A DNA stretch of 64,000 nucleotides from Lutibacter sp. A64 (GTDB lineage Bacteria > Bacteroidota > Bacteroidia > Flavobacteriales > Flavobacteriaceae), in contig NZ_CP092487.1 of NCBI RefSeq assembly GCF_022429565.1, positions 460,001-524,000 of the forward strand, given 5' to 3'. Position 1 is the first letter of the stretch, and each line of letters starts with the position of its first letter. Under the pieces are notes generated by a model. The model was not told the origin of the DNA and did not search any database. It worked only from the letters and a program-made list of their open reading frames with translations. Positions 1-64,000 of the stretch are shown here, one piece after another. The position numbers and the translations under genes were made by a program.

Positions 1-2
1 TT

Positions 3-320
3 TATAAAAAAGAAGAAGGAGAAGGAAAAGCAAAAGCTCAATTTCTAGACAGAGTAATTAGCCAAATAGAACATTATCAGAAGAGAATTGACAATTCAAA
101 AAATGAATTAACGGAGTTAGTAAAAGTAAGAGAAGCAGGCGAAGCTGATATTGAAATCGAAAATAGAATAATTTTTCTTGATGATTTTCTTGAAAAATCA
201 ATTGACGCGAGAAATTCAATTCCTAGCGAATTTAAGACATTATCTAACTCAACGAGATTAGATAATATTTTGAATAAAGTAGATACATTATTAAATAAGC
301 TAGGAGACAATGCCAAATAA
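3..320 (+). CDS. C-terminal part of a coiled-coil protein (5' end outside window)
   Basis: An open frame runs from the window edge to a TAA at 318-320, giving 105 residues with no start codon visible. The residues are strongly charged and helical (runs of K, E, D, with heptad-like I/L spacing), which suggests a coiled-coil C-terminus. The end overlaps the start of the HNH gene by 11 bp, so the two are translationally coupled and probably work together. In Septu-like defence pairs an ATPase gene precedes a small HNH gene in this way, but no ATPase motif lies in the visible part, so that identity is only a guess. Confidence 0.6.
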   Translation, partial: YKKEEGEGKAKAQFLDRVISQIEHYQKRIDNSKNELTELVKVREAGEADIEIENRIIFLDDFLEKSIDARNSIPSEFKTLSNSTRLDNILNKVDTLLNKLGDNAK

Positions 321-876
321 ATTTAGAAATATAAGCCCAAAAAGAACTTGTTCTAAAGTTTATAAAAGCTACAGAAGTTTTAAACCTTTTTTAGCAGATG
401 ATTTTAATAAAAGATGTGGTTATACTGATTGTCCAGATTTTTGGTTCGGAGGCAAAAATAACTTTCATATAGACCATTTTAAACCATTTTCTAAAAACCC
501 TAAATTAGCAACTGAATACTCGAATCTTGTATATTGTTGTTCTTATGTTAATATACTAAAATCTGATGATGAAGGTGATTATATCGACCCTTGTGATGTA
601 GATTTTAATGACCATTTTAAAAGAGGCAAAGGTGGCGAAATTTTGCCTAAAGACAGTTCCAAAGAAGCATTATATATGCATTCTAAACTTAATTTAGGCT
701 TATCTAGATATAGCCTAATTTGGAAATTAGACGAAATTTATGACAGGTTATTTAAACTCCAAAATGAAATAAAGAATCCTAAAAATAAAGATATAAAAAA
801 CGACCTAAGAATAATACATAGTGAACTAGCAGAAGAGTTTATTACTTATTTGAAATATCTAAAAGTAAACCAATAA
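310..876 (+). CDS. HNH endonuclease, defence-type
   Basis: The 188-residue protein has an HNH-nuclease layout: a first Cys pair (RCGYTDC), the metal-binding HIDHFKP motif, then NLVYCC and an N-x-x-KSD tail (VNILKSDD). HNH enzymes of this size cut DNA in restriction and in PtuB-like defence systems. It overlaps the upstream coiled-coil gene and lies 4 bp before an N6-adenine methyltransferase, so three genes form one operon. The motifs make nuclease function likely. Whether it is the restriction partner of the methyltransferase or the partner of the upstream protein cannot be told from the sequence. Confidence 0.75.
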   Translation: MPNKFRNISPKRTCSKVYKSYRSFKPFLADDFNKRCGYTDCPDFWFGGKNNFHIDHFKPFSKNPKLATEYSNLVYCCSYVNILKSDDEGDYIDPCDVDFNDHFKRGKGGEILPKDSSKEALYMHSKLNLGLSRYSLIWKLDEIYDRLFKLQNEIKNPKNKDIKNDLRIIHSELAEEFITYLKYLKVNQ

Positions 877-880
877 TTAA

Positions 881-2725
881 GTGAAACAACAAGTTTTTAA
901 ATATTTAAAATCCTATTCCACTACTCCAATTGATGTGGACAGGCTTATTGTGTCTGCTTTTTTAAAAATAAATAAAATTAATGTTCTTAAAAATTCATTT
1001 ATAAAATCATTGATAATAACTAATGAGAACATTGATGAATACAAAAAACTAAACAATTTTATTCTAGTTATAAATACTGAAATTCCAAAATTTGATTTAG
1101 AAGCATTGATTGAGTTATTTGAATTTGTGATTTCTCCATCAGACAGAATAATTAATGGAGCTATTTACACTCCAAAATACATAAGGGAATATATTACAAA
1201 TCGTGCTTTTTACACTTCAAAAAGTAATATTAATAACTTGAAAATTGCTGATATTTCTTGTGGTTGCGGAGGATTTCTTCTTACTGCTGCCAAAAAACTA
1301 AAAAAAATCACCAAGTTGTCATATAAATCAATATTTGAAAATAATATTTATGGCTTAGATATTCAAAATTATTCAACTACAAGAACAAAAATTCTTTTGT
1401 CTGTTTTGGCTCTTTCTGAGAAAGAAGATGAAGAATTCTCACCAAATCTATTTACTGATGATGCACTAACATTTAATTGGAAAAATCAATTAGAAGATTT
1501 TAATGGATTCGATATAATTTTAGGAAATCCTCCATATGTCTGTGCAAAAAATATGACCAGAGAAACAATTGATAAAATTCAAAAATTTGAAGTTAGTAAT
1601 TCTGGTAATGCCGATTTATATATCCCGTTTTTTCAATTAGGAATAGAAAACTTAAATGAGAATGGAGTTCTTGGTTTAATTACAATGAATACTTTTTACA
1701 AGAGTTTAAATGGTAGAAACCTTCGAGAGTACTTTAAAACTAAAAGTTTAAGTTTCAAAATTATTGACTTCGGTACAGAACAAGTTTTTAAGTCCAAAAA
1801 CACCTATACTTGTGTTTGTCTTATTGAAAATAAGACTAAAAACTATATCAAATATTACAAGGGAGAAAGTAAGTCTCTTCCAACTAGAGAAAAAGAATTT
1901 AATAAAATTCCATATTCAGGACTTGAATCAAAAAGTGGTTGGAATCTTAATGATTTTGAAACCATTTCTAAAATAGAATCAACAGGCATTCCATTTGGAA
2001 ACTTATTCAATACAAGACACGGAATAGCTACACTTAAGAATGACATATTCATATTTAATCCTGTAAGAGAAGATGAGGATTATTATTATCTTCAAAATGG
2101 AAGCTTATTTCAGATAGAGAAAGGGATTTGCAAAGATATTATCAATGCTAATAGATTAAGTCGAGCTGTTGAGTTAGAGAATTTAAAAGAAAAGGTGATA
2201 TTTCCATATGACAATAATACCAAACCAAATTTACTAGATGAAGATTATGTTAAGGAAACCTATCCAAAAGCTTATAATTATCTCGAACAGAAAAAGAAAA
2301 TTCTAGCTAGTCGAGATAAAGGAAAAGGAAAATATGAAAATTGGTTTGCTTTTGGAAGAACCCAGTCATTAGAAAAAGTTGAAAACAAATTGTTTTTCCC
2401 GAAAATGTCAGATAGAATTCCAAGTTTCGTAATGGAATCCGATGAAAATTTACTGTTTTACAATGGACAGGCTGTAATTGGACATACTGGTAGAGAAATG
2501 GTTTTTGCAAAAAAAATAATGGAATCAAAACTTTTCTGGTATTACATCAAAACTACCAGCAAACCTTATACTTCGGATTATTATTCATTTAATGGCAATT
2601 ATATTAAAAATTTTGGTGTTTGTGATTTAAATGAAACGGAATTAGAATTTGTTATCAATGAAAATGACAAAGCTGAATTGGATAAGTTTTTTGAAGAAAA
2701 ATATGATATTATTATTGCTAAATAA
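881..2725 (+). CDS. N6-adenine DNA methyltransferase, Eco57I/TaqI-like
   Basis: A protein of 614 residues starting with GTG. The SAM-binding motif I (ADISCGCGGF) lies near residue 120 and the catalytic NPPY motif at residues 216-219. The C-terminal half (about 350-600) looks like a TaqI-type target-recognition region. Enzymes of this kind methylate adenine in a specific DNA site. No PD-(D/E)XK nuclease domain is seen at the N-terminus, so unlike type IIG enzymes it does not appear to cut DNA itself. The HNH gene 4 bp upstream is the natural candidate for that role. The divergent Xre gene downstream may be its controller. Confidence 0.85.
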   Translation: MKQQVFKYLKSYSTTPIDVDRLIVSAFLKINKINVLKNSFIKSLIITNENIDEYKKLNNFILVINTEIPKFDLEALIELFEFVISPSDRIINGAIYTPKYIREYITNRAFYTSKSNINNLKIADISCGCGGFLLTAAKKLKKITKLSYKSIFENNIYGLDIQNYSTTRTKILLSVLALSEKEDEEFSPNLFTDDALTFNWKNQLEDFNGFDIILGNPPYVCAKNMTRETIDKIQKFEVSNSGNADLYIPFFQLGIENLNENGVLGLITMNTFYKSLNGRNLREYFKTKSLSFKIIDFGTEQVFKSKNTYTCVCLIENKTKNYIKYYKGESKSLPTREKEFNKIPYSGLESKSGWNLNDFETISKIESTGIPFGNLFNTRHGIATLKNDIFIFNPVREDEDYYYLQNGSLFQIEKGICKDIINANRLSRAVELENLKEKVIFPYDNNTKPNLLDEDYVKETYPKAYNYLEQKKKILASRDKGKGKYENWFAFGRTQSLEKVENKLFFPKMSDRIPSFVMESDENLLFYNGQAVIGHTGREMVFAKKIMESKLFWYYIKTTSKPYTSDYYSFNGNYIKNFGVCDLNETELEFVINENDKAELDKFFEEKYDIIIAK

Positions 2726-2782
2726 AAAAAGCTAATGCAAGTTCAAGCACATTTAAAGTTTGCTCGTGTTTCACAAATTTAA

Positions 2783-2804
2783 AAGAGTTTTCACGCCAAC
2801 TCTT
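2783..2804 (+). terminator. Weak hairpin after the methyltransferase gene
   Basis: Seven-bp perfect stem (AAGAGTT / AACTCTT) with an 8-nt loop. It is followed by CTTCTTCTG rather than a clean T-run, so termination would be partial at best. It lies between the convergent methyltransferase and Xre genes. Confidence 0.35.
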
Positions 2805-2914
2805 CTTCTGAACTAATTTATAACTTGAATGACAAGTTAATTTATTTATATCAGCTAAAAAAACGTTCATTTAAAATAAATAATTTCTATATAAGTTAAT
2901 CTATGTTTGGTTTC

Positions 2915-3196
2915 TCATTTTTTTGACTTCAATTCATTTATAAAAAAATATTTTTCTTCAAGAATTGGTTTGTCTGGCCAAAAATCTTTTGAAGAACATC
3001 CAAGCGCCATAGCAATAATGTTTAAATGGATAACGTTGTATTTAGCTTTTTTTGAAGGAGCCTCAATATCAGATATAAATGTAGTTCCTTTGCCAATGGC
3101 TAGAGATAAATCAACTTGGGTAAGTCCTTTCTTTTCTCTAGTTTCCCTTACCTTCATTATTATAAATCGTTCTATTTTATCAAGTGAATCATGCAT
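2915..3196 (-). CDS. Xre-family helix-turn-helix regulator
   Basis: A 93-residue protein whose middle part is a HTH_3 domain (VRETREKKGLTQVDLSLAIG, then a second helix with FISDIE), the Cro/C1 type of DNA-binding fold. Small Xre proteins next to restriction-modification genes often act as controller proteins that time methylase and nuclease expression. The gene is convergent with the methyltransferase. Its start could be the ATG at 3196 or the internal Met at residue 14, which lies just before the HTH domain. Its target is not visible. Confidence 0.8.
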   Translation of the reverse strand: MHDSLDKIERFIIMKVRETREKKGLTQVDLSLAIGKGTTFISDIEAPSKKAKYNVIHLNIIAMALGCSSKDFWPDKPILEEKYFFINELKSKK

Positions 3197-3289
3197 ATGA
3201 ACAAATTGAGTTAAAAAGCAAATAAAAAACTAAGGACTATAGTCCTGTATTTAAAATATTTTATTATATTAGCCTAAGAAATATTAATT

Positions 3290-3318
3290 TTGCAATTCTT
3301 CATATAGAAAATATTTGA
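3290..3318 (+). promoter_or_regulatory. Bacteroidota-type promoter for the structured RNA
   Basis: TTTG at 3290-3293, a 17-nt spacer, then AATATTTG at 3311-3318, a 7/8 match to the TANNTTTG minus-7 element of Bacteroidota. Transcription would start near 3325, just before the rod-shaped RNA structure. No ORF follows for 800 bp, which fits a non-coding transcript. Confidence 0.5.
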
Positions 3319-3324
3319 AGCTGT

Positions 3325-3515
3325 TGCTTTGAATCTCGTATCAGAAAATTGGCGTTTTTAAAACCACGAGACGATAAGTAAGATGCTCGCGACCTAGGCG
3401 TGGGCTCTCTTATTCGTGGTAAGGTATGCCAATACCTCTGATACAATAAGTTGAGTTCCATGTCTTTTTGTTTTATGAAGGCAACTACTTCGCTTTTATT
3501 CTTAGCATTGTTTAA
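3325..3515 (+). ncRNA. Rod-shaped structured RNA candidate, possibly 6S-like
   Basis: Nested inverted repeats fold the stretch into one long interrupted hairpin: 3339-3346 with 3437-3444 (GTATCAGA/TCTGATAC), 3349-3354 with 3428-3433, 3363-3369 with 3414-3420, 3374-3378 with 3409-3413, and 3385-3391 with 3399-3405 (two G-U pairs) around a 7-nt loop. A Bacteroidota promoter lies directly upstream. A long rod with internal bulges is the general shape of 6S RNA, which binds RNA polymerase, but I cannot recognise conserved 6S bases with certainty. The 3' end is uncertain: a weak GAAG/CTTC hairpin with a T-rich tail lies at about 3477-3500. Confidence 0.5.
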
Positions 3516-3680
3516 ATTGTTTTTATTTTTTGAATTACATGGTTTAAAAATTAATTAGCATGCAACAAGCATTTTGTACATCAAAACATTTAATAACCTA
3601 TAGGTATATGCATATACTTGAGGTTTCTGTGTTCGACATTCTTTTTATAAAAAAACCAAAGAACCCAATATAGGCACTTT

Positions 3681-3738
3681 GTTATGAGATTGACGTTATA
3701 CACAATTTCGGATTACGCAATCATTTTTATCTCATAAC
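3681..3738. repeat. Long hairpin with 10-bp perfect arms
   Basis: GTTATGAGAT at 3681-3690 is the exact reverse complement of ATCTCATAAC at 3729-3738. Inside, ATTGACG and CGCAAT pair with one bulged base, extending the stem. It could be a transcript-level structure in the long SusC leader, a separate small RNA, or the end of a degraded mobile element. Confidence 0.5.
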
Positions 3739-3826
3739 CACACGAATCTTCATTTTTAAATTGTATCCGAGCAAATCACGTTTTAAAAGCCTAATATATA
3801 GATGCTTTAAGGCAGTCTATTGTCTA

Positions 3827-3843
3827 ATCTGATTATATCAGAT
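3827..3843. repeat. 7-bp palindrome, possible operator
   Basis: ATCTGAT and ATCAGAT are separated by three bases. A short perfect dyad about 300 bp before a SusC gene could be a binding site for a dimeric regulator, but no regulator is paired with it here. Confidence 0.3.
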
Positions 3844-4146
3844 AGTACAAATACTAAATAATTAGTAGTAAAAATAGATTGTTAAAAGCTATTTCTAGAG
3901 TTAAACTAACAAACAAAATATGCCAATGAATACATAAAATTCATAAATACCACCAAACTAATATAGTTCAAAATCACAAACTAAATACCTGAACTACCTG
4001 CTATAAAAAACAGTTGTTTTTCATAGAAATTGAAACAGTCTTTTGCAGTATCAACTACTATAAAAAGGCTGCACAATCCGCTGTACGCTTAATTCAGCGA
4101 ATTAAAATACTAAAATGAATTGTTAAAAACAACAAAATAGTTACAA

Positions 4147-7100
4147 ATGAAAAATAGATTAATAAATAAACTAATACAAATAGTTGTATATCCCCTTATT
4201 TTTGGATGCTACTTATATTTTGGACCAATTCAGGCTCACAATAATAAGTTAGTTTCAAATTTACAACAACAATCCTTAAAAGTAAGTGGTACTGTAACCG
4301 ATGCAAATGGAGTGTTGTCTGGAGTCTCTATACTTATCAAAGGAAAGGCTATTGGTGTTAGCTCTCATTTTAATGGGAATTATACCATAGAGGTTGCTCC
4401 AAATGATACCTTAGTCTTTTCTTTTATGGGGTATAAAACAATAGAAATTCCCGTTGAAGGACGTACCGAAATCAATGTGCAATTACACGAAGATACTACA
4501 ACTTTACAGGAAGTACAAATAAATGCAGGTTATTATTCCGTAAAGGAAAGTGAGCGTACTGGGAGCATTGCAAAAATAAAAGCTACAGCTATAGAAAAAC
4601 AACCAGTAACCAATGTGTTAGCTAGCATGCAAGGGCGTATGGCAGGTGTAAATATTACACAAACAACTGGTGTACCTGGTGGAGGTTTTGAAGTTCAAAT
4701 TCGTGGACAAAATAGTTTAAGATTCGATGGAAACAGACCTTTGTATATTATTGATGGAGTTCCTTATGCTTCAGACCCAATAGGAACTGGAATCAATTCT
4801 CCAGTATTACCAACGCAACCTTCACCACTTAGTAGCATTAATCCGAGTCAAATAGAAAGTATAGAAGTATTAAAGGATGCAGATGCAACAGCCATTTACG
4901 GTTCTCGAGGTGCTAATGGAGTGGTATTGGTAACAACTAAAAAAGGAAAAGAAGGTGAAATGCGATTTTCAACGAAGTTTTCTCAAGGAGTTGGTAGGGT
5001 AACTCAATTTATGGAGCTATTAAAAACCCCAGAATACATTGCAATGCGAGAAGAAGCTTATGCAAATGATGGAGTTACAGAAATCCCTTATTCTGCTTAT
5101 GATATAAATGGCACTTGGGACAAAACCAGATATACCGATTGGCAAAAAGAGTTATTGGGAGGTACAGCATTAATTACGGATATTCAATCTTCAATTTCTG
5201 GAGGTTCAGCCCAAACACAATTTTTATTAAGTGGTAACTATAACAAGCAAACAACAGTTTTCCCAGGGGATTTTGGGTATAAAAAAGGCAATGTATTGCT
5301 AAATATAAACCATAAAACCAAAAATGAAAAGTTTACTTCTACAATATCTGTAAGCTATACCTCGCAAAAGAACAATCAGCCAAGAATGGATTTAATGAGA
5401 GAAGTGGTAAGTATTCCACCCAATGCTCCAGCATTGTACAATGAAGATGGTACGCTTAACTGGGAAAATAATACGTTTAACAACCCATTAAGAAATCTGG
5501 AAGGTTTATATGAAGTAAAATTCAATGATATGGTTGCCAATACCGTGCTGTCATATCAGTTTACCGATGATTGGCGATTAAGAGTAAGTGCTGGATATAC
5601 AAATCTTATTAATAAAGAAACAACTACTATTCCATCTACTGAATACAATCCTGCCTGGGGTTTAGGATCGGAATACTCAAGCCTTATTGCAAGTCAAGCA
5701 ACCCGAGAATCATGGATTGTTGAACCTCAATTAAATTGGAGTAAAACAATAGGAAATGGGAAGTTAACAGCCTTGCTAGGAAGTACATTTCAATCACAAA
5801 AAGGAGATCAATTAGTACAGTATGCATATGGATTTACAAGTAATAGTTTGATTTATAACCTTGCATCAGCTTCTGATGTGTATTTACTCACAAGTGAAGA
5901 ATCACAATATAAATACCAAGCCTTTTTTGGGCGATTGAATTACAATTGGAAGGAAAAATATATTGTGAATCTTACTGGAAGAAGAGATGGGTCTAGCCGA
6001 TTTGGTCCAGGCAAACAATTTGCCAACTTTTGGGCTGTAGGTGCAGCTTGGCTATTTTCAAAAGAAAAGGTTTTAGAAAATAGTAAAATCTTAAGTTTTG
6101 GAAAGTTAAGAGCAAGTTATGGAGTTACAGGAAGCGATCAAATTGGTGATTACCAATATTTAAACAACTATGTTTCTACAGGAGTAAATTACAATGGCGC
6201 TATTGGATTGCAGCCAGCAAGATTGTTCAATCCTGAATTCGGATGGGAAACAAATAAAAAAATGGAGCTTGCTTTAGAAACAGGGTTTTTCAAAGACCGT
6301 ATCTTTTTAACCGCAGCATGGTATAATAATCGCTCTTCAAATCAATTGTCAGGAATGCCACTGCCAGGAACTACAGGTTTTTCATCCTTACAATCCAATT
6401 TGGATGCAACTGTTCAAAATAGGGGAGTAGAACTCACTCTTCGGACAATAAATATTCAAAAAAATGAATTTAGCTGGATTAGTAATTTCAATAGCACATG
6501 GGCGCAAAACAAGCTTATAGAATACCCAGACCTTGAAAGTTCCACGTATGCAAATCAATACGTAATTGGACAACCTTTAAATATTCAAAAAGTGTATCAC
6601 TTTACAGGTGTAGACCCTCAAACAGGAGTCTATACTTTTAAAGACGTGAATGATGATGGAATGCTCACTGGAATTGAAGATAAAACAACCATCAAAGATT
6701 TTAATCCTAAATATTATGGTGGGTTGCAAAATCAACTAAAATACAAACAATGGCAACTAGATTTTTTGTTTCAATTTGTAAAGCAAATTAATTATAATGA
6801 AGCAATTTATTTTGGGCTTCCAGGTTCACAAGGGAATCAAACAGTTAATGTGTTAGATCATTGGCAAGAGCCAGGAGATAATGCCTCTTATCCAATTTTT
6901 ACTGACGGAAGCAACAGTGAAGCTGTAGCCGCATATTACAAGTATTTTGAAAGTGATGGGGCGATTAGTGATGCTTCTTATATACGTCTAAAGAATATTT
7001 CAATTTCTTATGAAGTACCACTAAAACAGTGGCAATGCAGATTCTTTTTGGAAGGTCAAAATGTACTAACCTTTACAAAATTTGAGGGTGCTGACCCAGA

Positions 7101-7167
7101 ATTCAAGTCAGCAGGATTTTTACCACCCCTACGTATTCTTTCTGCAGGTGTAAAATTTAGTTTTTAA
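4147..7167 (+). CDS. SusC/RagA-type TonB-dependent outer-membrane transporter
   Basis: A protein of 1006 residues with an N-terminal signal segment, a carboxypeptidase-regulatory-like beta-sandwich (VSGTVTDANGVLSGVSILIKG, about 45-125), the plug domain (LYIIDGVPY, IEVLKDADATAIYGSRGANG, about 130-270) and a C-terminal beta-barrel ending in KFSF. SusC proteins pull large ligands through the outer membrane using TonB energy, with SusD as the lid. The SusD gene follows after 18 bp and an S9 peptidase after that. This points to peptide uptake, as in RagAB, rather than glycan uptake. No glycoside hydrolase lies in this cluster. Confidence 0.93.
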   Translation: MKNRLINKLIQIVVYPLIFGCYLYFGPIQAHNNKLVSNLQQQSLKVSGTVTDANGVLSGVSILIKGKAIGVSSHFNGNYTIEVAPNDTLVFSFMGYKTIEIPVEGRTEINVQLHEDTTTLQEVQINAGYYSVKESERTGSIAKIKATAIEKQPVTNVLASMQGRMAGVNITQTTGVPGGGFEVQIRGQNSLRFDGNRPLYIIDGVPYASDPIGTGINSPVLPTQPSPLSSINPSQIESIEVLKDADATAIYGSRGANGVVLVTTKKGKEGEMRFSTKFSQGVGRVTQFMELLKTPEYIAMREEAYANDGVTEIPYSAYDINGTWDKTRYTDWQKELLGGTALITDIQSSISGGSAQTQFLLSGNYNKQTTVFPGDFGYKKGNVLLNINHKTKNEKFTSTISVSYTSQKNNQPRMDLMREVVSIPPNAPALYNEDGTLNWENNTFNNPLRNLEGLYEVKFNDMVANTVLSYQFTDDWRLRVSAGYTNLINKETTTIPSTEYNPAWGLGSEYSSLIASQATRESWIVEPQLNWSKTIGNGKLTALLGSTFQSQKGDQLVQYAYGFTSNSLIYNLASASDVYLLTSEESQYKYQAFFGRLNYNWKEKYIVNLTGRRDGSSRFGPGKQFANFWAVGAAWLFSKEKVLENSKILSFGKLRASYGVTGSDQIGDYQYLNNYVSTGVNYNGAIGLQPARLFNPEFGWETNKKMELALETGFFKDRIFLTAAWYNNRSSNQLSGMPLPGTTGFSSLQSNLDATVQNRGVELTLRTINIQKNEFSWISNFNSTWAQNKLIEYPDLESSTYANQYVIGQPLNIQKVYHFTGVDPQTGVYTFKDVNDDGMLTGIEDKTTIKDFNPKYYGGLQNQLKYKQWQLDFLFQFVKQINYNEAIYFGLPGSQGNQTVNVLDHWQEPGDNASYPIFTDGSNSEAVAAYYKYFESDGAISDASYIRLKNISISYEVPLKQWQCRFFLEGQNVLTFTKFEGADPEFKSAGFLPPLRILSAGVKFSF

Positions 7168-7185
7168 TTTAAAAAAGAAGAAACA

Positions 7186-8616
7186 ATGAAAAATAACAAT
7201 AAATATAGTCTTAATAAATTATATGATACTAAAGTCATTTGGAGATTAATCATATTGGGAATATTGATAGTAATTGCATTAATATCATTCTACTCATGTG
7301 ATGATTTTGTAGATGTAGAGTTGCCGAATTCTCAACTTACGGCTCAAGGAGTTTATGAAGAAAAGACAACCGCCAATGCGGCAATGACAGCTATTTATTC
7401 GAAAATTAGAGATGAAGGATTGTTGACAGGAGGCTCGACTGGCTTGTCTCATTTATTAGGAAATTATACTGATGAACTAGACTTTTATGGAAGTTCTCAA
7501 AATGAAACAACCGCATTTTATAACAATACTCTACTTGTATCAAACACCGATGTAAGGCAATTATGGAATAGCAGTTATAACCAAATTTATGCTGCCAATG
7601 CAGTTTTTGAAGGTGTAGAAAATTCGATTCATTTGCCAGTAAAGGATCGTAATCAATTAAAAGGAGAAGCTTTGTTTGTAAGAGCATTAATTCATTTATA
7701 CCTAGCAAATATATTTGGAGATGTTCCATACATCACTACTACTGATTATGTTAAAAATAAACAAGCTAAAAGAGCACCCTTAAACACTATATACGAACGT
7801 ATTAAGACTGATTTAGCAGATGCATTATTGCTTTTGCCTGAAGATGATATTTCCTATACGCGAGTGCGTCCTAATAAATATGCCTGTTATGCACTACTTG
7901 CAAGGGTAAATTTATATGCTGGATATTGGGAGGAGGCTGTCAATGAAGCATCTATAGTACTCAATAAAACAAGTACGTATGTTTTTGAACAAGACCTCGA
8001 TAAAGTTTTTCTAAAAGAGAGTACAGCAACAATTTGGCAATTGAGCCCAGCTTTTGACAGTGGGAATACATTGGAAAGTGAGACTTTTAATTTTACAGTA
8101 GGTCCACCACCTTTGTCTGCACTAAGTACACATTTTATAGATGCCTTTAATGCCGGTGATCAGAGAAAAACCCATTGGATAAAAACAGTTAGTGATGGTA
8201 CTACAAATTGGATGCATCCTTATAAATATAAATACTCTAATACAGGTTCATCTGTTGAGAATTCTATTGTGTTCCGTTTAGGAGAATTATATTTAATAAA
8301 GGCAGAAGTACTGGCACATTTAGGAGAGTTATCAAGTGCCAAAGAAGCCTTAAATCAAATAAGAAATAGAGCAGGGCTAAATAATACAACAGCACAAACA
8401 CAAGATGAACTTTTAGAAGCTATTTTACAAGAACGAAGATTTGAATTGTTTACGGAATTCGGACATCGATTTTTTGATTTAAAACGATTTGATAAGATTC
8501 AATCTGTTTTGTCTGAAGTTAAGCCAGGTTGGGATGCAAATGACATATTGTTCCCTATACCAGAAATAGAACTCAATCTAAATACAAATTTAACTCCCCA
8601 AAACCCAGGTTACTAA
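7186..8616 (+). CDS. SusD/RagB-type surface lipoprotein
   Basis: A protein of 476 residues with an N-terminal membrane segment ending in a lipoprotein Cys (ISFYSCDD, Cys38), followed by SusD-like TPR helices (GEALFVRALIHLYLANIFGDVPY near residue 165) and the C-terminal family pattern (ILQERRFELFTEFGHRFFDL, then FPIPEIELNLN). SusD proteins bind the substrate and close over the SusC barrel at the cell surface. The signal segment is longer than usual, so the Met at 7186 may lie upstream of the real start. It is in one operon with the SusC gene, and a terminator hairpin follows shortly after its end. Confidence 0.92.
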   Translation: MKNNNKYSLNKLYDTKVIWRLIILGILIVIALISFYSCDDFVDVELPNSQLTAQGVYEEKTTANAAMTAIYSKIRDEGLLTGGSTGLSHLLGNYTDELDFYGSSQNETTAFYNNTLLVSNTDVRQLWNSSYNQIYAANAVFEGVENSIHLPVKDRNQLKGEALFVRALIHLYLANIFGDVPYITTTDYVKNKQAKRAPLNTIYERIKTDLADALLLLPEDDISYTRVRPNKYACYALLARVNLYAGYWEEAVNEASIVLNKTSTYVFEQDLDKVFLKESTATIWQLSPAFDSGNTLESETFNFTVGPPPLSALSTHFIDAFNAGDQRKTHWIKTVSDGTTNWMHPYKYKYSNTGSSVENSIVFRLGELYLIKAEVLAHLGELSSAKEALNQIRNRAGLNNTTAQTQDELLEAILQERRFELFTEFGHRFFDLKRFDKIQSVLSEVKPGWDANDILFPIPEIELNLNTNLTPQNPGY

Positions 8617-8676
8617 TGAATTTCATAATAAACAACTGTAAAATTATTTGGATTAATTGTATGTTGTTTTTGTTAG

Positions 8677-8701
8677 CCTGCCCGGTATCAGGGCGGGTTT
8701 T
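8677..8701 (+). terminator. Terminator between SusD and peptidase genes
   Basis: A seven-bp GC-rich stem (CCTGCCC / GGGCGGG, one T-G pair) with a 7-nt loop, followed by TTTT. It lies 60 bp after the SusD stop and would reduce transcription into the peptidase gene. A GC hairpin is unlikely inside a signal-peptide reading frame, so it also argues against the upstream start at 8616 for the peptidase. Confidence 0.65.
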
Positions 8702-8735
8702 CAAAGCAAAACAAATTAAAATAACATGTAGAATT

Positions 8736-11456
8736 ATGAGTCTCTTACTTTTAATGATAAACATTCAAAGTTGGGCTCAATCATCTACAAATAATAGTCA
8801 CATTAATAAATTGGAAAAAAAAGCAATTACTGAAAAGGATAGTTTAGAAAAGAAACTATTAACTCCCGAAGATTATAAATTGTGGAGTACAATGCATAGT
8901 AGAAATATTTTTATATCAAGCGATGCACGTTGGTACTCCTATAAACTTAACTATGAAAATAACATAGATACAATGTTTGTTGCAGCTGTTAAAAATGATA
9001 GAAAATTTAGTTTTCCCTCAGGGTCGAATTCTCAGTTTAGTAATGATGGAAAATGGTTTAGCTGTATTGTTCGGGATAAAGGATTAGCAATTTTGAATTT
9101 AAAAAATGGCAATCTGCAATGGGTTAAAGGTATTGAAAGGTTTAATTTTTCTAAGAATAACAAGTTTTTGATAGGTGTTAGAAAGAGTATGGATTCCGAT
9201 ACGAAGAATTCAAGTTTATGGGTGATGGATCTGGAGCAAGGAAAACATGAGATGATTCCAGGAGTAAGTGAATACCTGTTAAACCCCACGAATTCTAATA
9301 TGGTATATATAATAGATACAGAAGTAAAAAAAGCAGTTGTAGTGCGTACGTTGGAAAAATATCCTGCTTCACATACAATTATAGAGAATGGTTCGAACAG
9401 CTATAAAAAATTAATTTGGAGTTCAAAAGGAGCTGATTTGGTTTTTTTAGAGGAGTTGCCATCAAAAGAGGAAAAGCAAAAAAAATATAAGATTATCTAT
9501 TATACGAATAAAGGAGGCAAGACAAAAATAAGAAGTTTGAATCCTTCTATGGATAGTAACACATTAAAGGGGATGCATATAACTCAAACATTTTGGTTAG
9601 ATGAGCTAAGAATAACAGATGATGAAGCTGCAATTTATTTTAATGTACAGAGTCAGGAGGAACCCGAAAACATAACAGATAAAGATTCAGAGGTTCCTGT
9701 TCAGGTTTGGAAGGCAAGGGATAAAATTATTTATCCAATGCAAAAGTTCACGATGTATAACCCTATAACATTAGCAGTTTGGTGGCCAGAGAAAGATAAA
9801 ACAATGCTTTTGGAAACCCATGACCTACTTTCAGCAGCACTATTAGGAGATCAAAAACAGTTTTTGTCTTATAATTCTTTAAAAAATGCACCACATTTTA
9901 GCAACTCACCAAAAATAGATTTCTATCTCACTGATATGGAAACTGGGGAAAGCAATCTTTTTTTAAAGAATCAAGTAAATAACGAGTCTAATATGGTTAA
10001 TTCATCCAGTGGAAAGTATATTAGTTATTTCAAAGACAAGAATTGGTGGGTTTATGATTTGAAAAAAAAGACGCATACAAATCTTACCAAGAATATAGGA
10101 GTTGGATTCTATCAAAGAGAAGAAGACAATGCCCATTCTGGTGCGATTATGGCTTATGGTTCTCCAGGATGGACAGAGCAAGACAGAGAATTTATAGTTT
10201 ATGATAAATATGATATTTGGTTGCTTTCTCCAAATGGTACGTCCCCTCAAAAACTGACAAAAGGAAGGCAAAAACAGATACAATATAGAATATATAAACC
10301 AACTTCTCATGCATTTAAAGTCAACACATCTAATAGTGAAAAATATAGATTTGAACAGAGTACGCTCAAACCATCTGAAGGCGTTTTAATTAAATCCATA
10401 GGTGAAGATATGGCGTCAGGATTTAGTCTTTGGAAGCGAGGAAAAGAACTAAAACATCTGGTTTATAAAGATATGTATGTAAGCAATATGAAAAAAGTCC
10501 ACAACAAGGACGGATTCATATATCTAGAACAATCATTTAGCACGCCTCCTAGATTACGATATTGGGAAAAGGGCATGTCTGACCATAGAATTATATTGGA
10601 GACCAATTTACAACAAAAGCAATTTCAATGGGGTTATTCAGAATTGATTCATTACAAAGGGCCAGATGGTCAAAAACTACGCGGCGCTTTGTTTTATCCT
10701 GCGAATTATAAATTGGGGGAAAAATACCCCATGATTGTTAATATATATGAACTAAAATCGAGAGACTTGCACCACTATAAGAATCCTTCAGAGTTTTTAG
10801 GAGCTGGATTTAGCCATACAAATTATACTGCAGACGGGTTTTTGGTGTTTATGCCAGATATTTGGTATCAATTTAGTGACCCGATGATCTCTGCTCTAAA
10901 TTGTATAGAGGCAGGTGTGAAAGCGGTAGTCAAAAAAGGGATTGTAGAAGAAGAGCATATTGGCATAACTGGCCATTCCTTTGGAGGATATGAAACTGCA
11001 TTTGTTATTACGCAAACCAATTTGTTCGCAACAGCAATAGCTGGTTCTGGAATAACGGATCTTGTAAGTTTTTATCATACCATGAATGGTCAGTATTTAT
11101 GGCCACAAATGAATTCGGTTGAAAGTATGCAATTCCGTTTTAATGATTCTTTTTATGAGAATCCAGAAGCTTACTACCGTAATTCTCCAATAAATTATGC
11201 CTCAAATATTAATACACCATTATTGTTAATGACAGGAGAGGAAGATCATCATGTAAATTGGCAACAAAGCGTTGAATTGTATTTAGGTTTACGCCGTTTA
11301 GATAAAGAATGTGAGATGTTAATATATCCAGGTGAAGGTCATGTATTGTTGAATCCTAAAAATCAGGTGGATTTCACAAGGCGAATGAAAAAATGGTTTG
11401 ATAAATATTTGAAACCAGATAAAAATCAGACTGGTTTGAATCTCAATAAAAATTAA
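8736..11456 (+). CDS. S9 family serine peptidase (prolyl oligopeptidase type)
   Basis: The chosen start gives 906 residues beginning with a signal peptide (MSLLLLMINIQSWAQSS). The frame also stays open back to an ATG at 8616 that overlaps the SusD stop, but that extension lacks a sensible signal peptide and spans a terminator. The N-terminal two-thirds look like a beta-propeller, and the C-terminal alpha/beta-hydrolase domain has the nucleophile motif GHSFGG (Ser about residue 748). Acid and base are likely in the GEEDHHVNW and GEGHVLL stretches. S9 peptidases cleave short peptides, so this enzyme probably trims peptides brought in by the upstream SusC/SusD pair. Confidence 0.88.
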   Translation: MSLLLLMINIQSWAQSSTNNSHINKLEKKAITEKDSLEKKLLTPEDYKLWSTMHSRNIFISSDARWYSYKLNYENNIDTMFVAAVKNDRKFSFPSGSNSQFSNDGKWFSCIVRDKGLAILNLKNGNLQWVKGIERFNFSKNNKFLIGVRKSMDSDTKNSSLWVMDLEQGKHEMIPGVSEYLLNPTNSNMVYIIDTEVKKAVVVRTLEKYPASHTIIENGSNSYKKLIWSSKGADLVFLEELPSKEEKQKKYKIIYYTNKGGKTKIRSLNPSMDSNTLKGMHITQTFWLDELRITDDEAAIYFNVQSQEEPENITDKDSEVPVQVWKARDKIIYPMQKFTMYNPITLAVWWPEKDKTMLLETHDLLSAALLGDQKQFLSYNSLKNAPHFSNSPKIDFYLTDMETGESNLFLKNQVNNESNMVNSSSGKYISYFKDKNWWVYDLKKKTHTNLTKNIGVGFYQREEDNAHSGAIMAYGSPGWTEQDREFIVYDKYDIWLLSPNGTSPQKLTKGRQKQIQYRIYKPTSHAFKVNTSNSEKYRFEQSTLKPSEGVLIKSIGEDMASGFSLWKRGKELKHLVYKDMYVSNMKKVHNKDGFIYLEQSFSTPPRLRYWEKGMSDHRIILETNLQQKQFQWGYSELIHYKGPDGQKLRGALFYPANYKLGEKYPMIVNIYELKSRDLHHYKNPSEFLGAGFSHTNYTADGFLVFMPDIWYQFSDPMISALNCIEAGVKAVVKKGIVEEEHIGITGHSFGGYETAFVITQTNLFATAIAGSGITDLVSFYHTMNGQYLWPQMNSVESMQFRFNDSFYENPEAYYRNSPINYASNINTPLLLMTGEEDHHVNWQQSVELYLGLRRLDKECEMLIYPGEGHVLLNPKNQVDFTRRMKKWFDKYLKPDKNQTGLNLNKN

Positions 11457-11461
11457 ATAAA

Positions 11462-11496
11462 AACAATGCAGTTCTTCGAGAAAGAACTGCATTGTT
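11462..11496 (-). terminator. Strong bidirectional terminator
   Basis: A 15-bp perfect stem (AACAATGCAGTTCTT and its complement) with a 5-nt loop. On the minus strand it is followed by a T-rich tail, so it ends the operon of the small peptide gene. It also insulates the S9 peptidase transcript. A second 13-bp AT-only dyad (11497-11526) follows at once and covers the stop of the minus-strand gene. Confidence 0.75.
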
Positions 11497-11512
11497 AAAT
11501 TAATAACTAATT

Positions 11513-11791
11513 TTAGTTATTAATTTTATACAATGGCACATTACATACATTGACACTTGGATTCACCTTTCCCCATAATCTGCTACTTCCAGAAGTACAG
11601 ATAGTTGGTTGATAGACTGTAGTACACATCTGTTCTGCATGACAAGGGTCTGCTTGTGAAACAAATCGATAGCCTTGTGTTGTAGAAAGTGATTCTGTAC
11701 TACCCATAGACATAGTAACAAAAGCACCTGCGATTCCTAAAAAAACGACTGCCAATGGCATCATAATTTTTTTTAAAATTTGTGTTTTCAT
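11513..11791 (-). CDS. Small secreted cysteine-containing protein, DUF6520-like
   Basis: The 92-residue protein has an N-terminal hydrophobic signal (IMMPLAVVFLGIAGAFVTMSM) and a short exported part with four cysteines (DPC, QMC, TIC, NVC) that could form two disulfides. It resembles the DUF6520 group of flavobacterial small exported proteins, which recalls NVEAL proteins of Bacteroides; the function of both is unknown. It is the last gene of a minus-strand operon after a propeller-like membrane protein and a MauE-like protein. A MauE neighbour fits a need for redox handling of cysteines. Confidence 0.75.
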   Translation of the reverse strand: MKTQILKKIMMPLAVVFLGIAGAFVTMSMGSTESLSTTQGYRFVSQADPCHAEQMCTTVYQPTICTSGSSRLWGKVNPSVNVCNVPLYKINN

Positions 11792-11851
11792 AATATTAAA
11801 TATTTAAAATGATGACTTACTCTTTTTTACAGGTTTTCAGTCTTACCCCTG

Positions 11852-11865
11852 ATATCGGCCGATAT
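11852..11865. promoter_or_regulatory. 14-bp perfect palindrome before the small peptide gene
   Basis: ATATCGGCCGATAT lies between the stop of the propeller-like gene and the small peptide gene. It is GC-richer than its surroundings. It could be an operator or an mRNA-processing hairpin that sets the level of the peptide apart from the membrane proteins. Confidence 0.35.
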
Positions 11866-11869
11866 ATTT

Positions 11870-12964
11870 TTAATTAGTTTTTGTGTAAGAACTTGCTGCT
11901 TTATTTTGACTTAAATGTTCCAGAAGTTTATAGCACACTATGTTATTTTCAATCAAGGCATATAAAAAATTTCCTGCTACAAGCATACTTTTCATTTTAT
12001 GATTGTTGATATCATAAACTGGAAAACTAGATCGATAGGAGGCACTGGTAAGGTCATAGACATCAACAATACTCGCAATCTTCCAAATGTTTTCTTCTTC
12101 ATATAAGCCAGGCAATGCTGAATTTACATAGAGTAAATTATCGGAAACAGCACTTGTTTTATTAACGACTAAAGGAGGTTCAGCAAAAGTTTTAAGCGTG
12201 CTGTTTTTCTTTTGTATTAAACTTATTTGAGCTGTACTCACAGTATCAATGGTATTTCCGCGATACATTAATTGAAGAGAAGGGGTTGCAACAATAAATT
12301 CGTTTCGATAGCGATACATGTAAATGATACGATTGAGTTCTTGATTAAAATGAAGACTGCCATCAGTATCAAAGATACCATCAAACTGTTTTTCTAAGAG
12401 ATTAGAACCATAAGCTACTTTTGCGGTGTCCGTAAGGTTAAGAGTACCAATAAGACTTTCTCCACTTTTAGGTGTTAAATACCGCACAGCCATGGTAACA
12501 GAATCCACAGGCTCCAATTGAGAAAAATAATAGCCACTATTAATTTTTAACGAAGCCTTCCAATCTTTTATGTTTCCTTTAAACACATAAGGAGCAATTC
12601 CTTCAAAAACAAAAAAGTGAGTATCTTGTACTCTAATTTGTGGAGAACGGAAGGGAAGCTCATTTTCTTTCAGTTCAATATTATAAGTGGTTCTTTTTGT
12701 TAAAGTGCTGTCCAATTTCATTATTTGCAATGGCGCTGTATAATTACCGAGATAGATGTTGCCATTTCCATTTCCCGCAAAATAATAGGAGTTATAAATC
12801 AAGTCAGCTTGATAAATTTCTTGAGCAACATGTGGTGGATACCTACGGGTAAATTTATTTTTATAATGAGTGATGTTTTCCGATAAGCGAAATAGTTGAA
12901 AGATTATAACAACACAAAACACACCACCAATCAATAGCAAAAGAAGTTTTATTTTATTGTTCAT
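11870..12964 (-). CDS. Membrane-anchored propeller-like protein of unknown function
   Basis: A protein of 364 residues with one N-terminal membrane segment (about 5-26) and an exported, beta-rich remainder with repeating 40-50-residue units, as in 6-bladed propeller families such as BF3164-like. I recognise no catalytic motif. Its start overlaps the stop of the MauE-like gene by 4 bp, so the two are translationally coupled, and the cysteine-peptide gene follows. In Bacteroides, NVEAL peptides are found with 6-bladed propeller proteins, so the same pairing may exist here. Confidence 0.7.
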   Translation of the reverse strand: MNNKIKLLLLLIGGVFCVVIIFQLFRLSENITHYKNKFTRRYPPHVAQEIYQADLIYNSYYFAGNGNGNIYLGNYTAPLQIMKLDSTLTKRTTYNIELKENELPFRSPQIRVQDTHFFVFEGIAPYVFKGNIKDWKASLKINSGYYFSQLEPVDSVTMAVRYLTPKSGESLIGTLNLTDTAKVAYGSNLLEKQFDGIFDTDGSLHFNQELNRIIYMYRYRNEFIVATPSLQLMYRGNTIDTVSTAQISLIQKKNSTLKTFAEPPLVVNKTSAVSDNLLYVNSALPGLYEEENIWKIASIVDVYDLTSASYRSSFPVYDINNHKMKSMLVAGNFLYALIENNIVCYKLLEHLSQNKAASSYTKTN

Positions 12965-13410
12965 AATTTCAGATTTTTATGTTTAAAAAATTGGGGATGT
13001 TCTGTTGTTAGTAGAAAGGCAATTATTGCAAAGACAATAAATATGATATTAAAAACTAGATGTTGGTTCCACGTCATTTTTTCCAGTATTCCTCCACAAG
13101 AGCAGGGAACAAAGGCGCTGTAGTTTAATATAATGTAGATATAAGCTGTAAATAACACCATTAATAAGTATGACGTAAACAAACCAATAAACCGAAACCG
13201 TGGAATAAGCAATAGTGCAGCTATACTAAATTCAGAAGCAGGAACTATTATAGCAATCCAATCTGTAAATGAACTTAATAGAGGTGATTGCCCTAATTGA
13301 ATTTTGAAGGTCTCAAAATCTAACAATTTACTTGTTGCAGCATATACAAGCATAAGAACATACAAATAACAAATGGCAAGTATTATATTTTTTCTAAAGC
13401 AAAATTTCAT
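12961..13410 (-). CDS. MauE/DoxX-like redox-associated membrane protein
   Basis: A protein of 149 residues with four membrane segments. The first is followed by the typical KLLDFETFKIQLGQSPLL stretch, and a CSCGG pair sits in the third loop (FVPCSCGGILEKM). Members of this group are thought to supply reducing or oxidising power for exported proteins (MauE in methylamine dehydrogenase maturation). It is the first gene of the minus-strand operon that ends with a four-cysteine exported peptide, which makes thiol maturation of that peptide a plausible role. Confidence 0.78.
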   Translation of the reverse strand: MKFCFRKNIILAICYLYVLMLVYAATSKLLDFETFKIQLGQSPLLSSFTDWIAIIVPASEFSIAALLLIPRFRFIGLFTSYLLMVLFTAYIYIILNYSAFVPCSCGGILEKMTWNQHLVFNIIFIVFAIIAFLLTTEHPQFFKHKNLKL

Positions 13411-13578
13411 ATCAAAATAATTATAGTTTTAATTTGATATAAAATTCGCCTAAAACAAACTTATAAGTGTTATCTAATCAGTAGATTGACTTATTGATAA
13501 AGTATTGGTTTTTCTATTTGAGATTCTATGGATTTGATGTCTTTAAAAATACCTTTTTAATGGAAGGTAGTTGTGTTT

Positions 13579-14508
13579 TTATGGATTGGTAAAATCAGTA
13601 TATTTTCTCGAAACATTGTTAGGGGAATAGCCAAATAACTTTTTAAAGGCTTTAGAAAAATTAGGATATGTAGAAAAACCACACTTAGAAGCAATTTCTT
13701 TAAGAGGAATTGTTGTTTGTTGAATTAACAAATGGGCTCTTTGTAGTCTTTTATTATTATAAAATTTGTAAATACTCGTTTTAAATAAGTATTTAAATCC
13801 ATACTTGAGTTTGTATTCATTTGTTCCAAACATACGTGATAATTCTTTTATGGTTGGAAGTGGTTTGTCCAAATTATTTAAAATATAGTCATAAACGCTC
13901 TGTATCAATTGTACATCTGATAAGCGGTACAGTCCTGCTGGTTTAATAGTGTCTGTTGATGAAATTAGTTTGGCTGGGAGGCTAGTTTCTTCAACGATAT
14001 TGCACACTGAACTAATCAGAATATCATTATTATGAAAAAGCCGAGAGATATTGCAAAATGATGGTTTGTGTAACTGTTTTTTTGTGATGTAAGTTAGTTG
14101 TTGAGCGGATGCTTGTATAAAATTTCGTCGTAAATCTTCTTTTATGTGATTCCATACCTGAAGAGATTCTTTCGTTAAGATTGAGGAAAATTGAGTATTT
14201 ATTAAGTCTTCAGGGGTATATCCTAAATTATTGAAGACATCTGAATTGAAACTTTTAATGATAAAATTTGAATCTAAAATAAAAGAATTTTGAACAAGGT
14301 ATTTGCTAGAATGATGTGGGTTAACATATCCTTTATGTGAGATTAAACCATTCAACTCTTCAGCTAACATATTAACTAAAACAGTTATAATTTCAAGATT
14401 ATCATCTTCTCCTGATTGTTTAATCCGATGTGTAAAATTTCCTTTACCCATCAGAAGTAACATTTGATAAATTTTTTCAAAACGAATTTGATTTAAATCT
14501 GAATCCAT
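13579..14508 (-). CDS. PAS-domain AraC-family transcription regulator
   Basis: A protein of 309 residues. The N-terminal 60 residues are helical, a PAS-like sensor follows (SFILDSNFIIKSFNSDVFNNLGYTPEDL begins near residue 74), and the C-terminal 100 residues form a double-helix AraC DNA-binding domain (IKELSRMFGTNEYKLKYGFKYLF; LKEIASKCGFSTYPNFSKAF). It sits 34 bp from the STAS-like gene on the same strand, and both face away from the alpha-oxoamine synthase fusion. A soluble PAS-AraC protein next to a small-molecule synthase gene could sense the product, but that is inference. Confidence 0.85.
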   Translation of the reverse strand: MDSDLNQIRFEKIYQMLLLMGKGNFTHRIKQSGEDDNLEIITVLVNMLAEELNGLISHKGYVNPHHSSKYLVQNSFILDSNFIIKSFNSDVFNNLGYTPEDLINTQFSSILTKESLQVWNHIKEDLRRNFIQASAQQLTYITKKQLHKPSFCNISRLFHNNDILISSVCNIVEETSLPAKLISSTDTIKPAGLYRLSDVQLIQSVYDYILNNLDKPLPTIKELSRMFGTNEYKLKYGFKYLFKTSIYKFYNNKRLQRAHLLIQQTTIPLKEIASKCGFSTYPNFSKAFKKLFGYSPNNVSRKYTDFTNP

Positions 14509-14542
14509 AAGATTGAAAATTTGGTTCTAGCTAAAAATATAT

Positions 14543-14920
14543 TTAACTATAGTTTGAAAGGAATTCTAATGCTTTAGTTGTATCATCAAACATTTGAGAG
14601 GGAACAGTAGGCTTACTGATAGTAACATAGAATGTTGTCATTGCCTTTAAAACTCTTTTATCAACAAGGAAACTAACAGCCTTGGTTAACACTGATCCAG
14701 ATTGTGCTAAATAATCTCTAGCAGTTTTATCGATGTTTTTAATTCCTCTAACATCACAAAAAATAGGATAAGAAATTTCATTTTGGAATTGAATTCGATC
14801 AGCAACGATACATTGAGCAGCGGCTAAATCAATGACTACATCCTGTTTATATTCAAAAAAAAGGATTTGATCACTAATCCAAAATTTGGCAAATTTATTT
14901 TCAAATAATTCGTGTTCCAT
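14543..14920 (-). CDS. STAS/SpoIIAA-like small protein (DUF7793-like)
   Basis: A protein of 125 residues that resembles a group of Bacteroidota proteins with a STAS/SEC14-like fold: a first strand pair (FWISDQILFFEYK), a long helix (DLAAAQCIVADRIQF), then FCDVRGIKNIDKTARDYL. STAS proteins often act as regulatory switches or anti-sigma antagonists. It is first in the transcript with the PAS-AraC gene, which suggests a joint sensory role. No catalytic motif is seen. Confidence 0.65.
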   Translation of the reverse strand: MEHELFENKFAKFWISDQILFFEYKQDVVIDLAAAQCIVADRIQFQNEISYPIFCDVRGIKNIDKTARDYLAQSGSVLTKAVSFLVDKRVLKAMTTFYVTISKPTVPSQMFDDTTKALEFLSNYS

Positions 14921-15160
14921 TTTATATTTTGTATGACTAAAATACTACAAATTTTATTGATCTGTCAATTAATGTAATTTTTAATGATTTAATTTATAGT
15001 GAATTAGCTATGTTTTTGTCAAATTAGTAGTTTAAGTTGTCATAAAAGTATTTTTATTGGAAAACACGTATTAGTATTTTTTATTTATAAAATTTTAGGG
15101 GTATACTTCTGAAATAAAAAGAATTATAATTTAAAAATCACATATAAATACTTTTAAGTT

Positions 15161-17584
15161 ATGGCAAAAATTAAATCAAATAATTTTTTAGATACAGTAA
15201 ACGACGTTTTTATTGATGCGAGGAAAGCAGGAGTAATACACTTGTATGCCGAAGATGAATCATTCTCAGGAAGAACATTGCAAATACATAATAAAAAATT
15301 ATTTCATTTTGGAACAACGGGGTATTTGGGATTGGAGCAAGATGCTCGATTAAAAAAAGCTGCAATTAATGCTATAACAAAATATGGAACGCAATTTCCA
15401 CTTTCCAAATCTTATATTTCTCATCCATTATATAATATATTAGAACAACTAATAAGAGAAATGTATGGGACTAATATTATTATCACCAAAAATAGCACAT
15501 TAGGGCACCTTGGGGTTATTCCAAGTGCAGTAAATGATCAAGATGCAATTATATTGGATCATCAAGTTCATTGGAGTGTGCAGAGTGCAGCCAAAACATT
15601 GAAGTCTAGAAGTGTTACTATAGAAATGATTCGACATAATAACTTGCAGATGTTGGAAGATAAAATTAAAGCCTTGTCTTCAAAGCATAAAAGAATATGG
15701 TATATGGTTGACGGTATTTATTCTATGTATGGAGATTATGCACCTATCAAAGAATTATTAGAATTATGCAATAAATACCCTCAATTATTTTTGTATTGTG
15801 ATGATGTGCACGGAATGAGTTGGATAGGGAAGAAAGGGACAGGTTTTGTACTTAGTCAACTAAATGAACTCCCAGAAAATATATTAATTTTTGGGACTCT
15901 TAGTAAAACTTTTGGGGCTAGTGGTGCTTTTTTAGCGTGTTCTGATACTAAAATGTATCAACGTATTAAAACCTTTGGAGGGCCACTAACTTTTTCTGCA
16001 CAATTAGAACCAGCTTCAGTTGGTGCAGCTATAGCTTCTGCTAGAATTCACTTATCTCCTGAAATCTATACGCTTCAATCAGAATTAAAAGATCGCATTG
16101 ATCTATTTAATGATTTACTGAGTCATACAGACTTACCATTGGTACATGAAAATAATTCCCCCGTTTTTTATATTGGGACTGGAATGCCAAAAACAGGGTA
16201 CAATTTTGTTAATAGATTGATGAATGAAGGCTTTTTTGTAAATTTAGGACTTTTTCCAGCAGTACCTGTAAAAAATACGGGTGTGCGCATCACTATTTCA
16301 AGGCATAACCAGAAAGAGGAAATAAAAAGTTTGGTAGAAGCAATGGTTTATCATTTTCCAAAAGCTCTAGCTGATACCAATACGACTAAAAAAAGTGTAT
16401 TTAGCGCATTTAAAATAGCAACTCCATCATTAACTGATACTGAAAGTTTAAGTACATTATCTGTTCAAATGGTAGATACGATTAAGAAAATTCAAAAAGA
16501 AGAATGGAACGCATTGTTGGGGAAACATGGTATATTTGATTGGGATGGATTATTGTTTTTAGAAAATGTTTTTAACAATAATGCAGCAAAAGAGCATAAT
16601 TGGAAGTTTTACTATTTTATAATTAGAGATGCTAAAAACAAACCAATTTTAGCTACTTTTTTTACGTTTAATATTTGGAAGGAAGACATGCTTGCATCAG
16701 AAAAGGTTTCTATCAAATTAGAAGCACAAAGAGTGAAAAATCCATATTTATATACCTCCTATGTACTTAGTATGGGATCTCTTTTTACTGAAGGTCAACA
16801 TTATTATTTTGATAAAACCCATCCCAAAAGTAAGCTCGCTTTTAATATGATGTTTCAAAAATTAGAAGGATTGGATGTCGAGTTCAACCCATCTATGTTA
16901 GTGTTACGGGATTTTGAAATTGATGCTGATTTAAATCAAAAATTTCATCAACAAGGTTTTATAAAAACAAATATGCCAGATTCTTGTATTATTGAGAATT
17001 TAGCGTGGAAGAGTACAGATGAGTATATAGCTACCTTATCATCAAGAAATCGCAGACATTTTAGAAAAGATATATTGCCCTTTGAATCCTGTTTTGAAAT
17101 AACAATCAAATCAGAATTGAATTCTCAAGAATTATTTGATTTATATGAGCTGTATGAAAATGTACGAAAGAACAATCGTGGGTTAAATACGTTTTCATTT
17201 CCAATAAAAATGCTTAAAAATATGTCAAATCATCCAAACTGGGAATTTATTATTCTAAGTCTTAAAAAGGAGTTAAACTCACAAAACAATCATCCCGTAG
17301 GTGTTATGTTTTGTTATAAAAATGGAAATTATTCATATACTCCAGCTTTTGTAGGATTAAATTATAAATATTTGAAAAAGTATCAAATTTATCGTCAGTT
17401 ATTATTTCAAACCATAAAAAGAGCTGGTGAGCTACATTTTAAAAATATAAATTTTGGAATGACAGCTGCTTTTGAAAAGAAAAAATTAGGTGCTAAAATC
17501 ACATCTAAAATAGCCTATATTCAAGCAAAAGATAACTTTTCAATGGAAATGATGGATGCCATTAGTAATGAAGATTCGTATTAA
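15161..17584 (+). CDS. Alpha-oxoamine synthase fused to a GNAT acyltransferase
   Basis: An 807-residue two-domain protein. Residues 1-400 are an alpha-oxoamine synthase (class II PLP enzymes such as KBL, AONS, SPT, CqsA): the cofactor Asp/His lie in LYCDDVHGMS (D215, H217) and the Schiff-base lysine in FGTLSKTFGASG (K249). Such enzymes condense an amino acid with an acyl-CoA. Residues 430-800 are a GNAT/FemAB-like domain (LSSRNRRHFRKDILPFE; GVMFCYKNGNYSYTPAFVGL), likely to add a further acyl or aminoacyl group. The product is unknown. The gene lies 90 bp before rteC and is divergent from a PAS-AraC/STAS pair, so an ICE-borne signal molecule is a fair guess. Confidence 0.88.
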   Translation: MAKIKSNNFLDTVNDVFIDARKAGVIHLYAEDESFSGRTLQIHNKKLFHFGTTGYLGLEQDARLKKAAINAITKYGTQFPLSKSYISHPLYNILEQLIREMYGTNIIITKNSTLGHLGVIPSAVNDQDAIILDHQVHWSVQSAAKTLKSRSVTIEMIRHNNLQMLEDKIKALSSKHKRIWYMVDGIYSMYGDYAPIKELLELCNKYPQLFLYCDDVHGMSWIGKKGTGFVLSQLNELPENILIFGTLSKTFGASGAFLACSDTKMYQRIKTFGGPLTFSAQLEPASVGAAIASARIHLSPEIYTLQSELKDRIDLFNDLLSHTDLPLVHENNSPVFYIGTGMPKTGYNFVNRLMNEGFFVNLGLFPAVPVKNTGVRITISRHNQKEEIKSLVEAMVYHFPKALADTNTTKKSVFSAFKIATPSLTDTESLSTLSVQMVDTIKKIQKEEWNALLGKHGIFDWDGLLFLENVFNNNAAKEHNWKFYYFIIRDAKNKPILATFFTFNIWKEDMLASEKVSIKLEAQRVKNPYLYTSYVLSMGSLFTEGQHYYFDKTHPKSKLAFNMMFQKLEGLDVEFNPSMLVLRDFEIDADLNQKFHQQGFIKTNMPDSCIIENLAWKSTDEYIATLSSRNRRHFRKDILPFESCFEITIKSELNSQELFDLYELYENVRKNNRGLNTFSFPIKMLKNMSNHPNWEFIILSLKKELNSQNNHPVGVMFCYKNGNYSYTPAFVGLNYKYLKKYQIYRQLLFQTIKRAGELHFKNINFGMTAAFEKKKLGAKITSKIAYIQAKDNFSMEMMDAISNEDSY

Positions 17585-17674
17585 ACTTATATAGGTTGGC
17601 CAATTGAATTTTTTAAATAAATATTTTCCCCATGTTATAACTTGAATTTTAAACATGTTTACAAGTATAATTAA

Positions 17675-18514
17675 ATGTTTTATAATAGTATCATATCAGA
17701 ATTAGATAAAAAGCTTGAAGTTTTAGAAACGGAAAATGATGATTCCCTTTATAAATCTGAAGTAGGAATAACCTATACAGAAAATAGTATTAAAAGGTTG
17801 CAAAAACTAGTTATTGATAATGGTTTTAAAAATTTAAAATCAGAAATTTATTTCTTTAAGCATGTTAAACCTTTAGTATTTAGTAAGTTGATATATTATG
17901 TTAAACTTATTAATATTGAAAGTAAGAGGCCAAGAAGTCGTTCAAAATCCCAAATAAATTACCTCAATAATCATATAGATAAATTACAAATCTATTTTAA
18001 TGATAACTTAGAGTTTTATCATTATTACCGAAGAGGGGCAACATTTTTAGATGAACAATATTTTGTCCGTGGAAAAGCTGATTTAAGATTGCATCCCGAT
18101 TCTTTTCATTTTTTTACAGATGACCAGTTTTCTACGAGTCAAGATATTACGGTTGCAACTATAATGGCTTATGATATGCTTATTGTATACCTTCAACAAG
18201 AAATAGAAAAATTAGAAAACAAAACCGAAACCGTGATATCAAAATCTATGAAAAAACAATCTAAACTATTTTGGACAGGAAGTAAAACAGATCTTATTGA
18301 ACTTATCTATGCACTTCAATGTAGTGGAATGGTTAATAGTGGGACTGTTGATATTAAAGAGTTAGCATCTGTATTTGAGCAAATTTTTAATGTTGAATTG
18401 GGTAATTATTATCATACTTTTATTGAAATACGCTCTCGTAAATGTAATACTACAAAGTTCTTAGATAAAATGAAAGAATCGTTGTTGAAACGGATTATAG
18501 AATTAGATGAATAG
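17675..18514 (+). CDS. rteC: RteC-family regulator of ICE excision
   Basis: A protein of 279 residues with the RteC domain pattern: a helical N-terminus, the central FYHYYRRGATFLDEQYFVRG motif near residue 115, and a C-terminal winged-helix-like part (LIELIYALQCSGMVNSGTVDIKELASVFEQIF). In CTnDOT, RteC binds inverted repeats before the excision operon and switches it on. Here an excisionase-like HTH gene follows after a 240-bp gap holding an inverted repeat, so the same circuit is likely. The gene follows the alpha-oxoamine synthase fusion on the same strand. Confidence 0.88.
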   Translation: MFYNSIISELDKKLEVLETENDDSLYKSEVGITYTENSIKRLQKLVIDNGFKNLKSEIYFFKHVKPLVFSKLIYYVKLINIESKRPRSRSKSQINYLNNHIDKLQIYFNDNLEFYHYYRRGATFLDEQYFVRGKADLRLHPDSFHFFTDDQFSTSQDITVATIMAYDMLIVYLQQEIEKLENKTETVISKSMKKQSKLFWTGSKTDLIELIYALQCSGMVNSGTVDIKELASVFEQIFNVELGNYYHTFIEIRSRKCNTTKFLDKMKESLLKRIIELDE

Positions 18515-18700
18515 AAATTCATAGTTGAACCCAACTTGGGAAATTTAAAAAGATGAGTTCTGTTCTATAATTTGTGTTCATTTGTGAGAATGCTACTCTA
18601 AAAAAAACTATAACTTAAAGCAAAATAATGTATTTATTATTAATTAAAAAAACACCCACCTTGGGAGTAACTATAGATAAAAATCTAATATACTGTTTCA

Positions 18701-18734
18701 ACTTTGTAGAACGAAAGTTAAATTAATACAAAGT
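18701..18734. promoter_or_regulatory. Inverted repeat before the HTH gene, candidate RteC operator
   Basis: ACTTTGTA (18701-18708) and TACAAAGT (18727-18734) are exact reverse complements 18 bases apart. The left arm also covers CAACTTTG, a near match to the minus-7 promoter element. RteC of CTnDOT binds inverted half-sites before its excision operon, so this is the best place to look for the equivalent. Confidence 0.45.
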
Positions 18735-18790
18735 GGTCACTAAATAAATGAAATCATTTGACGGCTTTGTTTCTAAAAAAAGTTTTACAA

Positions 18791-19069
18791 ATGGCAGCAA
18801 CAATTATTACCACAGAAGATCTTAGAGAATTTAAAATGGAATTACTCGATGACATTAAGCAATTATTACAAACAAATAGTGGACAATCCATAAAAAAATG
18901 GCTAAAATCACCTGAAGTAAGAGATTTACTTGGAATTTCTCCAGGGACGCTACAAAACCTTAGAATTAACGGAACATTGCCTTATACTAAAATAGGAGGT
19001 GTATTGTATTATGATTATCAAGAGATTTTAAAAGTATTGGAAGAGAATCGAATTCATAATAAATTTTAG
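18791..19069 (+). CDS. Excisionase-like helix-turn-helix protein
   Basis: The ATG at 18791 gives a 92-residue protein. The frame extends upstream only to a TTG, which lacks family support. The C-terminal half is a MerR/Xis-type winged helix (LKSPEVRDLLGISPGTLQNLRINGTLPYTKIGGVLYY), found in recombination directionality factors and small regulators of Bacteroidota ICEs. The N-terminal half is helical and probably dimerises the protein. Its place after rteC fits the Xis2-type proteins of CTnDOT. Confidence 0.8.
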   Translation: MAATIITTEDLREFKMELLDDIKQLLQTNSGQSIKKWLKSPEVRDLLGISPGTLQNLRINGTLPYTKIGGVLYYDYQEILKVLEENRIHNKF

Positions 19070-19076
19070 GTTAGTT

Positions 19077-19616
19077 TTGGAAAATATAAATTATATCAAA
19101 CATCTCAATGCTGTATTTATGCTATTTTCTAAAGACAAGCGTTTAAACCCGACACACATCAGTTTGTATGTGGCATTATTTCAGCTATGGAACACTAATT
19201 TCTTCAAGGGTGAATTTTTCATCAATCGAGAAGAAGTCATGTCCTATTCCAAAATAGGCTCAAAATCTACGTACCATCGTTGCATCAAAGAACTGCATTA
19301 TTGGAAATACCTTTTGTACCAACCTTCACATAATCCCTTTAAAGGTAGCCAAATCAAGATGTTCAATTTTGGGACAAGTGATGGACAAGCTCTGTACCTA
19401 AGTCGTACTGATATCGAGACAAGCGATGGACAAGCATTGGTATCTATAAACAAACATATACAAACTATAGAAAACAATAAAAACAAAAACAAACCGATTT
19501 TTTTAAAAAATTTAAATTCCAATAATTCTAAAATAGCTAAAAAACAAAAATCAACTGTCCCATATCAGGACAACTTAAAGACAAGTACCGATAAAAATTA
19601 TGACGAACCATTGTAA
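19077..19616 (+). CDS. ICE-borne helix-turn-helix protein, replication-initiator-like
   Basis: A protein of 179 residues of a type common beside the ATPase gene in Bacteroidota ICEs. The N-terminal 95 residues form a winged-helix-like domain (DKRLNPTHISLYVALFQLWN; MSYSKIGSKSTYHRCIKELHYW), as in plasmid Rep or DnaD-like proteins. The rest is a polar, low-complexity tail. The start is taken as TTG at 19077 because family members begin with a similar ENINYIKHLNAVF sequence and no ATG precedes it. A role in ICE replication or mobilisation is inferred from context only. Confidence 0.65.
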   Translation: MENINYIKHLNAVFMLFSKDKRLNPTHISLYVALFQLWNTNFFKGEFFINREEVMSYSKIGSKSTYHRCIKELHYWKYLLYQPSHNPFKGSQIKMFNFGTSDGQALYLSRTDIETSDGQALVSINKHIQTIENNKNKNKPIFLKNLNSNNSKIAKKQKSTVPYQDNLKTSTDKNYDEPL

Positions 19617-19652
19617 CCATCGGATTTATAACTCAGAAGTTGAAAATGAAAA

Positions 19653-20315
19653 ATGAATTTAAAAACACCACATATCATCAATGAAGGAATAGAGCAATAT
19701 TCTTTGGGCGTGCTTCGAGGAAATCACATCCATTATGATTTTGAGAAGATTTTAATTTATTTGGATGTAAAAGGGAAACTGTTGTTTGGGGAAAAGTTTA
19801 AAATTTACAAAGAAGATCGAGAAATTCTTTACAAGCTTTGCAATTATCAAATTCGAGATTGGCAGAATTGCAGAAAACTCAATATAGACATTAACAAAGG
19901 AATTTTACTTTCCGGACCTGTTGGATGTGGGAAAACTTCCTTGATGAAATTGATTCGATATATTACACCCCAATATCCCACATTTGAATTAATTCCAACA
20001 CGAAATGTCACTTTTGCATTTAATCATGTAGGCTATAAAATAATTGAAGAATATGGCGATAATCGATTTTATTGTTTTGATGATCTAGGGATAGAACCCA
20101 TAGGTCGCTTTTTTGGAAAAAATTGTAATGTGATGGGTGAAGTTTTACTTTCTCGCTACGAGTTGTTTTCAAAATACAGATTTAAAACACATTGTACTAC
20201 CAATTTAAATGCTCAAGAATTAGAAGAATATTATGGAAATCGTGTACGATCAAGAATGCGACAATTGTTTAATTTGATTGCTTTTGATAAAGGGAATACT
20301 GATAAGAGAAGATGA
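19653..20315 (+). CDS. P-loop ATPase of the ICE backbone, DnaC-like
   Basis: A protein of 220 residues with Walker A GPVGCGKT (about residue 91), a Walker B-like FYCFDDLG and an arginine-finger region near the end (GNRVRSRMRQLF). Its architecture resembles DnaC/IstB-type loaders, and in ICEs it accompanies the winged-helix gene upstream. The 3' third of the gene is repeated 19 kb away, so the last 60 residues may have been replaced when the polysaccharide locus inserted. The full-length frame is intact. Confidence 0.82.
   Translation: MNLKTPHIINEGIEQYSLGVLRGNHIHYDFEKILIYLDVKGKLLFGEKFKIYKEDREILYKLCNYQIRDWQNCRKLNIDINKGILLSGPVGCGKTSLMKLIRYITPQYPTFELIPTRNVTFAFNHVGYKIIEEYGDNRFYCFDDLGIEPIGRFFGKNCNVMGEVLLSRYELFSKYRFKTHCTTNLNAQELEEYYGNRVRSRMRQLFNLIAFDKGNTDKRR
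20143..20291 (+). repeat. Direct repeat, left copy (3' end of the ATPase gene)
   Basis: A block of 149 bp matches 39192-39340 with one mismatch (C at 20247 versus A at 39296). Outside this block the copies diverge: upstream mostly at silent codon positions (ATPase residues FFGKNCNVMGE versus FFGKDCNVMGE), then no similarity. The two copies bracket the whole polysaccharide locus. Confidence 0.9.
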
Positions 20316-20626
20316 TATAAGCTATTAAAATTTTAAAAGTCTTTAAAAATATATAATCAATTTTCCTTTCAATACAAATGGTTATTTAAAATATACTGTT
20401 CATGTATATTTAATTATTTTTAATTTATCTTAAATTAATATTAATGTAAATTAATTGTAAAATGATATTCTTAGTTATGTTGAAATTTAGATTTAAAATC
20501 AAATAAACTATAGGGGGAATTGGTTTAAAGGTTTTTATATATTGAAATTTAGCATTAACTTAAAAAATATAAATTATGTGAAAATTAAGAATATTTGATT
20601 GACACTTTTTAAAGATATATATAGGT
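20316..20626. other. Intergenic stretch, nothing recognised
   Basis: 311 bp of very AT-rich sequence between the ATPase gene and the convergent hybrid regulator gene. No ORF, strong hairpin or promoter motif stands out. It marks the left inner edge of the inserted polysaccharide locus. Confidence 0.4.
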
Positions 20627-23600
20627 TTAATTTTCTTCATTACTGTTTAAAAAATCTGAAGGTGTCATATTAAATTCTTTTTGAAAATTACGACCAAAAC
20701 TTGTTTGAGATCGGTAACCAACTTTTTCTGCAATTTCAAAAATCTTATTATTTGTTGTTTTTAATAGATAAGCGGCCTTTTTAAGTCTGCTAATATTGAT
20801 CAATTCATTTGGAGAAAGATCAGATATTTCTTTAATTTTTCGGTACAAAGTGGATCTACTCATGTTCATCATTTCAGCTAATGACTCAACATTTAAATCA
20901 GGATCCATTAAATTTTTTTCAATGATTTTATCTAATTTAGAAAGGAATTTATGGTCTATCTCAGATAACGAAAGAGATTTTAAATGTGCTAGAGGAGAGT
21001 TACTATAGTGCCCCAAAATAGTACGTCTATTTTCTAATAGATTTGAGATTTGAACTAACAAGTGTCCCATGGAGAATGGTTTGGAAATATAAGCATCTGC
21101 ACCCGCTTCTAATCCTTCAATTTTGGAATTTAGAGTACTTTTTGCTGTTAAAAGAATTACAGGAACATGGTTAGTATTTATATCTTCTTTTATTTGTTTA
21201 CAAAGTTGAATTCCATCTTTAACAGGCATCATCACGTCGCTAATAACTAATTGAATATCAAAGTTTAAAAAATAATCCCATGCGTCTTGACCATTTGAAG
21301 CAATAAGTACATTATAAGTTTCGGTCAACTCTGAGTAAATAAAGTCTGCTAATTCACTGTTGTCTTCAGCAATTAAAATTACGGGGACATTTTTTTTAAA
21401 ACTAGTAATAACAGTTTTTTCACTATAAACTTCTTCGTTAAATGATAATTCTTGCTTAACCTCAAACTCTTCAGTTTGTTTAATTGGTATTTCTAAAATA
21501 AAATTATTCATTTCGTTTTTTATATTACAATACAGTCCGCCGTGATGTAAATCTGTAAGAGAATACGCAAGAGATAGTCCAATACCGGTACCAAGATTAT
21601 GACTATCACCTTGAATTCTATAAAAGGGTTCAAATATTTTTTTCTGGAGTTCAAAAGGGATTAATTCACCATCATTCTTAATAATAATTTGAAAATTATA
21701 ATTTAATTCGAAAAGTGATATTTCAACTTTAGTCTTAGAGTATTTAATAGCATTATTGAAGAGATTGCTTAGTATTTTTCGAATAGCTTCTTCATCAACA
21801 AAGGCTAAGATATTTTTTTTCGGTTTGATTAACTTAAAACTTAAGTTTTTTTCATTAATCATCTGGCTAAACCTTAAATGCGTTTCTTCTAATAGGTTAT
21901 TTATATTAATTTTTTTAAAAGTGAGTTTTATGTGTTTCATTTCAGTTTTACGAAAATCTAACAGTTCATTAACAAGATTGAGTAACCTTGTCGTGTTTTT
22001 TTCCATAATTTCTAGATTCCTTGGGATTTCTGGAGATTTATAAGTGCTTTTTAAAAGTTTTTCCAACGGACTCTTGATAAGTGTCAATGGTGTCCGAATT
22101 TCATGAGCTATATTGGTGAAAAACTCAATTTTAGCTTTATAAATTTCTTTTTCTTTTTTGTTTTCAAGTTGTTTTATTTTTCGTTTTCTTTTGGCTCTGT
22201 TATACCTATGATCATATCGAAGCAATAAAAATAAAAAAAGCAGAAAAAAGATTGTATATAAAATATAGGCTATTCTACTTTTTGAAAAAGGTGGTAAAAT
22301 TTTGATATTTCTGTAATTATGGCTCCATATACCATGGCTATTTAGGGCTTTAATTTTAAAGAGATAATTACCTGGGGGTAACTCGGTAAAAGCAATTTCA
22401 GGGTTTTTACCAAGACTTATCCAATTATTATTATTATTATTATTATTATTATTTAGTTCTTCTAATTTATACCAATATTTCGTCATTTTTGGAGCAGTAT
22501 AACTTAAAGAAGCAAACTCTAAATTGAAAGTTGATTCTTTATTGTTCAATTGAATTTTATCTGAAAAAAGAATTGATTTTTCTTTAGAAGAGTACTCATC
22601 TACAGGCATCACTTCTTTATTGTGTATTTGAATATTTGTGATATAAATTGGTGGATGATATGTGTTTTTGATAAAAGTTTCAGGATTAAAACTTATCAAT
22701 CCATTCACGCTTCCAAAATACATTTCACCTGATTCATCTTTAAAAGAAGAACTATAATTGAATTGATCACTTAATAATCCGTTAGATTTAGTAAGGGTTT
22801 TTATTTCTTCTGTATCGGGATTATATTCTACTAATCCCTGTGAAGTAGATATCCAAAGTTTTTTATTTTTATCTTCAAGAATTGAATAGATAACATTGCA
22901 AGGGAGATTATCTTCTTTGGTAATTCGGGTAAAGTTGTTTTTTTTAGGATCATACAAGTTTAAGCCATTTTCTGTGGTAATCCACAATCTTTTATTAGAA
23001 TCCTCAAAAATTCCATTGATGACATTAGAACTAATACTATTGGGATCATTCTGGTCATATTTAAAAAAGTTTTTTTTACCACTATTAGGATCATAGGAGT
23101 AAAGACCATCCCAATATGTACCTGCCCATAAAACACCTTTTATGTCTTCTATTAAATAAGTATAATGATGAACTTCGGGAAACTCAGATACCACTTGAAA
23201 TGAGTTGGAATATTCTAGGTATCTAAAGATACCTGAAGATGTCAAAACATAAATATCTCCATTTTTGGTTTCTTTGATATATAAAATGAAATCACTTTTT
23301 AAACCTCCCTCATTCTTACGAGTACCATAGTGATTGATGATTTTTCCAGTTTTGATATTCATTACATCCAAACCATGCTCAAAGGTACCTATCCACAGTT
23401 CATTTCCTCGAGGAAGTAGTCCATGTATATTGTAATGAGAAATATTCCCATTATTATTAATTGAAGGATAGTTTTCGAACTTCCCTGTGGATAAATTCAA
23501 TTTATTAAGTCCAGCATCTTCAGTTCCTATCCATAAATCGCCATATTGATCTTTTTTAATTTCCCTCACAGCATTTCCACTAATAGAATTTTCACCCACT

Positions 23601-24586
23601 TTTGGAAAATACCGTTTAAAGGGGGTATACTGTTTGGGATAATAATTAACACCTCCAAAATACGTTCCTATCCATACTCCTTCTTCCTCATCTAGAACTA
23701 AAGAATAGATTGCATTATCTGAAATGGAATATGGGTTATTATAATTTTTCTTAGAATTTTTATATTTACCAGTTTTGAAATTGTAAATAAATATTCCGGA
23801 TTCACTGGCTATCCATAGCTCTTTATTGTTCTTTTTTAAAAATTTTCTTACAAATAGAGGGTTCTCTTTTTCATTTAACAAAGAAGATGACTTTCCTTCA
23901 GATAACTGGTGAATTAAAGCTCCATTATTTTTTGTACCTATAAAAATTGTGTCATCTGAAATATTAGCCGCAATTTCAGTAATAATTATAGATTCATTAT
24001 TTTTATAACTTAAATCAATTTTTTGGAATGAATTATTGCTTTCTATGTATTCAAATAAAATTTCTGATGAAGAAACATATATTTTTCCAGATTTACTTGT
24101 AGAGATAAATGAAAAATATGATTGCTTATAAATATCTTCCTTACCGGTGTGTAATGATCGTTTATGGAGATTTCCTGATGCAACGTACCAAATGTTTCCT
24201 TTTTTATCATTTTCAATATCAAGTATGGGCTGGTTTTTAGTGCTTTCAATTAGACTAAAAGACTCCATTTTTTCATTATACTTAAAGAGACCAGTATCTG
24301 TACCGACCCATATTACATTTTTGTATTCGTGTAAACACCGTATGAAATTACTTCCAAGACTATTAGTGTCTCCTGGTTTATGCTGAAATATTTTATAATT
24401 ATATCCATCAAATCGATTTAATCCATTCTTTGTTCCAAACCAAATAAACCCCCGATAATCTTGGAGCATACTTAACACAGAATTATGGGATAATCCATCT
24501 TCTACACGATAATGATGGAATGATAAACCTTGGGCATTAACACTAAAAAACTTCAGGAATAATATAATAATTAATAAGTGTCTCAT
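20627..24586 (-). CDS. Hybrid two-component system regulator of the PUL
   Basis: A protein of 1319 residues: signal peptide (1-18), two-component propeller repeats (WFGTKNGLNRFDGY, WVGTDTGLFKYNE, repeated to about residue 620), a Y_Y_Y domain, a membrane helix near 765-785, a HisKA domain with His828 (NIAHEIRTPLT), a HATPase domain, a receiver domain with Asp1117 (VISDVMMPVKDG) and an AraC-type DNA-binding domain at the C-terminus (IAEKVGYRSQTSFGRNFQ). The periplasmic propeller senses a breakdown product of the glycan and activates the SusCD operon. It is divergent from that operon. A trinucleotide tract adds about ten Asn in the Y_Y_Y region. Confidence 0.95.
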   Translation of the reverse strand: MRHLLIIILFLKFFSVNAQGLSFHHYRVEDGLSHNSVLSMLQDYRGFIWFGTKNGLNRFDGYNYKIFQHKPGDTNSLGSNFIRCLHEYKNVIWVGTDTGLFKYNEKMESFSLIESTKNQPILDIENDKKGNIWYVASGNLHKRSLHTGKEDIYKQSYFSFISTSKSGKIYVSSSEILFEYIESNNSFQKIDLSYKNNESIIITEIAANISDDTIFIGTKNNGALIHQLSEGKSSSLLNEKENPLFVRKFLKKNNKELWIASESGIFIYNFKTGKYKNSKKNYNNPYSISDNAIYSLVLDEEEGVWIGTYFGGVNYYPKQYTPFKRYFPKVGENSISGNAVREIKKDQYGDLWIGTEDAGLNKLNLSTGKFENYPSINNNGNISHYNIHGLLPRGNELWIGTFEHGLDVMNIKTGKIINHYGTRKNEGGLKSDFILYIKETKNGDIYVLTSSGIFRYLEYSNSFQVVSEFPEVHHYTYLIEDIKGVLWAGTYWDGLYSYDPNSGKKNFFKYDQNDPNSISSNVINGIFEDSNKRLWITTENGLNLYDPKKNNFTRITKEDNLPCNVIYSILEDKNKKLWISTSQGLVEYNPDTEEIKTLTKSNGLLSDQFNYSSSFKDESGEMYFGSVNGLISFNPETFIKNTYHPPIYITNIQIHNKEVMPVDEYSSKEKSILFSDKIQLNNKESTFNLEFASLSYTAPKMTKYWYKLEELNNNNNNNNNNWISLGKNPEIAFTELPPGNYLFKIKALNSHGIWSHNYRNIKILPPFSKSRIAYILYTIFFLLFLFLLLRYDHRYNRAKRKRKIKQLENKKEKEIYKAKIEFFTNIAHEIRTPLTLIKSPLEKLLKSTYKSPEIPRNLEIMEKNTTRLLNLVNELLDFRKTEMKHIKLTFKKININNLLEETHLRFSQMINEKNLSFKLIKPKKNILAFVDEEAIRKILSNLFNNAIKYSKTKVEISLFELNYNFQIIIKNDGELIPFELQKKIFEPFYRIQGDSHNLGTGIGLSLAYSLTDLHHGGLYCNIKNEMNNFILEIPIKQTEEFEVKQELSFNEEVYSEKTVITSFKKNVPVILIAEDNSELADFIYSELTETYNVLIASNGQDAWDYFLNFDIQLVISDVMMPVKDGIQLCKQIKEDINTNHVPVILLTAKSTLNSKIEGLEAGADAYISKPFSMGHLLVQISNLLENRRTILGHYSNSPLAHLKSLSLSEIDHKFLSKLDKIIEKNLMDPDLNVESLAEMMNMSRSTLYRKIKEISDLSPNELINISRLKKAAYLLKTTNNKIFEIAEKVGYRSQTSFGRNFQKEFNMTPSDFLNSNEEN
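22424..22453 (-). repeat. In-frame ATT trinucleotide tract (poly-Asn)
   Basis: Ten consecutive ATT units lie on the plus strand and encode a run of Asn in the hybrid regulator, between a Tyr-rich strand and WISLG in the periplasmic Y_Y_Y domain. The unit length of three keeps the frame when copies are gained or lost. Confidence 0.85.
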
Positions 24587-24656
24587 TGTTACAAATCTAC
24601 ATTAATTAATTAATAATTTTAAGCATCAATTCGTCTCATTGTTCAACAATTTGTAT

Positions 24657-24664
24657 CAAATTTA
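24657..24664 (-). promoter_or_regulatory. Promoter minus-7 element of the hybrid regulator gene
   Basis: TAAATTTG on the minus strand matches TANNTTTG exactly and would start a transcript with a leader of about 60 nt. No TTTG minus-33 element is seen at the right distance. Confidence 0.35.
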
Positions 24665-24880
24665 TGGCGAGAATTATCTTTTGTTAAAGTTGAACGATAT
24701 TGTAGAATAATTGAAACCATAAATATATTAATAATCGAAATAAAATAATTTTCTTTGAAGAATAATGAATTGATGTTTATAGGTGTGTAAAATTATTTAT
24801 ATAATAAATTTAAACTGATTTATTTGATAAATTAAAAAAGTATAAACATAAGATAAGAGCTCTTAAAATTTATATATGAA

Positions 24881-24888
24881 TAAGTTTG
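24881..24888 (+). promoter_or_regulatory. Promoter minus-7 element of the PUL operon
   Basis: TAAGTTTG matches TANNTTTG exactly, 62 bp before the SusC start. No good TTTG at minus 33 is visible, which is usual for an activator-dependent promoter and fits control by the divergent hybrid regulator. Nothing else was recognised in the 364-bp gap. Confidence 0.4.
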
Positions 24889-24950
24889 TTAGTCAATTCG
24901 TTTCACTAAACCATTCATTAACTTAAAAAATTTCTAAATGAAATTCTATT

Positions 24951-27900
24951 ATGAGAACTAAATTACTATTTAATTTTAAGTCATTTTTTATTCTGACTTT
25001 TATTCTTCTTTGTGTTCAGCAAACCTTTGCACAAAGAATTGAAGTGACAGGAACAATTACCAGCATTGATGGAGAACCCGTTCCATTCGTAAATGTTGTG
25101 GTAAAAGGAACATCTCTGGGAACCTCAGCAGATATTAATGGAAAGTATTCCGTTATGGCTGATGGGGATCAAATTTTAGTTTTTAGCTACATTGGCTATA
25201 AAACTATTGATGTCCCAATTAACAATCAATCGATTGTAAATGTTTTTTTACAGGAAGATATTGCTGCATTGGATGAAGTTGTTGTTGTGGGGTATGGGAC
25301 TCAGAACAAAAAAGATCTTACCAGTGCGGTTTCTATTGTAAAATCTGATCAAATTCAGAAACGACAATCTACTACAGTTGCAGAAAGTCTTCAAGGTCTT
25401 GCTGCAGGTGTAAATGTAAGAGGAGGAGGACAGCCCGGTCAGGAAGCAAAAATAGAGATTCGGGGATTGAAAAACCTTCAGAATGCGAATCCGTTATATG
25501 TAATTGATGGATTAATTACTACTGCAAATAGAGATTTTAATTCTAATGATATTGAGACTATTCAGATTTTAAAAGATGCTGCAGCTGCGGCAATTTATGG
25601 ATCTCGAGCTGCAAATGGAGTTATAATTATCACAACTAAAAAAGGTAGAGAAGGACCTCTTAAAATAACTGTGAGCTCAAAATTAAGTGTTACCGAGGTA
25701 CCACGTTATGATCTTGCAGGTCAAGAAGAATTTGTTCAACTAAACAATATGGCATATGATAATGCTGGAATACCAAGACAAAATTTGAATCTTGATGTAA
25801 ATACTGATTGGCAGGATGAAGTATTCCGTACTGGACTTATTCAGGATCAAAATGTTAGTTTTTCTGGAGGAGGAGAAAATTCTTCATATTTTATGTCTGG
25901 AAATTATTTAGGGAATAAAGGAACCGTAATCGATACAAAATTTGAAAGAATCTCTTTTCGTGTAAATAGTAGTGGAAAGAAAGGAATTTTCAGTGTAGGT
26001 GAGAATCTTGCTTTATCAAATTCCAAGAATAATGAGATTGGTGGACCAGAATCAATGCGTGGAAATCCATTTATTGATGTATTAAGATTATTTCCTACGA
26101 TACCAGTATATGATGAGAGCAATCCAGGAGGATATGGTTATGGAAAATCAGGTGTAGCAAATACTTTTGGCGCAAACCCAGTTGCGATATCAAACCTTAT
26201 AGATCAGACTAACGAAAATTTTAGAATTAGAGGTAATGTATGGGCAGAGCTTGATCCATTCCCATTCTTAAAATATAGAATAAGTTTTGGTTATGAAACG
26301 AGTTTTGATAGTTTTAAGTATTTGAGAAAAGAAGGAAGTTGGACATTAAACCAACCTTATGATCCTTCTTCAACAAGTCAAAATAGAGCCCAGTCTCAAT
26401 CAAAAATACTTGAAAATACTCTTACTTTTAAGAAAAGATTTGGTAAACACAATCTTACGGTATTAGCAGGTACAACTTACCAAAAGGACAGTTATGAACA
26501 AATAAATGGATTAAAAAGAAATCTTTTGATTAATCCAAATACAGGTGAATATTTTGATGTTCTTGATCTAGGAGATCAAGCACAAGTTGGTGGTTTTAGA
26601 AATGAAGCAACATTACTTTCTTACTTAGGTAGGCTTGAATACAATTTTGATGATCGTTATTTATTAAATGCCGTATTTAGAAGAGATGGTTCTTCAAGGT
26701 TTAGCGATGAAAATAAATGGTCAAATTTTCCTTCGCTTTCATTAGCATGGAGATTAAATAATGAATCTTTTTTTAATTTAGAAAGTATTAATGATATTAA
26801 ATTAAGAGCGAGTTATGGTGAACTAGGTAGTGGAAATATAGGTAACTATGAATATCAAGGCTTTATTAATACATTTGGAGGTGCTGTATTTGGAGCTGAT
26901 CAAGACCTAAACGCTTCTGCAACACAAGTAAGGCTCGCAAATTCTGAACTTAGATGGGAAACATTAAAGCAAACAAATATAGGTGTGGATTTTGGAGTGT
27001 TTGATGATAAGTTTCGGGTAACTGCAGATTATTTTATTGCAAAAACCGAAGATGTATTATTTGGATTCCCAATTCTTCTTTCAACAGGGAATGATGGTGG
27101 CAATCCAATTGCGAATGCAGCAACCGTAGAGAATAGAGGTTTTGAATTTAACGTAGCTTATAATAAGGTAATTAACGATGACTTTAGTTTTAATGCTTCG
27201 GTAAACTTTACAAAACTTAATAATAAACTTATAGAGCTGGGGAATGGTTTAAATGAAAGCATTCAGGGGAATACAATTACTCGTGCAGGAGAACCCGTAG
27301 GGATGTGGTATGTTCTACAAACAGATGGGTTATTCCAAAGTCAGGAAGAAATTGAAGGTTATACAAATTCTACTGGAGATGTGATACAACCTAGTGCGTT
27401 ACCTGGAGATATTCGATTTGTTGATGTGAATGATGATGGTGAGATTACCAATGAAGATAAAGCAATAGTTGGCAGTCCTTGGCCAGATTTTGAGATGGGG
27501 CTAAATGCAGGAGTAAACTACAAAAATTTTGACTTCTCAATGAACTGGATTGGATCTTTTGGTGCAACTGTTTATGATGGTTATAGAAGTATTGTGGATC
27601 GATTTGATGATGATAGTAACTATAGATCTGGTGTACAGCCTTGGACTCCCGAGAATACAAATACGGATTTCCCAAGAGTAGTTAAAGGGACAACTCTTAA
27701 CTCCAGAGGTGATAGTGACAGGTGGTTAGAGGATGGTGATTTTGCAAGACTAAAATATATAGGATTTGGATACAATCTTCCAAAAAAAATTCTTGATAAA
27801 ATTGGTTTTTCAAAAATGCGTCTAAGTCTTTCAGCTCAAAATGTTATTACAATTACTGGTTATAAAGGTTTAGACCCTGAATTCAGTAATAGTAATATTT

Positions 27901-27974
27901 TTCAGAGAGGTGTGGATTTTGGATCTTATCCGAATGTTCAAACATATTCTTTAGGAATAGAATTTGGTTTTTAA
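24951..27974 (+). CDS. SusC-type TonB-dependent transporter of the PUL
   Basis: A protein of 1007 residues: signal peptide ending in QQTFAQ, carboxypeptidase-regulatory-like domain (EVTGTITSIDGEPVPFVNVVVKG), a plug domain (VVVGYGTQNKKDLTSAVS; YVIDGLITTANRDFNSND; AAAAAIYGSRAANGVIIITTKKG) and a beta-barrel ending in GIEFGF. It imports oligosaccharides through the outer membrane using TonB. It opens the operon that carries SusD and the hydrolases, next to a divergent hybrid sensor. The VVVGYGTQ plug start is the classic SusC signature, which the peptide-type SusC at 4147 lacks. Confidence 0.95.
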   Translation: MRTKLLFNFKSFFILTFILLCVQQTFAQRIEVTGTITSIDGEPVPFVNVVVKGTSLGTSADINGKYSVMADGDQILVFSYIGYKTIDVPINNQSIVNVFLQEDIAALDEVVVVGYGTQNKKDLTSAVSIVKSDQIQKRQSTTVAESLQGLAAGVNVRGGGQPGQEAKIEIRGLKNLQNANPLYVIDGLITTANRDFNSNDIETIQILKDAAAAAIYGSRAANGVIIITTKKGREGPLKITVSSKLSVTEVPRYDLAGQEEFVQLNNMAYDNAGIPRQNLNLDVNTDWQDEVFRTGLIQDQNVSFSGGGENSSYFMSGNYLGNKGTVIDTKFERISFRVNSSGKKGIFSVGENLALSNSKNNEIGGPESMRGNPFIDVLRLFPTIPVYDESNPGGYGYGKSGVANTFGANPVAISNLIDQTNENFRIRGNVWAELDPFPFLKYRISFGYETSFDSFKYLRKEGSWTLNQPYDPSSTSQNRAQSQSKILENTLTFKKRFGKHNLTVLAGTTYQKDSYEQINGLKRNLLINPNTGEYFDVLDLGDQAQVGGFRNEATLLSYLGRLEYNFDDRYLLNAVFRRDGSSRFSDENKWSNFPSLSLAWRLNNESFFNLESINDIKLRASYGELGSGNIGNYEYQGFINTFGGAVFGADQDLNASATQVRLANSELRWETLKQTNIGVDFGVFDDKFRVTADYFIAKTEDVLFGFPILLSTGNDGGNPIANAATVENRGFEFNVAYNKVINDDFSFNASVNFTKLNNKLIELGNGLNESIQGNTITRAGEPVGMWYVLQTDGLFQSQEEIEGYTNSTGDVIQPSALPGDIRFVDVNDDGEITNEDKAIVGSPWPDFEMGLNAGVNYKNFDFSMNWIGSFGATVYDGYRSIVDRFDDDSNYRSGVQPWTPENTNTDFPRVVKGTTLNSRGDSDRWLEDGDFARLKYIGFGYNLPKKILDKIGFSKMRLSLSAQNVITITGYKGLDPEFSNSNIFQRGVDFGSYPNVQTYSLGIEFGF

Positions 27975-27990
27975 ACAAAATATAACAAAG

Positions 27991-29520
27991 ATGAAAAAAA
28001 TACTATTAATAATTACAGTTATCTGTTCGCTCGCAGCAGTAGTTTCCTGCCAAAAAGACGAACTAGATCTTAATAATCCGAATGCTCTTACTACAGAGCA
28101 ATTTTGGGCAACTCCAAATGATGCCGAATTGGGGGTAAATTCCATATACGCCATGTTTTATAAAGATGGGATGTGGTCACGGTGGATGGCTTTTAGGTTA
28201 GATTTAACATCCGATGAAGGATTTAGTCAAAGTCCTTGGGTAGAACTTGCAGACTGGACAAGATTTAATTATATCAACTATAACTTTTGGGAAGGTAATT
28301 CTGTAACTTGGAGAGATTCGTACAAGGCGATTTTTAGAGCTAATCAAGTATTGGCGAATGTTCCTGATATTGAATTTGAAAATGAATCTAGGAAACAATC
28401 AATTTTAGCAGAAGCTAAATTTTTAAGAGCTTATAATTACTACTTTATTGGGTTACTTTGGGAAAATGCACCAATTATTCTTGCGCCTTCAAAACCGAAC
28501 GATCTTCCTTTACAGTCAACACAGCAGGAAGTCTATGAACAGGTAGCATTAGATTTAGAAGATGCTTTTGCTAATTTACCAGTTCAATGGGATAATGAGA
28601 ATGTGGGAAGACCAACAAAAGGGGCCGCTAAGGCAATGTTAGCCAAAGTTTATATGCAACAAGAAAAATGGAATGATGCAAAACTAGCTCTTGACTTTCT
28701 AGTTATTGGAGACGGAGCTAATTACAGTCTTGTAGCTAACTATAAAGACAATTTTACCGATCTAAATGAGAATAATTCAGAATCTGTATTTGAGATTCAG
28801 TTTGGTGATCAGCGTCGAGGAGGAACAGGTGAAGATGCTAATGCTTCAGTATCGAATACAAGAGCTCAATTCTTTGCACCACGAGGAATTGGATGGTCAG
28901 ATGGACAAGCAAGATTCTGGTTAGTAGATGCATTTAAACAGGAAAAAACAGTTGATGGTGAAATTGATTCAAGATTAAGACATACATTATTTTATCCAAG
29001 TCTTTTTGAAGATTTTGGAGATAAAACCTATGGAAGAGATTGGGAATGGGGTGAAGAAGAAGCTTGGTTTAGAAAGGGAGCAAGAGATTATAAGAGAGAT
29101 AATGAAGATTATTATTCTGCAGTTAACCTCAGAGTTATTAGATATGCAGATGTATTACTTCGTTATGCTGAAGTTTTAAATGAACTTGGAATGACCTCAG
29201 AGGCCTATCAATATGTTGATATGGTAAGAGCACGATCGAATATGTCCCCCTTAGCAGAAGCTTATCCTGAAATTGGAAATAATCAAGATAAATTTCTTGA
29301 GCGTTTAAAAATGGAAAGAGTTTTTGAACTTGCAGGAGAAAGTGTAAGATGGGAAGATTTAAAAAGATGGGGAGATTTAGATACTCAAGAATCTGTAGAC
29401 GAGATTATTGAAAGAGATCCAGATTTCAATAATTTTGAAATAGGAAAGGATATTAGATTGCCTATTCCTCAAGTAGAAGTTGAAAATAATCCAAATCTGG
29501 AACAAAATCCTCAGTATTAA
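27991..29520 (+). CDS. SusD-type glycan-binding lipoprotein of the PUL
   Basis: The ATG at 27991, 16 bp after the SusC stop, gives a 509-residue lipoprotein with the acylation Cys in AVVSCQKDE. An upstream in-frame ATG at 27964 overlaps the SusC end and would spoil the signal peptide. SusD features are the TPR helices (ILAEAKFLRAYNYYFIGLLWENAP) and the C-terminal LKMERVFELAGESVRWEDLKRWGDL and LPIPQVEVENNPNL. It holds the glycan over the SusC pore. A hairpin follows 8 bp after the stop. Confidence 0.94.
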   Translation: MKKILLIITVICSLAAVVSCQKDELDLNNPNALTTEQFWATPNDAELGVNSIYAMFYKDGMWSRWMAFRLDLTSDEGFSQSPWVELADWTRFNYINYNFWEGNSVTWRDSYKAIFRANQVLANVPDIEFENESRKQSILAEAKFLRAYNYYFIGLLWENAPIILAPSKPNDLPLQSTQQEVYEQVALDLEDAFANLPVQWDNENVGRPTKGAAKAMLAKVYMQQEKWNDAKLALDFLVIGDGANYSLVANYKDNFTDLNENNSESVFEIQFGDQRRGGTGEDANASVSNTRAQFFAPRGIGWSDGQARFWLVDAFKQEKTVDGEIDSRLRHTLFYPSLFEDFGDKTYGRDWEWGEEEAWFRKGARDYKRDNEDYYSAVNLRVIRYADVLLRYAEVLNELGMTSEAYQYVDMVRARSNMSPLAEAYPEIGNNQDKFLERLKMERVFELAGESVRWEDLKRWGDLDTQESVDEIIERDPDFNNFEIGKDIRLPIPQVEVENNPNLEQNPQY

Positions 29521-29527
29521 TATTTAT

Positions 29528-29560
29528 TCCCTGAAGCTTTTGAATTAAGTGCTTCAGGGA
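29528..29560 (+). terminator. Hairpin after SusD, likely partial terminator
   Basis: A 10-bp stem (TCCCTGAAGC / GCTTCAGGGA) with a 13-nt loop and only a short T-run. It probably lowers or processes the transcript so that SusC/SusD are made in excess over the hydrolases. Confidence 0.6.
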
Positions 29561-29577
29561 TTTAAAAAAAAAGATAA

Positions 29578-30741
29578 ATGAAAAAAATAATTTTATTTTT
29601 TGCAATGGTAATGGTATGTACTTTTTTCTCTTGCAAAGAATCCAATCAGAAAAATGAAAATCTAATTGTTGACACTTCAGGATCTAGAGATATATGGAGT
29701 AAGGATAAAGCAAATGCTTGGTTCGGTGAACAACCTTGGTTAGTAGGTGCAAATTTTAATCCAAGTACAGCAATCAATCAATTGGAAATGTGGCAAGAAG
29801 ATAGCTTTGATTTGGAGACTATTGACAAAGAACTTGGTTGGGCAGAAGGTATAGGTATGAATACCATGCGGGTTTATCTTCACGACTTACTTCATAAAAA
29901 TGATCCTGAAGGATTATATAGTAGAATGGATAAATTTCTTGAAATTGCTGATAAACATGGGATTAAAACCTTATTTGTTCTTTTTGATTCTTGTTGGGAC
30001 CCTTTTCCAAAAGCAGGAAAACAGAGAGAGCCAAAACCTCATGTACACAATTCAGGATGGGTTCAAAGTCCTGGACAAAAAGTTCTTCAAGATAGTACTC
30101 AATATGGGCGTCTTGAAAAATATGTTAAAGAAACTATAGGTAAATTTAAGGATGATGATCGTATTCTCGGATGGGACATTTGGAATGAACCGGATAATAT
30201 GACCGGACCATCTTATGAAGATGTTGAAATTTCAAATAAAGCTGAACTGGTGATTCCTTTATTAAAAAATGCGTTCGTTTGGGCACGATCTGTAAATCCT
30301 ATACAACCATTAACATCGGGAGTATGGGTTGGAGACTGGAGCAATCCTGAAAATATGCTGCCAATGCATAAAATACAGTTGGAAGAATCGGATATCATAA
30401 CTTTTCATAATTATAATACGCCAGCAGATTTTGAGAAAAACATAAAAGAATTACAGCGTTATGGCAAGCCTATTCTTTGTACTGAATATATGGCCAGACC
30501 AAACGGAAGTACTTTTCAAGGGTTCTTGCCAATTGCGAAAAAGTACAATGTAGGAATGTTTAATTGGGGGTTTGTAGATGGAAAAACTCAAACAAAATAT
30601 CCTTGGGATAGCTGGACTAAAACCTATACTTCCGTGCCAAATATATGGTTTCATGAAGTTTTTAGAAATGATGGGGAACCTTATAAAAAAGAAGAAACTG
30701 ATTTAATCAAAATGCTTACTTCTGAAGTAAATAAACATTAA
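29578..30741 (+). CDS. GH5-like (clan GH-A) glycoside hydrolase lipoprotein
   Basis: A protein of 387 residues with a lipoprotein signal (CTFFSCKES). It is a clan GH-A TIM barrel: acid/base Glu204 in WDIWNEPDN and nucleophile Glu303 in LCTEYMARP, with a conserved IGMNTMRVYLHD strand. Similar Bacteroidota proteins are often labelled cellulase-family or 1,4-beta-xylanase; the exact GH subfamily and substrate cannot be read here. A paralogue with the same WSxxKA...NSGWVQ framework lies at 34644. As a likely surface or periplasmic enzyme it would cut the main chain of the glycan imported by the PUL. Confidence 0.82.
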   Translation: MKKIILFFAMVMVCTFFSCKESNQKNENLIVDTSGSRDIWSKDKANAWFGEQPWLVGANFNPSTAINQLEMWQEDSFDLETIDKELGWAEGIGMNTMRVYLHDLLHKNDPEGLYSRMDKFLEIADKHGIKTLFVLFDSCWDPFPKAGKQREPKPHVHNSGWVQSPGQKVLQDSTQYGRLEKYVKETIGKFKDDDRILGWDIWNEPDNMTGPSYEDVEISNKAELVIPLLKNAFVWARSVNPIQPLTSGVWVGDWSNPENMLPMHKIQLEESDIITFHNYNTPADFEKNIKELQRYGKPILCTEYMARPNGSTFQGFLPIAKKYNVGMFNWGFVDGKTQTKYPWDSWTKTYTSVPNIWFHEVFRNDGEPYKKEETDLIKMLTSEVNKH

Positions 30742-30752
30742 AAAAAAATATC

Positions 30753-30786
30753 CCGCCATTTTATGTAATGTGGATGGCGGTTTTTT
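30753..30786 (+). terminator. Intrinsic terminator inside the PUL operon
   Basis: A GC-rich 7-bp stem (CCGCCAT / ATGGCGG) followed by six T. It sits only 4 bp before the next start codon at 30791. It looks like a real terminator, so downstream genes depend on read-through, anti-termination or a promoter not seen. Confidence 0.75.
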
Positions 30787-30790
30787 ACTT

Positions 30791-31831
30791 ATGAAAAAAT
30801 ATTTCATATTATTACTTTTTGTCAATATGATGTTTATGCCCGTTTTTGCGCAACAACCTAATCCTCCAGGACAGGTGAAAGAAGGAGGAAAACCTAAAAA
30901 TGAGGCCTACTTGTTTGCACATATGACAAATCAGGACTATGGAAGGCTATATTATTCTGTATCCAAAGATGGTTTGCATTGGCAGAACTTAAATGATGGA
31001 AAACGAGTTTTTGAAGATTATCAAGGACATCCTGATATTGTAAAAGGACCACAAGGAAAATACTATATAGCTGGGAATACTAGTGATTCTTCACCAGACA
31101 TAAACATTTGGGTTTCTGAAGATCTGATCTCTTGGAAAAAGTATTCAGTTTACACGCCAGATCTAAAGGCAACGTCTGGCTATGCAGAAGCATTACAGCG
31201 CATTGGCGCGCCAAAACTTTTTTATGACGATGACTCTTCTCAATTTATTATGACCTGGCATACACCTCATAAAGAAGGATCTAAAGAAGATCCTGAAAGT
31301 TACTGGGCAAGCCAACGTACACTTTATGTTTTGTCTAAAGATCTTAAGACTTTTGAAGGGCCTCCTCAGCGACTTTTTGATTGGGATTTGGGTACTATTG
31401 ATGTTATTATCAGAAAAATTGATGGTAGTTATTATGCGATTTTAAAAGATGAAACCTATCCTACACTTTATTGGCCAACAGGAAAAACAATTCGGATTGC
31501 CAGATCTGGTTCTTTATTGGGACCATATTCCCTTCCTCAAGATCCTATAAGTCCAAATTTTAGGGAAGCGCCAACCTTAATTCCTTCACCAGATGGAGAT
31601 AATTGGTATTTATATTATGAGCAATATCCAGGTGTGTCTTATGGACTTTCGATCTCAGATAACTTAAATGGCCCGTGGTATCAGGCATCAGGTTATACTT
31701 TTTTTAGTGATTGGGATAAATATAGTTTACCATCGAAAGTTAGACATGGTTGTATGATTACGATTTCAAATGAGGAATATAATAGTTTGGTTAGTGAATT
31801 TGGAATTTCACAAGAAATAGAAAAAAATTAG
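30791..31831 (+). CDS. GH43-like five-bladed propeller hydrolase
   Basis: The ATG at 30791 gives 346 residues with a signal peptide (MKKYFILLLFVNMMFMPVFAQ); the in-frame ATG at 30770 lies inside the terminator stem. The protein has a GH43-like layout of catalytic acids: Asp in GHPDIVKG, Asp in TIDVIIRK and Glu in REAPTLIP, spread over blades with YYI/WYLYY strands. GH43 and related families remove arabinose or xylose. The sequence is not a standard GH43 in the first blade, so a related propeller family is possible. Confidence 0.7.
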   Translation: MKKYFILLLFVNMMFMPVFAQQPNPPGQVKEGGKPKNEAYLFAHMTNQDYGRLYYSVSKDGLHWQNLNDGKRVFEDYQGHPDIVKGPQGKYYIAGNTSDSSPDINIWVSEDLISWKKYSVYTPDLKATSGYAEALQRIGAPKLFYDDDSSQFIMTWHTPHKEGSKEDPESYWASQRTLYVLSKDLKTFEGPPQRLFDWDLGTIDVIIRKIDGSYYAILKDETYPTLYWPTGKTIRIARSGSLLGPYSLPQDPISPNFREAPTLIPSPDGDNWYLYYEQYPGVSYGLSISDNLNGPWYQASGYTFFSDWDKYSLPSKVRHGCMITISNEEYNSLVSEFGISQEIEKN

Positions 31832-31834
31832 CTT

Positions 31835-33598
31835 ATGAAATATCTACAAAAATCAATAATAATTATGTACGGTATTTGTGTTCTCAGTTGTTCTGCGGAT
31901 CAATCTCTTGAGTCAGATAATCCTATTGATCCTGAAAATCCTTATTCAGAAATCGAAACAGAAGATCCTGTTCCCGGAATTAGAATTGCGTGGGATTATA
32001 CTACACAAACACAAATATCTAAAGAGAATGAACTGAGTTACAACGGTTATGCAAGACTTATTCAATTAAGTGATGAGTCGCTGCTCGTAACTTATGAATC
32101 TAATGGAAATGTGTTAGTAAAAAGGAGCAATGATCTTGGTAGTTCTTGGTCAGAAGCTATATATGTAGCTACTTATAACGAAGGGGTTAATATGGCAACA
32201 CCAGATCTTCTACTACTGGAAAATGGGAATGTTTTACTGTGTTATAATCCCCGTCCTGGTGAAACTGCTGCCATTTCTAAGAGATTTTTGATTAAAACAA
32301 TCTTAAGTACAGATGGTGGAATGACTTGGGATGATGATCAAATAGTTTATGAGGGAGATACCAAATTTGAAAATGGTGTTTGGGAACCCACTTTATTACA
32401 ATTACCCAGTGGAGAAATCCAGTTATTATTTTCAAATGAAAATATTTATCAAAGTACTAATGAGCAAAATATTTCTGTGCTAAGATCTACAGATAACGGA
32501 ATTACGTGGACCAAAGAACCCGAAATCGCCAGCTTTAGAAGTGGAAGTCGGGATGGTATGCCTTCTCCTATTTATCTTCAAAATAAAAATGAAATTGTTT
32601 ATTCTATAGAAGATAATGGTAGTAATAATGAATTTAAACCTTACATTATTAGAAATTCAATTTCTGAGAATTGGTCTCAAATCGTTGGAGGAAATAGTGA
32701 AAATAGAAGTTATGCATTAAAGGAGCCCATTGAAGATTCTGAACACGCAGGAGCTCCATATCTAGCACAATTGCTTACCAGTGAAACCCTTCTTTCTTAT
32801 CAAGGAACTGAAAATAGAAACGGAAATAGTCTTAATAATGCTGAAATGAGAGTGGCAATTGGGGATGATAGTGTCAAAAATTTTGATAGAATTACAACTC
32901 CATTTATTATTCCTGAAAATTCTTCTTCTCTATGGAATAGCATTGCCGTACTTAAAGATAACTCAGTTGTCGCTTCAACGACTACGAATGCTTTTTCAAG
33001 CACTAAAAGCGCTGAAGTATGGATGATTAAAGGTTTTATCATTCCCGAATTAGAAGTTGAAAATGCATCCGTTTTAATAGATGGTGAAATTTTAGAAGAT
33101 GTATGGTTATATGATTTTCCTATTTTAATTGCTCATAAAGGGGAAACCCAATTGAAGGCTAATATTTTGAGTGATGCTAATTATTTGTATGTTATCACAA
33201 AAGTTTTAGATAAGGTTATTTCGAGTACATCGGCAAATATTAATAATAATGACGGAAGTATTATTTATTTGGATCCTTTAAATAAGAATTATAAGAAACC
33301 AGAGATTGGTGTATTTAAAATAAATATTTCTGCTAATAATGAAATTCAAGCTTTCGAAGGGAATAATTCAGAATGGATAGAAATCGAAATACCTGGAATA
33401 AAAACTGCTGTAAGTAACATTGATGGATACATTCAGGAAATATCCATTCCGTGGAATTCTATTGGTGGGAAGCCTGATTCAGATTCCAGAATTGGTTTCA
33501 GTATGGAACTTATTGAAAAAGGAAATGCAAGTTATTTTGAAATGATTTCTACAACACAAGCAAATTCGCCATATACATGGTTAAGACTAAAAATATAA
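31835..33598 (+). CDS. Sialidase-fold exo-hydrolase with a CBM9-like C-terminus
   Basis: A protein of 587 residues with lipoprotein Cys (CVLSCSADQ). Residues 50-400 are a six-bladed sialidase-like propeller with three Asp boxes (SNDLGSSW, STDGGMTW, STDNGITW) and the SRDGMPSPIYL motif. This fits GH93 exo-arabinanases or other non-sialic-acid members better than true sialidases, as no sialic-acid genes are present. Residues 410-587 form a CBM9-like sugar-binding domain (DGEILEDVWL; IPWNSIGGKP). It lies 3 bp after the previous gene. The substrate is inferred from the neighbours. Confidence 0.75.
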   Translation: MKYLQKSIIIMYGICVLSCSADQSLESDNPIDPENPYSEIETEDPVPGIRIAWDYTTQTQISKENELSYNGYARLIQLSDESLLVTYESNGNVLVKRSNDLGSSWSEAIYVATYNEGVNMATPDLLLLENGNVLLCYNPRPGETAAISKRFLIKTILSTDGGMTWDDDQIVYEGDTKFENGVWEPTLLQLPSGEIQLLFSNENIYQSTNEQNISVLRSTDNGITWTKEPEIASFRSGSRDGMPSPIYLQNKNEIVYSIEDNGSNNEFKPYIIRNSISENWSQIVGGNSENRSYALKEPIEDSEHAGAPYLAQLLTSETLLSYQGTENRNGNSLNNAEMRVAIGDDSVKNFDRITTPFIIPENSSSLWNSIAVLKDNSVVASTTTNAFSSTKSAEVWMIKGFIIPELEVENASVLIDGEILEDVWLYDFPILIAHKGETQLKANILSDANYLYVITKVLDKVISSTSANINNNDGSIIYLDPLNKNYKKPEIGVFKINISANNEIQAFEGNNSEWIEIEIPGIKTAVSNIDGYIQEISIPWNSIGGKPDSDSRIGFSMELIEKGNASYFEMISTTQANSPYTWLRLKI

Positions 33599-33604
33599 AC
33601 AAAT

Positions 33605-34639
33605 ATGAAAAAAATCTATAATCTTAGCTTGCTACTTTTGCTCGCAAGCGTCACTACTTTTGCACAGTCGGGCAAATTCACAAATCCAATTTTAAGTTCT
33701 GGAGCAGATCCATACAGTACTTTTTATGATGGTTACTATTATTATACAAATACGCTTCAGAACAGATTAGTGCTTTGGAAAACAAAAAATTTAGCGAATA
33801 TAAAAGACGCTGAAAGTAAAACAATTTGGATTCCACCCGAAGATACAATGTATTCCAAAAATATTTGGGCTCCTGAGTTTCATATAATAGATGGTAAATG
33901 GTATGTATACTTTGCTGCGGATGATGGGGATAATAAGAATCATCGTATGTATGTTCTGGAAAATAAATCTAAGGATCCATTTAAAGGTGAATGGAAGTTT
34001 AAAGGGAAAATTGCTGCTAATCCTGACCGTTGGGCGATTGACGGAAATATTTTTAAATATAAAGATGAACTTTATATGGTTTGGTCAGGATGGGAAGGTG
34101 ACATAAACGGCCAACAGAATATTTACATTGCTAAAATGAAAAATCCTATAACAATAGAAGGTAATAGAGTTTTAATCTCAGAACCTTCATACATTTGGGA
34201 GAAGCAGGGTGATCTAGATGATGAAATAAATCCACCACATGTTAATGTAAATGAAGGTCCCCAATATCTAGAACATAATGGAAAAATATTTATTGTTTTT
34301 TCTGCAAATGGTTGTTGGACAGATTATTATTCTCTAGGGATGTTGAGTTTTACAGGTGATGATCTTTTGGACCCAGCTTCATGGGAAAAACACTCGAAGC
34401 CTATTTTTACCAAATCTGAAGAAAATTTGGTCTATGCACCTGGACATAATTCCTTTTTTAAATCTCCGGATGGAACAGAGGACTGGATATTGTATCATGC
34501 AAATTCTAATCCTGGAGATGGTTGTGGAGGAAAGAGATCTCCAAGAATGCAAAAAATAAATTGGAATAAAGATGGAACTCCAAATTTTGGAATTCCAGTA
34601 TCTGAAGAAACTATTTTAAAAATACCGTCACAAAAATAA
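33605..34639 (+). CDS. GH43 exo-alpha-L-arabinofuranosidase-like enzyme
   Basis: A protein of 344 residues with a signal peptide (LLASVTTFAQ). GH43 propeller with catalytic base in SGADPYSTFYDG, pKa-tuning Asp in AIDGNIFKY and acid in NEGPQYLEHNG; KNIWAPEFHIIDGKWYVYFAA is the family blade-2 signature. The pattern resembles GH43_26 exo-1,5-alpha-L-arabinofuranosidases, which release arabinose from arabinan ends. It lies 6 bp after the sialidase-fold gene in the same operon. The subfamily assignment is tentative. Confidence 0.83.
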   Translation: MKKIYNLSLLLLLASVTTFAQSGKFTNPILSSGADPYSTFYDGYYYYTNTLQNRLVLWKTKNLANIKDAESKTIWIPPEDTMYSKNIWAPEFHIIDGKWYVYFAADDGDNKNHRMYVLENKSKDPFKGEWKFKGKIAANPDRWAIDGNIFKYKDELYMVWSGWEGDINGQQNIYIAKMKNPITIEGNRVLISEPSYIWEKQGDLDDEINPPHVNVNEGPQYLEHNGKIFIVFSANGCWTDYYSLGMLSFTGDDLLDPASWEKHSKPIFTKSEENLVYAPGHNSFFKSPDGTEDWILYHANSNPGDGCGGKRSPRMQKINWNKDGTPNFGIPVSEETILKIPSQK

Positions 34640-34643
34640 AATT

Positions 34644-35699
34644 ATGAAAAAAACATTATATACTTTAATAGTCTTAGTATTATTTTTTGGGAGTTTAAGC
34701 GCTCAAGATCGATGGAGTAGGAAAAAGGCGAAGGACTGGTACGAAAAGCAAGATTGGCTAACAGGTGCTAATTTTATTCCGAGTACTGCTATCAATCAAT
34801 TAGAGATGTGGCAGGAAAATACTTTTGATCCTAAAACAATTGATAAAGAACTTGGTTTTGCTGAAGGTATTGGCTTTAATATTATGCGTGTATATCTTCA
34901 TAGTTTGGTATATAAAGCTGATAAGGAAGGATTCAAATCACGAATTAAAGAATACCTAGAAATAGCTGATTCTCATAATATTCAGACTATTTTTGTTTTA
35001 TTTGATGATGTATGGGATGCCAGCCCTAAAATCGGAAAACAACCTGATCCAAAGCCAGGTACACACAACTCCGGATGGGTTCAGGATCCAGGATATCCTC
35101 AATCTGTAGATATGTCAAATTCAAGAGATCTAGAGGTATACGTAAAAGATATTCTCTCTACGTTCGGAAATGATATTCGAATTTTGTTTTGGGATCTTTA
35201 TAATGAACCAGGGAATAATGATAAGGGAAATGAATCTATGGCACTTTTAGAAAATGTGTTCAAATGGGCTCGTGAAGTAAATCCTTCTCAGCCTATATCT
35301 GCAGGATTGTGGAAGTGGAGCCTTAAAGATCTTAATACTTTCCAAGCATTACATTCAGATATTATCACTTATCACTGTTATGATGAACCACAAAATCATA
35401 ATAGAATTATTGAGCTTTTAAAAACTCATGGTCGCCCAATGATTTGTACAGAATATATGGCACGTACAAGAAATAATACTTTTGCCAATACCCTAACTTT
35501 ACTTCATAAAAAAAATATTGGAGCAATTAACTGGGGGTTAGTAAAAGGGAAAACAAATACTATCTATGCATGGAATACTCCTATTGAATCTGGTGAAGAG
35601 CCGATAGAGTGGTTTCATGATATTTTTAGAAAAGACGGAACACCTTATCGTCAAGATGAAGTAAATCTTATTAAAAAACTGAATTCAGAACTTAAATAA
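34644..35699 (+). CDS. GH5-like (clan GH-A) glycoside hydrolase, second copy
   Basis: A protein of 351 residues with a cleavable signal peptide (VLFFGSLSAQ) instead of a lipoprotein Cys. The catalytic residues are Glu188 in WDLYNEPGN and Glu270 in ICTEYMART. It is a paralogue of the enzyme at 29578, sharing GANFxPSTAINQLEMWQE, IDKELGxAEGIG and NSGWVQ. The different export signal suggests that one copy acts at the surface and this one in the periplasm. The stop of the previous gene is only 4 bp upstream. Confidence 0.82.
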   Translation: MKKTLYTLIVLVLFFGSLSAQDRWSRKKAKDWYEKQDWLTGANFIPSTAINQLEMWQENTFDPKTIDKELGFAEGIGFNIMRVYLHSLVYKADKEGFKSRIKEYLEIADSHNIQTIFVLFDDVWDASPKIGKQPDPKPGTHNSGWVQDPGYPQSVDMSNSRDLEVYVKDILSTFGNDIRILFWDLYNEPGNNDKGNESMALLENVFKWAREVNPSQPISAGLWKWSLKDLNTFQALHSDIITYHCYDEPQNHNRIIELLKTHGRPMICTEYMARTRNNTFANTLTLLHKKNIGAINWGLVKGKTNTIYAWNTPIESGEEPIEWFHDIFRKDGTPYRQDEVNLIKKLNSELK

Positions 35700-35707
35700 T
35701 ATTTTCG

Positions 35708-36904
35708 ATGAAACATTTAAAAATCACTAATATTCTTGTTGTTCTTTTTATTTTTACGTTGAACTCGTGTAAGGATAGTTTAGCAAAAAAGGGAAAATCT
35801 GTGAAAATTAAAACAGAAAAACAAAGTTTCAATAAAGAAACTTATTTAAATTCCAAAGAGTTTGACACTCTAATAGATGGTAAACAGGTTAAATTATATT
35901 GGATCGAAACTGATAGTATGAAAGCAGCTTTCACGAACTATGGAGGGCGAATTGTTGGTTTATGGGTTCCAGATGTAAATGGTAAAATGATAGATGTGAT
36001 AACTGGAATGGGTAATGTGAAAGCTTATGCAAATTCAACCGAACCCTATTTCGGTGCAACCATCGGTCGAGTAGGGAACAGAATTGCCAAAGGTAAATTT
36101 CAAATTGATGGCAAGCAGTATACTATTCCTTTAAATAATGGAGAAAACAGTTTGCACGGTGGTAAAAAAGGTTTTCAATATGTGGTTTGGAATGTAGAGC
36201 AACCAGATGCAAAAACACTGAAATTAAACTATACTTCACCCGATATGGAAGAAGGTTTCCCAGGGGATTTGGAAGTGCAAGTAACTTATTCTATTACGGA
36301 TATGCAATCGTTAAAAATGGAATATCATGCTGTTACTAATAAGGAAACACCAGTAAACCTTACCAATCATGCTTTTTTCAATTTGAATGGTGAAGGTAGC
36401 GGGACTATTTTAAATCATCGAGTTAGGTTTTTTGCAGATAAATTTACACCGGTGGATGAAGGACTTATACCGTTTGGACAGCATAAGGAAGTTAAAGGGA
36501 CTCCATTCGATTTTACTGATTTCCATACTATAGGTGAAAGAATAAAATTTGAAAATGAACAGTTACAATTCGGAAAGGGTTATGATCATAATTTTGTATT
36601 GAATGGAACTAAAGGAAGAGGCATGGATCATGCAGCGACCATAATTGGAGATGAATCAGGTATTATAATGGATGTATACACACAAGAACCTGGAATTCAA
36701 TTTTACAGTGGAAACTTTATGGAGGGGAAAAACAGATTCAAATCAGGTGTTAAAGATAAATATAGAACAGCATTTGCTTTAGAAACACAGCATTTTCCAG
36801 ATGCTCCAAATCAGAAGAGTTTTCCTTCAATTATTCTCAATCCTAAAGATGAATACCATACGGTTTCTTTATATCAATTTTCTGTGGAAAACAATAAAAA
36901 TTAA
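35708..36904 (+). CDS. galM: Aldose 1-epimerase (mutarotase), exported
   Basis: A protein of 398 residues with a lipoprotein-type signal (FTLNSCKDS). The GalM fold shows in TNYGGRIVGLWVPD, GATIGRVGNRIAKGKF and SLHGGKKGFQY; the catalytic His is in TNHAFFNL and the catalytic Glu near the end in ALETQHFPDAPNQ. The enzyme interconverts alpha and beta anomers of free sugars. In a PUL it speeds use of sugars released with one fixed anomeric form. It ends exactly at the start of the next gene (1-bp overlap). Confidence 0.9.
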   Translation: MKHLKITNILVVLFIFTLNSCKDSLAKKGKSVKIKTEKQSFNKETYLNSKEFDTLIDGKQVKLYWIETDSMKAAFTNYGGRIVGLWVPDVNGKMIDVITGMGNVKAYANSTEPYFGATIGRVGNRIAKGKFQIDGKQYTIPLNNGENSLHGGKKGFQYVVWNVEQPDAKTLKLNYTSPDMEEGFPGDLEVQVTYSITDMQSLKMEYHAVTNKETPVNLTNHAFFNLNGEGSGTILNHRVRFFADKFTPVDEGLIPFGQHKEVKGTPFDFTDFHTIGERIKFENEQLQFGKGYDHNFVLNGTKGRGMDHAATIIGDESGIIMDVYTQEPGIQFYSGNFMEGKNRFKSGVKDKYRTAFALETQHFPDAPNQKSFPSIILNPKDEYHTVSLYQFSVENNKN

Positions 36905-37959
36905 TGATTAGGTTATCTAAAATATTATTTGGTTTACAATTTATTTTTTGCTTGTTAGGCTGTCAGGATTATCAAGAGAAATTATCAACAAAACTGGAAG
37001 TTCAAAATGAAAATAAATTTTATACAAATCCAGTTGTAAAGAGGGATTTCCCAGATCCTACAGTTATTAAAGCTGAAAATGGAACATATTATGCATATGC
37101 TACTAATACTAAAATTGATGGGATTCAAATAAATATTCAAATCTTAAAATCATATGATCTTTTACAGTGGAAAACGTTACCAGATGCGCTTCCTGAAAAA
37201 CCCATATGGGCGGATAAAGATTTTTGGGCACCACATGTAGTTTATAATGAAAACACACGAAAATATTACCTTTTCTATTCTGGGGAATCTAAAGGTCAAA
37301 ATATTGGGAAATGTTTAGGAGTAGCTGTTTCGGATTCTCCTGAAGGTCCATTCAAAGATAAAGGAGAACCACTGTTATGTGGGGAAGGTTTTAAAAATAT
37401 AGATCCAATGGTTTATTGTGATAGGACTTCTGGTAGAAATTATCTGTATTGGGGATCTGGATTTGAAAGTATAAAAGTTCAGGAACTTTCAGACAATTTT
37501 TTAAGTTTTAAAGAAGGTAGCAGACCTAAGAATTTGATTTTTCCTATATCTGAGGATAATTCTGAAAACTATGAGAATTTAGTGGAAGGTGCGTGGTTAC
37601 AAAAGCATTTAAATTTCTATTATTTATATTATTCTGGCGATAATTGTTGTGGTGAAAACGCTCATTATGCAGTTATGGTAGCAAGATCAGAAAGTCCTAC
37701 AGGACCATTTGAAAAGTTTAAGAATAATAATGGGAAGCCCTATATATTGAGCAACAATGATCACTGGCGTGCACCTGGTCATAATTCTGTAATAACAGAT
37801 GAAGAAGGGCAAGACTGGATAATGTATCATGCGATTGACCTTCAAGATTCTGAGAAAGGGCGTTTTTTTTTGATGGATAAAATTTATTATAAAAATGGAT
37901 GGCCTATAATTGGTAATGGAACACCTTCTATTTTAAAAATCGATATACCTAAAACATAA
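36904..37959 (+). CDS. GH43 family glycoside hydrolase
   Basis: A protein of 351 residues with a lipoprotein Cys (LLGCQDY). GH43 signatures: base Asp in RDFPDPTVIK, Asp in NIDPMVYCD, acid Glu in VEGAWLQKH, and WAPHVVYNENTRKYYLFYSG in blade 2. The two Cys in GDNCCGENAHY are typical of some arabinofuranosidase/arabinanase-type members. It overlaps the epimerase stop by 1 bp and lies 3 bp before the next GH43 gene, so the three are co-translated. Exact activity is not readable. Confidence 0.85.
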   Translation: MIRLSKILFGLQFIFCLLGCQDYQEKLSTKLEVQNENKFYTNPVVKRDFPDPTVIKAENGTYYAYATNTKIDGIQINIQILKSYDLLQWKTLPDALPEKPIWADKDFWAPHVVYNENTRKYYLFYSGESKGQNIGKCLGVAVSDSPEGPFKDKGEPLLCGEGFKNIDPMVYCDRTSGRNYLYWGSGFESIKVQELSDNFLSFKEGSRPKNLIFPISEDNSENYENLVEGAWLQKHLNFYYLYYSGDNCCGENAHYAVMVARSESPTGPFEKFKNNNGKPYILSNNDHWRAPGHNSVITDEEGQDWIMYHAIDLQDSEKGRFFLMDKIYYKNGWPIIGNGTPSILKIDIPKT

Positions 37960-37962
37960 AAT

Positions 37963-38907
37963 ATGAAACTAAAATATATTCTTATCCTCATACTTTTAAG
38001 TAATATAAGTTGTACTGCTCAGAATTTAGAACGAGATCAAATTTATTTGGCAGATCCGACGATTTTTAAAGATAACGAAATATACTATATATATGGAACA
38101 AAAGGTGATCCCAATATTAATGGTGAAGGTTTTCTGGTATACTCATCAAATGATTTAAAGCGATGGGAAGGACCTTTAGGAGCCACAGATGGGTTTGCCT
38201 TAAAGAAAGGTGATGCTTTTGGAGATCAAGGCTTCTGGGCACCACAGGTCTTTAAATATAATTCAAAATATTACATTGCTTATACAGCTAATGAACATAT
38301 TTCGATTGCTACTTCTGATAATCCTCTAGGACCATTTACTAATAATATGAAGGCTTTGGATGCTCCGGTGAAACAAATAGATCCGTTTATATTTTTTGAT
38401 AAAGGGAAGGCTTATTTATATCATGTGCGTTTGCAGAATGGGAATAGAATCTTTGTAGCAGAAATGAATGAAGATTTTAAAAGCATTAAGCCTGAAACTT
38501 TAAAAGAATGTATTAATGCCAAAGAGAATTGGGAAAACACTGAAAAGGTGGAGTGGCCAGTAGCAGAAGGACCAACAGTTTTTAAACATAACGGACTTTA
38601 TTACCTGCTTTATTCCGCAAATGATTTTAGAAACCCAGATTATGCAGTAGGATATGCTACTAGTAAAGAACCTATAGGACCTTGGGAGAAAAGCAAAGAT
38701 AACCCAATAATTTCTCAATCTAATACGAATTACTCTGGGTCAGGACATGGAGATGTTTTTTACGATAAGAATGGAAATATGAATTATGTTCTACACACTC
38801 ATTATTCAGAAGAAAATGTTCAGCCCCGTAAAACAGCTATTCTAAAACTTTATTTTAAAGGAAAACAATTAATGGTGGATGAAAATAGTTTTAATTGGGT
38901 TGAATAA
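37963..38907 (+). CDS. GH43 family glycoside hydrolase, last gene of the PUL
   Basis: A protein of 314 residues with a signal peptide (LLSNISCTAQ, possibly lipid-anchored at the Cys). GH43 triad: Asp in YLADPTIFKD, Asp in QIDPFIFFD and Glu in VAEGPTVFKH; FWAPQVFKYNSKYYIAYTA is the blade-2 signature. These enzymes remove arabinose or xylose residues. It closes the operon. No terminator is clear in the 247 bp between its stop and the ATPase-gene remnant. Confidence 0.86.
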   Translation: MKLKYILILILLSNISCTAQNLERDQIYLADPTIFKDNEIYYIYGTKGDPNINGEGFLVYSSNDLKRWEGPLGATDGFALKKGDAFGDQGFWAPQVFKYNSKYYIAYTANEHISIATSDNPLGPFTNNMKALDAPVKQIDPFIFFDKGKAYLYHVRLQNGNRIFVAEMNEDFKSIKPETLKECINAKENWENTEKVEWPVAEGPTVFKHNGLYYLLYSANDFRNPDYAVGYATSKEPIGPWEKSKDNPIISQSNTNYSGSGHGDVFYDKNGNMNYVLHTHYSEENVQPRKTAILKLYFKGKQLMVDENSFNWVE

Positions 38908-39154
38908 TAATCATATATGTTTATAATAAGGAAACTAATTTACAATCAGTTTTAGATTTAATAGTAAGTAATTGATTAGCCATAAGTCCATGCTAAAAGC
39001 ATTTTATGTGATGTATAATATATAATCATTGAATATAATCTTAAATTTTTTAATTTTTATTAATAACGTGTAGCACATTTTATGATAAGGTTTAATACTG
39101 TATTTAGAATTATATTTATATTAAGATATAACTAAATAAAATATATTAGTATTA

Positions 39155-39364
39155 GTGTTTTTTGGGAAAGACTGCAATGTAATGGGCGAAATTTTACTTT
39201 CTCGCTACGAGTTGTTTTCAAAATACAGATTTAAAACACATTGTACTACCAATTTAAATGCTCAAGAATTAGAAGAATATTATGGAAATCGTGTAAGATC
39301 AAGAATGCGACAATTGTTTAATTTGATTGCTTTTGATAAAAAAAGTTCTGATAAAAGATACTAG
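39155..39364 (+). pseudogene. 5'-truncated copy of the ICE P-loop ATPase gene
   Basis: About 69 codons, from GTG at 39155, match the last third of the ATPase at 19653-20315 (FFGKDCNVMGEILLSRYELF onward) and end at their own stop. Walker A and B are absent and similarity stops sharply at the 5' side, so this is a remnant, not a working gene. It marks the right edge of the inserted polysaccharide locus and probably preserves the original 3' end of the ATPase gene. Confidence 0.88.
39192..39340 (+). repeat. Direct repeat, right copy
   Basis: Pairs with 20143-20291, 148 of 149 bases identical, same orientation, 19,049 bp apart. Recombination between the two would excise the PUL as a circle and leave a single intact ATPase gene. 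Confidence 0.9.
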
Positions 39365-39587
39365 CCAAAGTTTTGGCACTAAAATAATATATTGCAGAAT
39401 TTTTGAATTATGATTAATGAAGACTCATTAAAATATAAATGATGAATATCCTGATGCTATTTCTGGAACTTAGAAAGGGTTTTTATATATTAAATAAAGT
39501 GTGTAATTGGGTGGTTATCGGTTTAATTAGTCATTAGAGAGAGATTTATACAAGAGGGTAATTTAAAATTTATCTATATTTACGGAA

Positions 39588-39623
39588 TATAATCCCTGAA
39601 AAATAGTATATTTGGGGATTATA
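39588..39623 (+). promoter_or_regulatory. Operator-promoter of the DUF4143 ATPase gene
   Basis: A 9-bp perfect dyad (TATAATCCC at 39588-39596, GGGATTATA at 39615-39623) encloses TATATTTG (39607-39614), an exact minus-7 element. A protein bound to the dyad would block the promoter. The gene starts at 39634, so the transcript has almost no leader. Confidence 0.6.
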
Positions 39624-39633
39624 ATCACTAATT

Positions 39634-40752
39634 ATGATAAAAAGAGACTTAGAAAAACTAATTGTTAATCGTTTTGGTAAAGGTAAAGCTATTCTTTTAA
39701 TTGGTCCTCGCCAAGTAGGGAAAACGACTCTTTTTAATAAATTATTAGAGGGTAAAGAACATCTATTTCTTAATGGTGATGATCCAACGGTTAGAAAACT
39801 ACTTACGAACCCTAATATAGAGCAGCTTAAAAATATTATAGGAAACTATAAAATTCTTTTTATTGACGAAGCACAGCGTATTGAAAATATTGGTTTAACA
39901 TTAAAGTTAATTACAGATCAGTTTAAATCTGTACAACTATTGGTTAGTGGCTCGTCTGCTTTTGAACTCAATAATCAAACTCAAGAGCCTTTAACTGGAA
40001 GAAAATGGGAATATCAATTATATCCTATTTCGTGGTCTGAGTTTGAAGGTGACGTTGGTTATTTAAAAGCTCAGCAGCAATTAGAACTTCGAGTTGTATA
40101 CGGAATGTATCCAGATGTTATCAATAATTTTGGAGATGAAAAAGATGTTCTAAAGCAATTAACAGATAGTTATCTTTACAAAGATATATTGAGCTATGGT
40201 GGTATTCGTAAACCTGAAATTTTAGAAAAGTTATTGCGAGCCTTAGCATTTCAAATAGGTAGTGAAGTGAGTTATAATGAACTGGCGCAATTACTAGGTA
40301 TCGATAAAAAAACCGTGTCTAATTATATTGATTTGCTTTGTCAAGCCTATGTCGTTTTCAAATTACCTAGTTTCAGTAAAAACTTACGAAATGAAATAAA
40401 AACCAATCAAAAAATATATTTCTATGATACAGGTGTTAGAAACATGATTATTGGTGATTTAAATTCGTTAGAAGTGCGTCAGGATAAAGGCAGTCTTTGG
40501 GAAAACTTTTTAATTGCGGAACGATTAAAACACAACGCATATACTAGTTCATTAGCTAAAGGCTATTTCTGGCGAACCGTACAGCAACAAGAAATTGATT
40601 ATGTAGAGGAAGAAGCAGGAATAGTTACTGGAATTGAAATAAAATGGAATCCAAAAAGTAAAGTTAAAATTCCTAAAACGTTTGTGAATACGTACAATAC
40701 AAAAGTAAAGGTGATTACAAATGAGAATTTTAGGGAGTTCTTAAAAGAATAA
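39634..40752 (+). CDS. AAA ATPase with DUF4143 domain
   Basis: A protein of 372 residues: N-terminal AAA domain with Walker A GPRQVGKT (about 24-31), Walker B ILFIDEAQ and sensor LLVSGSSAFEL, then a winged-helix part (ELAQLLGIDKKTVSNYIDLL) and a C-terminal DUF4143 region with a nuclease-like strand pattern (EIDYVEEEAG ... GIEIKWN, similar to the D-ExK of the PD-(D/E)XK fold). Such proteins are frequent in mobile DNA; their role is unclear. The dyad over its promoter suggests self-regulation. It sits between the PUL remnant and the tra genes. Confidence 0.85.
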   Translation: MIKRDLEKLIVNRFGKGKAILLIGPRQVGKTTLFNKLLEGKEHLFLNGDDPTVRKLLTNPNIEQLKNIIGNYKILFIDEAQRIENIGLTLKLITDQFKSVQLLVSGSSAFELNNQTQEPLTGRKWEYQLYPISWSEFEGDVGYLKAQQQLELRVVYGMYPDVINNFGDEKDVLKQLTDSYLYKDILSYGGIRKPEILEKLLRALAFQIGSEVSYNELAQLLGIDKKTVSNYIDLLCQAYVVFKLPSFSKNLRNEIKTNQKIYFYDTGVRNMIIGDLNSLEVRQDKGSLWENFLIAERLKHNAYTSSLAKGYFWRTVQQQEIDYVEEEAGIVTGIEIKWNPKSKVKIPKTFVNTYNTKVKVITNENFREFLKE

Positions 40753-40838
40753 ACAATATTTAAAGAATCTTTTAATTTCTGAAATAAGCACTGCTAATAG
40801 TTGCTTTAAACTTTTCCCAATCTCTACAAAAAACATTT

Positions 40839-41495
40839 TCATAATCTAGTATTTAAATAATTAGTAATTCCCAATAAAACCGCCAATGCCATAGCTCTAA
40901 TATTTTGAGACTTCAAAAAATAATCCGCTTCATCCAAATTTGTGACAAAACCTAATTCTACAAGAATTGCAGGACAAAAAGTAGTTTCCCTTAACACTTG
41001 AAAATTTGCAAATTTCACACCTCGCTTTTTAAAACCTAACTTTTGAGTGCTTTCATCAAGAACGGCTATACTAAGAGCAATTGATTTTTTGGTGTTTTGG
41101 TTATTCCAATTATGTACATAAACCTCAATTCCTTTTGAAGGCAAATTAGAAGCATTACAATGCAATGAAACAAATACGTCTGCTTTTAAGTTTTTAGTTA
41201 ATTTACTTCTATTAGTTAAAGAAATCAAAGTGTCTTTATATCTAGTAAGATAAATATCCAATTTATTATCTAAAACCGTTTTATTCAATCTTAAAATTTC
41301 TAATCCAACATCCAACACTACATCTTTCTCAGAAACTCCATTTACACCAATTGCTCCAGAATCAATTCCACCGTGTCCAACATCAATAACAATTACTTTC
41401 TGCTGCCCAAAAATGAAACACATTTGCAGCATCAAAATCACAAAACTGACGTTTTTTAGCTTCAGGTACTTCCAAAATTTTAGACTTATTAACAT
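40839..41495 (-). CDS. N-acetylmuramoyl-L-alanine amidase (Amidase_3)
   Basis: A protein of 218 residues with an N-terminal hydrophobic segment (FVILMLQMCFIFGQ). The zinc amidase motifs are present: VIDVGHGGIDSGA (first His), SEKDVVL (Glu), VSLHCNAS (second His) and the catalytic Glu in AILVELGFVTN. The enzyme cuts the amide bond between MurNAc and the stem peptide. It is divergent from the traE operon, and ICEs of this class often carry such an enzyme to open the wall for the transfer apparatus. Confidence 0.88.
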   Translation of the reverse strand: MLISLKFWKYLKLKNVSFVILMLQMCFIFGQQKVIVIDVGHGGIDSGAIGVNGVSEKDVVLDVGLEILRLNKTVLDNKLDIYLTRYKDTLISLTNRSKLTKNLKADVFVSLHCNASNLPSKGIEVYVHNWNNQNTKKSIALSIAVLDESTQKLGFKKRGVKFANFQVLRETTFCPAILVELGFVTNLDEADYFLKSQNIRAMALAVLLGITNYLNTRL

Positions 41496-41660
41496 AGGTG
41501 TTTTAAATATTCATACAATTTGATGTCAATTCACATCAAAAAAATACAATCTAGTTTAGAGTTTATTTTATTAACAAAAGACTGTTAATCAGTATTTTGA
41601 ATAGTAATATACGTTATTTTTCCAATATCAAAATCAAACAAAATTTAAAACTATTTAGAC

Positions 41661-41948
41661 ATGAAAAAATCACATTATGTAACCGCCTTATTACTACTTA
41701 TTTCAAATGCACTATTTGCACAAATTGGAGGAATAGAGGATTCTGTAAATGATGTTTCGGATACTATCCGAGCCATTTTCCCTATTATTTTGGGAGTTAT
41801 CTTTTTAATAGGATTCCTTTTTAATGCAGGACATTTCTTTGGTGAAAATGCCGATTTAAAAAAAGGAATTACACGTGTATTAGTTTTTGTACTAATTGCA
41901 GGAGCAGTGGTAGGAATTTTCACATACTTAATTGGAATCGTAGTCTAG
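41661..41948 (+). CDS. traE: Conjugation protein TraE (DUF4134), pilin-like
   Basis: A 95-residue protein with a signal peptide (LLISNALFAQ) and two membrane segments separated by a short polar loop (FFGENADLKKGIT). This layout matches the VirB2/TrbC-like DUF4134 group of Bacteroidota ICEs. It opens the tra operon, about 165 bp after the divergent amidase start. A small hairpin begins at its stop codon and may stabilise its mRNA, consistent with high demand for a pilin-like subunit. Confidence 0.85.
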   Translation: MKKSHYVTALLLLISNALFAQIGGIEDSVNDVSDTIRAIFPIILGVIFLIGFLFNAGHFFGENADLKKGITRVLVFVLIAGAVVGIFTYLIGIVV

Positions 41949-41960
41949 TCGCTAAGCGAC
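41948..41960 (+). promoter_or_regulatory. Small hairpin between traE and traF
   Basis: GTCGC and GCGAC with a 3-base loop start at the last base of the traE stop codon. No T-run follows, so this is more likely an mRNA-stability element than a terminator. Confidence 0.3.
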
Positions 41961-41979
41961 ATTAGGCAATTAATCAATA

Positions 41980-42264
41980 ATGATTATGAAAAAGTTTGAA
42001 GTTTATAAAGATATTAGAAAGCGTGCTGAGATAATGGGTTTACCTATAGCACTATTTGCACTGATGATGATAGCTATTATTGGCTCACTACTTTTAATCA
42101 TCTTTTCGTTCAGCTTTACAGTCATTATTTCAGTGTTTGTATGCAATGCAGGACTTTATATAGCTTTAACGCATATCACAAAACATCCATACATACTGCA
42201 CATTCAAAAAGTGTTTCCACAGGCTATTAGTAATAAAAAAATAAGCTATTTATATTATGAATAA
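41980..42264 (+). CDS. traF: Conjugation protein TraF (DUF4133)
   Basis: A protein of 94 residues with two adjacent membrane segments (about 22-60), matching the DUF4133 family that lies between traE and traG in CTnDOT-type elements, similar to VirB3. A second start, ATG at 41986, is equally possible. The end overlaps the traG start by 8 bp. Confidence 0.82.
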   Translation: MIMKKFEVYKDIRKRAEIMGLPIALFALMMIAIIGSLLLIIFSFSFTVIISVFVCNAGLYIALTHITKHPYILHIQKVFPQAISNKKISYLYYE

Positions 42265-44662
42265 AATTAATTTATCCGCTTATCATCCTATTTTAGATAT
42301 TCAGCAAAACATAGTATTTGCCAGTAATGGTAATATTATTTTAGGTTATAAAAGTAACTTGCCAGAGGTGTATTCTCTGTCTGAGTCAGACTTTGAAGAT
42401 ATTCACGGCTTATGGTTTCAAGCTTTTAAATCGTTGCCAACCAGTACAGTAATTCAAAAGCAGGATATTTATAAGAAAGCAGTCTATAATGCTAAAGACA
42501 TTTCTAATGGTAGCTTTTTAGAAAAGGCAACACACAACTATTTTAAAGGACGTGATTACTTACAGCACAATAGCTACCTATATTTTATCCTTCCTCAAAA
42601 TAAGGCATTAAACGCTTCTAAGTTTACCAATCCATTTCGTAAAGTTGAAAAGGGTATTCATAAGAAATTAGATCATACTGTTACAGAATTTATAGCCTCA
42701 GTAAATGATGCTGTTTCTTATATTAATAATAGCAGAAAGGTGTCAATGACACCGATAGGTAAAGATGAAATTTTGAGATTAACCAATACCTACTTCAATG
42801 GATTTAATGAAGGGTTCGACACAGATATTCAACTCAGCAAATCAGGGATTGAAATCGGCGAGAATCATTTTGATGTATTGGCAGTCAATAGTGAGCTTTG
42901 TTTTGGAGAACACCTACAAAGCAGTAAAACCAATGATAAATTCACATCAGATGATTTTGTATTTCATCAAGGGTTTATTGACGGATTGGGACTAAATCTC
43001 AATGAGAACCATATTGTCAATCAAATTATATACCTAGATGACAAACATAAATGGAGAAAATTATTAGAAAAGAGGATAGAAGAATTGAACAAAAGCTCCA
43101 ATTTTGGGACACAGAACAAGGTCATTTTAAAGAAAATAGAAAAGATTGTAACTCAGATAAATCAAGACGATTCTTCCAGAATTATTAGAGGACATCTCAA
43201 TATTGTTTTCTGGTCTCAAGAAGCTCAAGAGCTAAGTAGTATTGCTTCAAAAATAAAAACGGAGTTTAAGGAATTAGACATTGTTCCCTATTATCCAAAA
43301 GGGGAAGAGCGAAAAAACTATTTTTTGAATTCTTATTGTTGTTTTGCATCCAACTTTTCCAATGAAGATTTATATGTAACAGATTTAAAACATTCTCTTT
43401 GTTTATTCATAAACAATACAAATTACTTGTCAGACGCCACTGGCGTCATCTTTAATGATCGGCAGCACAACATTCCAGTACTCAAAGATGTTTGGGATGA
43501 ACAGAAGAAACGCATTAAAGCACGCAACTTTGCCATTTTTGCACCCACAGGTGAAGGAAAATCCTTTTTGGCAAATAATATTCTTCGTCAGTATTTTGAG
43601 CAAAATGTACGACTCGTAATTATTGATTTAGGAGGTTCATATTCGAAGTTTGCAAAATTATATCCAGATAATCATATTATTTTAAGATACGAACAAGGAA
43701 AGAATTTAGGAATCAATCCTTTTTATATTTCTGATGAAACAGATTTAACACCAGAACGACTAGAAGATTTATCCATTTTTATATTGGAATTATTAGCATC
43801 TGGTAAAAAGGCAACCAAAGCAGAAGAAGTTGCTATCAAAAAAGTACTGCTTTACTATTATAAATTTATTCGAAAAAATCATTCCTTGGAAAGTTTATAT
43901 CAATTTGTAGATGATCGGAAAGATACCTTGATTGAGGAGCTCAAAATACAGGAATCTTATTTTAGTATCTATAACTTTTTACATATCCTTTCAGAATATG
44001 TAGACGATGGTTTGTATAGTTTTTTATTCAATGTAAGCGGAGATCAAACCTATAAGATTGAAGACAAGCGATTGATTGTTTTTGAACTAGATGAAGTAAA
44101 AGACAATAAGGAAATTCTATCAGTTATGCTGAAGCTTATTAAATCAGCCATTCAGCGTACTATATGGAGAAATAAATCTGAAAAAGGAATCATTCTTTTT
44201 GATGAGTTTGCCAAACAACTCAAATTTGAAAATGTACTAGAAAGTGTTGAATTTTACTACCAAGCTATTCGAAAACAAAATGGAGCGATTGGAATTATTT
44301 TACAATCCATAAATCAATTACCAGATAATTCCACATCGGCAAGTATTCTAGAAAATACTCAAGTAGTTTATAGTCTAAAAAATGAAAAGGGCTATGAAGA
44401 ACTTCAAAAGAGGCTTAGTCTCTCTAGTCACGATTTAAACCAATTAAAATCAATTCGCAACAATCTTACAGGCCCAAGAAAGTATACAGAAATGTTTATC
44501 AAGATAGGTCAGGAGAGTAATATTTTCAGGTTAGAAGTTCCTAAAGAAGTGTATGCAGCGTATCTCACAGATGGAAAAGAAAGCGACCGCATAATGCGGA
44601 TTTATAAAGAAACAAACAATATGGAAGAAGCTATTAACACTTTTGTGAAACAGCAATTATAA
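42257..44662 (+). CDS. traG: Conjugation ATPase TraG (VirB4-like)
   Basis: A protein of 801 residues with Walker A APTGEGKS (about residue 432), Walker B IILFDEFAKQL and a C-terminal VirB4-type motif (RKQNGAIGIILQSINQLPDN). It powers assembly of the type IV secretion machinery at the inner membrane. The N-terminal half (FLEKATHNYFKGRDYL and so on) is the usual partner-binding region. Length is normal for the family. It is translationally coupled to traF. Confidence 0.92.
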   Translation: MNKINLSAYHPILDIQQNIVFASNGNIILGYKSNLPEVYSLSESDFEDIHGLWFQAFKSLPTSTVIQKQDIYKKAVYNAKDISNGSFLEKATHNYFKGRDYLQHNSYLYFILPQNKALNASKFTNPFRKVEKGIHKKLDHTVTEFIASVNDAVSYINNSRKVSMTPIGKDEILRLTNTYFNGFNEGFDTDIQLSKSGIEIGENHFDVLAVNSELCFGEHLQSSKTNDKFTSDDFVFHQGFIDGLGLNLNENHIVNQIIYLDDKHKWRKLLEKRIEELNKSSNFGTQNKVILKKIEKIVTQINQDDSSRIIRGHLNIVFWSQEAQELSSIASKIKTEFKELDIVPYYPKGEERKNYFLNSYCCFASNFSNEDLYVTDLKHSLCLFINNTNYLSDATGVIFNDRQHNIPVLKDVWDEQKKRIKARNFAIFAPTGEGKSFLANNILRQYFEQNVRLVIIDLGGSYSKFAKLYPDNHIILRYEQGKNLGINPFYISDETDLTPERLEDLSIFILELLASGKKATKAEEVAIKKVLLYYYKFIRKNHSLESLYQFVDDRKDTLIEELKIQESYFSIYNFLHILSEYVDDGLYSFLFNVSGDQTYKIEDKRLIVFELDEVKDNKEILSVMLKLIKSAIQRTIWRNKSEKGIILFDEFAKQLKFENVLESVEFYYQAIRKQNGAIGIILQSINQLPDNSTSASILENTQVVYSLKNEKGYEELQKRLSLSSHDLNQLKSIRNNLTGPRKYTEMFIKIGQESNIFRLEVPKEVYAAYLTDGKESDRIMRIYKETNNMEEAINTFVKQQL

Positions 44663-44689
44663 AAATATGAACCATTAAAAACAAAGCAT

Positions 44690-45277
44690 ATGAAAGCCAA
44701 AAGAAACATCAAAATACTAGCCTTAGCGCTTATCATAATTTTATTATCGCCTATACGCGCTGCGTGTCAGGGGATGCCAGTTTACGACAATACAAATTTT
44801 ATCAGTTTTGCTAAATCTTTGGTAGAATCGGCAAAACAAACTTCTCAATTATTAAAAACGGTACAGTTTTTAAAACAGCAAAAAGAAAATATTGAAAAAG
44901 TCAATAATGTAATTAAGCAGTTAAATGCAGTAAGAGCATTGGCGAAAAATAACCAACGACTGTTTGATATAGTACAACACGATTTACGAGAGATTTTGAA
45001 TTCACCTTATATTAAACAAAGTGAAGTCAATAAAGTATCCCAATCCTTTAATGCCATTATAGAAAACTCTTTAGAGAGTTTGGATTATATCGACCAGATT
45101 TTAAGCAGTAATAGTCTTAAAATGACCGATGCCGAACGCGCAGCAGTTTTAAAAGAAAAGGAATTAGAATCCAAAGAAATGGTTGCAGAAATTGAGTCAA
45201 AGACAAAACGTTATCGAGAAATCATTGCTTTTAGAGAAATGCAAGCCGTTATCAACGGCAGGAAAACAACATATTAA
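44690..45277 (+). CDS. traI: Conjugation protein TraI (DUF4141-like, VirB5-like)
   Basis: A protein of 195 residues with a signal peptide (ALIIILLSPIRAACQG) and a long helical body (ESAKQTSQLLKTVQFLKQQ ... ELESKEMVAEIESKTKRY) like the minor-pilin-type protein between traG and traJ in CTnDOT elements. There is no separate traH here. Order and shape support the call more than sequence identity does. Confidence 0.7.
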   Translation: MKAKRNIKILALALIIILLSPIRAACQGMPVYDNTNFISFAKSLVESAKQTSQLLKTVQFLKQQKENIEKVNNVIKQLNAVRALAKNNQRLFDIVQHDLREILNSPYIKQSEVNKVSQSFNAIIENSLESLDYIDQILSSNSLKMTDAERAAVLKEKELESKEMVAEIESKTKRYREIIAFREMQAVINGRKTTY

Positions 45278-45286
45278 TAAATAAAA

Positions 45287-46117
45287 ATGATACTAAGCAT
45301 AGGATTAGAATATGTAGATGCAGTCTTTACTACCATTAAAAGTAGTGAATTTTCACAGTACACTATTACTGGAATGAAAACACTGGCTATTTTACTGTTT
45401 TTGATTAATATTTTAAAAAAGTATAATGAAGGAGTTGCTAATAATGAAGGTTATACGTGGGGTTTAACATCTTCAGAGCTGGCAAAAAACTTTGCAGTGA
45501 TCATACTGGTCATTTTCTCAACACAAGTATTGGGCGTATTTGATAGTATACTAGTGGCAATTGAATCACAATATAGAGATACAGCTCCAGCACTCCTTCC
45601 ATTACAAATGCAAGACATAGATTTAGAACAAGATGTTGGTGCAATTGAAGCTGCTAAAAAAGCAATGGCAATGTTGTATGAAGCACTCGTAACACCTTTG
45701 TATGGGCTTAAAGTATTGTCTTTTATCATAGCACTATTTTTATGGCTCTTAGACTTGTTTATTTATCCACTATTCTTAGCAGAACGTTTTTTTTTGTTAG
45801 GAATTATGCAAGCCTTTTTCCCTTTAGTAATTAGTTTGGCAGTATTTGAAAAATTTAGATCAATGGCGTATAATTTTTTTAAGCTCTATGCAGGCGTATA
45901 TATGTTAGTACCCGCATTTTTCCTGGTGAATGTATTTGTTAATCATCTCTACACTGAAATCAATACTAATTTTTGGAGCAGTCTATTTGGAACAGATTGG
46001 GGTAGTAATACTTTTGCTCCATTATTACAATTGGGATCCATAGGATTTGTTGTACTCCTAAAATTCACACTCTATCGAAAAGCGACCTCATTTACGTTTA
46101 GACTCTTTACTACCTAA
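45287..46117 (+). CDS. traJ: Conjugation membrane protein TraJ (VirB6/TrbL-like)
   Basis: A protein of 276 residues with about six membrane segments, the central ones in VLSFIIALFLWLLDLFIYPLFLAERFFLLGIMQAFFPLV. This is the inner-membrane channel subunit of the type IV secretion system. It is 9 bp after traI. Length is slightly short compared with the CTnDOT protein. Confidence 0.83.
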   Translation: MILSIGLEYVDAVFTTIKSSEFSQYTITGMKTLAILLFLINILKKYNEGVANNEGYTWGLTSSELAKNFAVIILVIFSTQVLGVFDSILVAIESQYRDTAPALLPLQMQDIDLEQDVGAIEAAKKAMAMLYEALVTPLYGLKVLSFIIALFLWLLDLFIYPLFLAERFFLLGIMQAFFPLVISLAVFEKFRSMAYNFFKLYAGVYMLVPAFFLVNVFVNHLYTEINTNFWSSLFGTDWGSNTFAPLLQLGSIGFVVLLKFTLYRKATSFTFRLFTT

Positions 46118-46138
46118 TACAGATTTAATAATAGAATA

Positions 46139-46765
46139 ATGAAAACACCATATAAAAATATATACAATGTGCTTAGATTAAATCGTTTCATTGTATTAAC
46201 GGTCATTATTGGCGCAGTCATAACAAGTATTGTTTCAGTAATCTTAGTTGTAAAACTTTACAATGAAACTGTAAATAATGCTTTTGTAGTGAATACAGAT
46301 GGAAGTGCAATACCTATAAAACTGGTTTCACAACAAGAAAATTTAGAGGTAGAAGTATTGGCGCATTTAGAACTTTTTCATACCTATTTTTATCATATAG
46401 ATGCTAGTAATTATGAAAAGCATTTGGAGAAAGCCTTATGGCTTGGGAATAGCTCAATTGATGGTTTATATGGACAAAAGAAAGCGGATGGAGTTTACAA
46501 TCGCTTATTACAATATTCTTTGGTTCAGAAGGTAAAAAAAATCACATCAAAAATAGACATTCAAACAACTCCCTATAGATTTGAAACAACGACTATTTTT
46601 GAAATAAACAGAGGGTCGGTAACCGATACTTATGAGTTAATAACAACAGGGAATCTCATAAAGGTAGATAGAAACTTTCCAAACAATACCCATGGTTTAT
46701 TAATTACCAACTTTTTTGAAAACCAACTTAAAAAGATAGAAAGCTATGAAGATAGAAAAGAATAA
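46139..46765 (+). CDS. traK: Conjugation protein TraK (VirB8-like)
   Basis: A protein of 208 residues with one N-terminal membrane helix (VLTVIIGAVITSIVSVILVVKL) and a periplasmic part with the NTF2-like fold of VirB8 (VEVLAHLELFHTYFYHIDASNYEKHLEKALWLGNSS). It is an inner-membrane scaffold of the transfer machine. It overlaps traM by 20 bp. The small TraL protein usually found between them is missing. Confidence 0.85.
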   Translation: MKTPYKNIYNVLRLNRFIVLTVIIGAVITSIVSVILVVKLYNETVNNAFVVNTDGSAIPIKLVSQQENLEVEVLAHLELFHTYFYHIDASNYEKHLEKALWLGNSSIDGLYGQKKADGVYNRLLQYSLVQKVKKITSKIDIQTTPYRFETTTIFEINRGSVTDTYELITTGNLIKVDRNFPNNTHGLLITNFFENQLKKIESYEDRKE

Positions 46766-47684
46766 AATAGTATTTGTAGCGATCATTTTATGTGTGTTGC
46801 TTTTTATAGGTTCCTATGCGGTTATTCACTTTTCAGAAGATGAGGCAGCTACTATTGAAAGTAATCAAATTCCAATACCAGCATTAAAAGATGAACAAAA
46901 GCAGTACGATTCAAAATTAGAGGCATTGAATGATTTAATAGAAGTAAGAGAAACCAATGCGCCAAGTATTTATGATGAGCGATTATTAGATTCCACAGGT
47001 GTTTATGATCCAGATTTATTAAGCAAAGAAAAGATGCGAATAGTAGATAGTATCTATAATCAAGGGCGGATTAATTACTCAGATAAGAGCTATAGAAAAA
47101 ATGCTGCCGATTTACCAGAAAAGATAATTATAAAAGACACGATTGGAATTCTAAAAACTGCCAAAACAGTAATTGAAAACAAACAATTAGCTCTAGAGCA
47201 TCAATTATTTTTTGCATCAGACCCAAAAAGCAATCAAAGTTTAAATATTCAAAATTCAGACTCCGAAATTTATGTAGTAGTGAATGGAGCACAAACCGTA
47301 AAGAAAAATTACCGTTTGAAAATGCGCCTAATAAATGATGCAATTATAAGCGGTAATAGCATTCGAAAGAATACAGAAATATATGGTTTTGTCAGTTTTA
47401 AACCCAACCGGGCAATAATTGCCATTACAAATATCAACCACCAACCATTTAAACTTAAGGCGTATGACCTTCAAGATGGAAGTGAGGGGATTTATATAGA
47501 AAATAGTTTTCAAGATGAAGCAAGACAAGAAGTAGTAGGAGATGTAATAGATGATATCAATATTTCTGGAGTACCACAAATAACCGGTATCAAAAAAATA
47601 TTCCAACGCAACAACAAAAATGTAAAAGTTACCATTGCTGATAATTACAAATTAATCTTAAAGCCGCTAAAAGAAACTAATTAA
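46746..47684 (+). CDS. traM: Conjugation protein TraM (VirB10-like)
   Basis: A protein of 312 residues with an N-terminal membrane helix (VFVAIILCVLLFIGSYAVI), a polar spacer and a C-terminal beta-domain (LKMRLINDAIISGNSIRKNTEIYGFVSFKPNRAIIAI). It would span the envelope and link inner and outer membrane parts. It is shorter than the CTnDOT TraM, mainly in the spacer. Confidence 0.82.
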   Translation: MKIEKNKIVFVAIILCVLLFIGSYAVIHFSEDEAATIESNQIPIPALKDEQKQYDSKLEALNDLIEVRETNAPSIYDERLLDSTGVYDPDLLSKEKMRIVDSIYNQGRINYSDKSYRKNAADLPEKIIIKDTIGILKTAKTVIENKQLALEHQLFFASDPKSNQSLNIQNSDSEIYVVVNGAQTVKKNYRLKMRLINDAIISGNSIRKNTEIYGFVSFKPNRAIIAITNINHQPFKLKAYDLQDGSEGIYIENSFQDEARQEVVGDVIDDINISGVPQITGIKKIFQRNNKNVKVTIADNYKLILKPLKETN

Positions 47685-47695
47685 AATAACGACCT

Positions 47696-48508
47696 ATGAA
47701 AACATATCTAACATTACTAATATTGATTCAGTCAATTTTGACAACTGCACAACAAACACTAGACACCATTTATGCAAACGAACAAATGAATGTAGCACTA
47801 TTTTTTCCAAATCCAATTCGTCAAGGAATAACTGGAGCTGATCATTTTGTTTTTTCATACAATAGGGAAAAAGAACAATATTTTGGATTGCTACAAGCAA
47901 CGCCAGGAACTGAGAGTAATTTGTTAACTATTACAGATGATGGACAAGTATATAGTTATATCTTAAAATATAATGAAGAACTTAAAAAGTTAAATTATTT
48001 TGTTTCTGAAGAGGAAAGTATTGGAAATGAAAAGCCTAAGAAAATTAAACAAAAACCAATATTAGAAACAGTAATAAAGTCTAAAAATGAAAAGGAAAAC
48101 AGAATTAGATATTTCCAAAGGTTTAGTGAATATTTATTGAATTCAAAACTGGAACATATTGCAATCAAACGTAGAAAAGGAATACAATTACGATTGCAGA
48201 AAGTAGCTTATAATGCTTCGGAGGTGTATTTGCTTATTGAAATTAAAAATAAATCTAAAATTGATTTTGAGATTGATTATTTGAATATTTACAGAATCAA
48301 TGGAAACAAAAAAAGAAAAGCATCTTATCAAAGTTTACAACAAAAACCAGTTTACAAATACAATATGCCTGATATCATTAGAATTGGACAAAGCCTAAGG
48401 TTTGTTTATGTGCTACCAAAATTCGTATTAGGAGATAATGAAAAATTACAAATTGAATTGCAAGAGTTGAAGGGGAATAGGAAAGTGGTTTTGGAAGCTA
48501 AAAACTAG
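47696..48508 (+). CDS. traN: Conjugation protein TraN (DUF4138, VirB9-like)
   Basis: A protein of 270 residues with a signal peptide (LILIQSILTTAQQ) and the DUF4138 beta-domain (MNVALFFPNPIRQGITGADHFVF). TraN forms the outer-membrane collar with TraM. It is the last tra gene, and its stop overlaps the stop of the convergent integrase gene by 4 bp. TraO, TraP and TraQ do not follow, so either the integrase replaced that end or this element class lacks them. Confidence 0.83.
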   Translation: MKTYLTLLILIQSILTTAQQTLDTIYANEQMNVALFFPNPIRQGITGADHFVFSYNREKEQYFGLLQATPGTESNLLTITDDGQVYSYILKYNEELKKLNYFVSEEESIGNEKPKKIKQKPILETVIKSKNEKENRIRYFQRFSEYLLNSKLEHIAIKRRKGIQLRLQKVAYNASEVYLLIEIKNKSKIDFEIDYLNIYRINGNKKRKASYQSLQQKPVYKYNMPDIIRIGQSLRFVYVLPKFVLGDNEKLQIELQELKGNRKVVLEAKN

Positions 48509-49758
48509 TTAACGAACACTTTATTTGTATCATCTGAGTTCCTATTAAAGTTTAGTTTATCTCTTAAAATCTTCATATCATCGCTAACCTTTCTATCTAA
48601 AATTTTGGCATAATGTTGTGTAGTTCGTAAAGATTTATGACCAAGCATTTTACTCACTGACTCAATAGGTACACCATTTGTAAGTGTAACTGTAGTGGCA
48701 AAAGTATGGCGTGCTAAATGAAACGTTAAGTTTTTATTGATTTCGCATAAATCAGCTATCTCTTTCAAATAGGCATTCATTTTTTGATTGCTGAGTACAG
48801 GTAGAAGTCTATTATCGTTTTCGATATCAGGATGATCAGCATATTTTTCAATTAATGACTGAGCTGTAGGAAGTAATGGAATATTACTACGAGTATCTGT
48901 TTTTGTTCTTTTTATTTTTATCCAGCGTTCACCATCAATACCTATGACAATATTATCTTTTGAAAGTTTTTTCACATCAGAATATGCTAATCCAGTAAAA
49001 CAGCAGAAAATAAAAACATCCTTTACATGATTAAGTCGCAATGTATGTAATTGTTTATCGACCATTTTTTGAATTTCTCCTTCAGATAAAAATTCTCTAT
49101 CAACCACTTTTAATCTAGATTTCCAATTAAAGAAGGGGTCTTTTCTTATCCAGTCATTTGCATAAGCAATACGTATGATTTTTTTAAAATTAGTAATGTA
49201 TTTAATAGCAGTATTGTGAGCGCAATTCCGTTCAGTTTTTAGATAATATTCAAAACCAGTTATAAATTTGTGGTCAACATCTTTAACTGGGATATCTTCG
49301 AGATTGTATTCTAATTTAATGTAATCTTCTGTATGTTTTTTAGCTGTTCTATAACGTTCTGCTGTACCAGCTGCAAAACCGTTGCCTATTAGTTTTTCAA
49401 CTTGGTCATTGTGATTTTGAAAAATTTCCAGTAACATTTTATGTTTCTGATCCTTTCCTAAAAAGATGTTTTTGATTATTTCAGCAGTAATTGTGCTTTC
49501 ACTTTCACTAAGCTTATCATGGATTCTATAAACTCTATTTCTAATACCATCCATATATCTATTTAGTTCTCGTGCATTTGAGGTTGTCCCTCGTATTTTA
49601 CCAGCTTTTGTATTCCATTTTTCTAAAAGGACTTTTCTTTTAATACTTAATTCACTACGCTTGCCATCAATTGTAATTCTTAAGTAAATAGGAGCTCTAC
49701 CATTTTTGTTTGTATCGTTACCTCTTGGGTAAAATAATATTGAAAATCTATTTTGCAT
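48505..49758 (-). CDS. Tyrosine recombinase (integrase) of the ICE
   Basis: A protein of 417 residues: an N-terminal arm-binding domain (RGNDTNKNGRAPIYLRITID), a SAM-like core-binding domain (about 105-205) and the catalytic domain with HLARHTF, LGHKSLRTTQHYAKI and nucleophile Tyr383. The usual first catalytic Arg in TGLRxS is Ala258 here (TGLAYSDV), an exchange also seen as Ser in IntDOT, in which another Arg compensates. It integrates the element, most likely in the tRNA-Ser gene 240 bp from its start. GGTGCG repeats before the start may be arm sites or operators. Confidence 0.93.
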   Translation of the reverse strand: MQNRFSILFYPRGNDTNKNGRAPIYLRITIDGKRSELSIKRKVLLEKWNTKAGKIRGTTSNARELNRYMDGIRNRVYRIHDKLSESESTITAEIIKNIFLGKDQKHKMLLEIFQNHNDQVEKLIGNGFAAGTAERYRTAKKHTEDYIKLEYNLEDIPVKDVDHKFITGFEYYLKTERNCAHNTAIKYITNFKKIIRIAYANDWIRKDPFFNWKSRLKVVDREFLSEGEIQKMVDKQLHTLRLNHVKDVFIFCCFTGLAYSDVKKLSKDNIVIGIDGERWIKIKRTKTDTRSNIPLLPTAQSLIEKYADHPDIENDNRLLPVLSNQKMNAYLKEIADLCEINKNLTFHLARHTFATTVTLTNGVPIESVSKMLGHKSLRTTQHYAKILDRKVSDDMKILRDKLNFNRNSDDTNKVFVN

Positions 49759-49897
49759 CGGTGCGTATGTATTAAAATTATATTTAAAGATACAAAAAAA
49801 TAATTAATTAATTTACTGCAACATTTTGATTAGTAGTGTTTTGAGGTGAATTCGGTGCGTAATTTAATAAAAAATAATGCGCACCGAATACCGCACC
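49759..49897. repeat. Cluster of GGTGCG repeats, candidate integrase arm sites
   Basis: GGTGCG appears at 49760-49765 and 49854-49859 in direct orientation and at 49880-49885 and 49892-49897 inverted. Two copies form a 10-bp perfect dyad (ATTCGGTGCG 49850-49859 / CGCACCGAAT 49880-49889). GC-rich hexamers repeated in such AT-rich DNA between the integrase start and the tRNA suit integrase or excisionase binding, or control of the integrase promoter. Confidence 0.55.
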
Positions 49898-49942
49898 TTT
49901 TATTTAATATTTTATGGTTTTAATTGATGTTTTAGAAAATTA

Positions 49943-49975
49943 AAAACCCTGTAATCATTTGATTTACAGGGTTTT
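49943..49975 (-). terminator. Terminator behind tRNA-Ser
   Basis: A 12-bp perfect stem (AAAACCCTGTAA and its complement) with a 9-nt loop; on the minus strand it is followed by a T-rich stretch. It ends the tRNA-Ser transcript and sits on the element side of the presumed attachment site. Confidence 0.7.
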
Positions 49976-49998
49976 GTTAGAATTTGATAAATTCTCAG

Positions 49999-50083
49999 CG
50001 GAGAAAGAGGGATTCGAACCCCCGGAGGTGTGACCCTCAACAGTTTTCAAGACTGCCGCATTCGACCACTCTGCCATTTCTCC
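49999..50083 (-). tRNA. tRNA-Ser (anticodon UGA)
   Basis: An 85-nt class II tRNA read on the minus strand: GGAGAAATGGCAGAG at the 5' end, the anticodon loop CTTGAAA with anticodon TGA, a long variable arm, the GGTTCGAATCC T-arm and the acceptor pair GGAGAAA / TTTCTCC. The integrase gene lies next to its 3' end, the usual layout for an ICE attachment site. CCA is not encoded. The gene looks intact. Confidence 0.95.
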
Positions 50084-50094
50084 TTTAGCGGTTG

Positions 50095-50126
50095 CAAATA
50101 TAGAAACCTTTTTTGGTTCTCTCAAA
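50095..50126 (-). promoter_or_regulatory. Promoter of tRNA-Ser
   Basis: On the minus strand TTTG (50123-50126) and TATATTTG (50095-50102) are 20 bases apart, a full match to the Bacteroidota promoter. The start point would lie just before the tRNA 5' end. Confidence 0.7.
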
Positions 50127-50388
50127 TTTTTTTTAGATTTTTTTTGAATATTTTTATTTAATTTTTAAGTGTGTTTGAAATTCAGTTAATTAGATAGGTT
50201 CTAAGAATAGAAATATTGGTTTTATTGTAGATGTAATTAATATAATAGTCAGAAAATGTACTCTGGTAAGTGTTTTGTGAAAAAAAGGTACCCTTGTCAA
50301 AAAGTTTTTAATTGTTATTATGGTAATAAAATTATGTTTTTTTAAATTTATTTCAATCACTAAATTAGTCTTCTCTAAAATTCTTTTT

Positions 50389-50396
50389 TAAATTTG
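50389..50396 (+). promoter_or_regulatory. Promoter minus-7 element of aroC
   Basis: TAAATTTG matches TANNTTTG; transcription would begin about 12 nt before the ATG at 50415. No clear minus-33 TTTG. The rest of the 300-bp gap after the tRNA holds nothing recognised. Confidence 0.45.
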
Positions 50397-50414
50397 CCGA
50401 CTAATATTATATGT

Positions 50415-51464
50415 ATGTCTAATTCATTAGGAAAAATATTTACAATTACCACTTTTGGAGAATCTCATGGTGAAGCTATTGGTGGTGTAATTGATGGTTG
50501 TCCAGCAGGTATAGAACTTGATTTTGAGGCTATTCAAAAAGAAATGGATAGAAGAAAACCTGGGCAATCTAAAATTGTAACTCAGCGTAAAGAACCAGAT
50601 GAAGTTCAATTTTTATCAGGTATTTTTGAAGGGAAAACAACGGGTGCTTCTATTGGTTTTGTTATTAAAAACGTTCATCAAAGATCGAATGATTATTCGC
50701 ATATAAAAGATTCTTATCGTCCTTCTCATGCCGATTATACGTACGATAAAAAGTATGGAAATCGTGATTATCGTGGTGGAGGTAGAACTTCTGCAAGAGA
50801 AACTGCCAATTGGGTAGTTGGTGGTGCGGTAGCAAAACAAACTATTCCTTCAATAAAAATAAACGCATACACTTCTTCCGTTGGAGATTTGTTTTTAGAG
50901 AAACCATATCAAGCGTTAGATTTTAGCAAAACAGAAACAAATATTGTACGTTGTCCTGATGAAGAAGTTGCCGAAAAAATGATTTCTAAAATAGATCAAA
51001 TTAGAAAACAAGGTGATACTATTGGAGGTACTGTAACTTGTGTTATTCAAAATGTGCCAGTTGGTTTAGGTGAACCAATTTTTGATAAGTTACACGCGCA
51101 ATTAGGTAAAGCAATGCTTTCTATTAATGCAGTTAAAGGTTTTGAGTATGGAAGTGGATTCTGCGGTGCAAAGATGACAGGAAGTGAGCATAATGATCTT
51201 TTTAATAAAGATGGTTCTACTAAAACCAATCTTTCTGGAGGGATTCAAGGAGGAATTAGTAATGGGATGGATATTTATTTTCGTGTAGCTTTTAAACCTG
51301 TTGCAACTATTATGCAAAAACAACAAACCATAGATAAAGATGGAAATATTGTTGAAATGATGGGGAAAGGACGTCACGATCCTTGTGTGGTTCCTAGAGC
51401 TGTGCCTATTGTTGAGGCTTTGGCTGCAATGGTATTAGCAGATTTTATGTTATTAAATAAATAA
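50415..51464 (+). CDS. aroC: Chorismate synthase
   Basis: The ATG at 50415 gives 349 residues starting [20 protein letters not shown]; the frame upstream to 50394 is only a TTG extension across the promoter. Family signatures [32 protein letters not shown]-type (here [14 protein letters not shown]) and [19 protein letters not shown] are all present. The enzyme makes chorismate from EPSP with reduced FMN, the last step of the shikimate pathway. It is the first chromosomal gene beyond the ICE boundary and is followed by a strong hairpin. Confidence 0.97.
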
Positions 51465-51498
51465 TATCTATCAATTCAAATATAGAGTAGTTGTTTTA

Positions 51499-51538
51499 AC
51501 TTATTTAGAAATAGTATCTTCTATATTTCTAAATAAGT
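51499..51538 (+). terminator. 15-bp inverted repeat between aroC and the MarR gene
   Basis: ACTTATTTAGAAATA and its exact complement with a 10-nt loop. It is AT-rich and lacks a T-run, so it may end aroC transcription or serve as the operator of the MarR gene, which starts 32 bp later. MarR proteins often bind such dyads at their own promoter. Confidence 0.5.
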
Positions 51539-51569
51539 CTTAATTTGCTATTTATTAAAATTATTTATA

Positions 51570-52052
51570 TTGAAGTATATTGAAATTCTTGTAAAACTCA
51601 GAAGAATTATTCGTTCTATAAATCTTGAGAGTAAAAAAATTGAAAAAGAATTTGGGATAAGTATTCCACAACTTTTAGTGCTTAAATATTTATCAGATCA
51701 AAAAGATTATAGAGCTTTTGCTAAAGATATTAAAGCGTATATAAATTTAAATGCAAGTACAGTTTCGGGAATTATTTCTAGGTTAGAAGGAAAAGGGCTC
51801 TTGGCTAAAACTATGAGTTCAAGCGATAAAAGAGCAATATATATTGTTTTAACAGCCAAAGGCGCAGATTTACTAAATAATTCACCTTCAACACTTCAAG
51901 AAAAACTATCTAAGCGCTTGTTAAAACTGAGTACAGCACAGATAGAAGAGCTAGATAGAAATATAGAGTTGTTGACTACGATAATGGATGTTGAAGATTT
52001 AGATGCAGCTCCATTGCTTACTATAAAGGAAATAACTAGTCAATCAGATTAG
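51570..52052 (+). CDS. MarR-family transcription regulator
   Basis: A protein of 160 residues from a TTG start; the winged HTH of MarR is seen in FAKDIKAYINLNASTVSGIISRLEGKGLLAKTMSSSDKRAIYIVLTAKG. MarR proteins repress genes until a small ligand binds. A long inverted repeat lies just before the gene. The partner gene it controls is not obvious: the pro genes start 730 bp downstream behind their own promoter. Confidence 0.88.
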   Translation: MKYIEILVKLRRIIRSINLESKKIEKEFGISIPQLLVLKYLSDQKDYRAFAKDIKAYINLNASTVSGIISRLEGKGLLAKTMSSSDKRAIYIVLTAKGADLLNNSPSTLQEKLSKRLLKLSTAQIEELDRNIELLTTIMDVEDLDAAPLLTIKEITSQSD

Positions 52053-52140
52053 TTATTGTTTCATCATATTTTTAATTTAACCTAGTGTATAAAGGCTTAT
52101 TTTCAGGTTTTTATGGATGTGTGTTTATGTTGATATTTAA

Positions 52141-52169
52141 AAATAGTTTCTATAAGAACTATTTTTTTG
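52141..52169 (+). terminator. Terminator of the MarR gene
   Basis: An 8-bp perfect stem (AAATAGTT / AACTATTT), 8-nt loop, then a run of T. A promoter element follows immediately. Confidence 0.65.
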
Positions 52170-52177
52170 TATATTTG
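52170..52177 (+). promoter_or_regulatory. Promoter of the pro leader transcript
   Basis: TATATTTG is an exact minus-7 element right behind the MarR terminator; TTTC at 52147-52150 may serve as minus 33. Transcription would begin near 52184, giving a leader of about 600 nt before proC. Confidence 0.5.
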
Positions 52178-52231
52178 CAAAAGTTCCTTTAAAAATAAAG
52201 GTTTTAACTATAGTTTCACTAGAACAAGTAT

Positions 52232-52354
52232 ATGTATATTGAAAAGAATTCAGAAAAGAGTATTGTGTGTACAAATAATAAAACTTCATTTTCGCTAAAT
52301 TCAATTTTATTAAGTTGCGAAAATTCTAAAACAACTACAACTATAGCTACGTAG
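52232..52354 (+). CDS. Small leader ORF with a threonine-rich end
   Basis: A 40-codon ORF, ATG to TAG, 48 bp after the predicted transcript start. It ends KTTTTIAT: five Thr and one Ile codon in the last eight. Thr/Ile runs at the end of a leader ORF are the mark of the threonine-operon attenuator (ThrL of E. coli). Here, however, no thr gene follows; the next genes make proline. It may be a leader left behind after loss or movement of a thr operon, or control by threonine supply of something else. Confidence 0.5.
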   Translation: MYIEKNSEKSIVCTNNKTSFSLNSILLSCENSKTTTTIAT

Positions 52355-52458
52355 CGTTAAATTATAGATTACCTCATCCTTTGTTCTTAATTAAAGGTTT
52401 GACTACTATTATTTAGCAAATATTTACAACCAAAAAAACAACAAAATTGGCCTAAAAT

Positions 52459-52478
52459 AAAAACTTATTAAAGTTTTT
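52459..52478 (+). terminator. AT-rich hairpin in the pro leader
   Basis: An 8-bp perfect stem AAAAACTT / AAGTTTTT with a 4-base loop, then GTTT. It is a weak terminator between the leader ORF and proC and a possible attenuator. The following 300 bp to proC hold nothing else recognised. Confidence 0.4.
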
Positions 52479-52780
52479 GTTTAGATAGTTACGTGTGTTG
52501 TTTTTAGAAATGTGTAAAGTTAAAAATCAATTATTAAGTACTAAGGTTTTACAGGTGTTGAATTTATGAATTATAACATTAAAAAATATAGATGTTAATA
52601 CAATAATAAAAATGAAAGAATAAATAAAATTAAGCAATAAAGTAACTAAGTATTTTATAGTTTTTAAAGTTAAAAGTTACTTCAATTTAAGAAAAACTAA
52701 AAGAGAAAAGATTGAGTTATAGATTGTATGAATCTAAACTTCAATTAATTTTAATTAAATAATTTATAGAATAAAAAAGA

Positions 52781-53587
52781 ATGAAAGTACTAGTAATTGG
52801 AGCAGGAAATATGGGGTTAACTTATGCAGAAGGAATGTCTAAATCTAAACTCCTAAAGAAAAAAAATATAATGGTAATTGATAAGTCTGATGAAAAATTA
52901 GATGAGATTCGTCAAATTTCACATTTTGATGCTTATAATAATTTAGAAGACTGTATTCCAAATGCAGATATAATTTTTGTAGCCGTTAAACCGTATCATG
53001 CGGAAGAATTATTTAAAACAATTCAACCTTTGGTTTCTTCTGATCAAATCATAATTTCTATTATGGCGGGTATCACCATAGATGTTATTCAGAATCTTTC
53101 TGGAATAACAAAAGTAGTGCGTGCAATGCCAAATTTACCAGCAAGTGTTGGGTTGGGCTTAACTTCTTACGTGGCATCTTCTAATGTTTCTAGAATAGAA
53201 TTGTTAACGGTAGAAAGTCTGTTAAGTACAACAGGAAAGTCTATTTTGGTTAGTTCTGAAAATTTAATTGATGCATCAACAGGTATTTCTGGAAGTGGAC
53301 CTGCTTATGTGTTTTATTTTATGCAAAGTATGATGGAAGCAGCATTGCAAATGGGCTTTTCAAAAAACGATTCTAAATTATTGGTAAGTCAAACTTTTAC
53401 AGGGGCAATAGAACTTTTTAATCAGTCTAACCTTTCTCCAAATTCTTGGATGCAAAGAGTAGCTTCAAAAGGAGGTACAACACAAGCAGCATTAGATTCT
53501 ATGGACGATAATAATGTAAATGAATTAATTAAAGAAGCGGCATTTGCGGCATTTGCTCGTGCTGTTGAATTGGGAAAATTAGGTTAA
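52781..53587 (+). CDS. proC: Pyrroline-5-carboxylate reductase
   Basis: A protein of 268 residues with an N-terminal Rossmann motif (VIGAGNMGLTYAEGM) and the family signature GISGSGPAYVFYFMQSMMEAAL. It makes proline from pyrroline-5-carboxylate using NAD(P)H, the last step. It is first in the proC-proB-proA operon; proB begins 1 bp after its stop. Length is normal. Confidence 0.95.
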   Translation: MKVLVIGAGNMGLTYAEGMSKSKLLKKKNIMVIDKSDEKLDEIRQISHFDAYNNLEDCIPNADIIFVAVKPYHAEELFKTIQPLVSSDQIIISIMAGITIDVIQNLSGITKVVRAMPNLPASVGLGLTSYVASSNVSRIELLTVESLLSTTGKSILVSSENLIDASTGISGSGPAYVFYFMQSMMEAALQMGFSKNDSKLLVSQTFTGAIELFNQSNLSPNSWMQRVASKGGTTQAALDSMDDNNVNELIKEAAFAAFARAVELGKLG

Positions 53588-53588
53588 T

Positions 53589-54359
53589 ATGTATAAAGAA
53601 ATAATTGTTATTAAGGTTGGTACTAATGTAATGACCAATAAAGATAATAGAATTGTAAGAACAGTTTTAAGAAACTTAGTTAAACAAATTGCCGAACTTT
53701 ATGAACGAGGTATAATTACGCTTTTAGTTTCATCGGGCTCTGTAATTGCAGGAAAGGAAGTTTTAGGAGAATCAAGCATAGAAGATAAAACACAAAAAAG
53801 GCAAGTGTATTCATCTATTGGACAGCCTAGAATGATGCGACTGTATTATACAATTTTTCAAGAGTACGGAATGAAATGTGCTCAAGTACTTCCTACTAAA
53901 CGAGATTTTAGTCCAGGAATTCATCGTGAAAATATGATAAAATGTTGTCAAGGTTTACTTTCTGAAGGCGTAATTCCTATTGCAAATGAAGATGATGCCG
54001 TATCAATTACAATGTCTATGTTTTCCGATAATGATGAGCTTGCAAGTTTGCTTGCTCAATTAATAAATGCAGATAGATTAATTATTCTTACAGATATTGA
54101 TGGATTGTATACTGGGCACCCAGATGCTGATAGTAGTAATCTTATTAAAAATGTAGATCCAGATGATAATCTTGATAAATATATTAAAGATAGCGGTAAA
54201 TCAGAAGGAGAAGGTAGAGGAGGAATGGGATCTAAGTTAACCTATGCGCAAGAAACAGCATCACATAGTATTCCTACCTTTATAGCTAATGGAAAAAAGA
54301 AAAATACCATTATAGATATTATAGATGGTAAAAATGTTGGGACAAAAGTGTCCTTGTAA
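53589..54359 (+). CDS. proB: Glutamate 5-kinase, short form without PUA domain
   Basis: A protein of 256 residues with the amino-acid-kinase fold (VIKVGTNVMTN, LVSSGSVIAGKEVL, SDNDELASLLAQLINADRLIILTDIDGLYTG, GMGSKLTYAQETA). It phosphorylates glutamate as the first step to proline. The C-terminal PUA domain of the E. coli enzyme (about 100 residues) is missing; short forms exist in other bacteria. It lies between proC and proA with gaps of 1 and 15 bp. Confidence 0.93.
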   Translation: MYKEIIVIKVGTNVMTNKDNRIVRTVLRNLVKQIAELYERGIITLLVSSGSVIAGKEVLGESSIEDKTQKRQVYSSIGQPRMMRLYYTIFQEYGMKCAQVLPTKRDFSPGIHRENMIKCCQGLLSEGVIPIANEDDAVSITMSMFSDNDELASLLAQLINADRLIILTDIDGLYTGHPDADSSNLIKNVDPDDNLDKYIKDSGKSEGEGRGGMGSKLTYAQETASHSIPTFIANGKKKNTIIDIIDGKNVGTKVSL

Positions 54360-54374
54360 TAAAATAGAATTATA

Positions 54375-55574
54375 ATGAAAATATTAACTACAGAAATAAA
54401 AAATAAAGTATTAAAAAGTATGGAGCAAATCCTAGATAAAAATAGGGTAGAATTGCTTCAAGCTAATAAAAAAGATTTAGAAGCATTTAATAAAGATGAC
54501 CAAGCAATGTACGATCGTTTATTAATAAATGATGAAAAAATTGATGGTATGATTACTGCTATTTCTCAGGTTCACTCGCAAGAAGATCCTATAAATAAAA
54601 TAATTACCAATAAAACTTTAAAAAGTGGGTTGCAGGTTGTAAATAAAACAGCACCTTTTGGAACTATTATGATTATTTATGAATCTAGACCAGATGTAAC
54701 TGTTGAAGCAGCAGTATTGGCCTTTAAAGCAAATAATAAAATTTTACTTAAAGGAGGAAAAGAAGCTGTGTTTAGTAACAAGATACTTGTAGATTTTTGG
54801 CATAAATCTTTAAAAAAAAACGGATTGAGTACGGCATATATTCAGTTGTTAACTCTAGATAGAAATGAGACGCAACAATTTTTAAAAAATCCGACAGAGT
54901 CTTTAGATTTAATTGTTCCTCGTGGAGGTGAAAAATTAATTGCTTTTGTAAAAGAACATGCTAAATGTGCTGTGTTGGTTAGTGGTAGGGGTAATAATTT
55001 TGTATATGTAGATGAACAAGCGGACTGGGAAAAAAGTATTGCTGTAATTCTTAATGCTAAAACTAGTAAGATATCGGCCTGTAATGCTGTTGATAAAATA
55101 TTGATTAATGCCAATATTGAAGATTATCATCAAAAGATCACAGAATTAAAGGATATTTTAAAAGAAAGCGGAGTATCGATTTGGGTAGATTCAGCTGCTA
55201 AAAATGTTTTAAATGAAGAGTCTCTTATTACTGAAGAATCTATGTGGAGTGAAGAGTTTTTAGCAATGAAATGCTGTATAGGAATTGTGGATTCTACAAA
55301 AGAAGCTATTGAAAAAATTAATAAATATTCTGGTGGACATTCTGCAACAATTATGACTACTAATAACGAAACTTCTTCATTTTTTATGGAACAAGTAGAT
55401 TGTGCCGCTGTATATCAAAATGCTTCAACAAGGTTTACTGATGGAGGTCAAATGGGAGTAGGAGCAGAACTTGCAATTAGTACAGATAAATTACATCATA
55501 GAGGTCCTCTAGGTCTTAATGAATTAGTTACTAATAAATATTATGTTTATGGAGATGGTCACATACGTGATTAG
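54375..55574 (+). CDS. proA: Gamma-glutamyl phosphate reductase
   Basis: A protein of 399 residues of the aldehyde-dehydrogenase fold with the catalytic Cys in KISACNAVDKIL and the family stretches FGTIMIIYESRPDVTVEAAVLAFKA-type near residue 95 and GGQMGVGAELAIST near the end. It reduces glutamyl phosphate to the semialdehyde. It is the last gene of the pro operon and is followed by a strong terminator. Confidence 0.95.
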   Translation: MKILTTEIKNKVLKSMEQILDKNRVELLQANKKDLEAFNKDDQAMYDRLLINDEKIDGMITAISQVHSQEDPINKIITNKTLKSGLQVVNKTAPFGTIMIIYESRPDVTVEAAVLAFKANNKILLKGGKEAVFSNKILVDFWHKSLKKNGLSTAYIQLLTLDRNETQQFLKNPTESLDLIVPRGGEKLIAFVKEHAKCAVLVSGRGNNFVYVDEQADWEKSIAVILNAKTSKISACNAVDKILINANIEDYHQKITELKDILKESGVSIWVDSAAKNVLNEESLITEESMWSEEFLAMKCCIGIVDSTKEAIEKINKYSGGHSATIMTTNNETSSFFMEQVDCAAVYQNASTRFTDGGQMGVGAELAISTDKLHHRGPLGLNELVTNKYYVYGDGHIRD

Positions 55575-55607
55575 TTTTTTGTAGAATATTATTTTGTAAA
55601 TGTGTGT

Positions 55608-55652
55608 TTAGTCTGCACTTAAAAAATTCATTAAGTGCAGACTAATTTTTTT
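55608..55652 (+). terminator. Strong terminator of the pro operon
   Basis: A 14-bp perfect stem (TTAGTCTGCACTTA and its complement), 10-nt loop and seven T. It also faces the convergent PepSY gene ending at 55668. Confidence 0.9.
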
Positions 55653-55667
55653 ATATTTTATAATGTG

Positions 55668-56225
55668 TTATATATAAAAGAATAAGAAAAGTAAAGGTAT
55701 TAAAATACCTAAAGCGGCATAAATTCCACCTCTTCCAGTAATTCCTTTTTTACCTTTTACCATAAAAAATGATGTTACTGCAAATAGAATTAATGCAGCG
55801 GCATAAAGGTCAGAAAACCAAGTCCAAATTCTATTTGGGTTGTAATGAAGATAATTTACTTCATAAAAAACGGGCCTTTTTTTTAAGTACTCAGCATATC
55901 CTTTTCCGTTCTTAATATTTACCATAATAGAAGATCCGCCTTTTAAAAATATTTTTAATTGGTTTTTATTTTTATAATAATGCTTTTTGTAATTCTTACG
56001 ATTATCAACTTCATCTAATAATTTAAAAATATTCTCTTTAATTGTAGGTGTTTTTTCTAAATTAATAGGTGTTTCAAAATTTTTAATTTCAACAGAATAA
56101 TTAGGATTCCAATCACTCATATGGTTTAATGCTATACCAGATAAGCCATATATTAAGGTTGTTCCAATAAAAAAATAACCAATATCTCTATGAAGAATTC
56201 TACTCCATTTTCGCAGTTGTTTCAT
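55668..56225 (-). CDS. PepSY-domain membrane protein
   Basis: A protein of 185 residues with a PepSY-associated TM layout: KWSRILHRDIGYFFIGTTLIYGLSGIALNH at the N-terminus, a periplasmic middle part and two C-terminal membrane segments. Related proteins work in iron-siderophore or haem reduction at the inner membrane. It lies 10 bp after the OB-fold lipoprotein gene on the same strand, so they form an operon. The exact substrate is unknown. Confidence 0.82.
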   Translation of the reverse strand: MKQLRKWSRILHRDIGYFFIGTTLIYGLSGIALNHMSDWNPNYSVEIKNFETPINLEKTPTIKENIFKLLDEVDNRKNYKKHYYKNKNQLKIFLKGGSSIMVNIKNGKGYAEYLKKRPVFYEVNYLHYNPNRIWTWFSDLYAAALILFAVTSFFMVKGKKGITGRGGIYAALGILIPLLFLFFYI

Positions 56226-56235
56226 TTGAAAATAT

Positions 56236-56763
56236 TTATTCTGTAGCTACATTTGTGTGAGAAACATATTGTAAAGAGTAATTTGAAATATGATTAATTC
56301 CTTCTTTTTTCATTTTATCTCTATACTGTTGAAGGTGTTTCTGTTTGTTATTAAACTGCTCTTCACTAGATGCTCCTTCAGAGTGACTTTTAATATTGTC
56401 TTTTTCCATTTTTAGAAGGTATGCTTCATCTATTCTTTCTTCAAGAACAATTCCAACCACTTTAATTTCATCTCCCATTAAGGCTTCGTCAAATCTTTCA
56501 TCGGCAACTACATGTGCATCACCATCATCTGTTACTAAAAGTATTTTTTTTCCACCGTGTTTACAAACATGGTCAACAATGCCAGTAACTTCAATTTTTT
56601 TGCCTATAAATTCACCTGCTTTTGTGTCAAATTCACCTAAGGTTATTTTTGGTGTATTTAGAATTTCAATAGTTTCTTCTTTATTTTGAACTTCAGATTT
56701 TTTATCAGATTTACAAGAAAAAGCAAGAGAGCTAATAATTATTAAGAATAATAAATTTTTCAT
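56236..56763 (-). CDS. OB-fold lipoprotein of unknown function
   Basis: A protein of 175 residues with a lipoprotein signal (SSLAFSCKSD). The middle (GEFIGKKIEVTGIVDHVCKHGGKKILLVTDDGDAHVVA) is a small OB-like beta-barrel of the type called tRNA_anti-like or DUF4920-like in exported proteins. The C-terminus is a charged helix. The CKHGGK motif suggests metal binding (Cys, His). It leads the operon with the PepSY protein, so a role in metal or redox handling is possible. Confidence 0.65.
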   Translation of the reverse strand: MKNLLFLIIISSLAFSCKSDKKSEVQNKEETIEILNTPKITLGEFDTKAGEFIGKKIEVTGIVDHVCKHGGKKILLVTDDGDAHVVADERFDEALMGDEIKVVGIVLEERIDEAYLLKMEKDNIKSHSEGASSEEQFNNKQKHLQQYRDKMKKEGINHISNYSLQYVSHTNVATE

Positions 56764-56930
56764 ATTGTTTTTTAATTTGATTGGGTTAATTATAAAATTT
56801 ACAACATCTAAATTATATTAGTTTTAAGTTTTATAGTATGATTAAAATCAGTTAATTATGATTTTTTTATATTTTTTTAATAGTTGCTTGTATAAAAATA
56901 AAAGGAATGAATTTTAAAAAAGTTATAAAA

Positions 56931-56965
56931 AAAAGATGCTGTCTAAATTTTAGACAGCATCTTTT
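56931..56965 (-). terminator. Terminator of gltB-gltD
   Basis: A 15-bp perfect stem around GATGCTGTCTAAA, a 5-nt AT loop, and a T-run on the minus strand. It ends the glt operon 29 bp after the gltD stop. Confidence 0.85.
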
Positions 56966-56993
56966 AAATACAATTTTTAGTTAAAGTTAATTA

Positions 56994-58454
56994 TTACATA
57001 GCAGGTAAATCTCCATCTCCTTTTGTAGGTAAATTACTATAACCCATTAAATATTCATCAACTTTTCTTGCAGCTTCTCTTCCTTCAGATATTGCCCAAA
57101 CTATTAAGCTTTGACCTCTACGCATATCTCCAGCAGTAAATACTTTAGGTATATTTGTGCGGTAATCTACATTTGAAGCTTTATAGTTACTTCTAAAATC
57201 TGTTTTAATTCCAAGTTGGTCGCTTAATGTTGCTTCTGGTCCGGTAAATCCAAGAGAAAGTAAGACTAATTCACAAGGCCATGTTTTTTCAGTGCCTTCA
57301 ATTTCAATTAATTCTGGACGTTGACCAGGAACCATTTTCCATTCTACATTTATAGTTTTTAAAGCTGTTAGTTCGCCTTTTTCGTCAACAATAAATTCTT
57401 TAGTGTTAATTAGCCAGTTTCTATCACAACCTTCTTCATGTGAGGAAGATGTTTTTAGCTTTAAAGGCCAATAAGGCCAAGGTGTTGATGGGCTTCTTTC
57501 TCCTGGTGGTTTAGGCATAATCTCAAAGTTAGTAACCGATTTAGCGCCTTGTCGGTTTGAAGTTCCAACACAATCAGAGCCGGTATCTCCACCACCAATT
57601 ACAATTACATTTTTATCGGTAGCAAGTACTTGATCTTTAATTTTTTCACCAAAAACAACTTTTGTTTGTTGTGTTAAAAAATCCATAGCTTGTACAACAT
57701 CTTTATGATCTCCACCTTTAATTGGTAAACCTCTTTTTTGTGTTGCTCCACCACATAAAACTATTGCATCAAACTTTTTTAAGTCTTTTACATCGTAATT
57801 TACACCAACATGTACATTGGTTTTAAATTCTATACCTTCTTTTTCAAGAATGGCAATTCTTCGGTCTATAATTCCTTTTTCTAATTTAAAATTTGGAATA
57901 CCGTAGCGTAATAAACCACCAACTTTGTCATCTCTTTCAAAAACAGTTACAGTATGTCCAGCTCTATTTAATTGTTGGGCAGCAGCTAAACCAGATGGTC
58001 CAGAGCCCACAATAGCTATTTTTTTACCAGTTCTTGTGCTAGGTGTTTGCGGAACTATCCAGCCTTCTTTAAAAGCTCTTTCAACAATGTTTTTTTCAAT
58101 ATTTTCTATTGAAATTGGATCGTCTATAATACCAAGTACACATGCTTGCTCGCAAGGCGCAGGGCATAGTCTCCCTGTGAATTCTGGAAAATTGTTGGTT
58201 GAATGTAGTATCCAAGAAGCTTTTTTCCATTCGCCTTGATGTACCATATGGTTGAAATCGGGAATTAAATTACCAAGCGGACATCCACTGTGGCAAAATG
58301 GAATTCCACAATCCATACATCTTGATCCTTGTTTAGTGATTTCAGCCTTACTTAATGGTTGTGTAAATTCATTATAATGAGTTACACGTTCTTTAACTGG
58401 CTTATATTTTTCGTCTTTTCTTTCGAATTCTTTAAATCCTGTTATTTTTCCCAT
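56994..58454 (-). CDS. gltD: Glutamate synthase small subunit
   Basis: A protein of 486 residues. The N-terminal Fe-S cysteines are in CMDCGIPFCHSGCPLGN and CPAPCEQACVLG; FAD binding is IAIVGSGPSGLAAAQQL, NADPH binding VIGGGDTGSDCVG. It passes electrons from NADPH to the large subunit for glutamate synthesis from glutamine and 2-oxoglutarate. It is 4 bp downstream of gltB. Confidence 0.96.
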   Translation of the reverse strand: MGKITGFKEFERKDEKYKPVKERVTHYNEFTQPLSKAEITKQGSRCMDCGIPFCHSGCPLGNLIPDFNHMVHQGEWKKASWILHSTNNFPEFTGRLCPAPCEQACVLGIIDDPISIENIEKNIVERAFKEGWIVPQTPSTRTGKKIAIVGSGPSGLAAAQQLNRAGHTVTVFERDDKVGGLLRYGIPNFKLEKGIIDRRIAILEKEGIEFKTNVHVGVNYDVKDLKKFDAIVLCGGATQKRGLPIKGGDHKDVVQAMDFLTQQTKVVFGEKIKDQVLATDKNVIVIGGGDTGSDCVGTSNRQGAKSVTNFEIMPKPPGERSPSTPWPYWPLKLKTSSSHEEGCDRNWLINTKEFIVDEKGELTALKTINVEWKMVPGQRPELIEIEGTEKTWPCELVLLSLGFTGPEATLSDQLGIKTDFRSNYKASNVDYRTNIPKVFTAGDMRRGQSLIVWAISEGREAARKVDEYLMGYSNLPTKGDGDLPAM

Positions 58455-58458
58455 ATTT

Positions 58459-61400
58459 TTATGCTGTTAATTCTTCAAACATTTCTTCTTCAGTCTCTAA
58501 ACGCTTTAAAGCGCGTTTGTATTCTATAGGCATTACTTTAACAAAGTTGTTTAAAGTTTTTGCCCAGTCTTTTAATAATTTTTTACCTAAACCACTATTA
58601 GTGTAGTGTACATGTTTTTCAATTAATGCTTTTAATTCAGCAGCATCTTCTTTTTCAATAGCTTCAAATTCTATTGTTTCGGTATTACACAATCCTTTAG
58701 TGAATTTATCATTTGGATCGTAAACATAAGCAATACCACCACTCATACCAGCAGCAAAGTTTCTTCCAGTTTTACCAAGAACAACAACTTTTCCTCCGGT
58801 CATATATTCACAGCCGTGATCACCAACACCTTCTACAACAGTTGTGGCTCCTGAGTTTCTAACAGCAAAACGTTCACCGGCAATTCCGTTTATATAAGCT
58901 TCACCTTTTACGGCTCCAAATAGGCAAACATTTCCAACTATAATATTTTCTTCAGCTATAAAGTCTGCTTTTTCAGGTTTTTTAATAATTAGTTTAGCTC
59001 CAGATAATCCTTTTCCTAAATAATCATTGGTATTACCTTCAATAGTAAATGTTAAACCTGGAGCTCCAAAAGCACCAAAACTTTGTCCGGCAGATCCTGT
59101 AAAGTTTATATTTAAAGTATCTTCTGGTAAGCCTAAATGACCATAAATTTTAGAAATTTCGTTACTTACAATAGCACCAGTAGATCGGTTCATATTACAA
59201 ATAGGGTAACTAAGTGTGGTTTTTTCTTTTCTATAGATGGCTCTGTGAGAATCTTTTAGAAGTGTAAAATCTAACACGTTTGTTAATTCGTGATCTTGTT
59301 TTTCAGTATTTTTTAAAGGCATTTTACTATAGCCTTCAGGTCTATGTAGTATAGATGTTAAATCTAAGCCTTTTGCTTTGTAGTGTTGTATGGCTTTATT
59401 TGCATTAATTTTTTGAGTTTTACCAATCATTTCATCCATGGTTCTAAAACCTAACTGAGCCATAATGCCTCTTAATTCTTCAGCAACATAATAGAAAAAA
59501 TTAATAACATGTTCTGGTGTTCCTTTAAAGTTTTTACGCAATTCTTTGTCTTGAGTTGCAATACCTACAGGGCAAGTGTTAAGATGACATTTACGCATCA
59601 TAATACAACCTGAAGCTACTAAAGGAGCGGTTGCAAAACCAAATTCTTCAGCTCCTAATAATGCTGCAATTGCAACATCGCGTCCAGTTTTTAATTGTCC
59701 ATCACATTCAACAACAATTCTAGAACGTAAATTATTCATTACTAAGGTTTGTTGTGCTTCTGCTAAACCAAGCTCCCAAGGTAAACCGGTGTGTTTTAAT
59801 GATGTTAGGGGAGATGCACCTGTTCCACCATCGTAACCAGCAATTAATACAACGTCGGCTTTAGCTTTTGCTACACCAGCTGCAATTGTACCAACTCCAA
59901 CTTCAGAAACTAATTTTACATTTATACGTGCTTCTCTATTAGCATTTTTTAAATCGAAAATTAATTGCGCTAAATCTTCAATTGAATAAATATCATGATG
60001 TGGTGGTGGTGAAATTAAACCAACAAAAGGAGTTGAATTTCTGGCTTTAGCAATCCAAGGAAGTACTTTTTCACCAGGTAATTGACCACCTTCTCCTGGT
60101 TTTGCTCCCTGTGCCATTTTAATTTGAATTTCTTCAGCATTTGTTAAATAATGCGAAGTAACTCCAAAACGACCTGATGCTACTTGTTTAATTGCAGAAT
60201 TTCTGCTATCACCATTAATATCTTTTTGGAAACGTTTTCTATCTTCACCACCTTCACCAGAATTAGATTTTCCTCCAATTCTGTTCATTGCAATGGCTAA
60301 ATTTTCGTGAGCTTCTCTAGAAATTGACCCATAGGACATTGCACCGGTTTTAAAACGTTTTACAATTTCGGTCCAAGGTTCTACTTCATCTATTGGAATT
60401 GGGTCGTAGTTGTTAAATTCGAACAAACCTCTAATAGTCATTAAACGTTCAGCTTGTTCGTTTACGGTTTTAGCATATACATTATAGCTTTTTTGATCGC
60501 TTAATCTAACTGCTTGTTGCAATTTAGCAACAGTTGTTGGGTTAAACATATGTTTTTCACCACCACGTCTCCAGCGGTAATGTCCTCCAATATTTAAACC
60601 GAGTCTATTTTTAATTAATGTTTTAGGGTATGCATAGTTGTAACGTGCTGAAATTTCTTTTTCAATTTCATACAATCCTACACCTTCAATTCTAGAAGTT
60701 GTAAAAGGAAAATATTTTTCAACAAATTTAGAGTTAAAACCAACAATTTCGAATATTTGTGAACCTCTGTAAGAATGTAATGTAGAGATTCCAATTTTAT
60801 TCATAATTTTTAACAAGCCTTTACCAATTGCTTTATTAAAATTGTCAACGGCTTTTTGTTCATCCATACCAGTAATAAATCCTTCTTTTACCTGATTACG
60901 GATAATTTCGTTTACCATATAAGGGTTAATAGCACTTGCTCCATAACCAAATAAAGTAGCAAATTGATGAGGTTCGCGTGGTTCTGCAGATTCTATAATA
61001 ATATCAAAATAAGAACGTTTACGCATTCTATTCATTTGATGGTTAACATAAGAACAAGCTAATAAAGCTGGTATTGGAGCCATTTCTTTATTTGCACCTC
61101 TATCAGATAAAATAATAATATTATTTCTATTTCTAACGGCGTCTGCAACTTGTTTAATTATATTTTCTAAAGCATCTTCTAAGCCATTTACACCTTTTTC
61201 TTTTACGTAAAGCATTTGAATTGTTATTGCTTTAAAGTCACCAATTTTAATGTTTCTAATTTTTTCTAAATCGTTATTAGAAATAACTGGGTTTTGAATT
61301 CTTAGTTTTTTACACTGTCGTTTAGTGATGCTAAAAATGTTTCTATCTTTTCCTAAGGCAAGGCTAATATCTGTTACAATTTCTTCACGAATTCCGTCTA

Positions 61401-62967
61401 ATGGAGGGTTGGTTACCTGTGCAAATAATTGTTTAAAATAATTAGATATAAGTTGAGGCCTGTCTGATAAAACAGCTAAAGGAGTGTCAATACCCATAGA
61501 ACCTAAGGCTTCTTTACCATTTTGAGCCATAGGTGTAATAACTTCTTGTATATCTTCAAGAGTATAATTGTATAACCTAGAGCGTGTATTAATATCTAAG
61601 GTTTCAATAGGGCATTCTTCATTATTATTAGGAACGTCTTTTAAAAAAACTCTTGTTTCATCTAACCATTTTTTATAAGGTCTTTCAGAAGTAATTCTAG
61701 ATTTTATTTCTTCATCATTAATAATTCTACCTTCATTCATGTCTACTAAAAACATTTTACCAGGTTCTAGTCTACCATGTTTTTCAATATCTTCAGGGGC
61801 GATATCTACAACACCAATTTCTGAAGACATTATTAATTTACCGCTTTTTGTTACGGTATACCTAGAAGGTCTTAATCCATTTCTATCTAATAATGCGCCA
61901 ATATAGTCACCATCTGTAAAAGGTACAGAAGCGGGGCCATCCCAAGGTTCCATTAGGCAAGCATTGTATTCGTAAAAAGCTTTACGTTCTTTAGACATTG
62001 TTTGGTGTTTTTCCCAAGCTTCAGGCATTAACATCATCATAACTTCAGGTAAAGATCGTCCGCTTAAAGTTAAAAGCTCAACAACCATATCCATAGAAGC
62101 TGAATCGGATTTTCCAGGTAAAATTATAGGGAATAATTTTTCTATATCATCACCAAAAAGTTCACTTTTCATAATTTCTTCACGTATACGCATTCTACTA
62201 ACGTTACCACGCAAGGTGTTTATTTCACCATTTTGACACATATATCTAAATGGTTGGGCTAGTTCCCAAGAAGGCATTGTATTTGTTGAAAAACGTTGAT
62301 GTACAAGTGCAAGTCTAGTTACTAAATCTGGTTGTTGTAAATCTGTATAATATGGGCCAATATCTTCTGGCATAATTATACCTTTATATATTAAGGTAGT
62401 ATTTGATAAACTAGATACGTAAAAATAGGAAGCTTCAGACATTTTTGAACCAGCAATGGTATGTTCTGTAATTTTACGTGCCGCGTATAATTTTGCTTTA
62501 AAATTAAGTTCTTTTAAATCGGGATCTTTACTTATAAATATTTGTTCAATAGTTGGTTCAGAATTTAAAGCAATTTCACCAAGTTGTGTAGAATCTACAG
62601 GAACTTTTCTCCAACCTAATATATTTAATCCTTGATTTTTAATTTCTTTTTCAAATTCTTCTTTACAAAAGCGGTATTGATTTTTATTTTTTGGAAAAAA
62701 TACCATTCCAACAGCATATTCTCTTTGCTCAGGTAATTCAAATTCACAAACTCTTTGAAAAAATGTATGCGGAATATCTATTAATAGCCCAGCTCCATCA
62801 CCTGTTTTTCCATCTGAACTAACCCCTCCACGATGTTCTAATTTTACTAAAATCTCTAGAGCATCATGTATAATTTGGTTTGTTTTTTGTCCTTTTAAGT
62901 TGCATATAAAACCAGCTCCACAGTTTTCATGCTCAAATTCTGGTAAGTATAGTCCTTGTTTTATCAT
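58459..62967 (-). CDS. gltB: Glutamate synthase large subunit
   Basis: A protein of 1502 residues. The class II glutaminase nucleophile is Cys16 in HENCGAGFICN, which needs removal of a 15-residue propeptide; the synthase domain carries the FMN site and the 3Fe-4S cysteines in CIMMRKCHLNTCPVGIA; the C-terminal GXGXG helix domain ends the protein (GGIAYVYDPN region). It hydrolyses glutamine and transfers ammonia to 2-oxoglutarate. With gltD it forms the operon that supplies glutamate, also the precursor for the pro genes upstream. Confidence 0.97.
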   Translation of the reverse strand: MIKQGLYLPEFEHENCGAGFICNLKGQKTNQIIHDALEILVKLEHRGGVSSDGKTGDGAGLLIDIPHTFFQRVCEFELPEQREYAVGMVFFPKNKNQYRFCKEEFEKEIKNQGLNILGWRKVPVDSTQLGEIALNSEPTIEQIFISKDPDLKELNFKAKLYAARKITEHTIAGSKMSEASYFYVSSLSNTTLIYKGIIMPEDIGPYYTDLQQPDLVTRLALVHQRFSTNTMPSWELAQPFRYMCQNGEINTLRGNVSRMRIREEIMKSELFGDDIEKLFPIILPGKSDSASMDMVVELLTLSGRSLPEVMMMLMPEAWEKHQTMSKERKAFYEYNACLMEPWDGPASVPFTDGDYIGALLDRNGLRPSRYTVTKSGKLIMSSEIGVVDIAPEDIEKHGRLEPGKMFLVDMNEGRIINDEEIKSRITSERPYKKWLDETRVFLKDVPNNNEECPIETLDINTRSRLYNYTLEDIQEVITPMAQNGKEALGSMGIDTPLAVLSDRPQLISNYFKQLFAQVTNPPLDGIREEIVTDISLALGKDRNIFSITKRQCKKLRIQNPVISNNDLEKIRNIKIGDFKAITIQMLYVKEKGVNGLEDALENIIKQVADAVRNRNNIIILSDRGANKEMAPIPALLACSYVNHQMNRMRKRSYFDIIIESAEPREPHQFATLFGYGASAINPYMVNEIIRNQVKEGFITGMDEQKAVDNFNKAIGKGLLKIMNKIGISTLHSYRGSQIFEIVGFNSKFVEKYFPFTTSRIEGVGLYEIEKEISARYNYAYPKTLIKNRLGLNIGGHYRWRRGGEKHMFNPTTVAKLQQAVRLSDQKSYNVYAKTVNEQAERLMTIRGLFEFNNYDPIPIDEVEPWTEIVKRFKTGAMSYGSISREAHENLAIAMNRIGGKSNSGEGGEDRKRFQKDINGDSRNSAIKQVASGRFGVTSHYLTNAEEIQIKMAQGAKPGEGGQLPGEKVLPWIAKARNSTPFVGLISPPPHHDIYSIEDLAQLIFDLKNANREARINVKLVSEVGVGTIAAGVAKAKADVVLIAGYDGGTGASPLTSLKHTGLPWELGLAEAQQTLVMNNLRSRIVVECDGQLKTGRDVAIAALLGAEEFGFATAPLVASGCIMMRKCHLNTCPVGIATQDKELRKNFKGTPEHVINFFYYVAEELRGIMAQLGFRTMDEMIGKTQKINANKAIQHYKAKGLDLTSILHRPEGYSKMPLKNTEKQDHELTNVLDFTLLKDSHRAIYRKEKTTLSYPICNMNRSTGAIVSNEISKIYGHLGLPEDTLNINFTGSAGQSFGAFGAPGLTFTIEGNTNDYLGKGLSGAKLIIKKPEKADFIAEENIIVGNVCLFGAVKGEAYINGIAGERFAVRNSGATTVVEGVGDHGCEYMTGGKVVVLGKTGRNFAAGMSGGIAYVYDPNDKFTKGLCNTETIEFEAIEKEDAAELKALIEKHVHYTNSGLGKKLLKDWAKTLNNFVKVMPIEYKRALKRLETEEEMFEELTA

Positions 62968-62995
62968 ATAGAATATTATTATTATAGAATGTCTA

Positions 62996-63003
62996 CAAAA
63001 ATA
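62996..63003 (-). promoter_or_regulatory. Promoter minus-7 element of gltB
   Basis: TATTTTTG on the minus strand matches TANNTTTG; transcription would begin about 20 nt before gltB. No good minus-33 TTTG is seen. Confidence 0.4.
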
Positions 63004-63464
63004 GTGAAAAATTGTTGTAGTTTATTTGATAAGTTCGAAAACGTTGTAATTATTATAATAAAAGAATTTAAACGTTGAAAATAATTAAATCTGTAATTTA
63101 TGCTTTAATTATTAAGAAATTGTTAAATGTAATTCGCTTTAAAATTTGAAGTCGTTTTATAAAATGACAAGTTTTAGTGGTTTTTGATTATAAAAATGAA
63201 AGCATTTTAAACTTGAAATTTGATTTTTTATGGTAAATAAGTATATTTATGTGGAATATGTACCGATAAATGTATAAAATTATTAAATTTCAATCTTATT
63301 AGCATTATTTAGAAATATTCTTTAAAAAATATGAAGTAGAATTAGGCTTTAAATTAATTAGCTAAAAATATATTTGAAGCCCTTTTTTAATAAAAAACAT
63401 ATTATTAATATAACTACTAATCTCTGAAGAAATTCAGAATAAAAACCAAATAAATAAATAAAAA
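63004..63464. other. Divergent intergenic region, nothing recognised
   Basis: About 460 bp between gltB and the synthetase gene. It is very AT-rich with no ORF, no strong hairpin and no clear operator; it must hold the promoter of the synthetase gene. Confidence 0.4.
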
Positions 63465-64000
63465 ATGAATTATCAAAAGCATTACAATTACAGTATTGAA
63501 GATCCTCAAAAATTTTGGAAAGAACAAGCTAATGAATTAAAATGGTTTAAAAATCCGGAGACAATCTTATCAAAAGATGAATTTGGAATTGATCGTTGGT
63601 TTGTCGATGGAAAATTAAATATGTGTTATTTAGCGGTAGACAAACACGTTGAAGATGGTTTTGGAGAACAAGAAGCTATTATTTACGAATCTCCTGTAAC
63701 ACAACAAAAAGTATCTTATTCTTATAATGATGTAAAATCACAAGTGGAGCGTTTGGCTGGTGGATTACGTGATTTAGGTGTTCAAAAAGGAGATACTGTA
63801 ATTATTTATATGCCAATGATTCCGCATGCGGTTTTTAGTATGTTAGCTTGTGCGCGTATTGGTGCAATACATTCAGTAGTTTTTGGTGGTTTTGCACCAC
63901 ACGAATTAGCGATTAGAATAGATGATTGTAAACCAAAAGCTATTATTACAGCTACTTCTGGAATGGAAGTTGACCGATTAATTGCGTATAAACCTATGGT
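63465..64000 (+). CDS. acs: Acetyl-CoA/propionyl-CoA synthetase, N-terminal part
   Basis: The gene starts with ATG at 63465 and runs off the window after 178 codons. The N-terminus (YSIEDPQKFWKEQANELKWF) and the core start (VSYSYNDVKSQVERLAGGLRDLGVQKGDTVIIYMPMIPHAVFSMLACARIGAIHSVVFGGF-type, about residues 80-150) are typical of acetate or propionate CoA ligases. The enzyme activates short fatty acids with ATP and CoA. The key lysine and the adenylation core lie beyond the window, so acetate and propionate forms cannot be told apart. Confidence 0.9.
   Translation, partial: MNYQKHYNYSIEDPQKFWKEQANELKWFKNPETILSKDEFGIDRWFVDGKLNMCYLAVDKHVEDGFGEQEAIIYESPVTQQKVSYSYNDVKSQVERLAGGLRDLGVQKGDTVIIYMPMIPHAVFSMLACARIGAIHSVVFGGFAPHELAIRIDDCKPKAIITATSGMEVDRLIAYKPM

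Follow-up and report, generated by a model that had tools for sequence, protein, structure and literature searches.

The window, as we call the whole 64,000-nucleotide stretch of Lutibacter sp. A64 DNA analyzed here, contains a polysaccharide locus (PUL) lying between a full P-loop ATPase gene and a second copy of the 3′ end of that gene (Table 1). The preliminary description of this DNA had placed a complete PUL between the two ATPase copies, and Pfam searches agreed with it, as a susC/susD pair, CAZymes (glycoside hydrolases among them) and a regulator were recognized, while no recombinase was detected among the ORFs of the same interval. Within the genus, the only other copy of the PUL was found in genome G018 (88% identity), on a contig which stops inside the PUL; the homology has its left edge at 20626. 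With regard to the ATPase itself, two of the weak models matching it are presumably DnaC-like. The Lutibacter sp. A64 genome encodes two other ATPase genes, but when it was searched in full at the DNA level, only the two copies of the repeat listed in Table 1 were recovered.

The surrounding element carries a tyrosine integrase, adjoined by a chorismate synthase gene (50394–51464), and type IV secretion/Tra genes, as expected for an ICE of the Bacteroidota type. TraG scored 329.2 bits against the TIGR03783 model (cut-off 261.55), TraM and DUF4138 were above their Pfam cut-offs, and the TraN model TIGR03780 remained below its own; the names TraF, TraI, TraJ and TraK are ours and were given by position. 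No match to PF03432, the one relaxase family tested, was present in the whole genome, and therefore self-transfer of the element is only putative. Similarly, no exact att repeat of at least 15 bp was shared between 49601–50500 and either the 40 kb to the left of the window or its first 16 kb. The element is thus best described as ICE-like: the earlier placement of the PUL inside an ICE is supported by the integrase and the Tra genes, but not by the relaxase and att searches, and ICE status is only partly established. A search of plasmid records for the ATPase returned 3 distant matches.

Table 1. Features of the ATPase–amidase region and its surroundings (positions in the window).
Feature	Position	Strand	Basis and remarks
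RteC-family regulator, backbone	17675..18514	+	Pfam RteC 4e-84; 91% aa in Lutibacter flavus element
HTH_17 small DNA-binding protein, backbone	18758..19069	+	Pfam; order conserved among Lutibacter loci, L. flavus included
Rep179 (our own name), 179-aa backbone protein	19077..19616	+	No Pfam or NCBIfam match; syntenic in relatives
Full P-loop ATPase gene	19653..20315	+	220 aa; 92% aa in L. flavus; Pfam/NCBIfam matches weak, below cut-off
Repeat, left copy	20143..20291	+	Codons 164–213, end of intact ATPase gene; 148/149 identity
Cargo interval	20292..40811		No homology to L. flavus element here, ATPase tail excepted
Hybrid two-component sensor/regulator of PUL	20627..24586	-	Pfam
SusC and SusD	24951..29520	+	Pfam
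GH5-like, four GH43 (one weak, below cut-off), BNR/CBM9, GH2-like TIM barrel, aldose epimerase	29578..38907	+	Pfam
Displaced ATPase 3′ end (tail)	39158..39363	+	In frame, codon 152 to own stop
Repeat, right copy	39192..39340	+	Inside ATPase tail; 148/149 identity
AAA_14/DUF4143 gene	39634..40752	+	Pfam; linked to ATPase tail in another Lutibacter
N-acetylmuramoyl-L-alanine amidase, right-hand backbone flank of hotspot	40839..41495	-	Pfam; synteny
Transfer genes: TrbC-like, TraG (VirB4 type), TraM, TraN and ORFs in the usual TraF/TraI/TraJ/TraK places	41661..48508	+	Pfam/NCBIfam
Tyrosine integrase	48505..49758	-	Pfam

The near-perfect direct repeat reported earlier was recovered with its sole mismatch at 20247, the left copy belonging to the full gene and the right copy being truncated at its 5′ side. 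We found, in addition, that the repeat forms part of a diverged homology extending over 201 nt (93% identity), in which 7 of 34 sites differ to the left (20109–20142 versus 39158–39191) and 6 of 18 to the right (20292–20309 versus the other copy), that is, 1/149 differences within the block and 13/52 outside it. Since the homology goes on, diverged, on either side, the 149-bp block is a homogenized tract between two different ATPase alleles. The orthologues of two other Lutibacter genomes were unlike the window's two copies at 21–25 of the 149 sites, and a match of 148/149 against a background of 128/149 (P ~4e-9) excludes chance.

The closest relative, an element of Lutibacter flavus, is 84% identical in nucleotides up to 20291 and 80% from 40812. 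Its cargo in the same place is RM-like, comprising a type II methyltransferase and an ORF that weakly matches a restriction enzyme, and contains no ATPase tail. Because this comparison puts the end of the cargo at 40811, the DUF4143 gene, formerly counted with the region flanking the insertion, is cargo and not backbone.

Across the family, the interval could be bounded in 26 of 40 loci, where the first recognized backbone gene lay between 104 and 15,075 bp from the ATPase. In a further set, made up of the best 80 of 144 loci (78 of them non-Lutibacter), the interval was bounded in 34 and ranged from 112 to 9,287 bp, ten named loci and all loci below ~10.3 kb having been dropped first from this count. 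Gabija, HipA, AbiE and other genes were present at the ATPase end in relatives, among the matches listed, which answers in the affirmative the earlier question whether other cargo sits at the same 3′ end. With constant backbone flanks and varying cargo, as in the SXT/R391 sense of the term, the ATPase–amidase interval is a cargo hotspot in a family of ICE-like elements of the Flavobacteriaceae.

The ATPase gene itself proved to be mosaic in several of these elements. Among the 17 close cargo-sharing pairs (downstream identity of at least 88%), six, from four groups, combined a near-identical ATPase end with a diverged gene body, as expected from inter-element recombination; identity rose from body to end, for example, from 76.0 to 95.0%, from 82.5 to 96.2%, from 86.7 to 98.1% and from 91.9 to 100%. 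The change points fell at codons 115–172, in a scan limited to the ATPase gene and the 300 nt that follow it. Among 1500 control pairs lacking similarity downstream (body identity 68–90%), 7 showed a rise of at least 10 points. That the end so exceeds the body in six pairs indicates that recombination inside the ATPase gene end can bring in cargo. No such rise was observed in the other 11 pairs, all with ATPase bodies at least 87% identical: identity dropped by 0.4–12.3 points in 7 of them and gained 0.2–5.2 points in 4; the pair L246/L108 changed the reverse way, from 99.5 to 86.3% at codon 70.

Displaced ATPase 3′ ends were not restricted to the window. In the 38 Lutibacter genomes we counted 13 such tails versus 2 five-prime fragments, a count made by eye which omits four contig-end pieces (three 3′ and one 5′), the rear half of any full gene that is split, paralogues of nearly full length and weak, unrelated matches. 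Tails start between ~codon 100 and codon 183, and 7 of the 13 genus tails at codons 164–176, next to a hypervariable, repeat-like insert. Outside the genus, tails were found in 1 of 40 loci (~16 kb downstream searched) and in 2 of the 78 non-Lutibacter loci among the best 80 of 144 (up to 10 kb searched), and because of this rarity most exchanges would leave no tail. As the preliminary description held of the native end in the window, tails delimit cargo on its far side in other elements too, and in two comparisons the elements resemble states before and after loading. In L114, whose tail was found by blastn and missed by tblastn and clustering, an AbiE-like pair sits between ATPase and tail, and the last codons of the tail and the cargo that follows are 97–99.6% identical to L133. 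The upstream backbone is just 83–86% identical, and tail codons 109 to ~195 just 85%, so L114 does not represent an L133-like element that has received a clean insertion. The other comparison sets G006, with a full ATPase gene end, a spacer and a tail, beside G008, with tail, spacer and tail behind a 17-kb SusCD locus; the whole G008 array reads full gene, SusCD locus, tail, tail, second SusCD locus.

As a side observation, from a test of an integron-like attC reading, 12 of 93 ATPase 3′ ends of other lineages (not independent, and some spurious) had 8 or 9 complementary bases out of 9 just past the stop codon, compared to a mean of 3.5 and a maximum of 8 in 500 shuffles. Neither of the window's two copies was among these 12.

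The combination of tail and DUF4143 gene also exists elsewhere. In an uncultured Lutibacter, it matches positions 39158–40771 of the window at 88.1% nucleotide identity over 1,621 bp, and neither a PUL nor a full-length ATPase gene nor any transfer gene was recognized in the stretch examined; its tail begins at ~codon 142–145 and is 7–10 codons longer than that of the window. DUF4143 relatives are present in 14 of the 38 genus genomes, and among 20 DUF4143 loci fetched a clear tail adjoins the gene only in the uncultured Lutibacter and in the window. Given that a truncated tail with DUF4143 exists without the PUL, the tail in the window is not assignable to the arrival of the PUL, and this scar may be the older of the two. 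The preliminary description had itself named a remnant without any PUL in related elements as an outcome that would refute its insertion model, and this case is such an outcome, even though the 5′ ends of the two remnants differ.

Taken together, we consider it fairly probable that the site is a cargo hotspot loaded or exchanged by homologous recombination in the 3′ part of the ATPase gene, with the PUL as the newer and the tail and DUF4143 as the older component; the 11 pairs without a rise kept our confidence at this level. Direct support comes from the hotspot, the tails, the homogenized tract and the ATPase ends co-inherited with cargo in some pairs. Cargo would enter or be swapped within the conserved 3′ part of the gene, which would remain whole because the incoming DNA carries its own ATPase 3′ end, and a single crossover or co-integration would leave the resident 3′ end as a tail beyond the new cargo. 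We infer RecA-type recombination as the agent. As to the order of events in the window, the PUL would be the cargo, the tail with DUF4143 would be older cargo, and the two ATPase ends would have undergone a recent sequence exchange over 149 bp. Homologous exchange between related elements seems to fit better than a dedicated recombinase or cassette system, since the five tail-bounded cassettes encode none. Of the earlier idea that PULs are loaded as discrete cassettes through a fixed backbone gene, the ATPase 3′ end stands as a fixed cargo boundary, whereas the mosaics favor homologous exchange over a dedicated cassette system.

Other histories of the window have to be weighed against this exchange model. 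The tail might predate the PUL in a stricter sense, an arrangement ATPase–X–tail–DUF4143 having come first, the PUL having then replaced X and trimmed the tail, and gene conversion having evened out the 149 bp. The PUL-free unit of the uncultured Lutibacter, with its longer tail, makes this a possibility to be entertained tentatively, but two independent truncations are also conceivable and clear tails were confined to two of the 20 DUF4143 loci fetched. We regard as rather doubtful the Campbell-type insertion originally proposed, by which a circle carrying the PUL together with a 3′ piece of the ATPase gene (codon 152 onward) entered the resident gene through one crossover. The geometry fits exactly, with direct repeats on both sides of the insert, the left end joined to the PUL, the right end joined to DUF4143 as in another Lutibacter, and a sharply bounded tract. 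However, the genus yielded neither a donor circle nor another copy of the PUL accompanied by a piece of the ATPase gene, the truncated tail–DUF4143 unit occurs without the PUL, and the flanks, at 34 and 18 nt, do not have the length needed to assign alleles to donor or resident.

Displaced 3′ ends are the usual mark of site-specific integration at gene 3′ ends, where islands and prophages rebuild the gene and displace its old end. A recombinase using the ATPase 3′ end as attachment site would be in line with the displaced ends and with the clustering of tail starts at codons 164–176. Such a recombinase is nevertheless very unlikely, and this was dropped as the main reading: the ORFs (at least ~90 aa) of the five tail-bounded cassettes include no integrase or transposase, the crossover position is not constant, with tails starting from ~codon 100, an exchange of a few bases would not leave a 149-bp tract, and the integrase-proximal end has no similarity to the ATPase end. 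Least credible is random ATPase duplication and decay independent of cargo: tandem full ATPase genes and degenerate pieces do occur in some genomes, but the excess of three-prime over five-prime pieces (P ~0.004) and the ATPase ends that travel with cargo in some pairs argue against it.

Under homologous exchange, the site would offer a possible route for PUL movement without a recombinase of its own, as well as a concrete, testable place for the swapping of sugar-use and defence cargo on mobile elements of marine Flavobacteriaceae, in which displaced ATPase ends could serve as a sequence mark for counting past loadings and placing them in order. An extended version, which we judge improbable, would make the ATPase 3′ end a reusable loading dock, integron-like without an integrase, where cargo circles with a short ATPase tail move by homology alone, so that every newcomer would restore the gene and displace the previous end in the downstream direction; if it were true, arrays such as G008 would be ordered records of successive loadings.

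No paper on this site was recognized in the literature with queries that lacked the ATPase gene name, which is weak evidence of absence. Like islands and prophages that integrate at gene 3′ ends, the exchange described here would rebuild the gene and displace its old end, but the cassettes have no recombinase and the displaced ends no constant start. A published precedent describes cargo turnover via conserved flanks, often without recognizable mobile-element genes, as in our case; here, the turnover takes place on a mobile element and its scars are one-sided. In the SXT/R391 ICEs (PMC2791158), variable cargo occupies fixed intergenic sites, the hotspots HS1–HS5, in a constant backbone, mosaics arise via inter-ICE recombination, and where a junction holds short variant sequences, these are interpreted as what may be left of older insertions since replaced in part. 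The Flavobacteriaceae element family shares the constant backbone, the variable cargo and the inter-element mosaics, and differs in that the crossover would lie inside a coding gene end able to travel with the cargo, that the displaced end is kept as a recognizable tail, that PULs are among the cargo, and that another ICE family and phylum are concerned. Finally, PULs with SusC and SusD are reported as mobile Bacteroidota cargo on gut elements, 47 of them in PMC6907783; here, such cargo appears in a marine Lutibacter and with the putative loading site narrowed to one gene end.

The two 149-bp copies lie where the preliminary description had placed them and differ at a single base (1 of 149), the left one forming the end of a full P-loop ATPase gene and the right one, 5'-truncated as claimed, keeping the reading frame from codon 152 up to a stop of its own. 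Diverged homology flanks the block on either side, giving a total of 201 nt at 93% identity. Since the copies differ at 1 of 149 sites within the block versus 13 of 52 in the flanks, and orthologous blocks in two other Lutibacter genomes differ from them at 21–25 sites, we infer that two distinct alleles share one common tract, which would have been homogenised recently. A whole-genome DNA search found no third copy; two other full-length ATPase genes of the same family are present, both more distant.

Features of the window and of compared ATPase loci (window positions unless a locus or genome is named)
Feature	Position	Remarks
Full ATPase gene	19653–20315	220 aa
Left copy	20143–20291	149 bp
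Right copy	39192–39340	149 bp
BioF-like aminotransferase	15161–17584	807 aa; family of second half unassigned
Regulator gene edge	20626	Start of homology to Lutibacter G018
PUL between the copies		Hybrid two-component regulator, SusC, SusD, GH5-like protein, four GH43 (one a weak match), BNR/CBM9 protein, GH2-like barrel, epimerase
GH43	36904	Matches to xylanase, arabinofuranosidase and arabinanase structures
Homology gap to Lutibacter flavus	20291–40812	Homology ends, then returns
Isolated ATPase tail, L189 (G014:C67)	13570–13839	Chorismate synthase ~1.4 kb away
ATPase 5' fragment, L052	5304–5462	Codons 1–53, directly upstream of full copy
G008 cassette		ECF sigma, FecR, SusC, SusD, six more genes
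G008 beyond cassette		Two tails, then second HTCS/SusC/SusD locus
G009 cassette		Histidine kinase, response regulator, 249-aa protein
L114 cassette		DUF6088, AbiEii
L239 cassette		One 207-aa gene

Flavobacteriaceae loci repeatedly show one order of backbone genes: RteC, HTH_17, 179-aa protein, ATPase, [cargo], amidase, TrbC, TraG, TraM and TraN. The integrase follows TraN at several loci and precedes RteC at others. Self-transfer of the element is putative, since neither a PF03432 relaxase (the one family searched, genome-wide) nor an exact att repeat of ≥15 bp (49601–50500 against the 40 kb left of the window plus its first 16 kb) was found. The second half of the aminotransferase has a 46–55% match to a protein upstream of RteC in 13 of the 40 related loci; each of these 13 matches is cut off by the edge of its locus. 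Chorismate synthase, seen near the L189 tail, also adjoins the window's integrase.

The interval between the ATPase and the following backbone gene to be recognised could be measured in 26 of 40 family loci and spanned 104 to 15,075 bp, a few of these values running to TraG because smaller genes ahead of it fell under the size limit; it constitutes a cargo hotspot. As anticipated, other cargo sits at the ATPase 3' end: the 79 cargo proteins of these loci included at least four matches to GajA and at least four to GajB (Gabija), and at least five to HipA. In L. flavus, the interval encodes a type II methyltransferase, a protein weakly matching a restriction enzyme and two further proteins; PUL, tail and DUF4143 were all absent from it by comparison with the window. 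DUF4143, previously assigned to the native region, is thus cargo too, as the homology gap spans it.

Across 38 Lutibacter genomes, isolated 3' pieces numbered 13, spread over 10 genomes, against 2 isolated 5' pieces (P about 0.004), one of the latter ending at codon 176, the start point of several of these displaced 3' ends, or tails. Outside Lutibacter tails were rare (1 of 40 loci in one set, 2 of 78 in another). Five tails bound a gene-bearing cassette, namely those of the window, G008, G009, L114 and L239, and a scan of the cassette ORFs down to about 90 aa revealed no recombinase; on two contigs of G006, the tail lies only a few hundred bases beyond the ATPase gene. Full ATPase genes also occur in tandem in L010, L071 and L072, the second being divergent (45–47% to the window's).

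Several ATPase genes showed further peculiarities. In full genes (L012, L018, L024, L026, L036 and others), repeat-like in-frame stretches that vary in length (HPELVSGS, ERSRS and the like) are inserted before the THITTNLN motif, at the same position in many Lutibacter genomes. L055, L071, L072, L010, L042 and others carry short arrays downstream of the ATPase, in which a 45–50 bp repeat precedes renewed copies of the gene's last 16 codons; at a minority of ends, the opening sequence of the repeat is complementary to the first codons of the copied unit. This repeat also occurs alone elsewhere (L058–L061).

From a set of 120 full ATPase genes for which downstream DNA was available, we compared pairs with common downstream sequence. 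Downstream identity reached ≥88% in 17 pairs, and in six (four groups) the gene body was less alike (74–92%) than the last 160 nt (84–100%) and downstream DNA (89–99%), with change points at codons 115–172 in a scan restricted to the gene plus 300 nt. In 1500 control pairs without downstream similarity, a rise of ≥10 points occurred in 7 (mean −0.6, sd 4.3), although one of the six has a body identity above the control range (68–90%). The remaining 11 pairs, all with bodies ≥87% identical, lacked such a rise (7 fell, 4 rose by 0.2–5.2), and the L246/L108 pair changed in the opposite direction. These alignments suggest that the ATPase end can travel together with cargo.

Two of the comparisons resemble a before-and-after pair. 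In one, gene end-spacer-tail in G006 and tail-spacer-tail in G008 are 82–84% identical over 454–641 bp. The other, L133 with L114, is not clean, since the left backbone (83–86%) and tail codons 109 to about 195 (85%) are less alike than the cargo (97–99.6%); transfer genes are mostly 89–95% identical. It reads as an exchange in which a cargo block, along with its ATPase end, entered an element already bearing a tail.

A counterpart of the window's PUL occurs in G018 at 88%, on a contig that stops within it. Another Lutibacter carries tail and DUF4143 at 88.1% over 1,621 bp, and PUL, full ATPase and transfer genes were not recognised beside them in the stretch examined. A remnant without PUL, named beforehand as evidence against insertion, was therefore seen, although its tail starts 7–10 codons before the window's. 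Given this PUL-free arrangement, the window's tail may be older than the PUL. The originally proposed Campbell-type insertion of a circle fits, as do two other routes: two resident elements may have undergone exchange and then lost the duplicate backbone, or an older tail may have been trimmed. The repeat flanks, at 34 and 18 nt, offer too little sequence to choose among the three.

A literature search whose terms omitted the ATPase gene returned no paper recognised as treating this site. SXT/R391 ICEs combine fixed hotspots with reassortment between elements (PMC2791158), chromosomal hotspots are renewed via flanking genes (PMC5635113) and gut PULs are carried on mobile elements (PMC6907783). 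The general kind of system is already known; the variant here is a coding gene end as portal, with retained tails.
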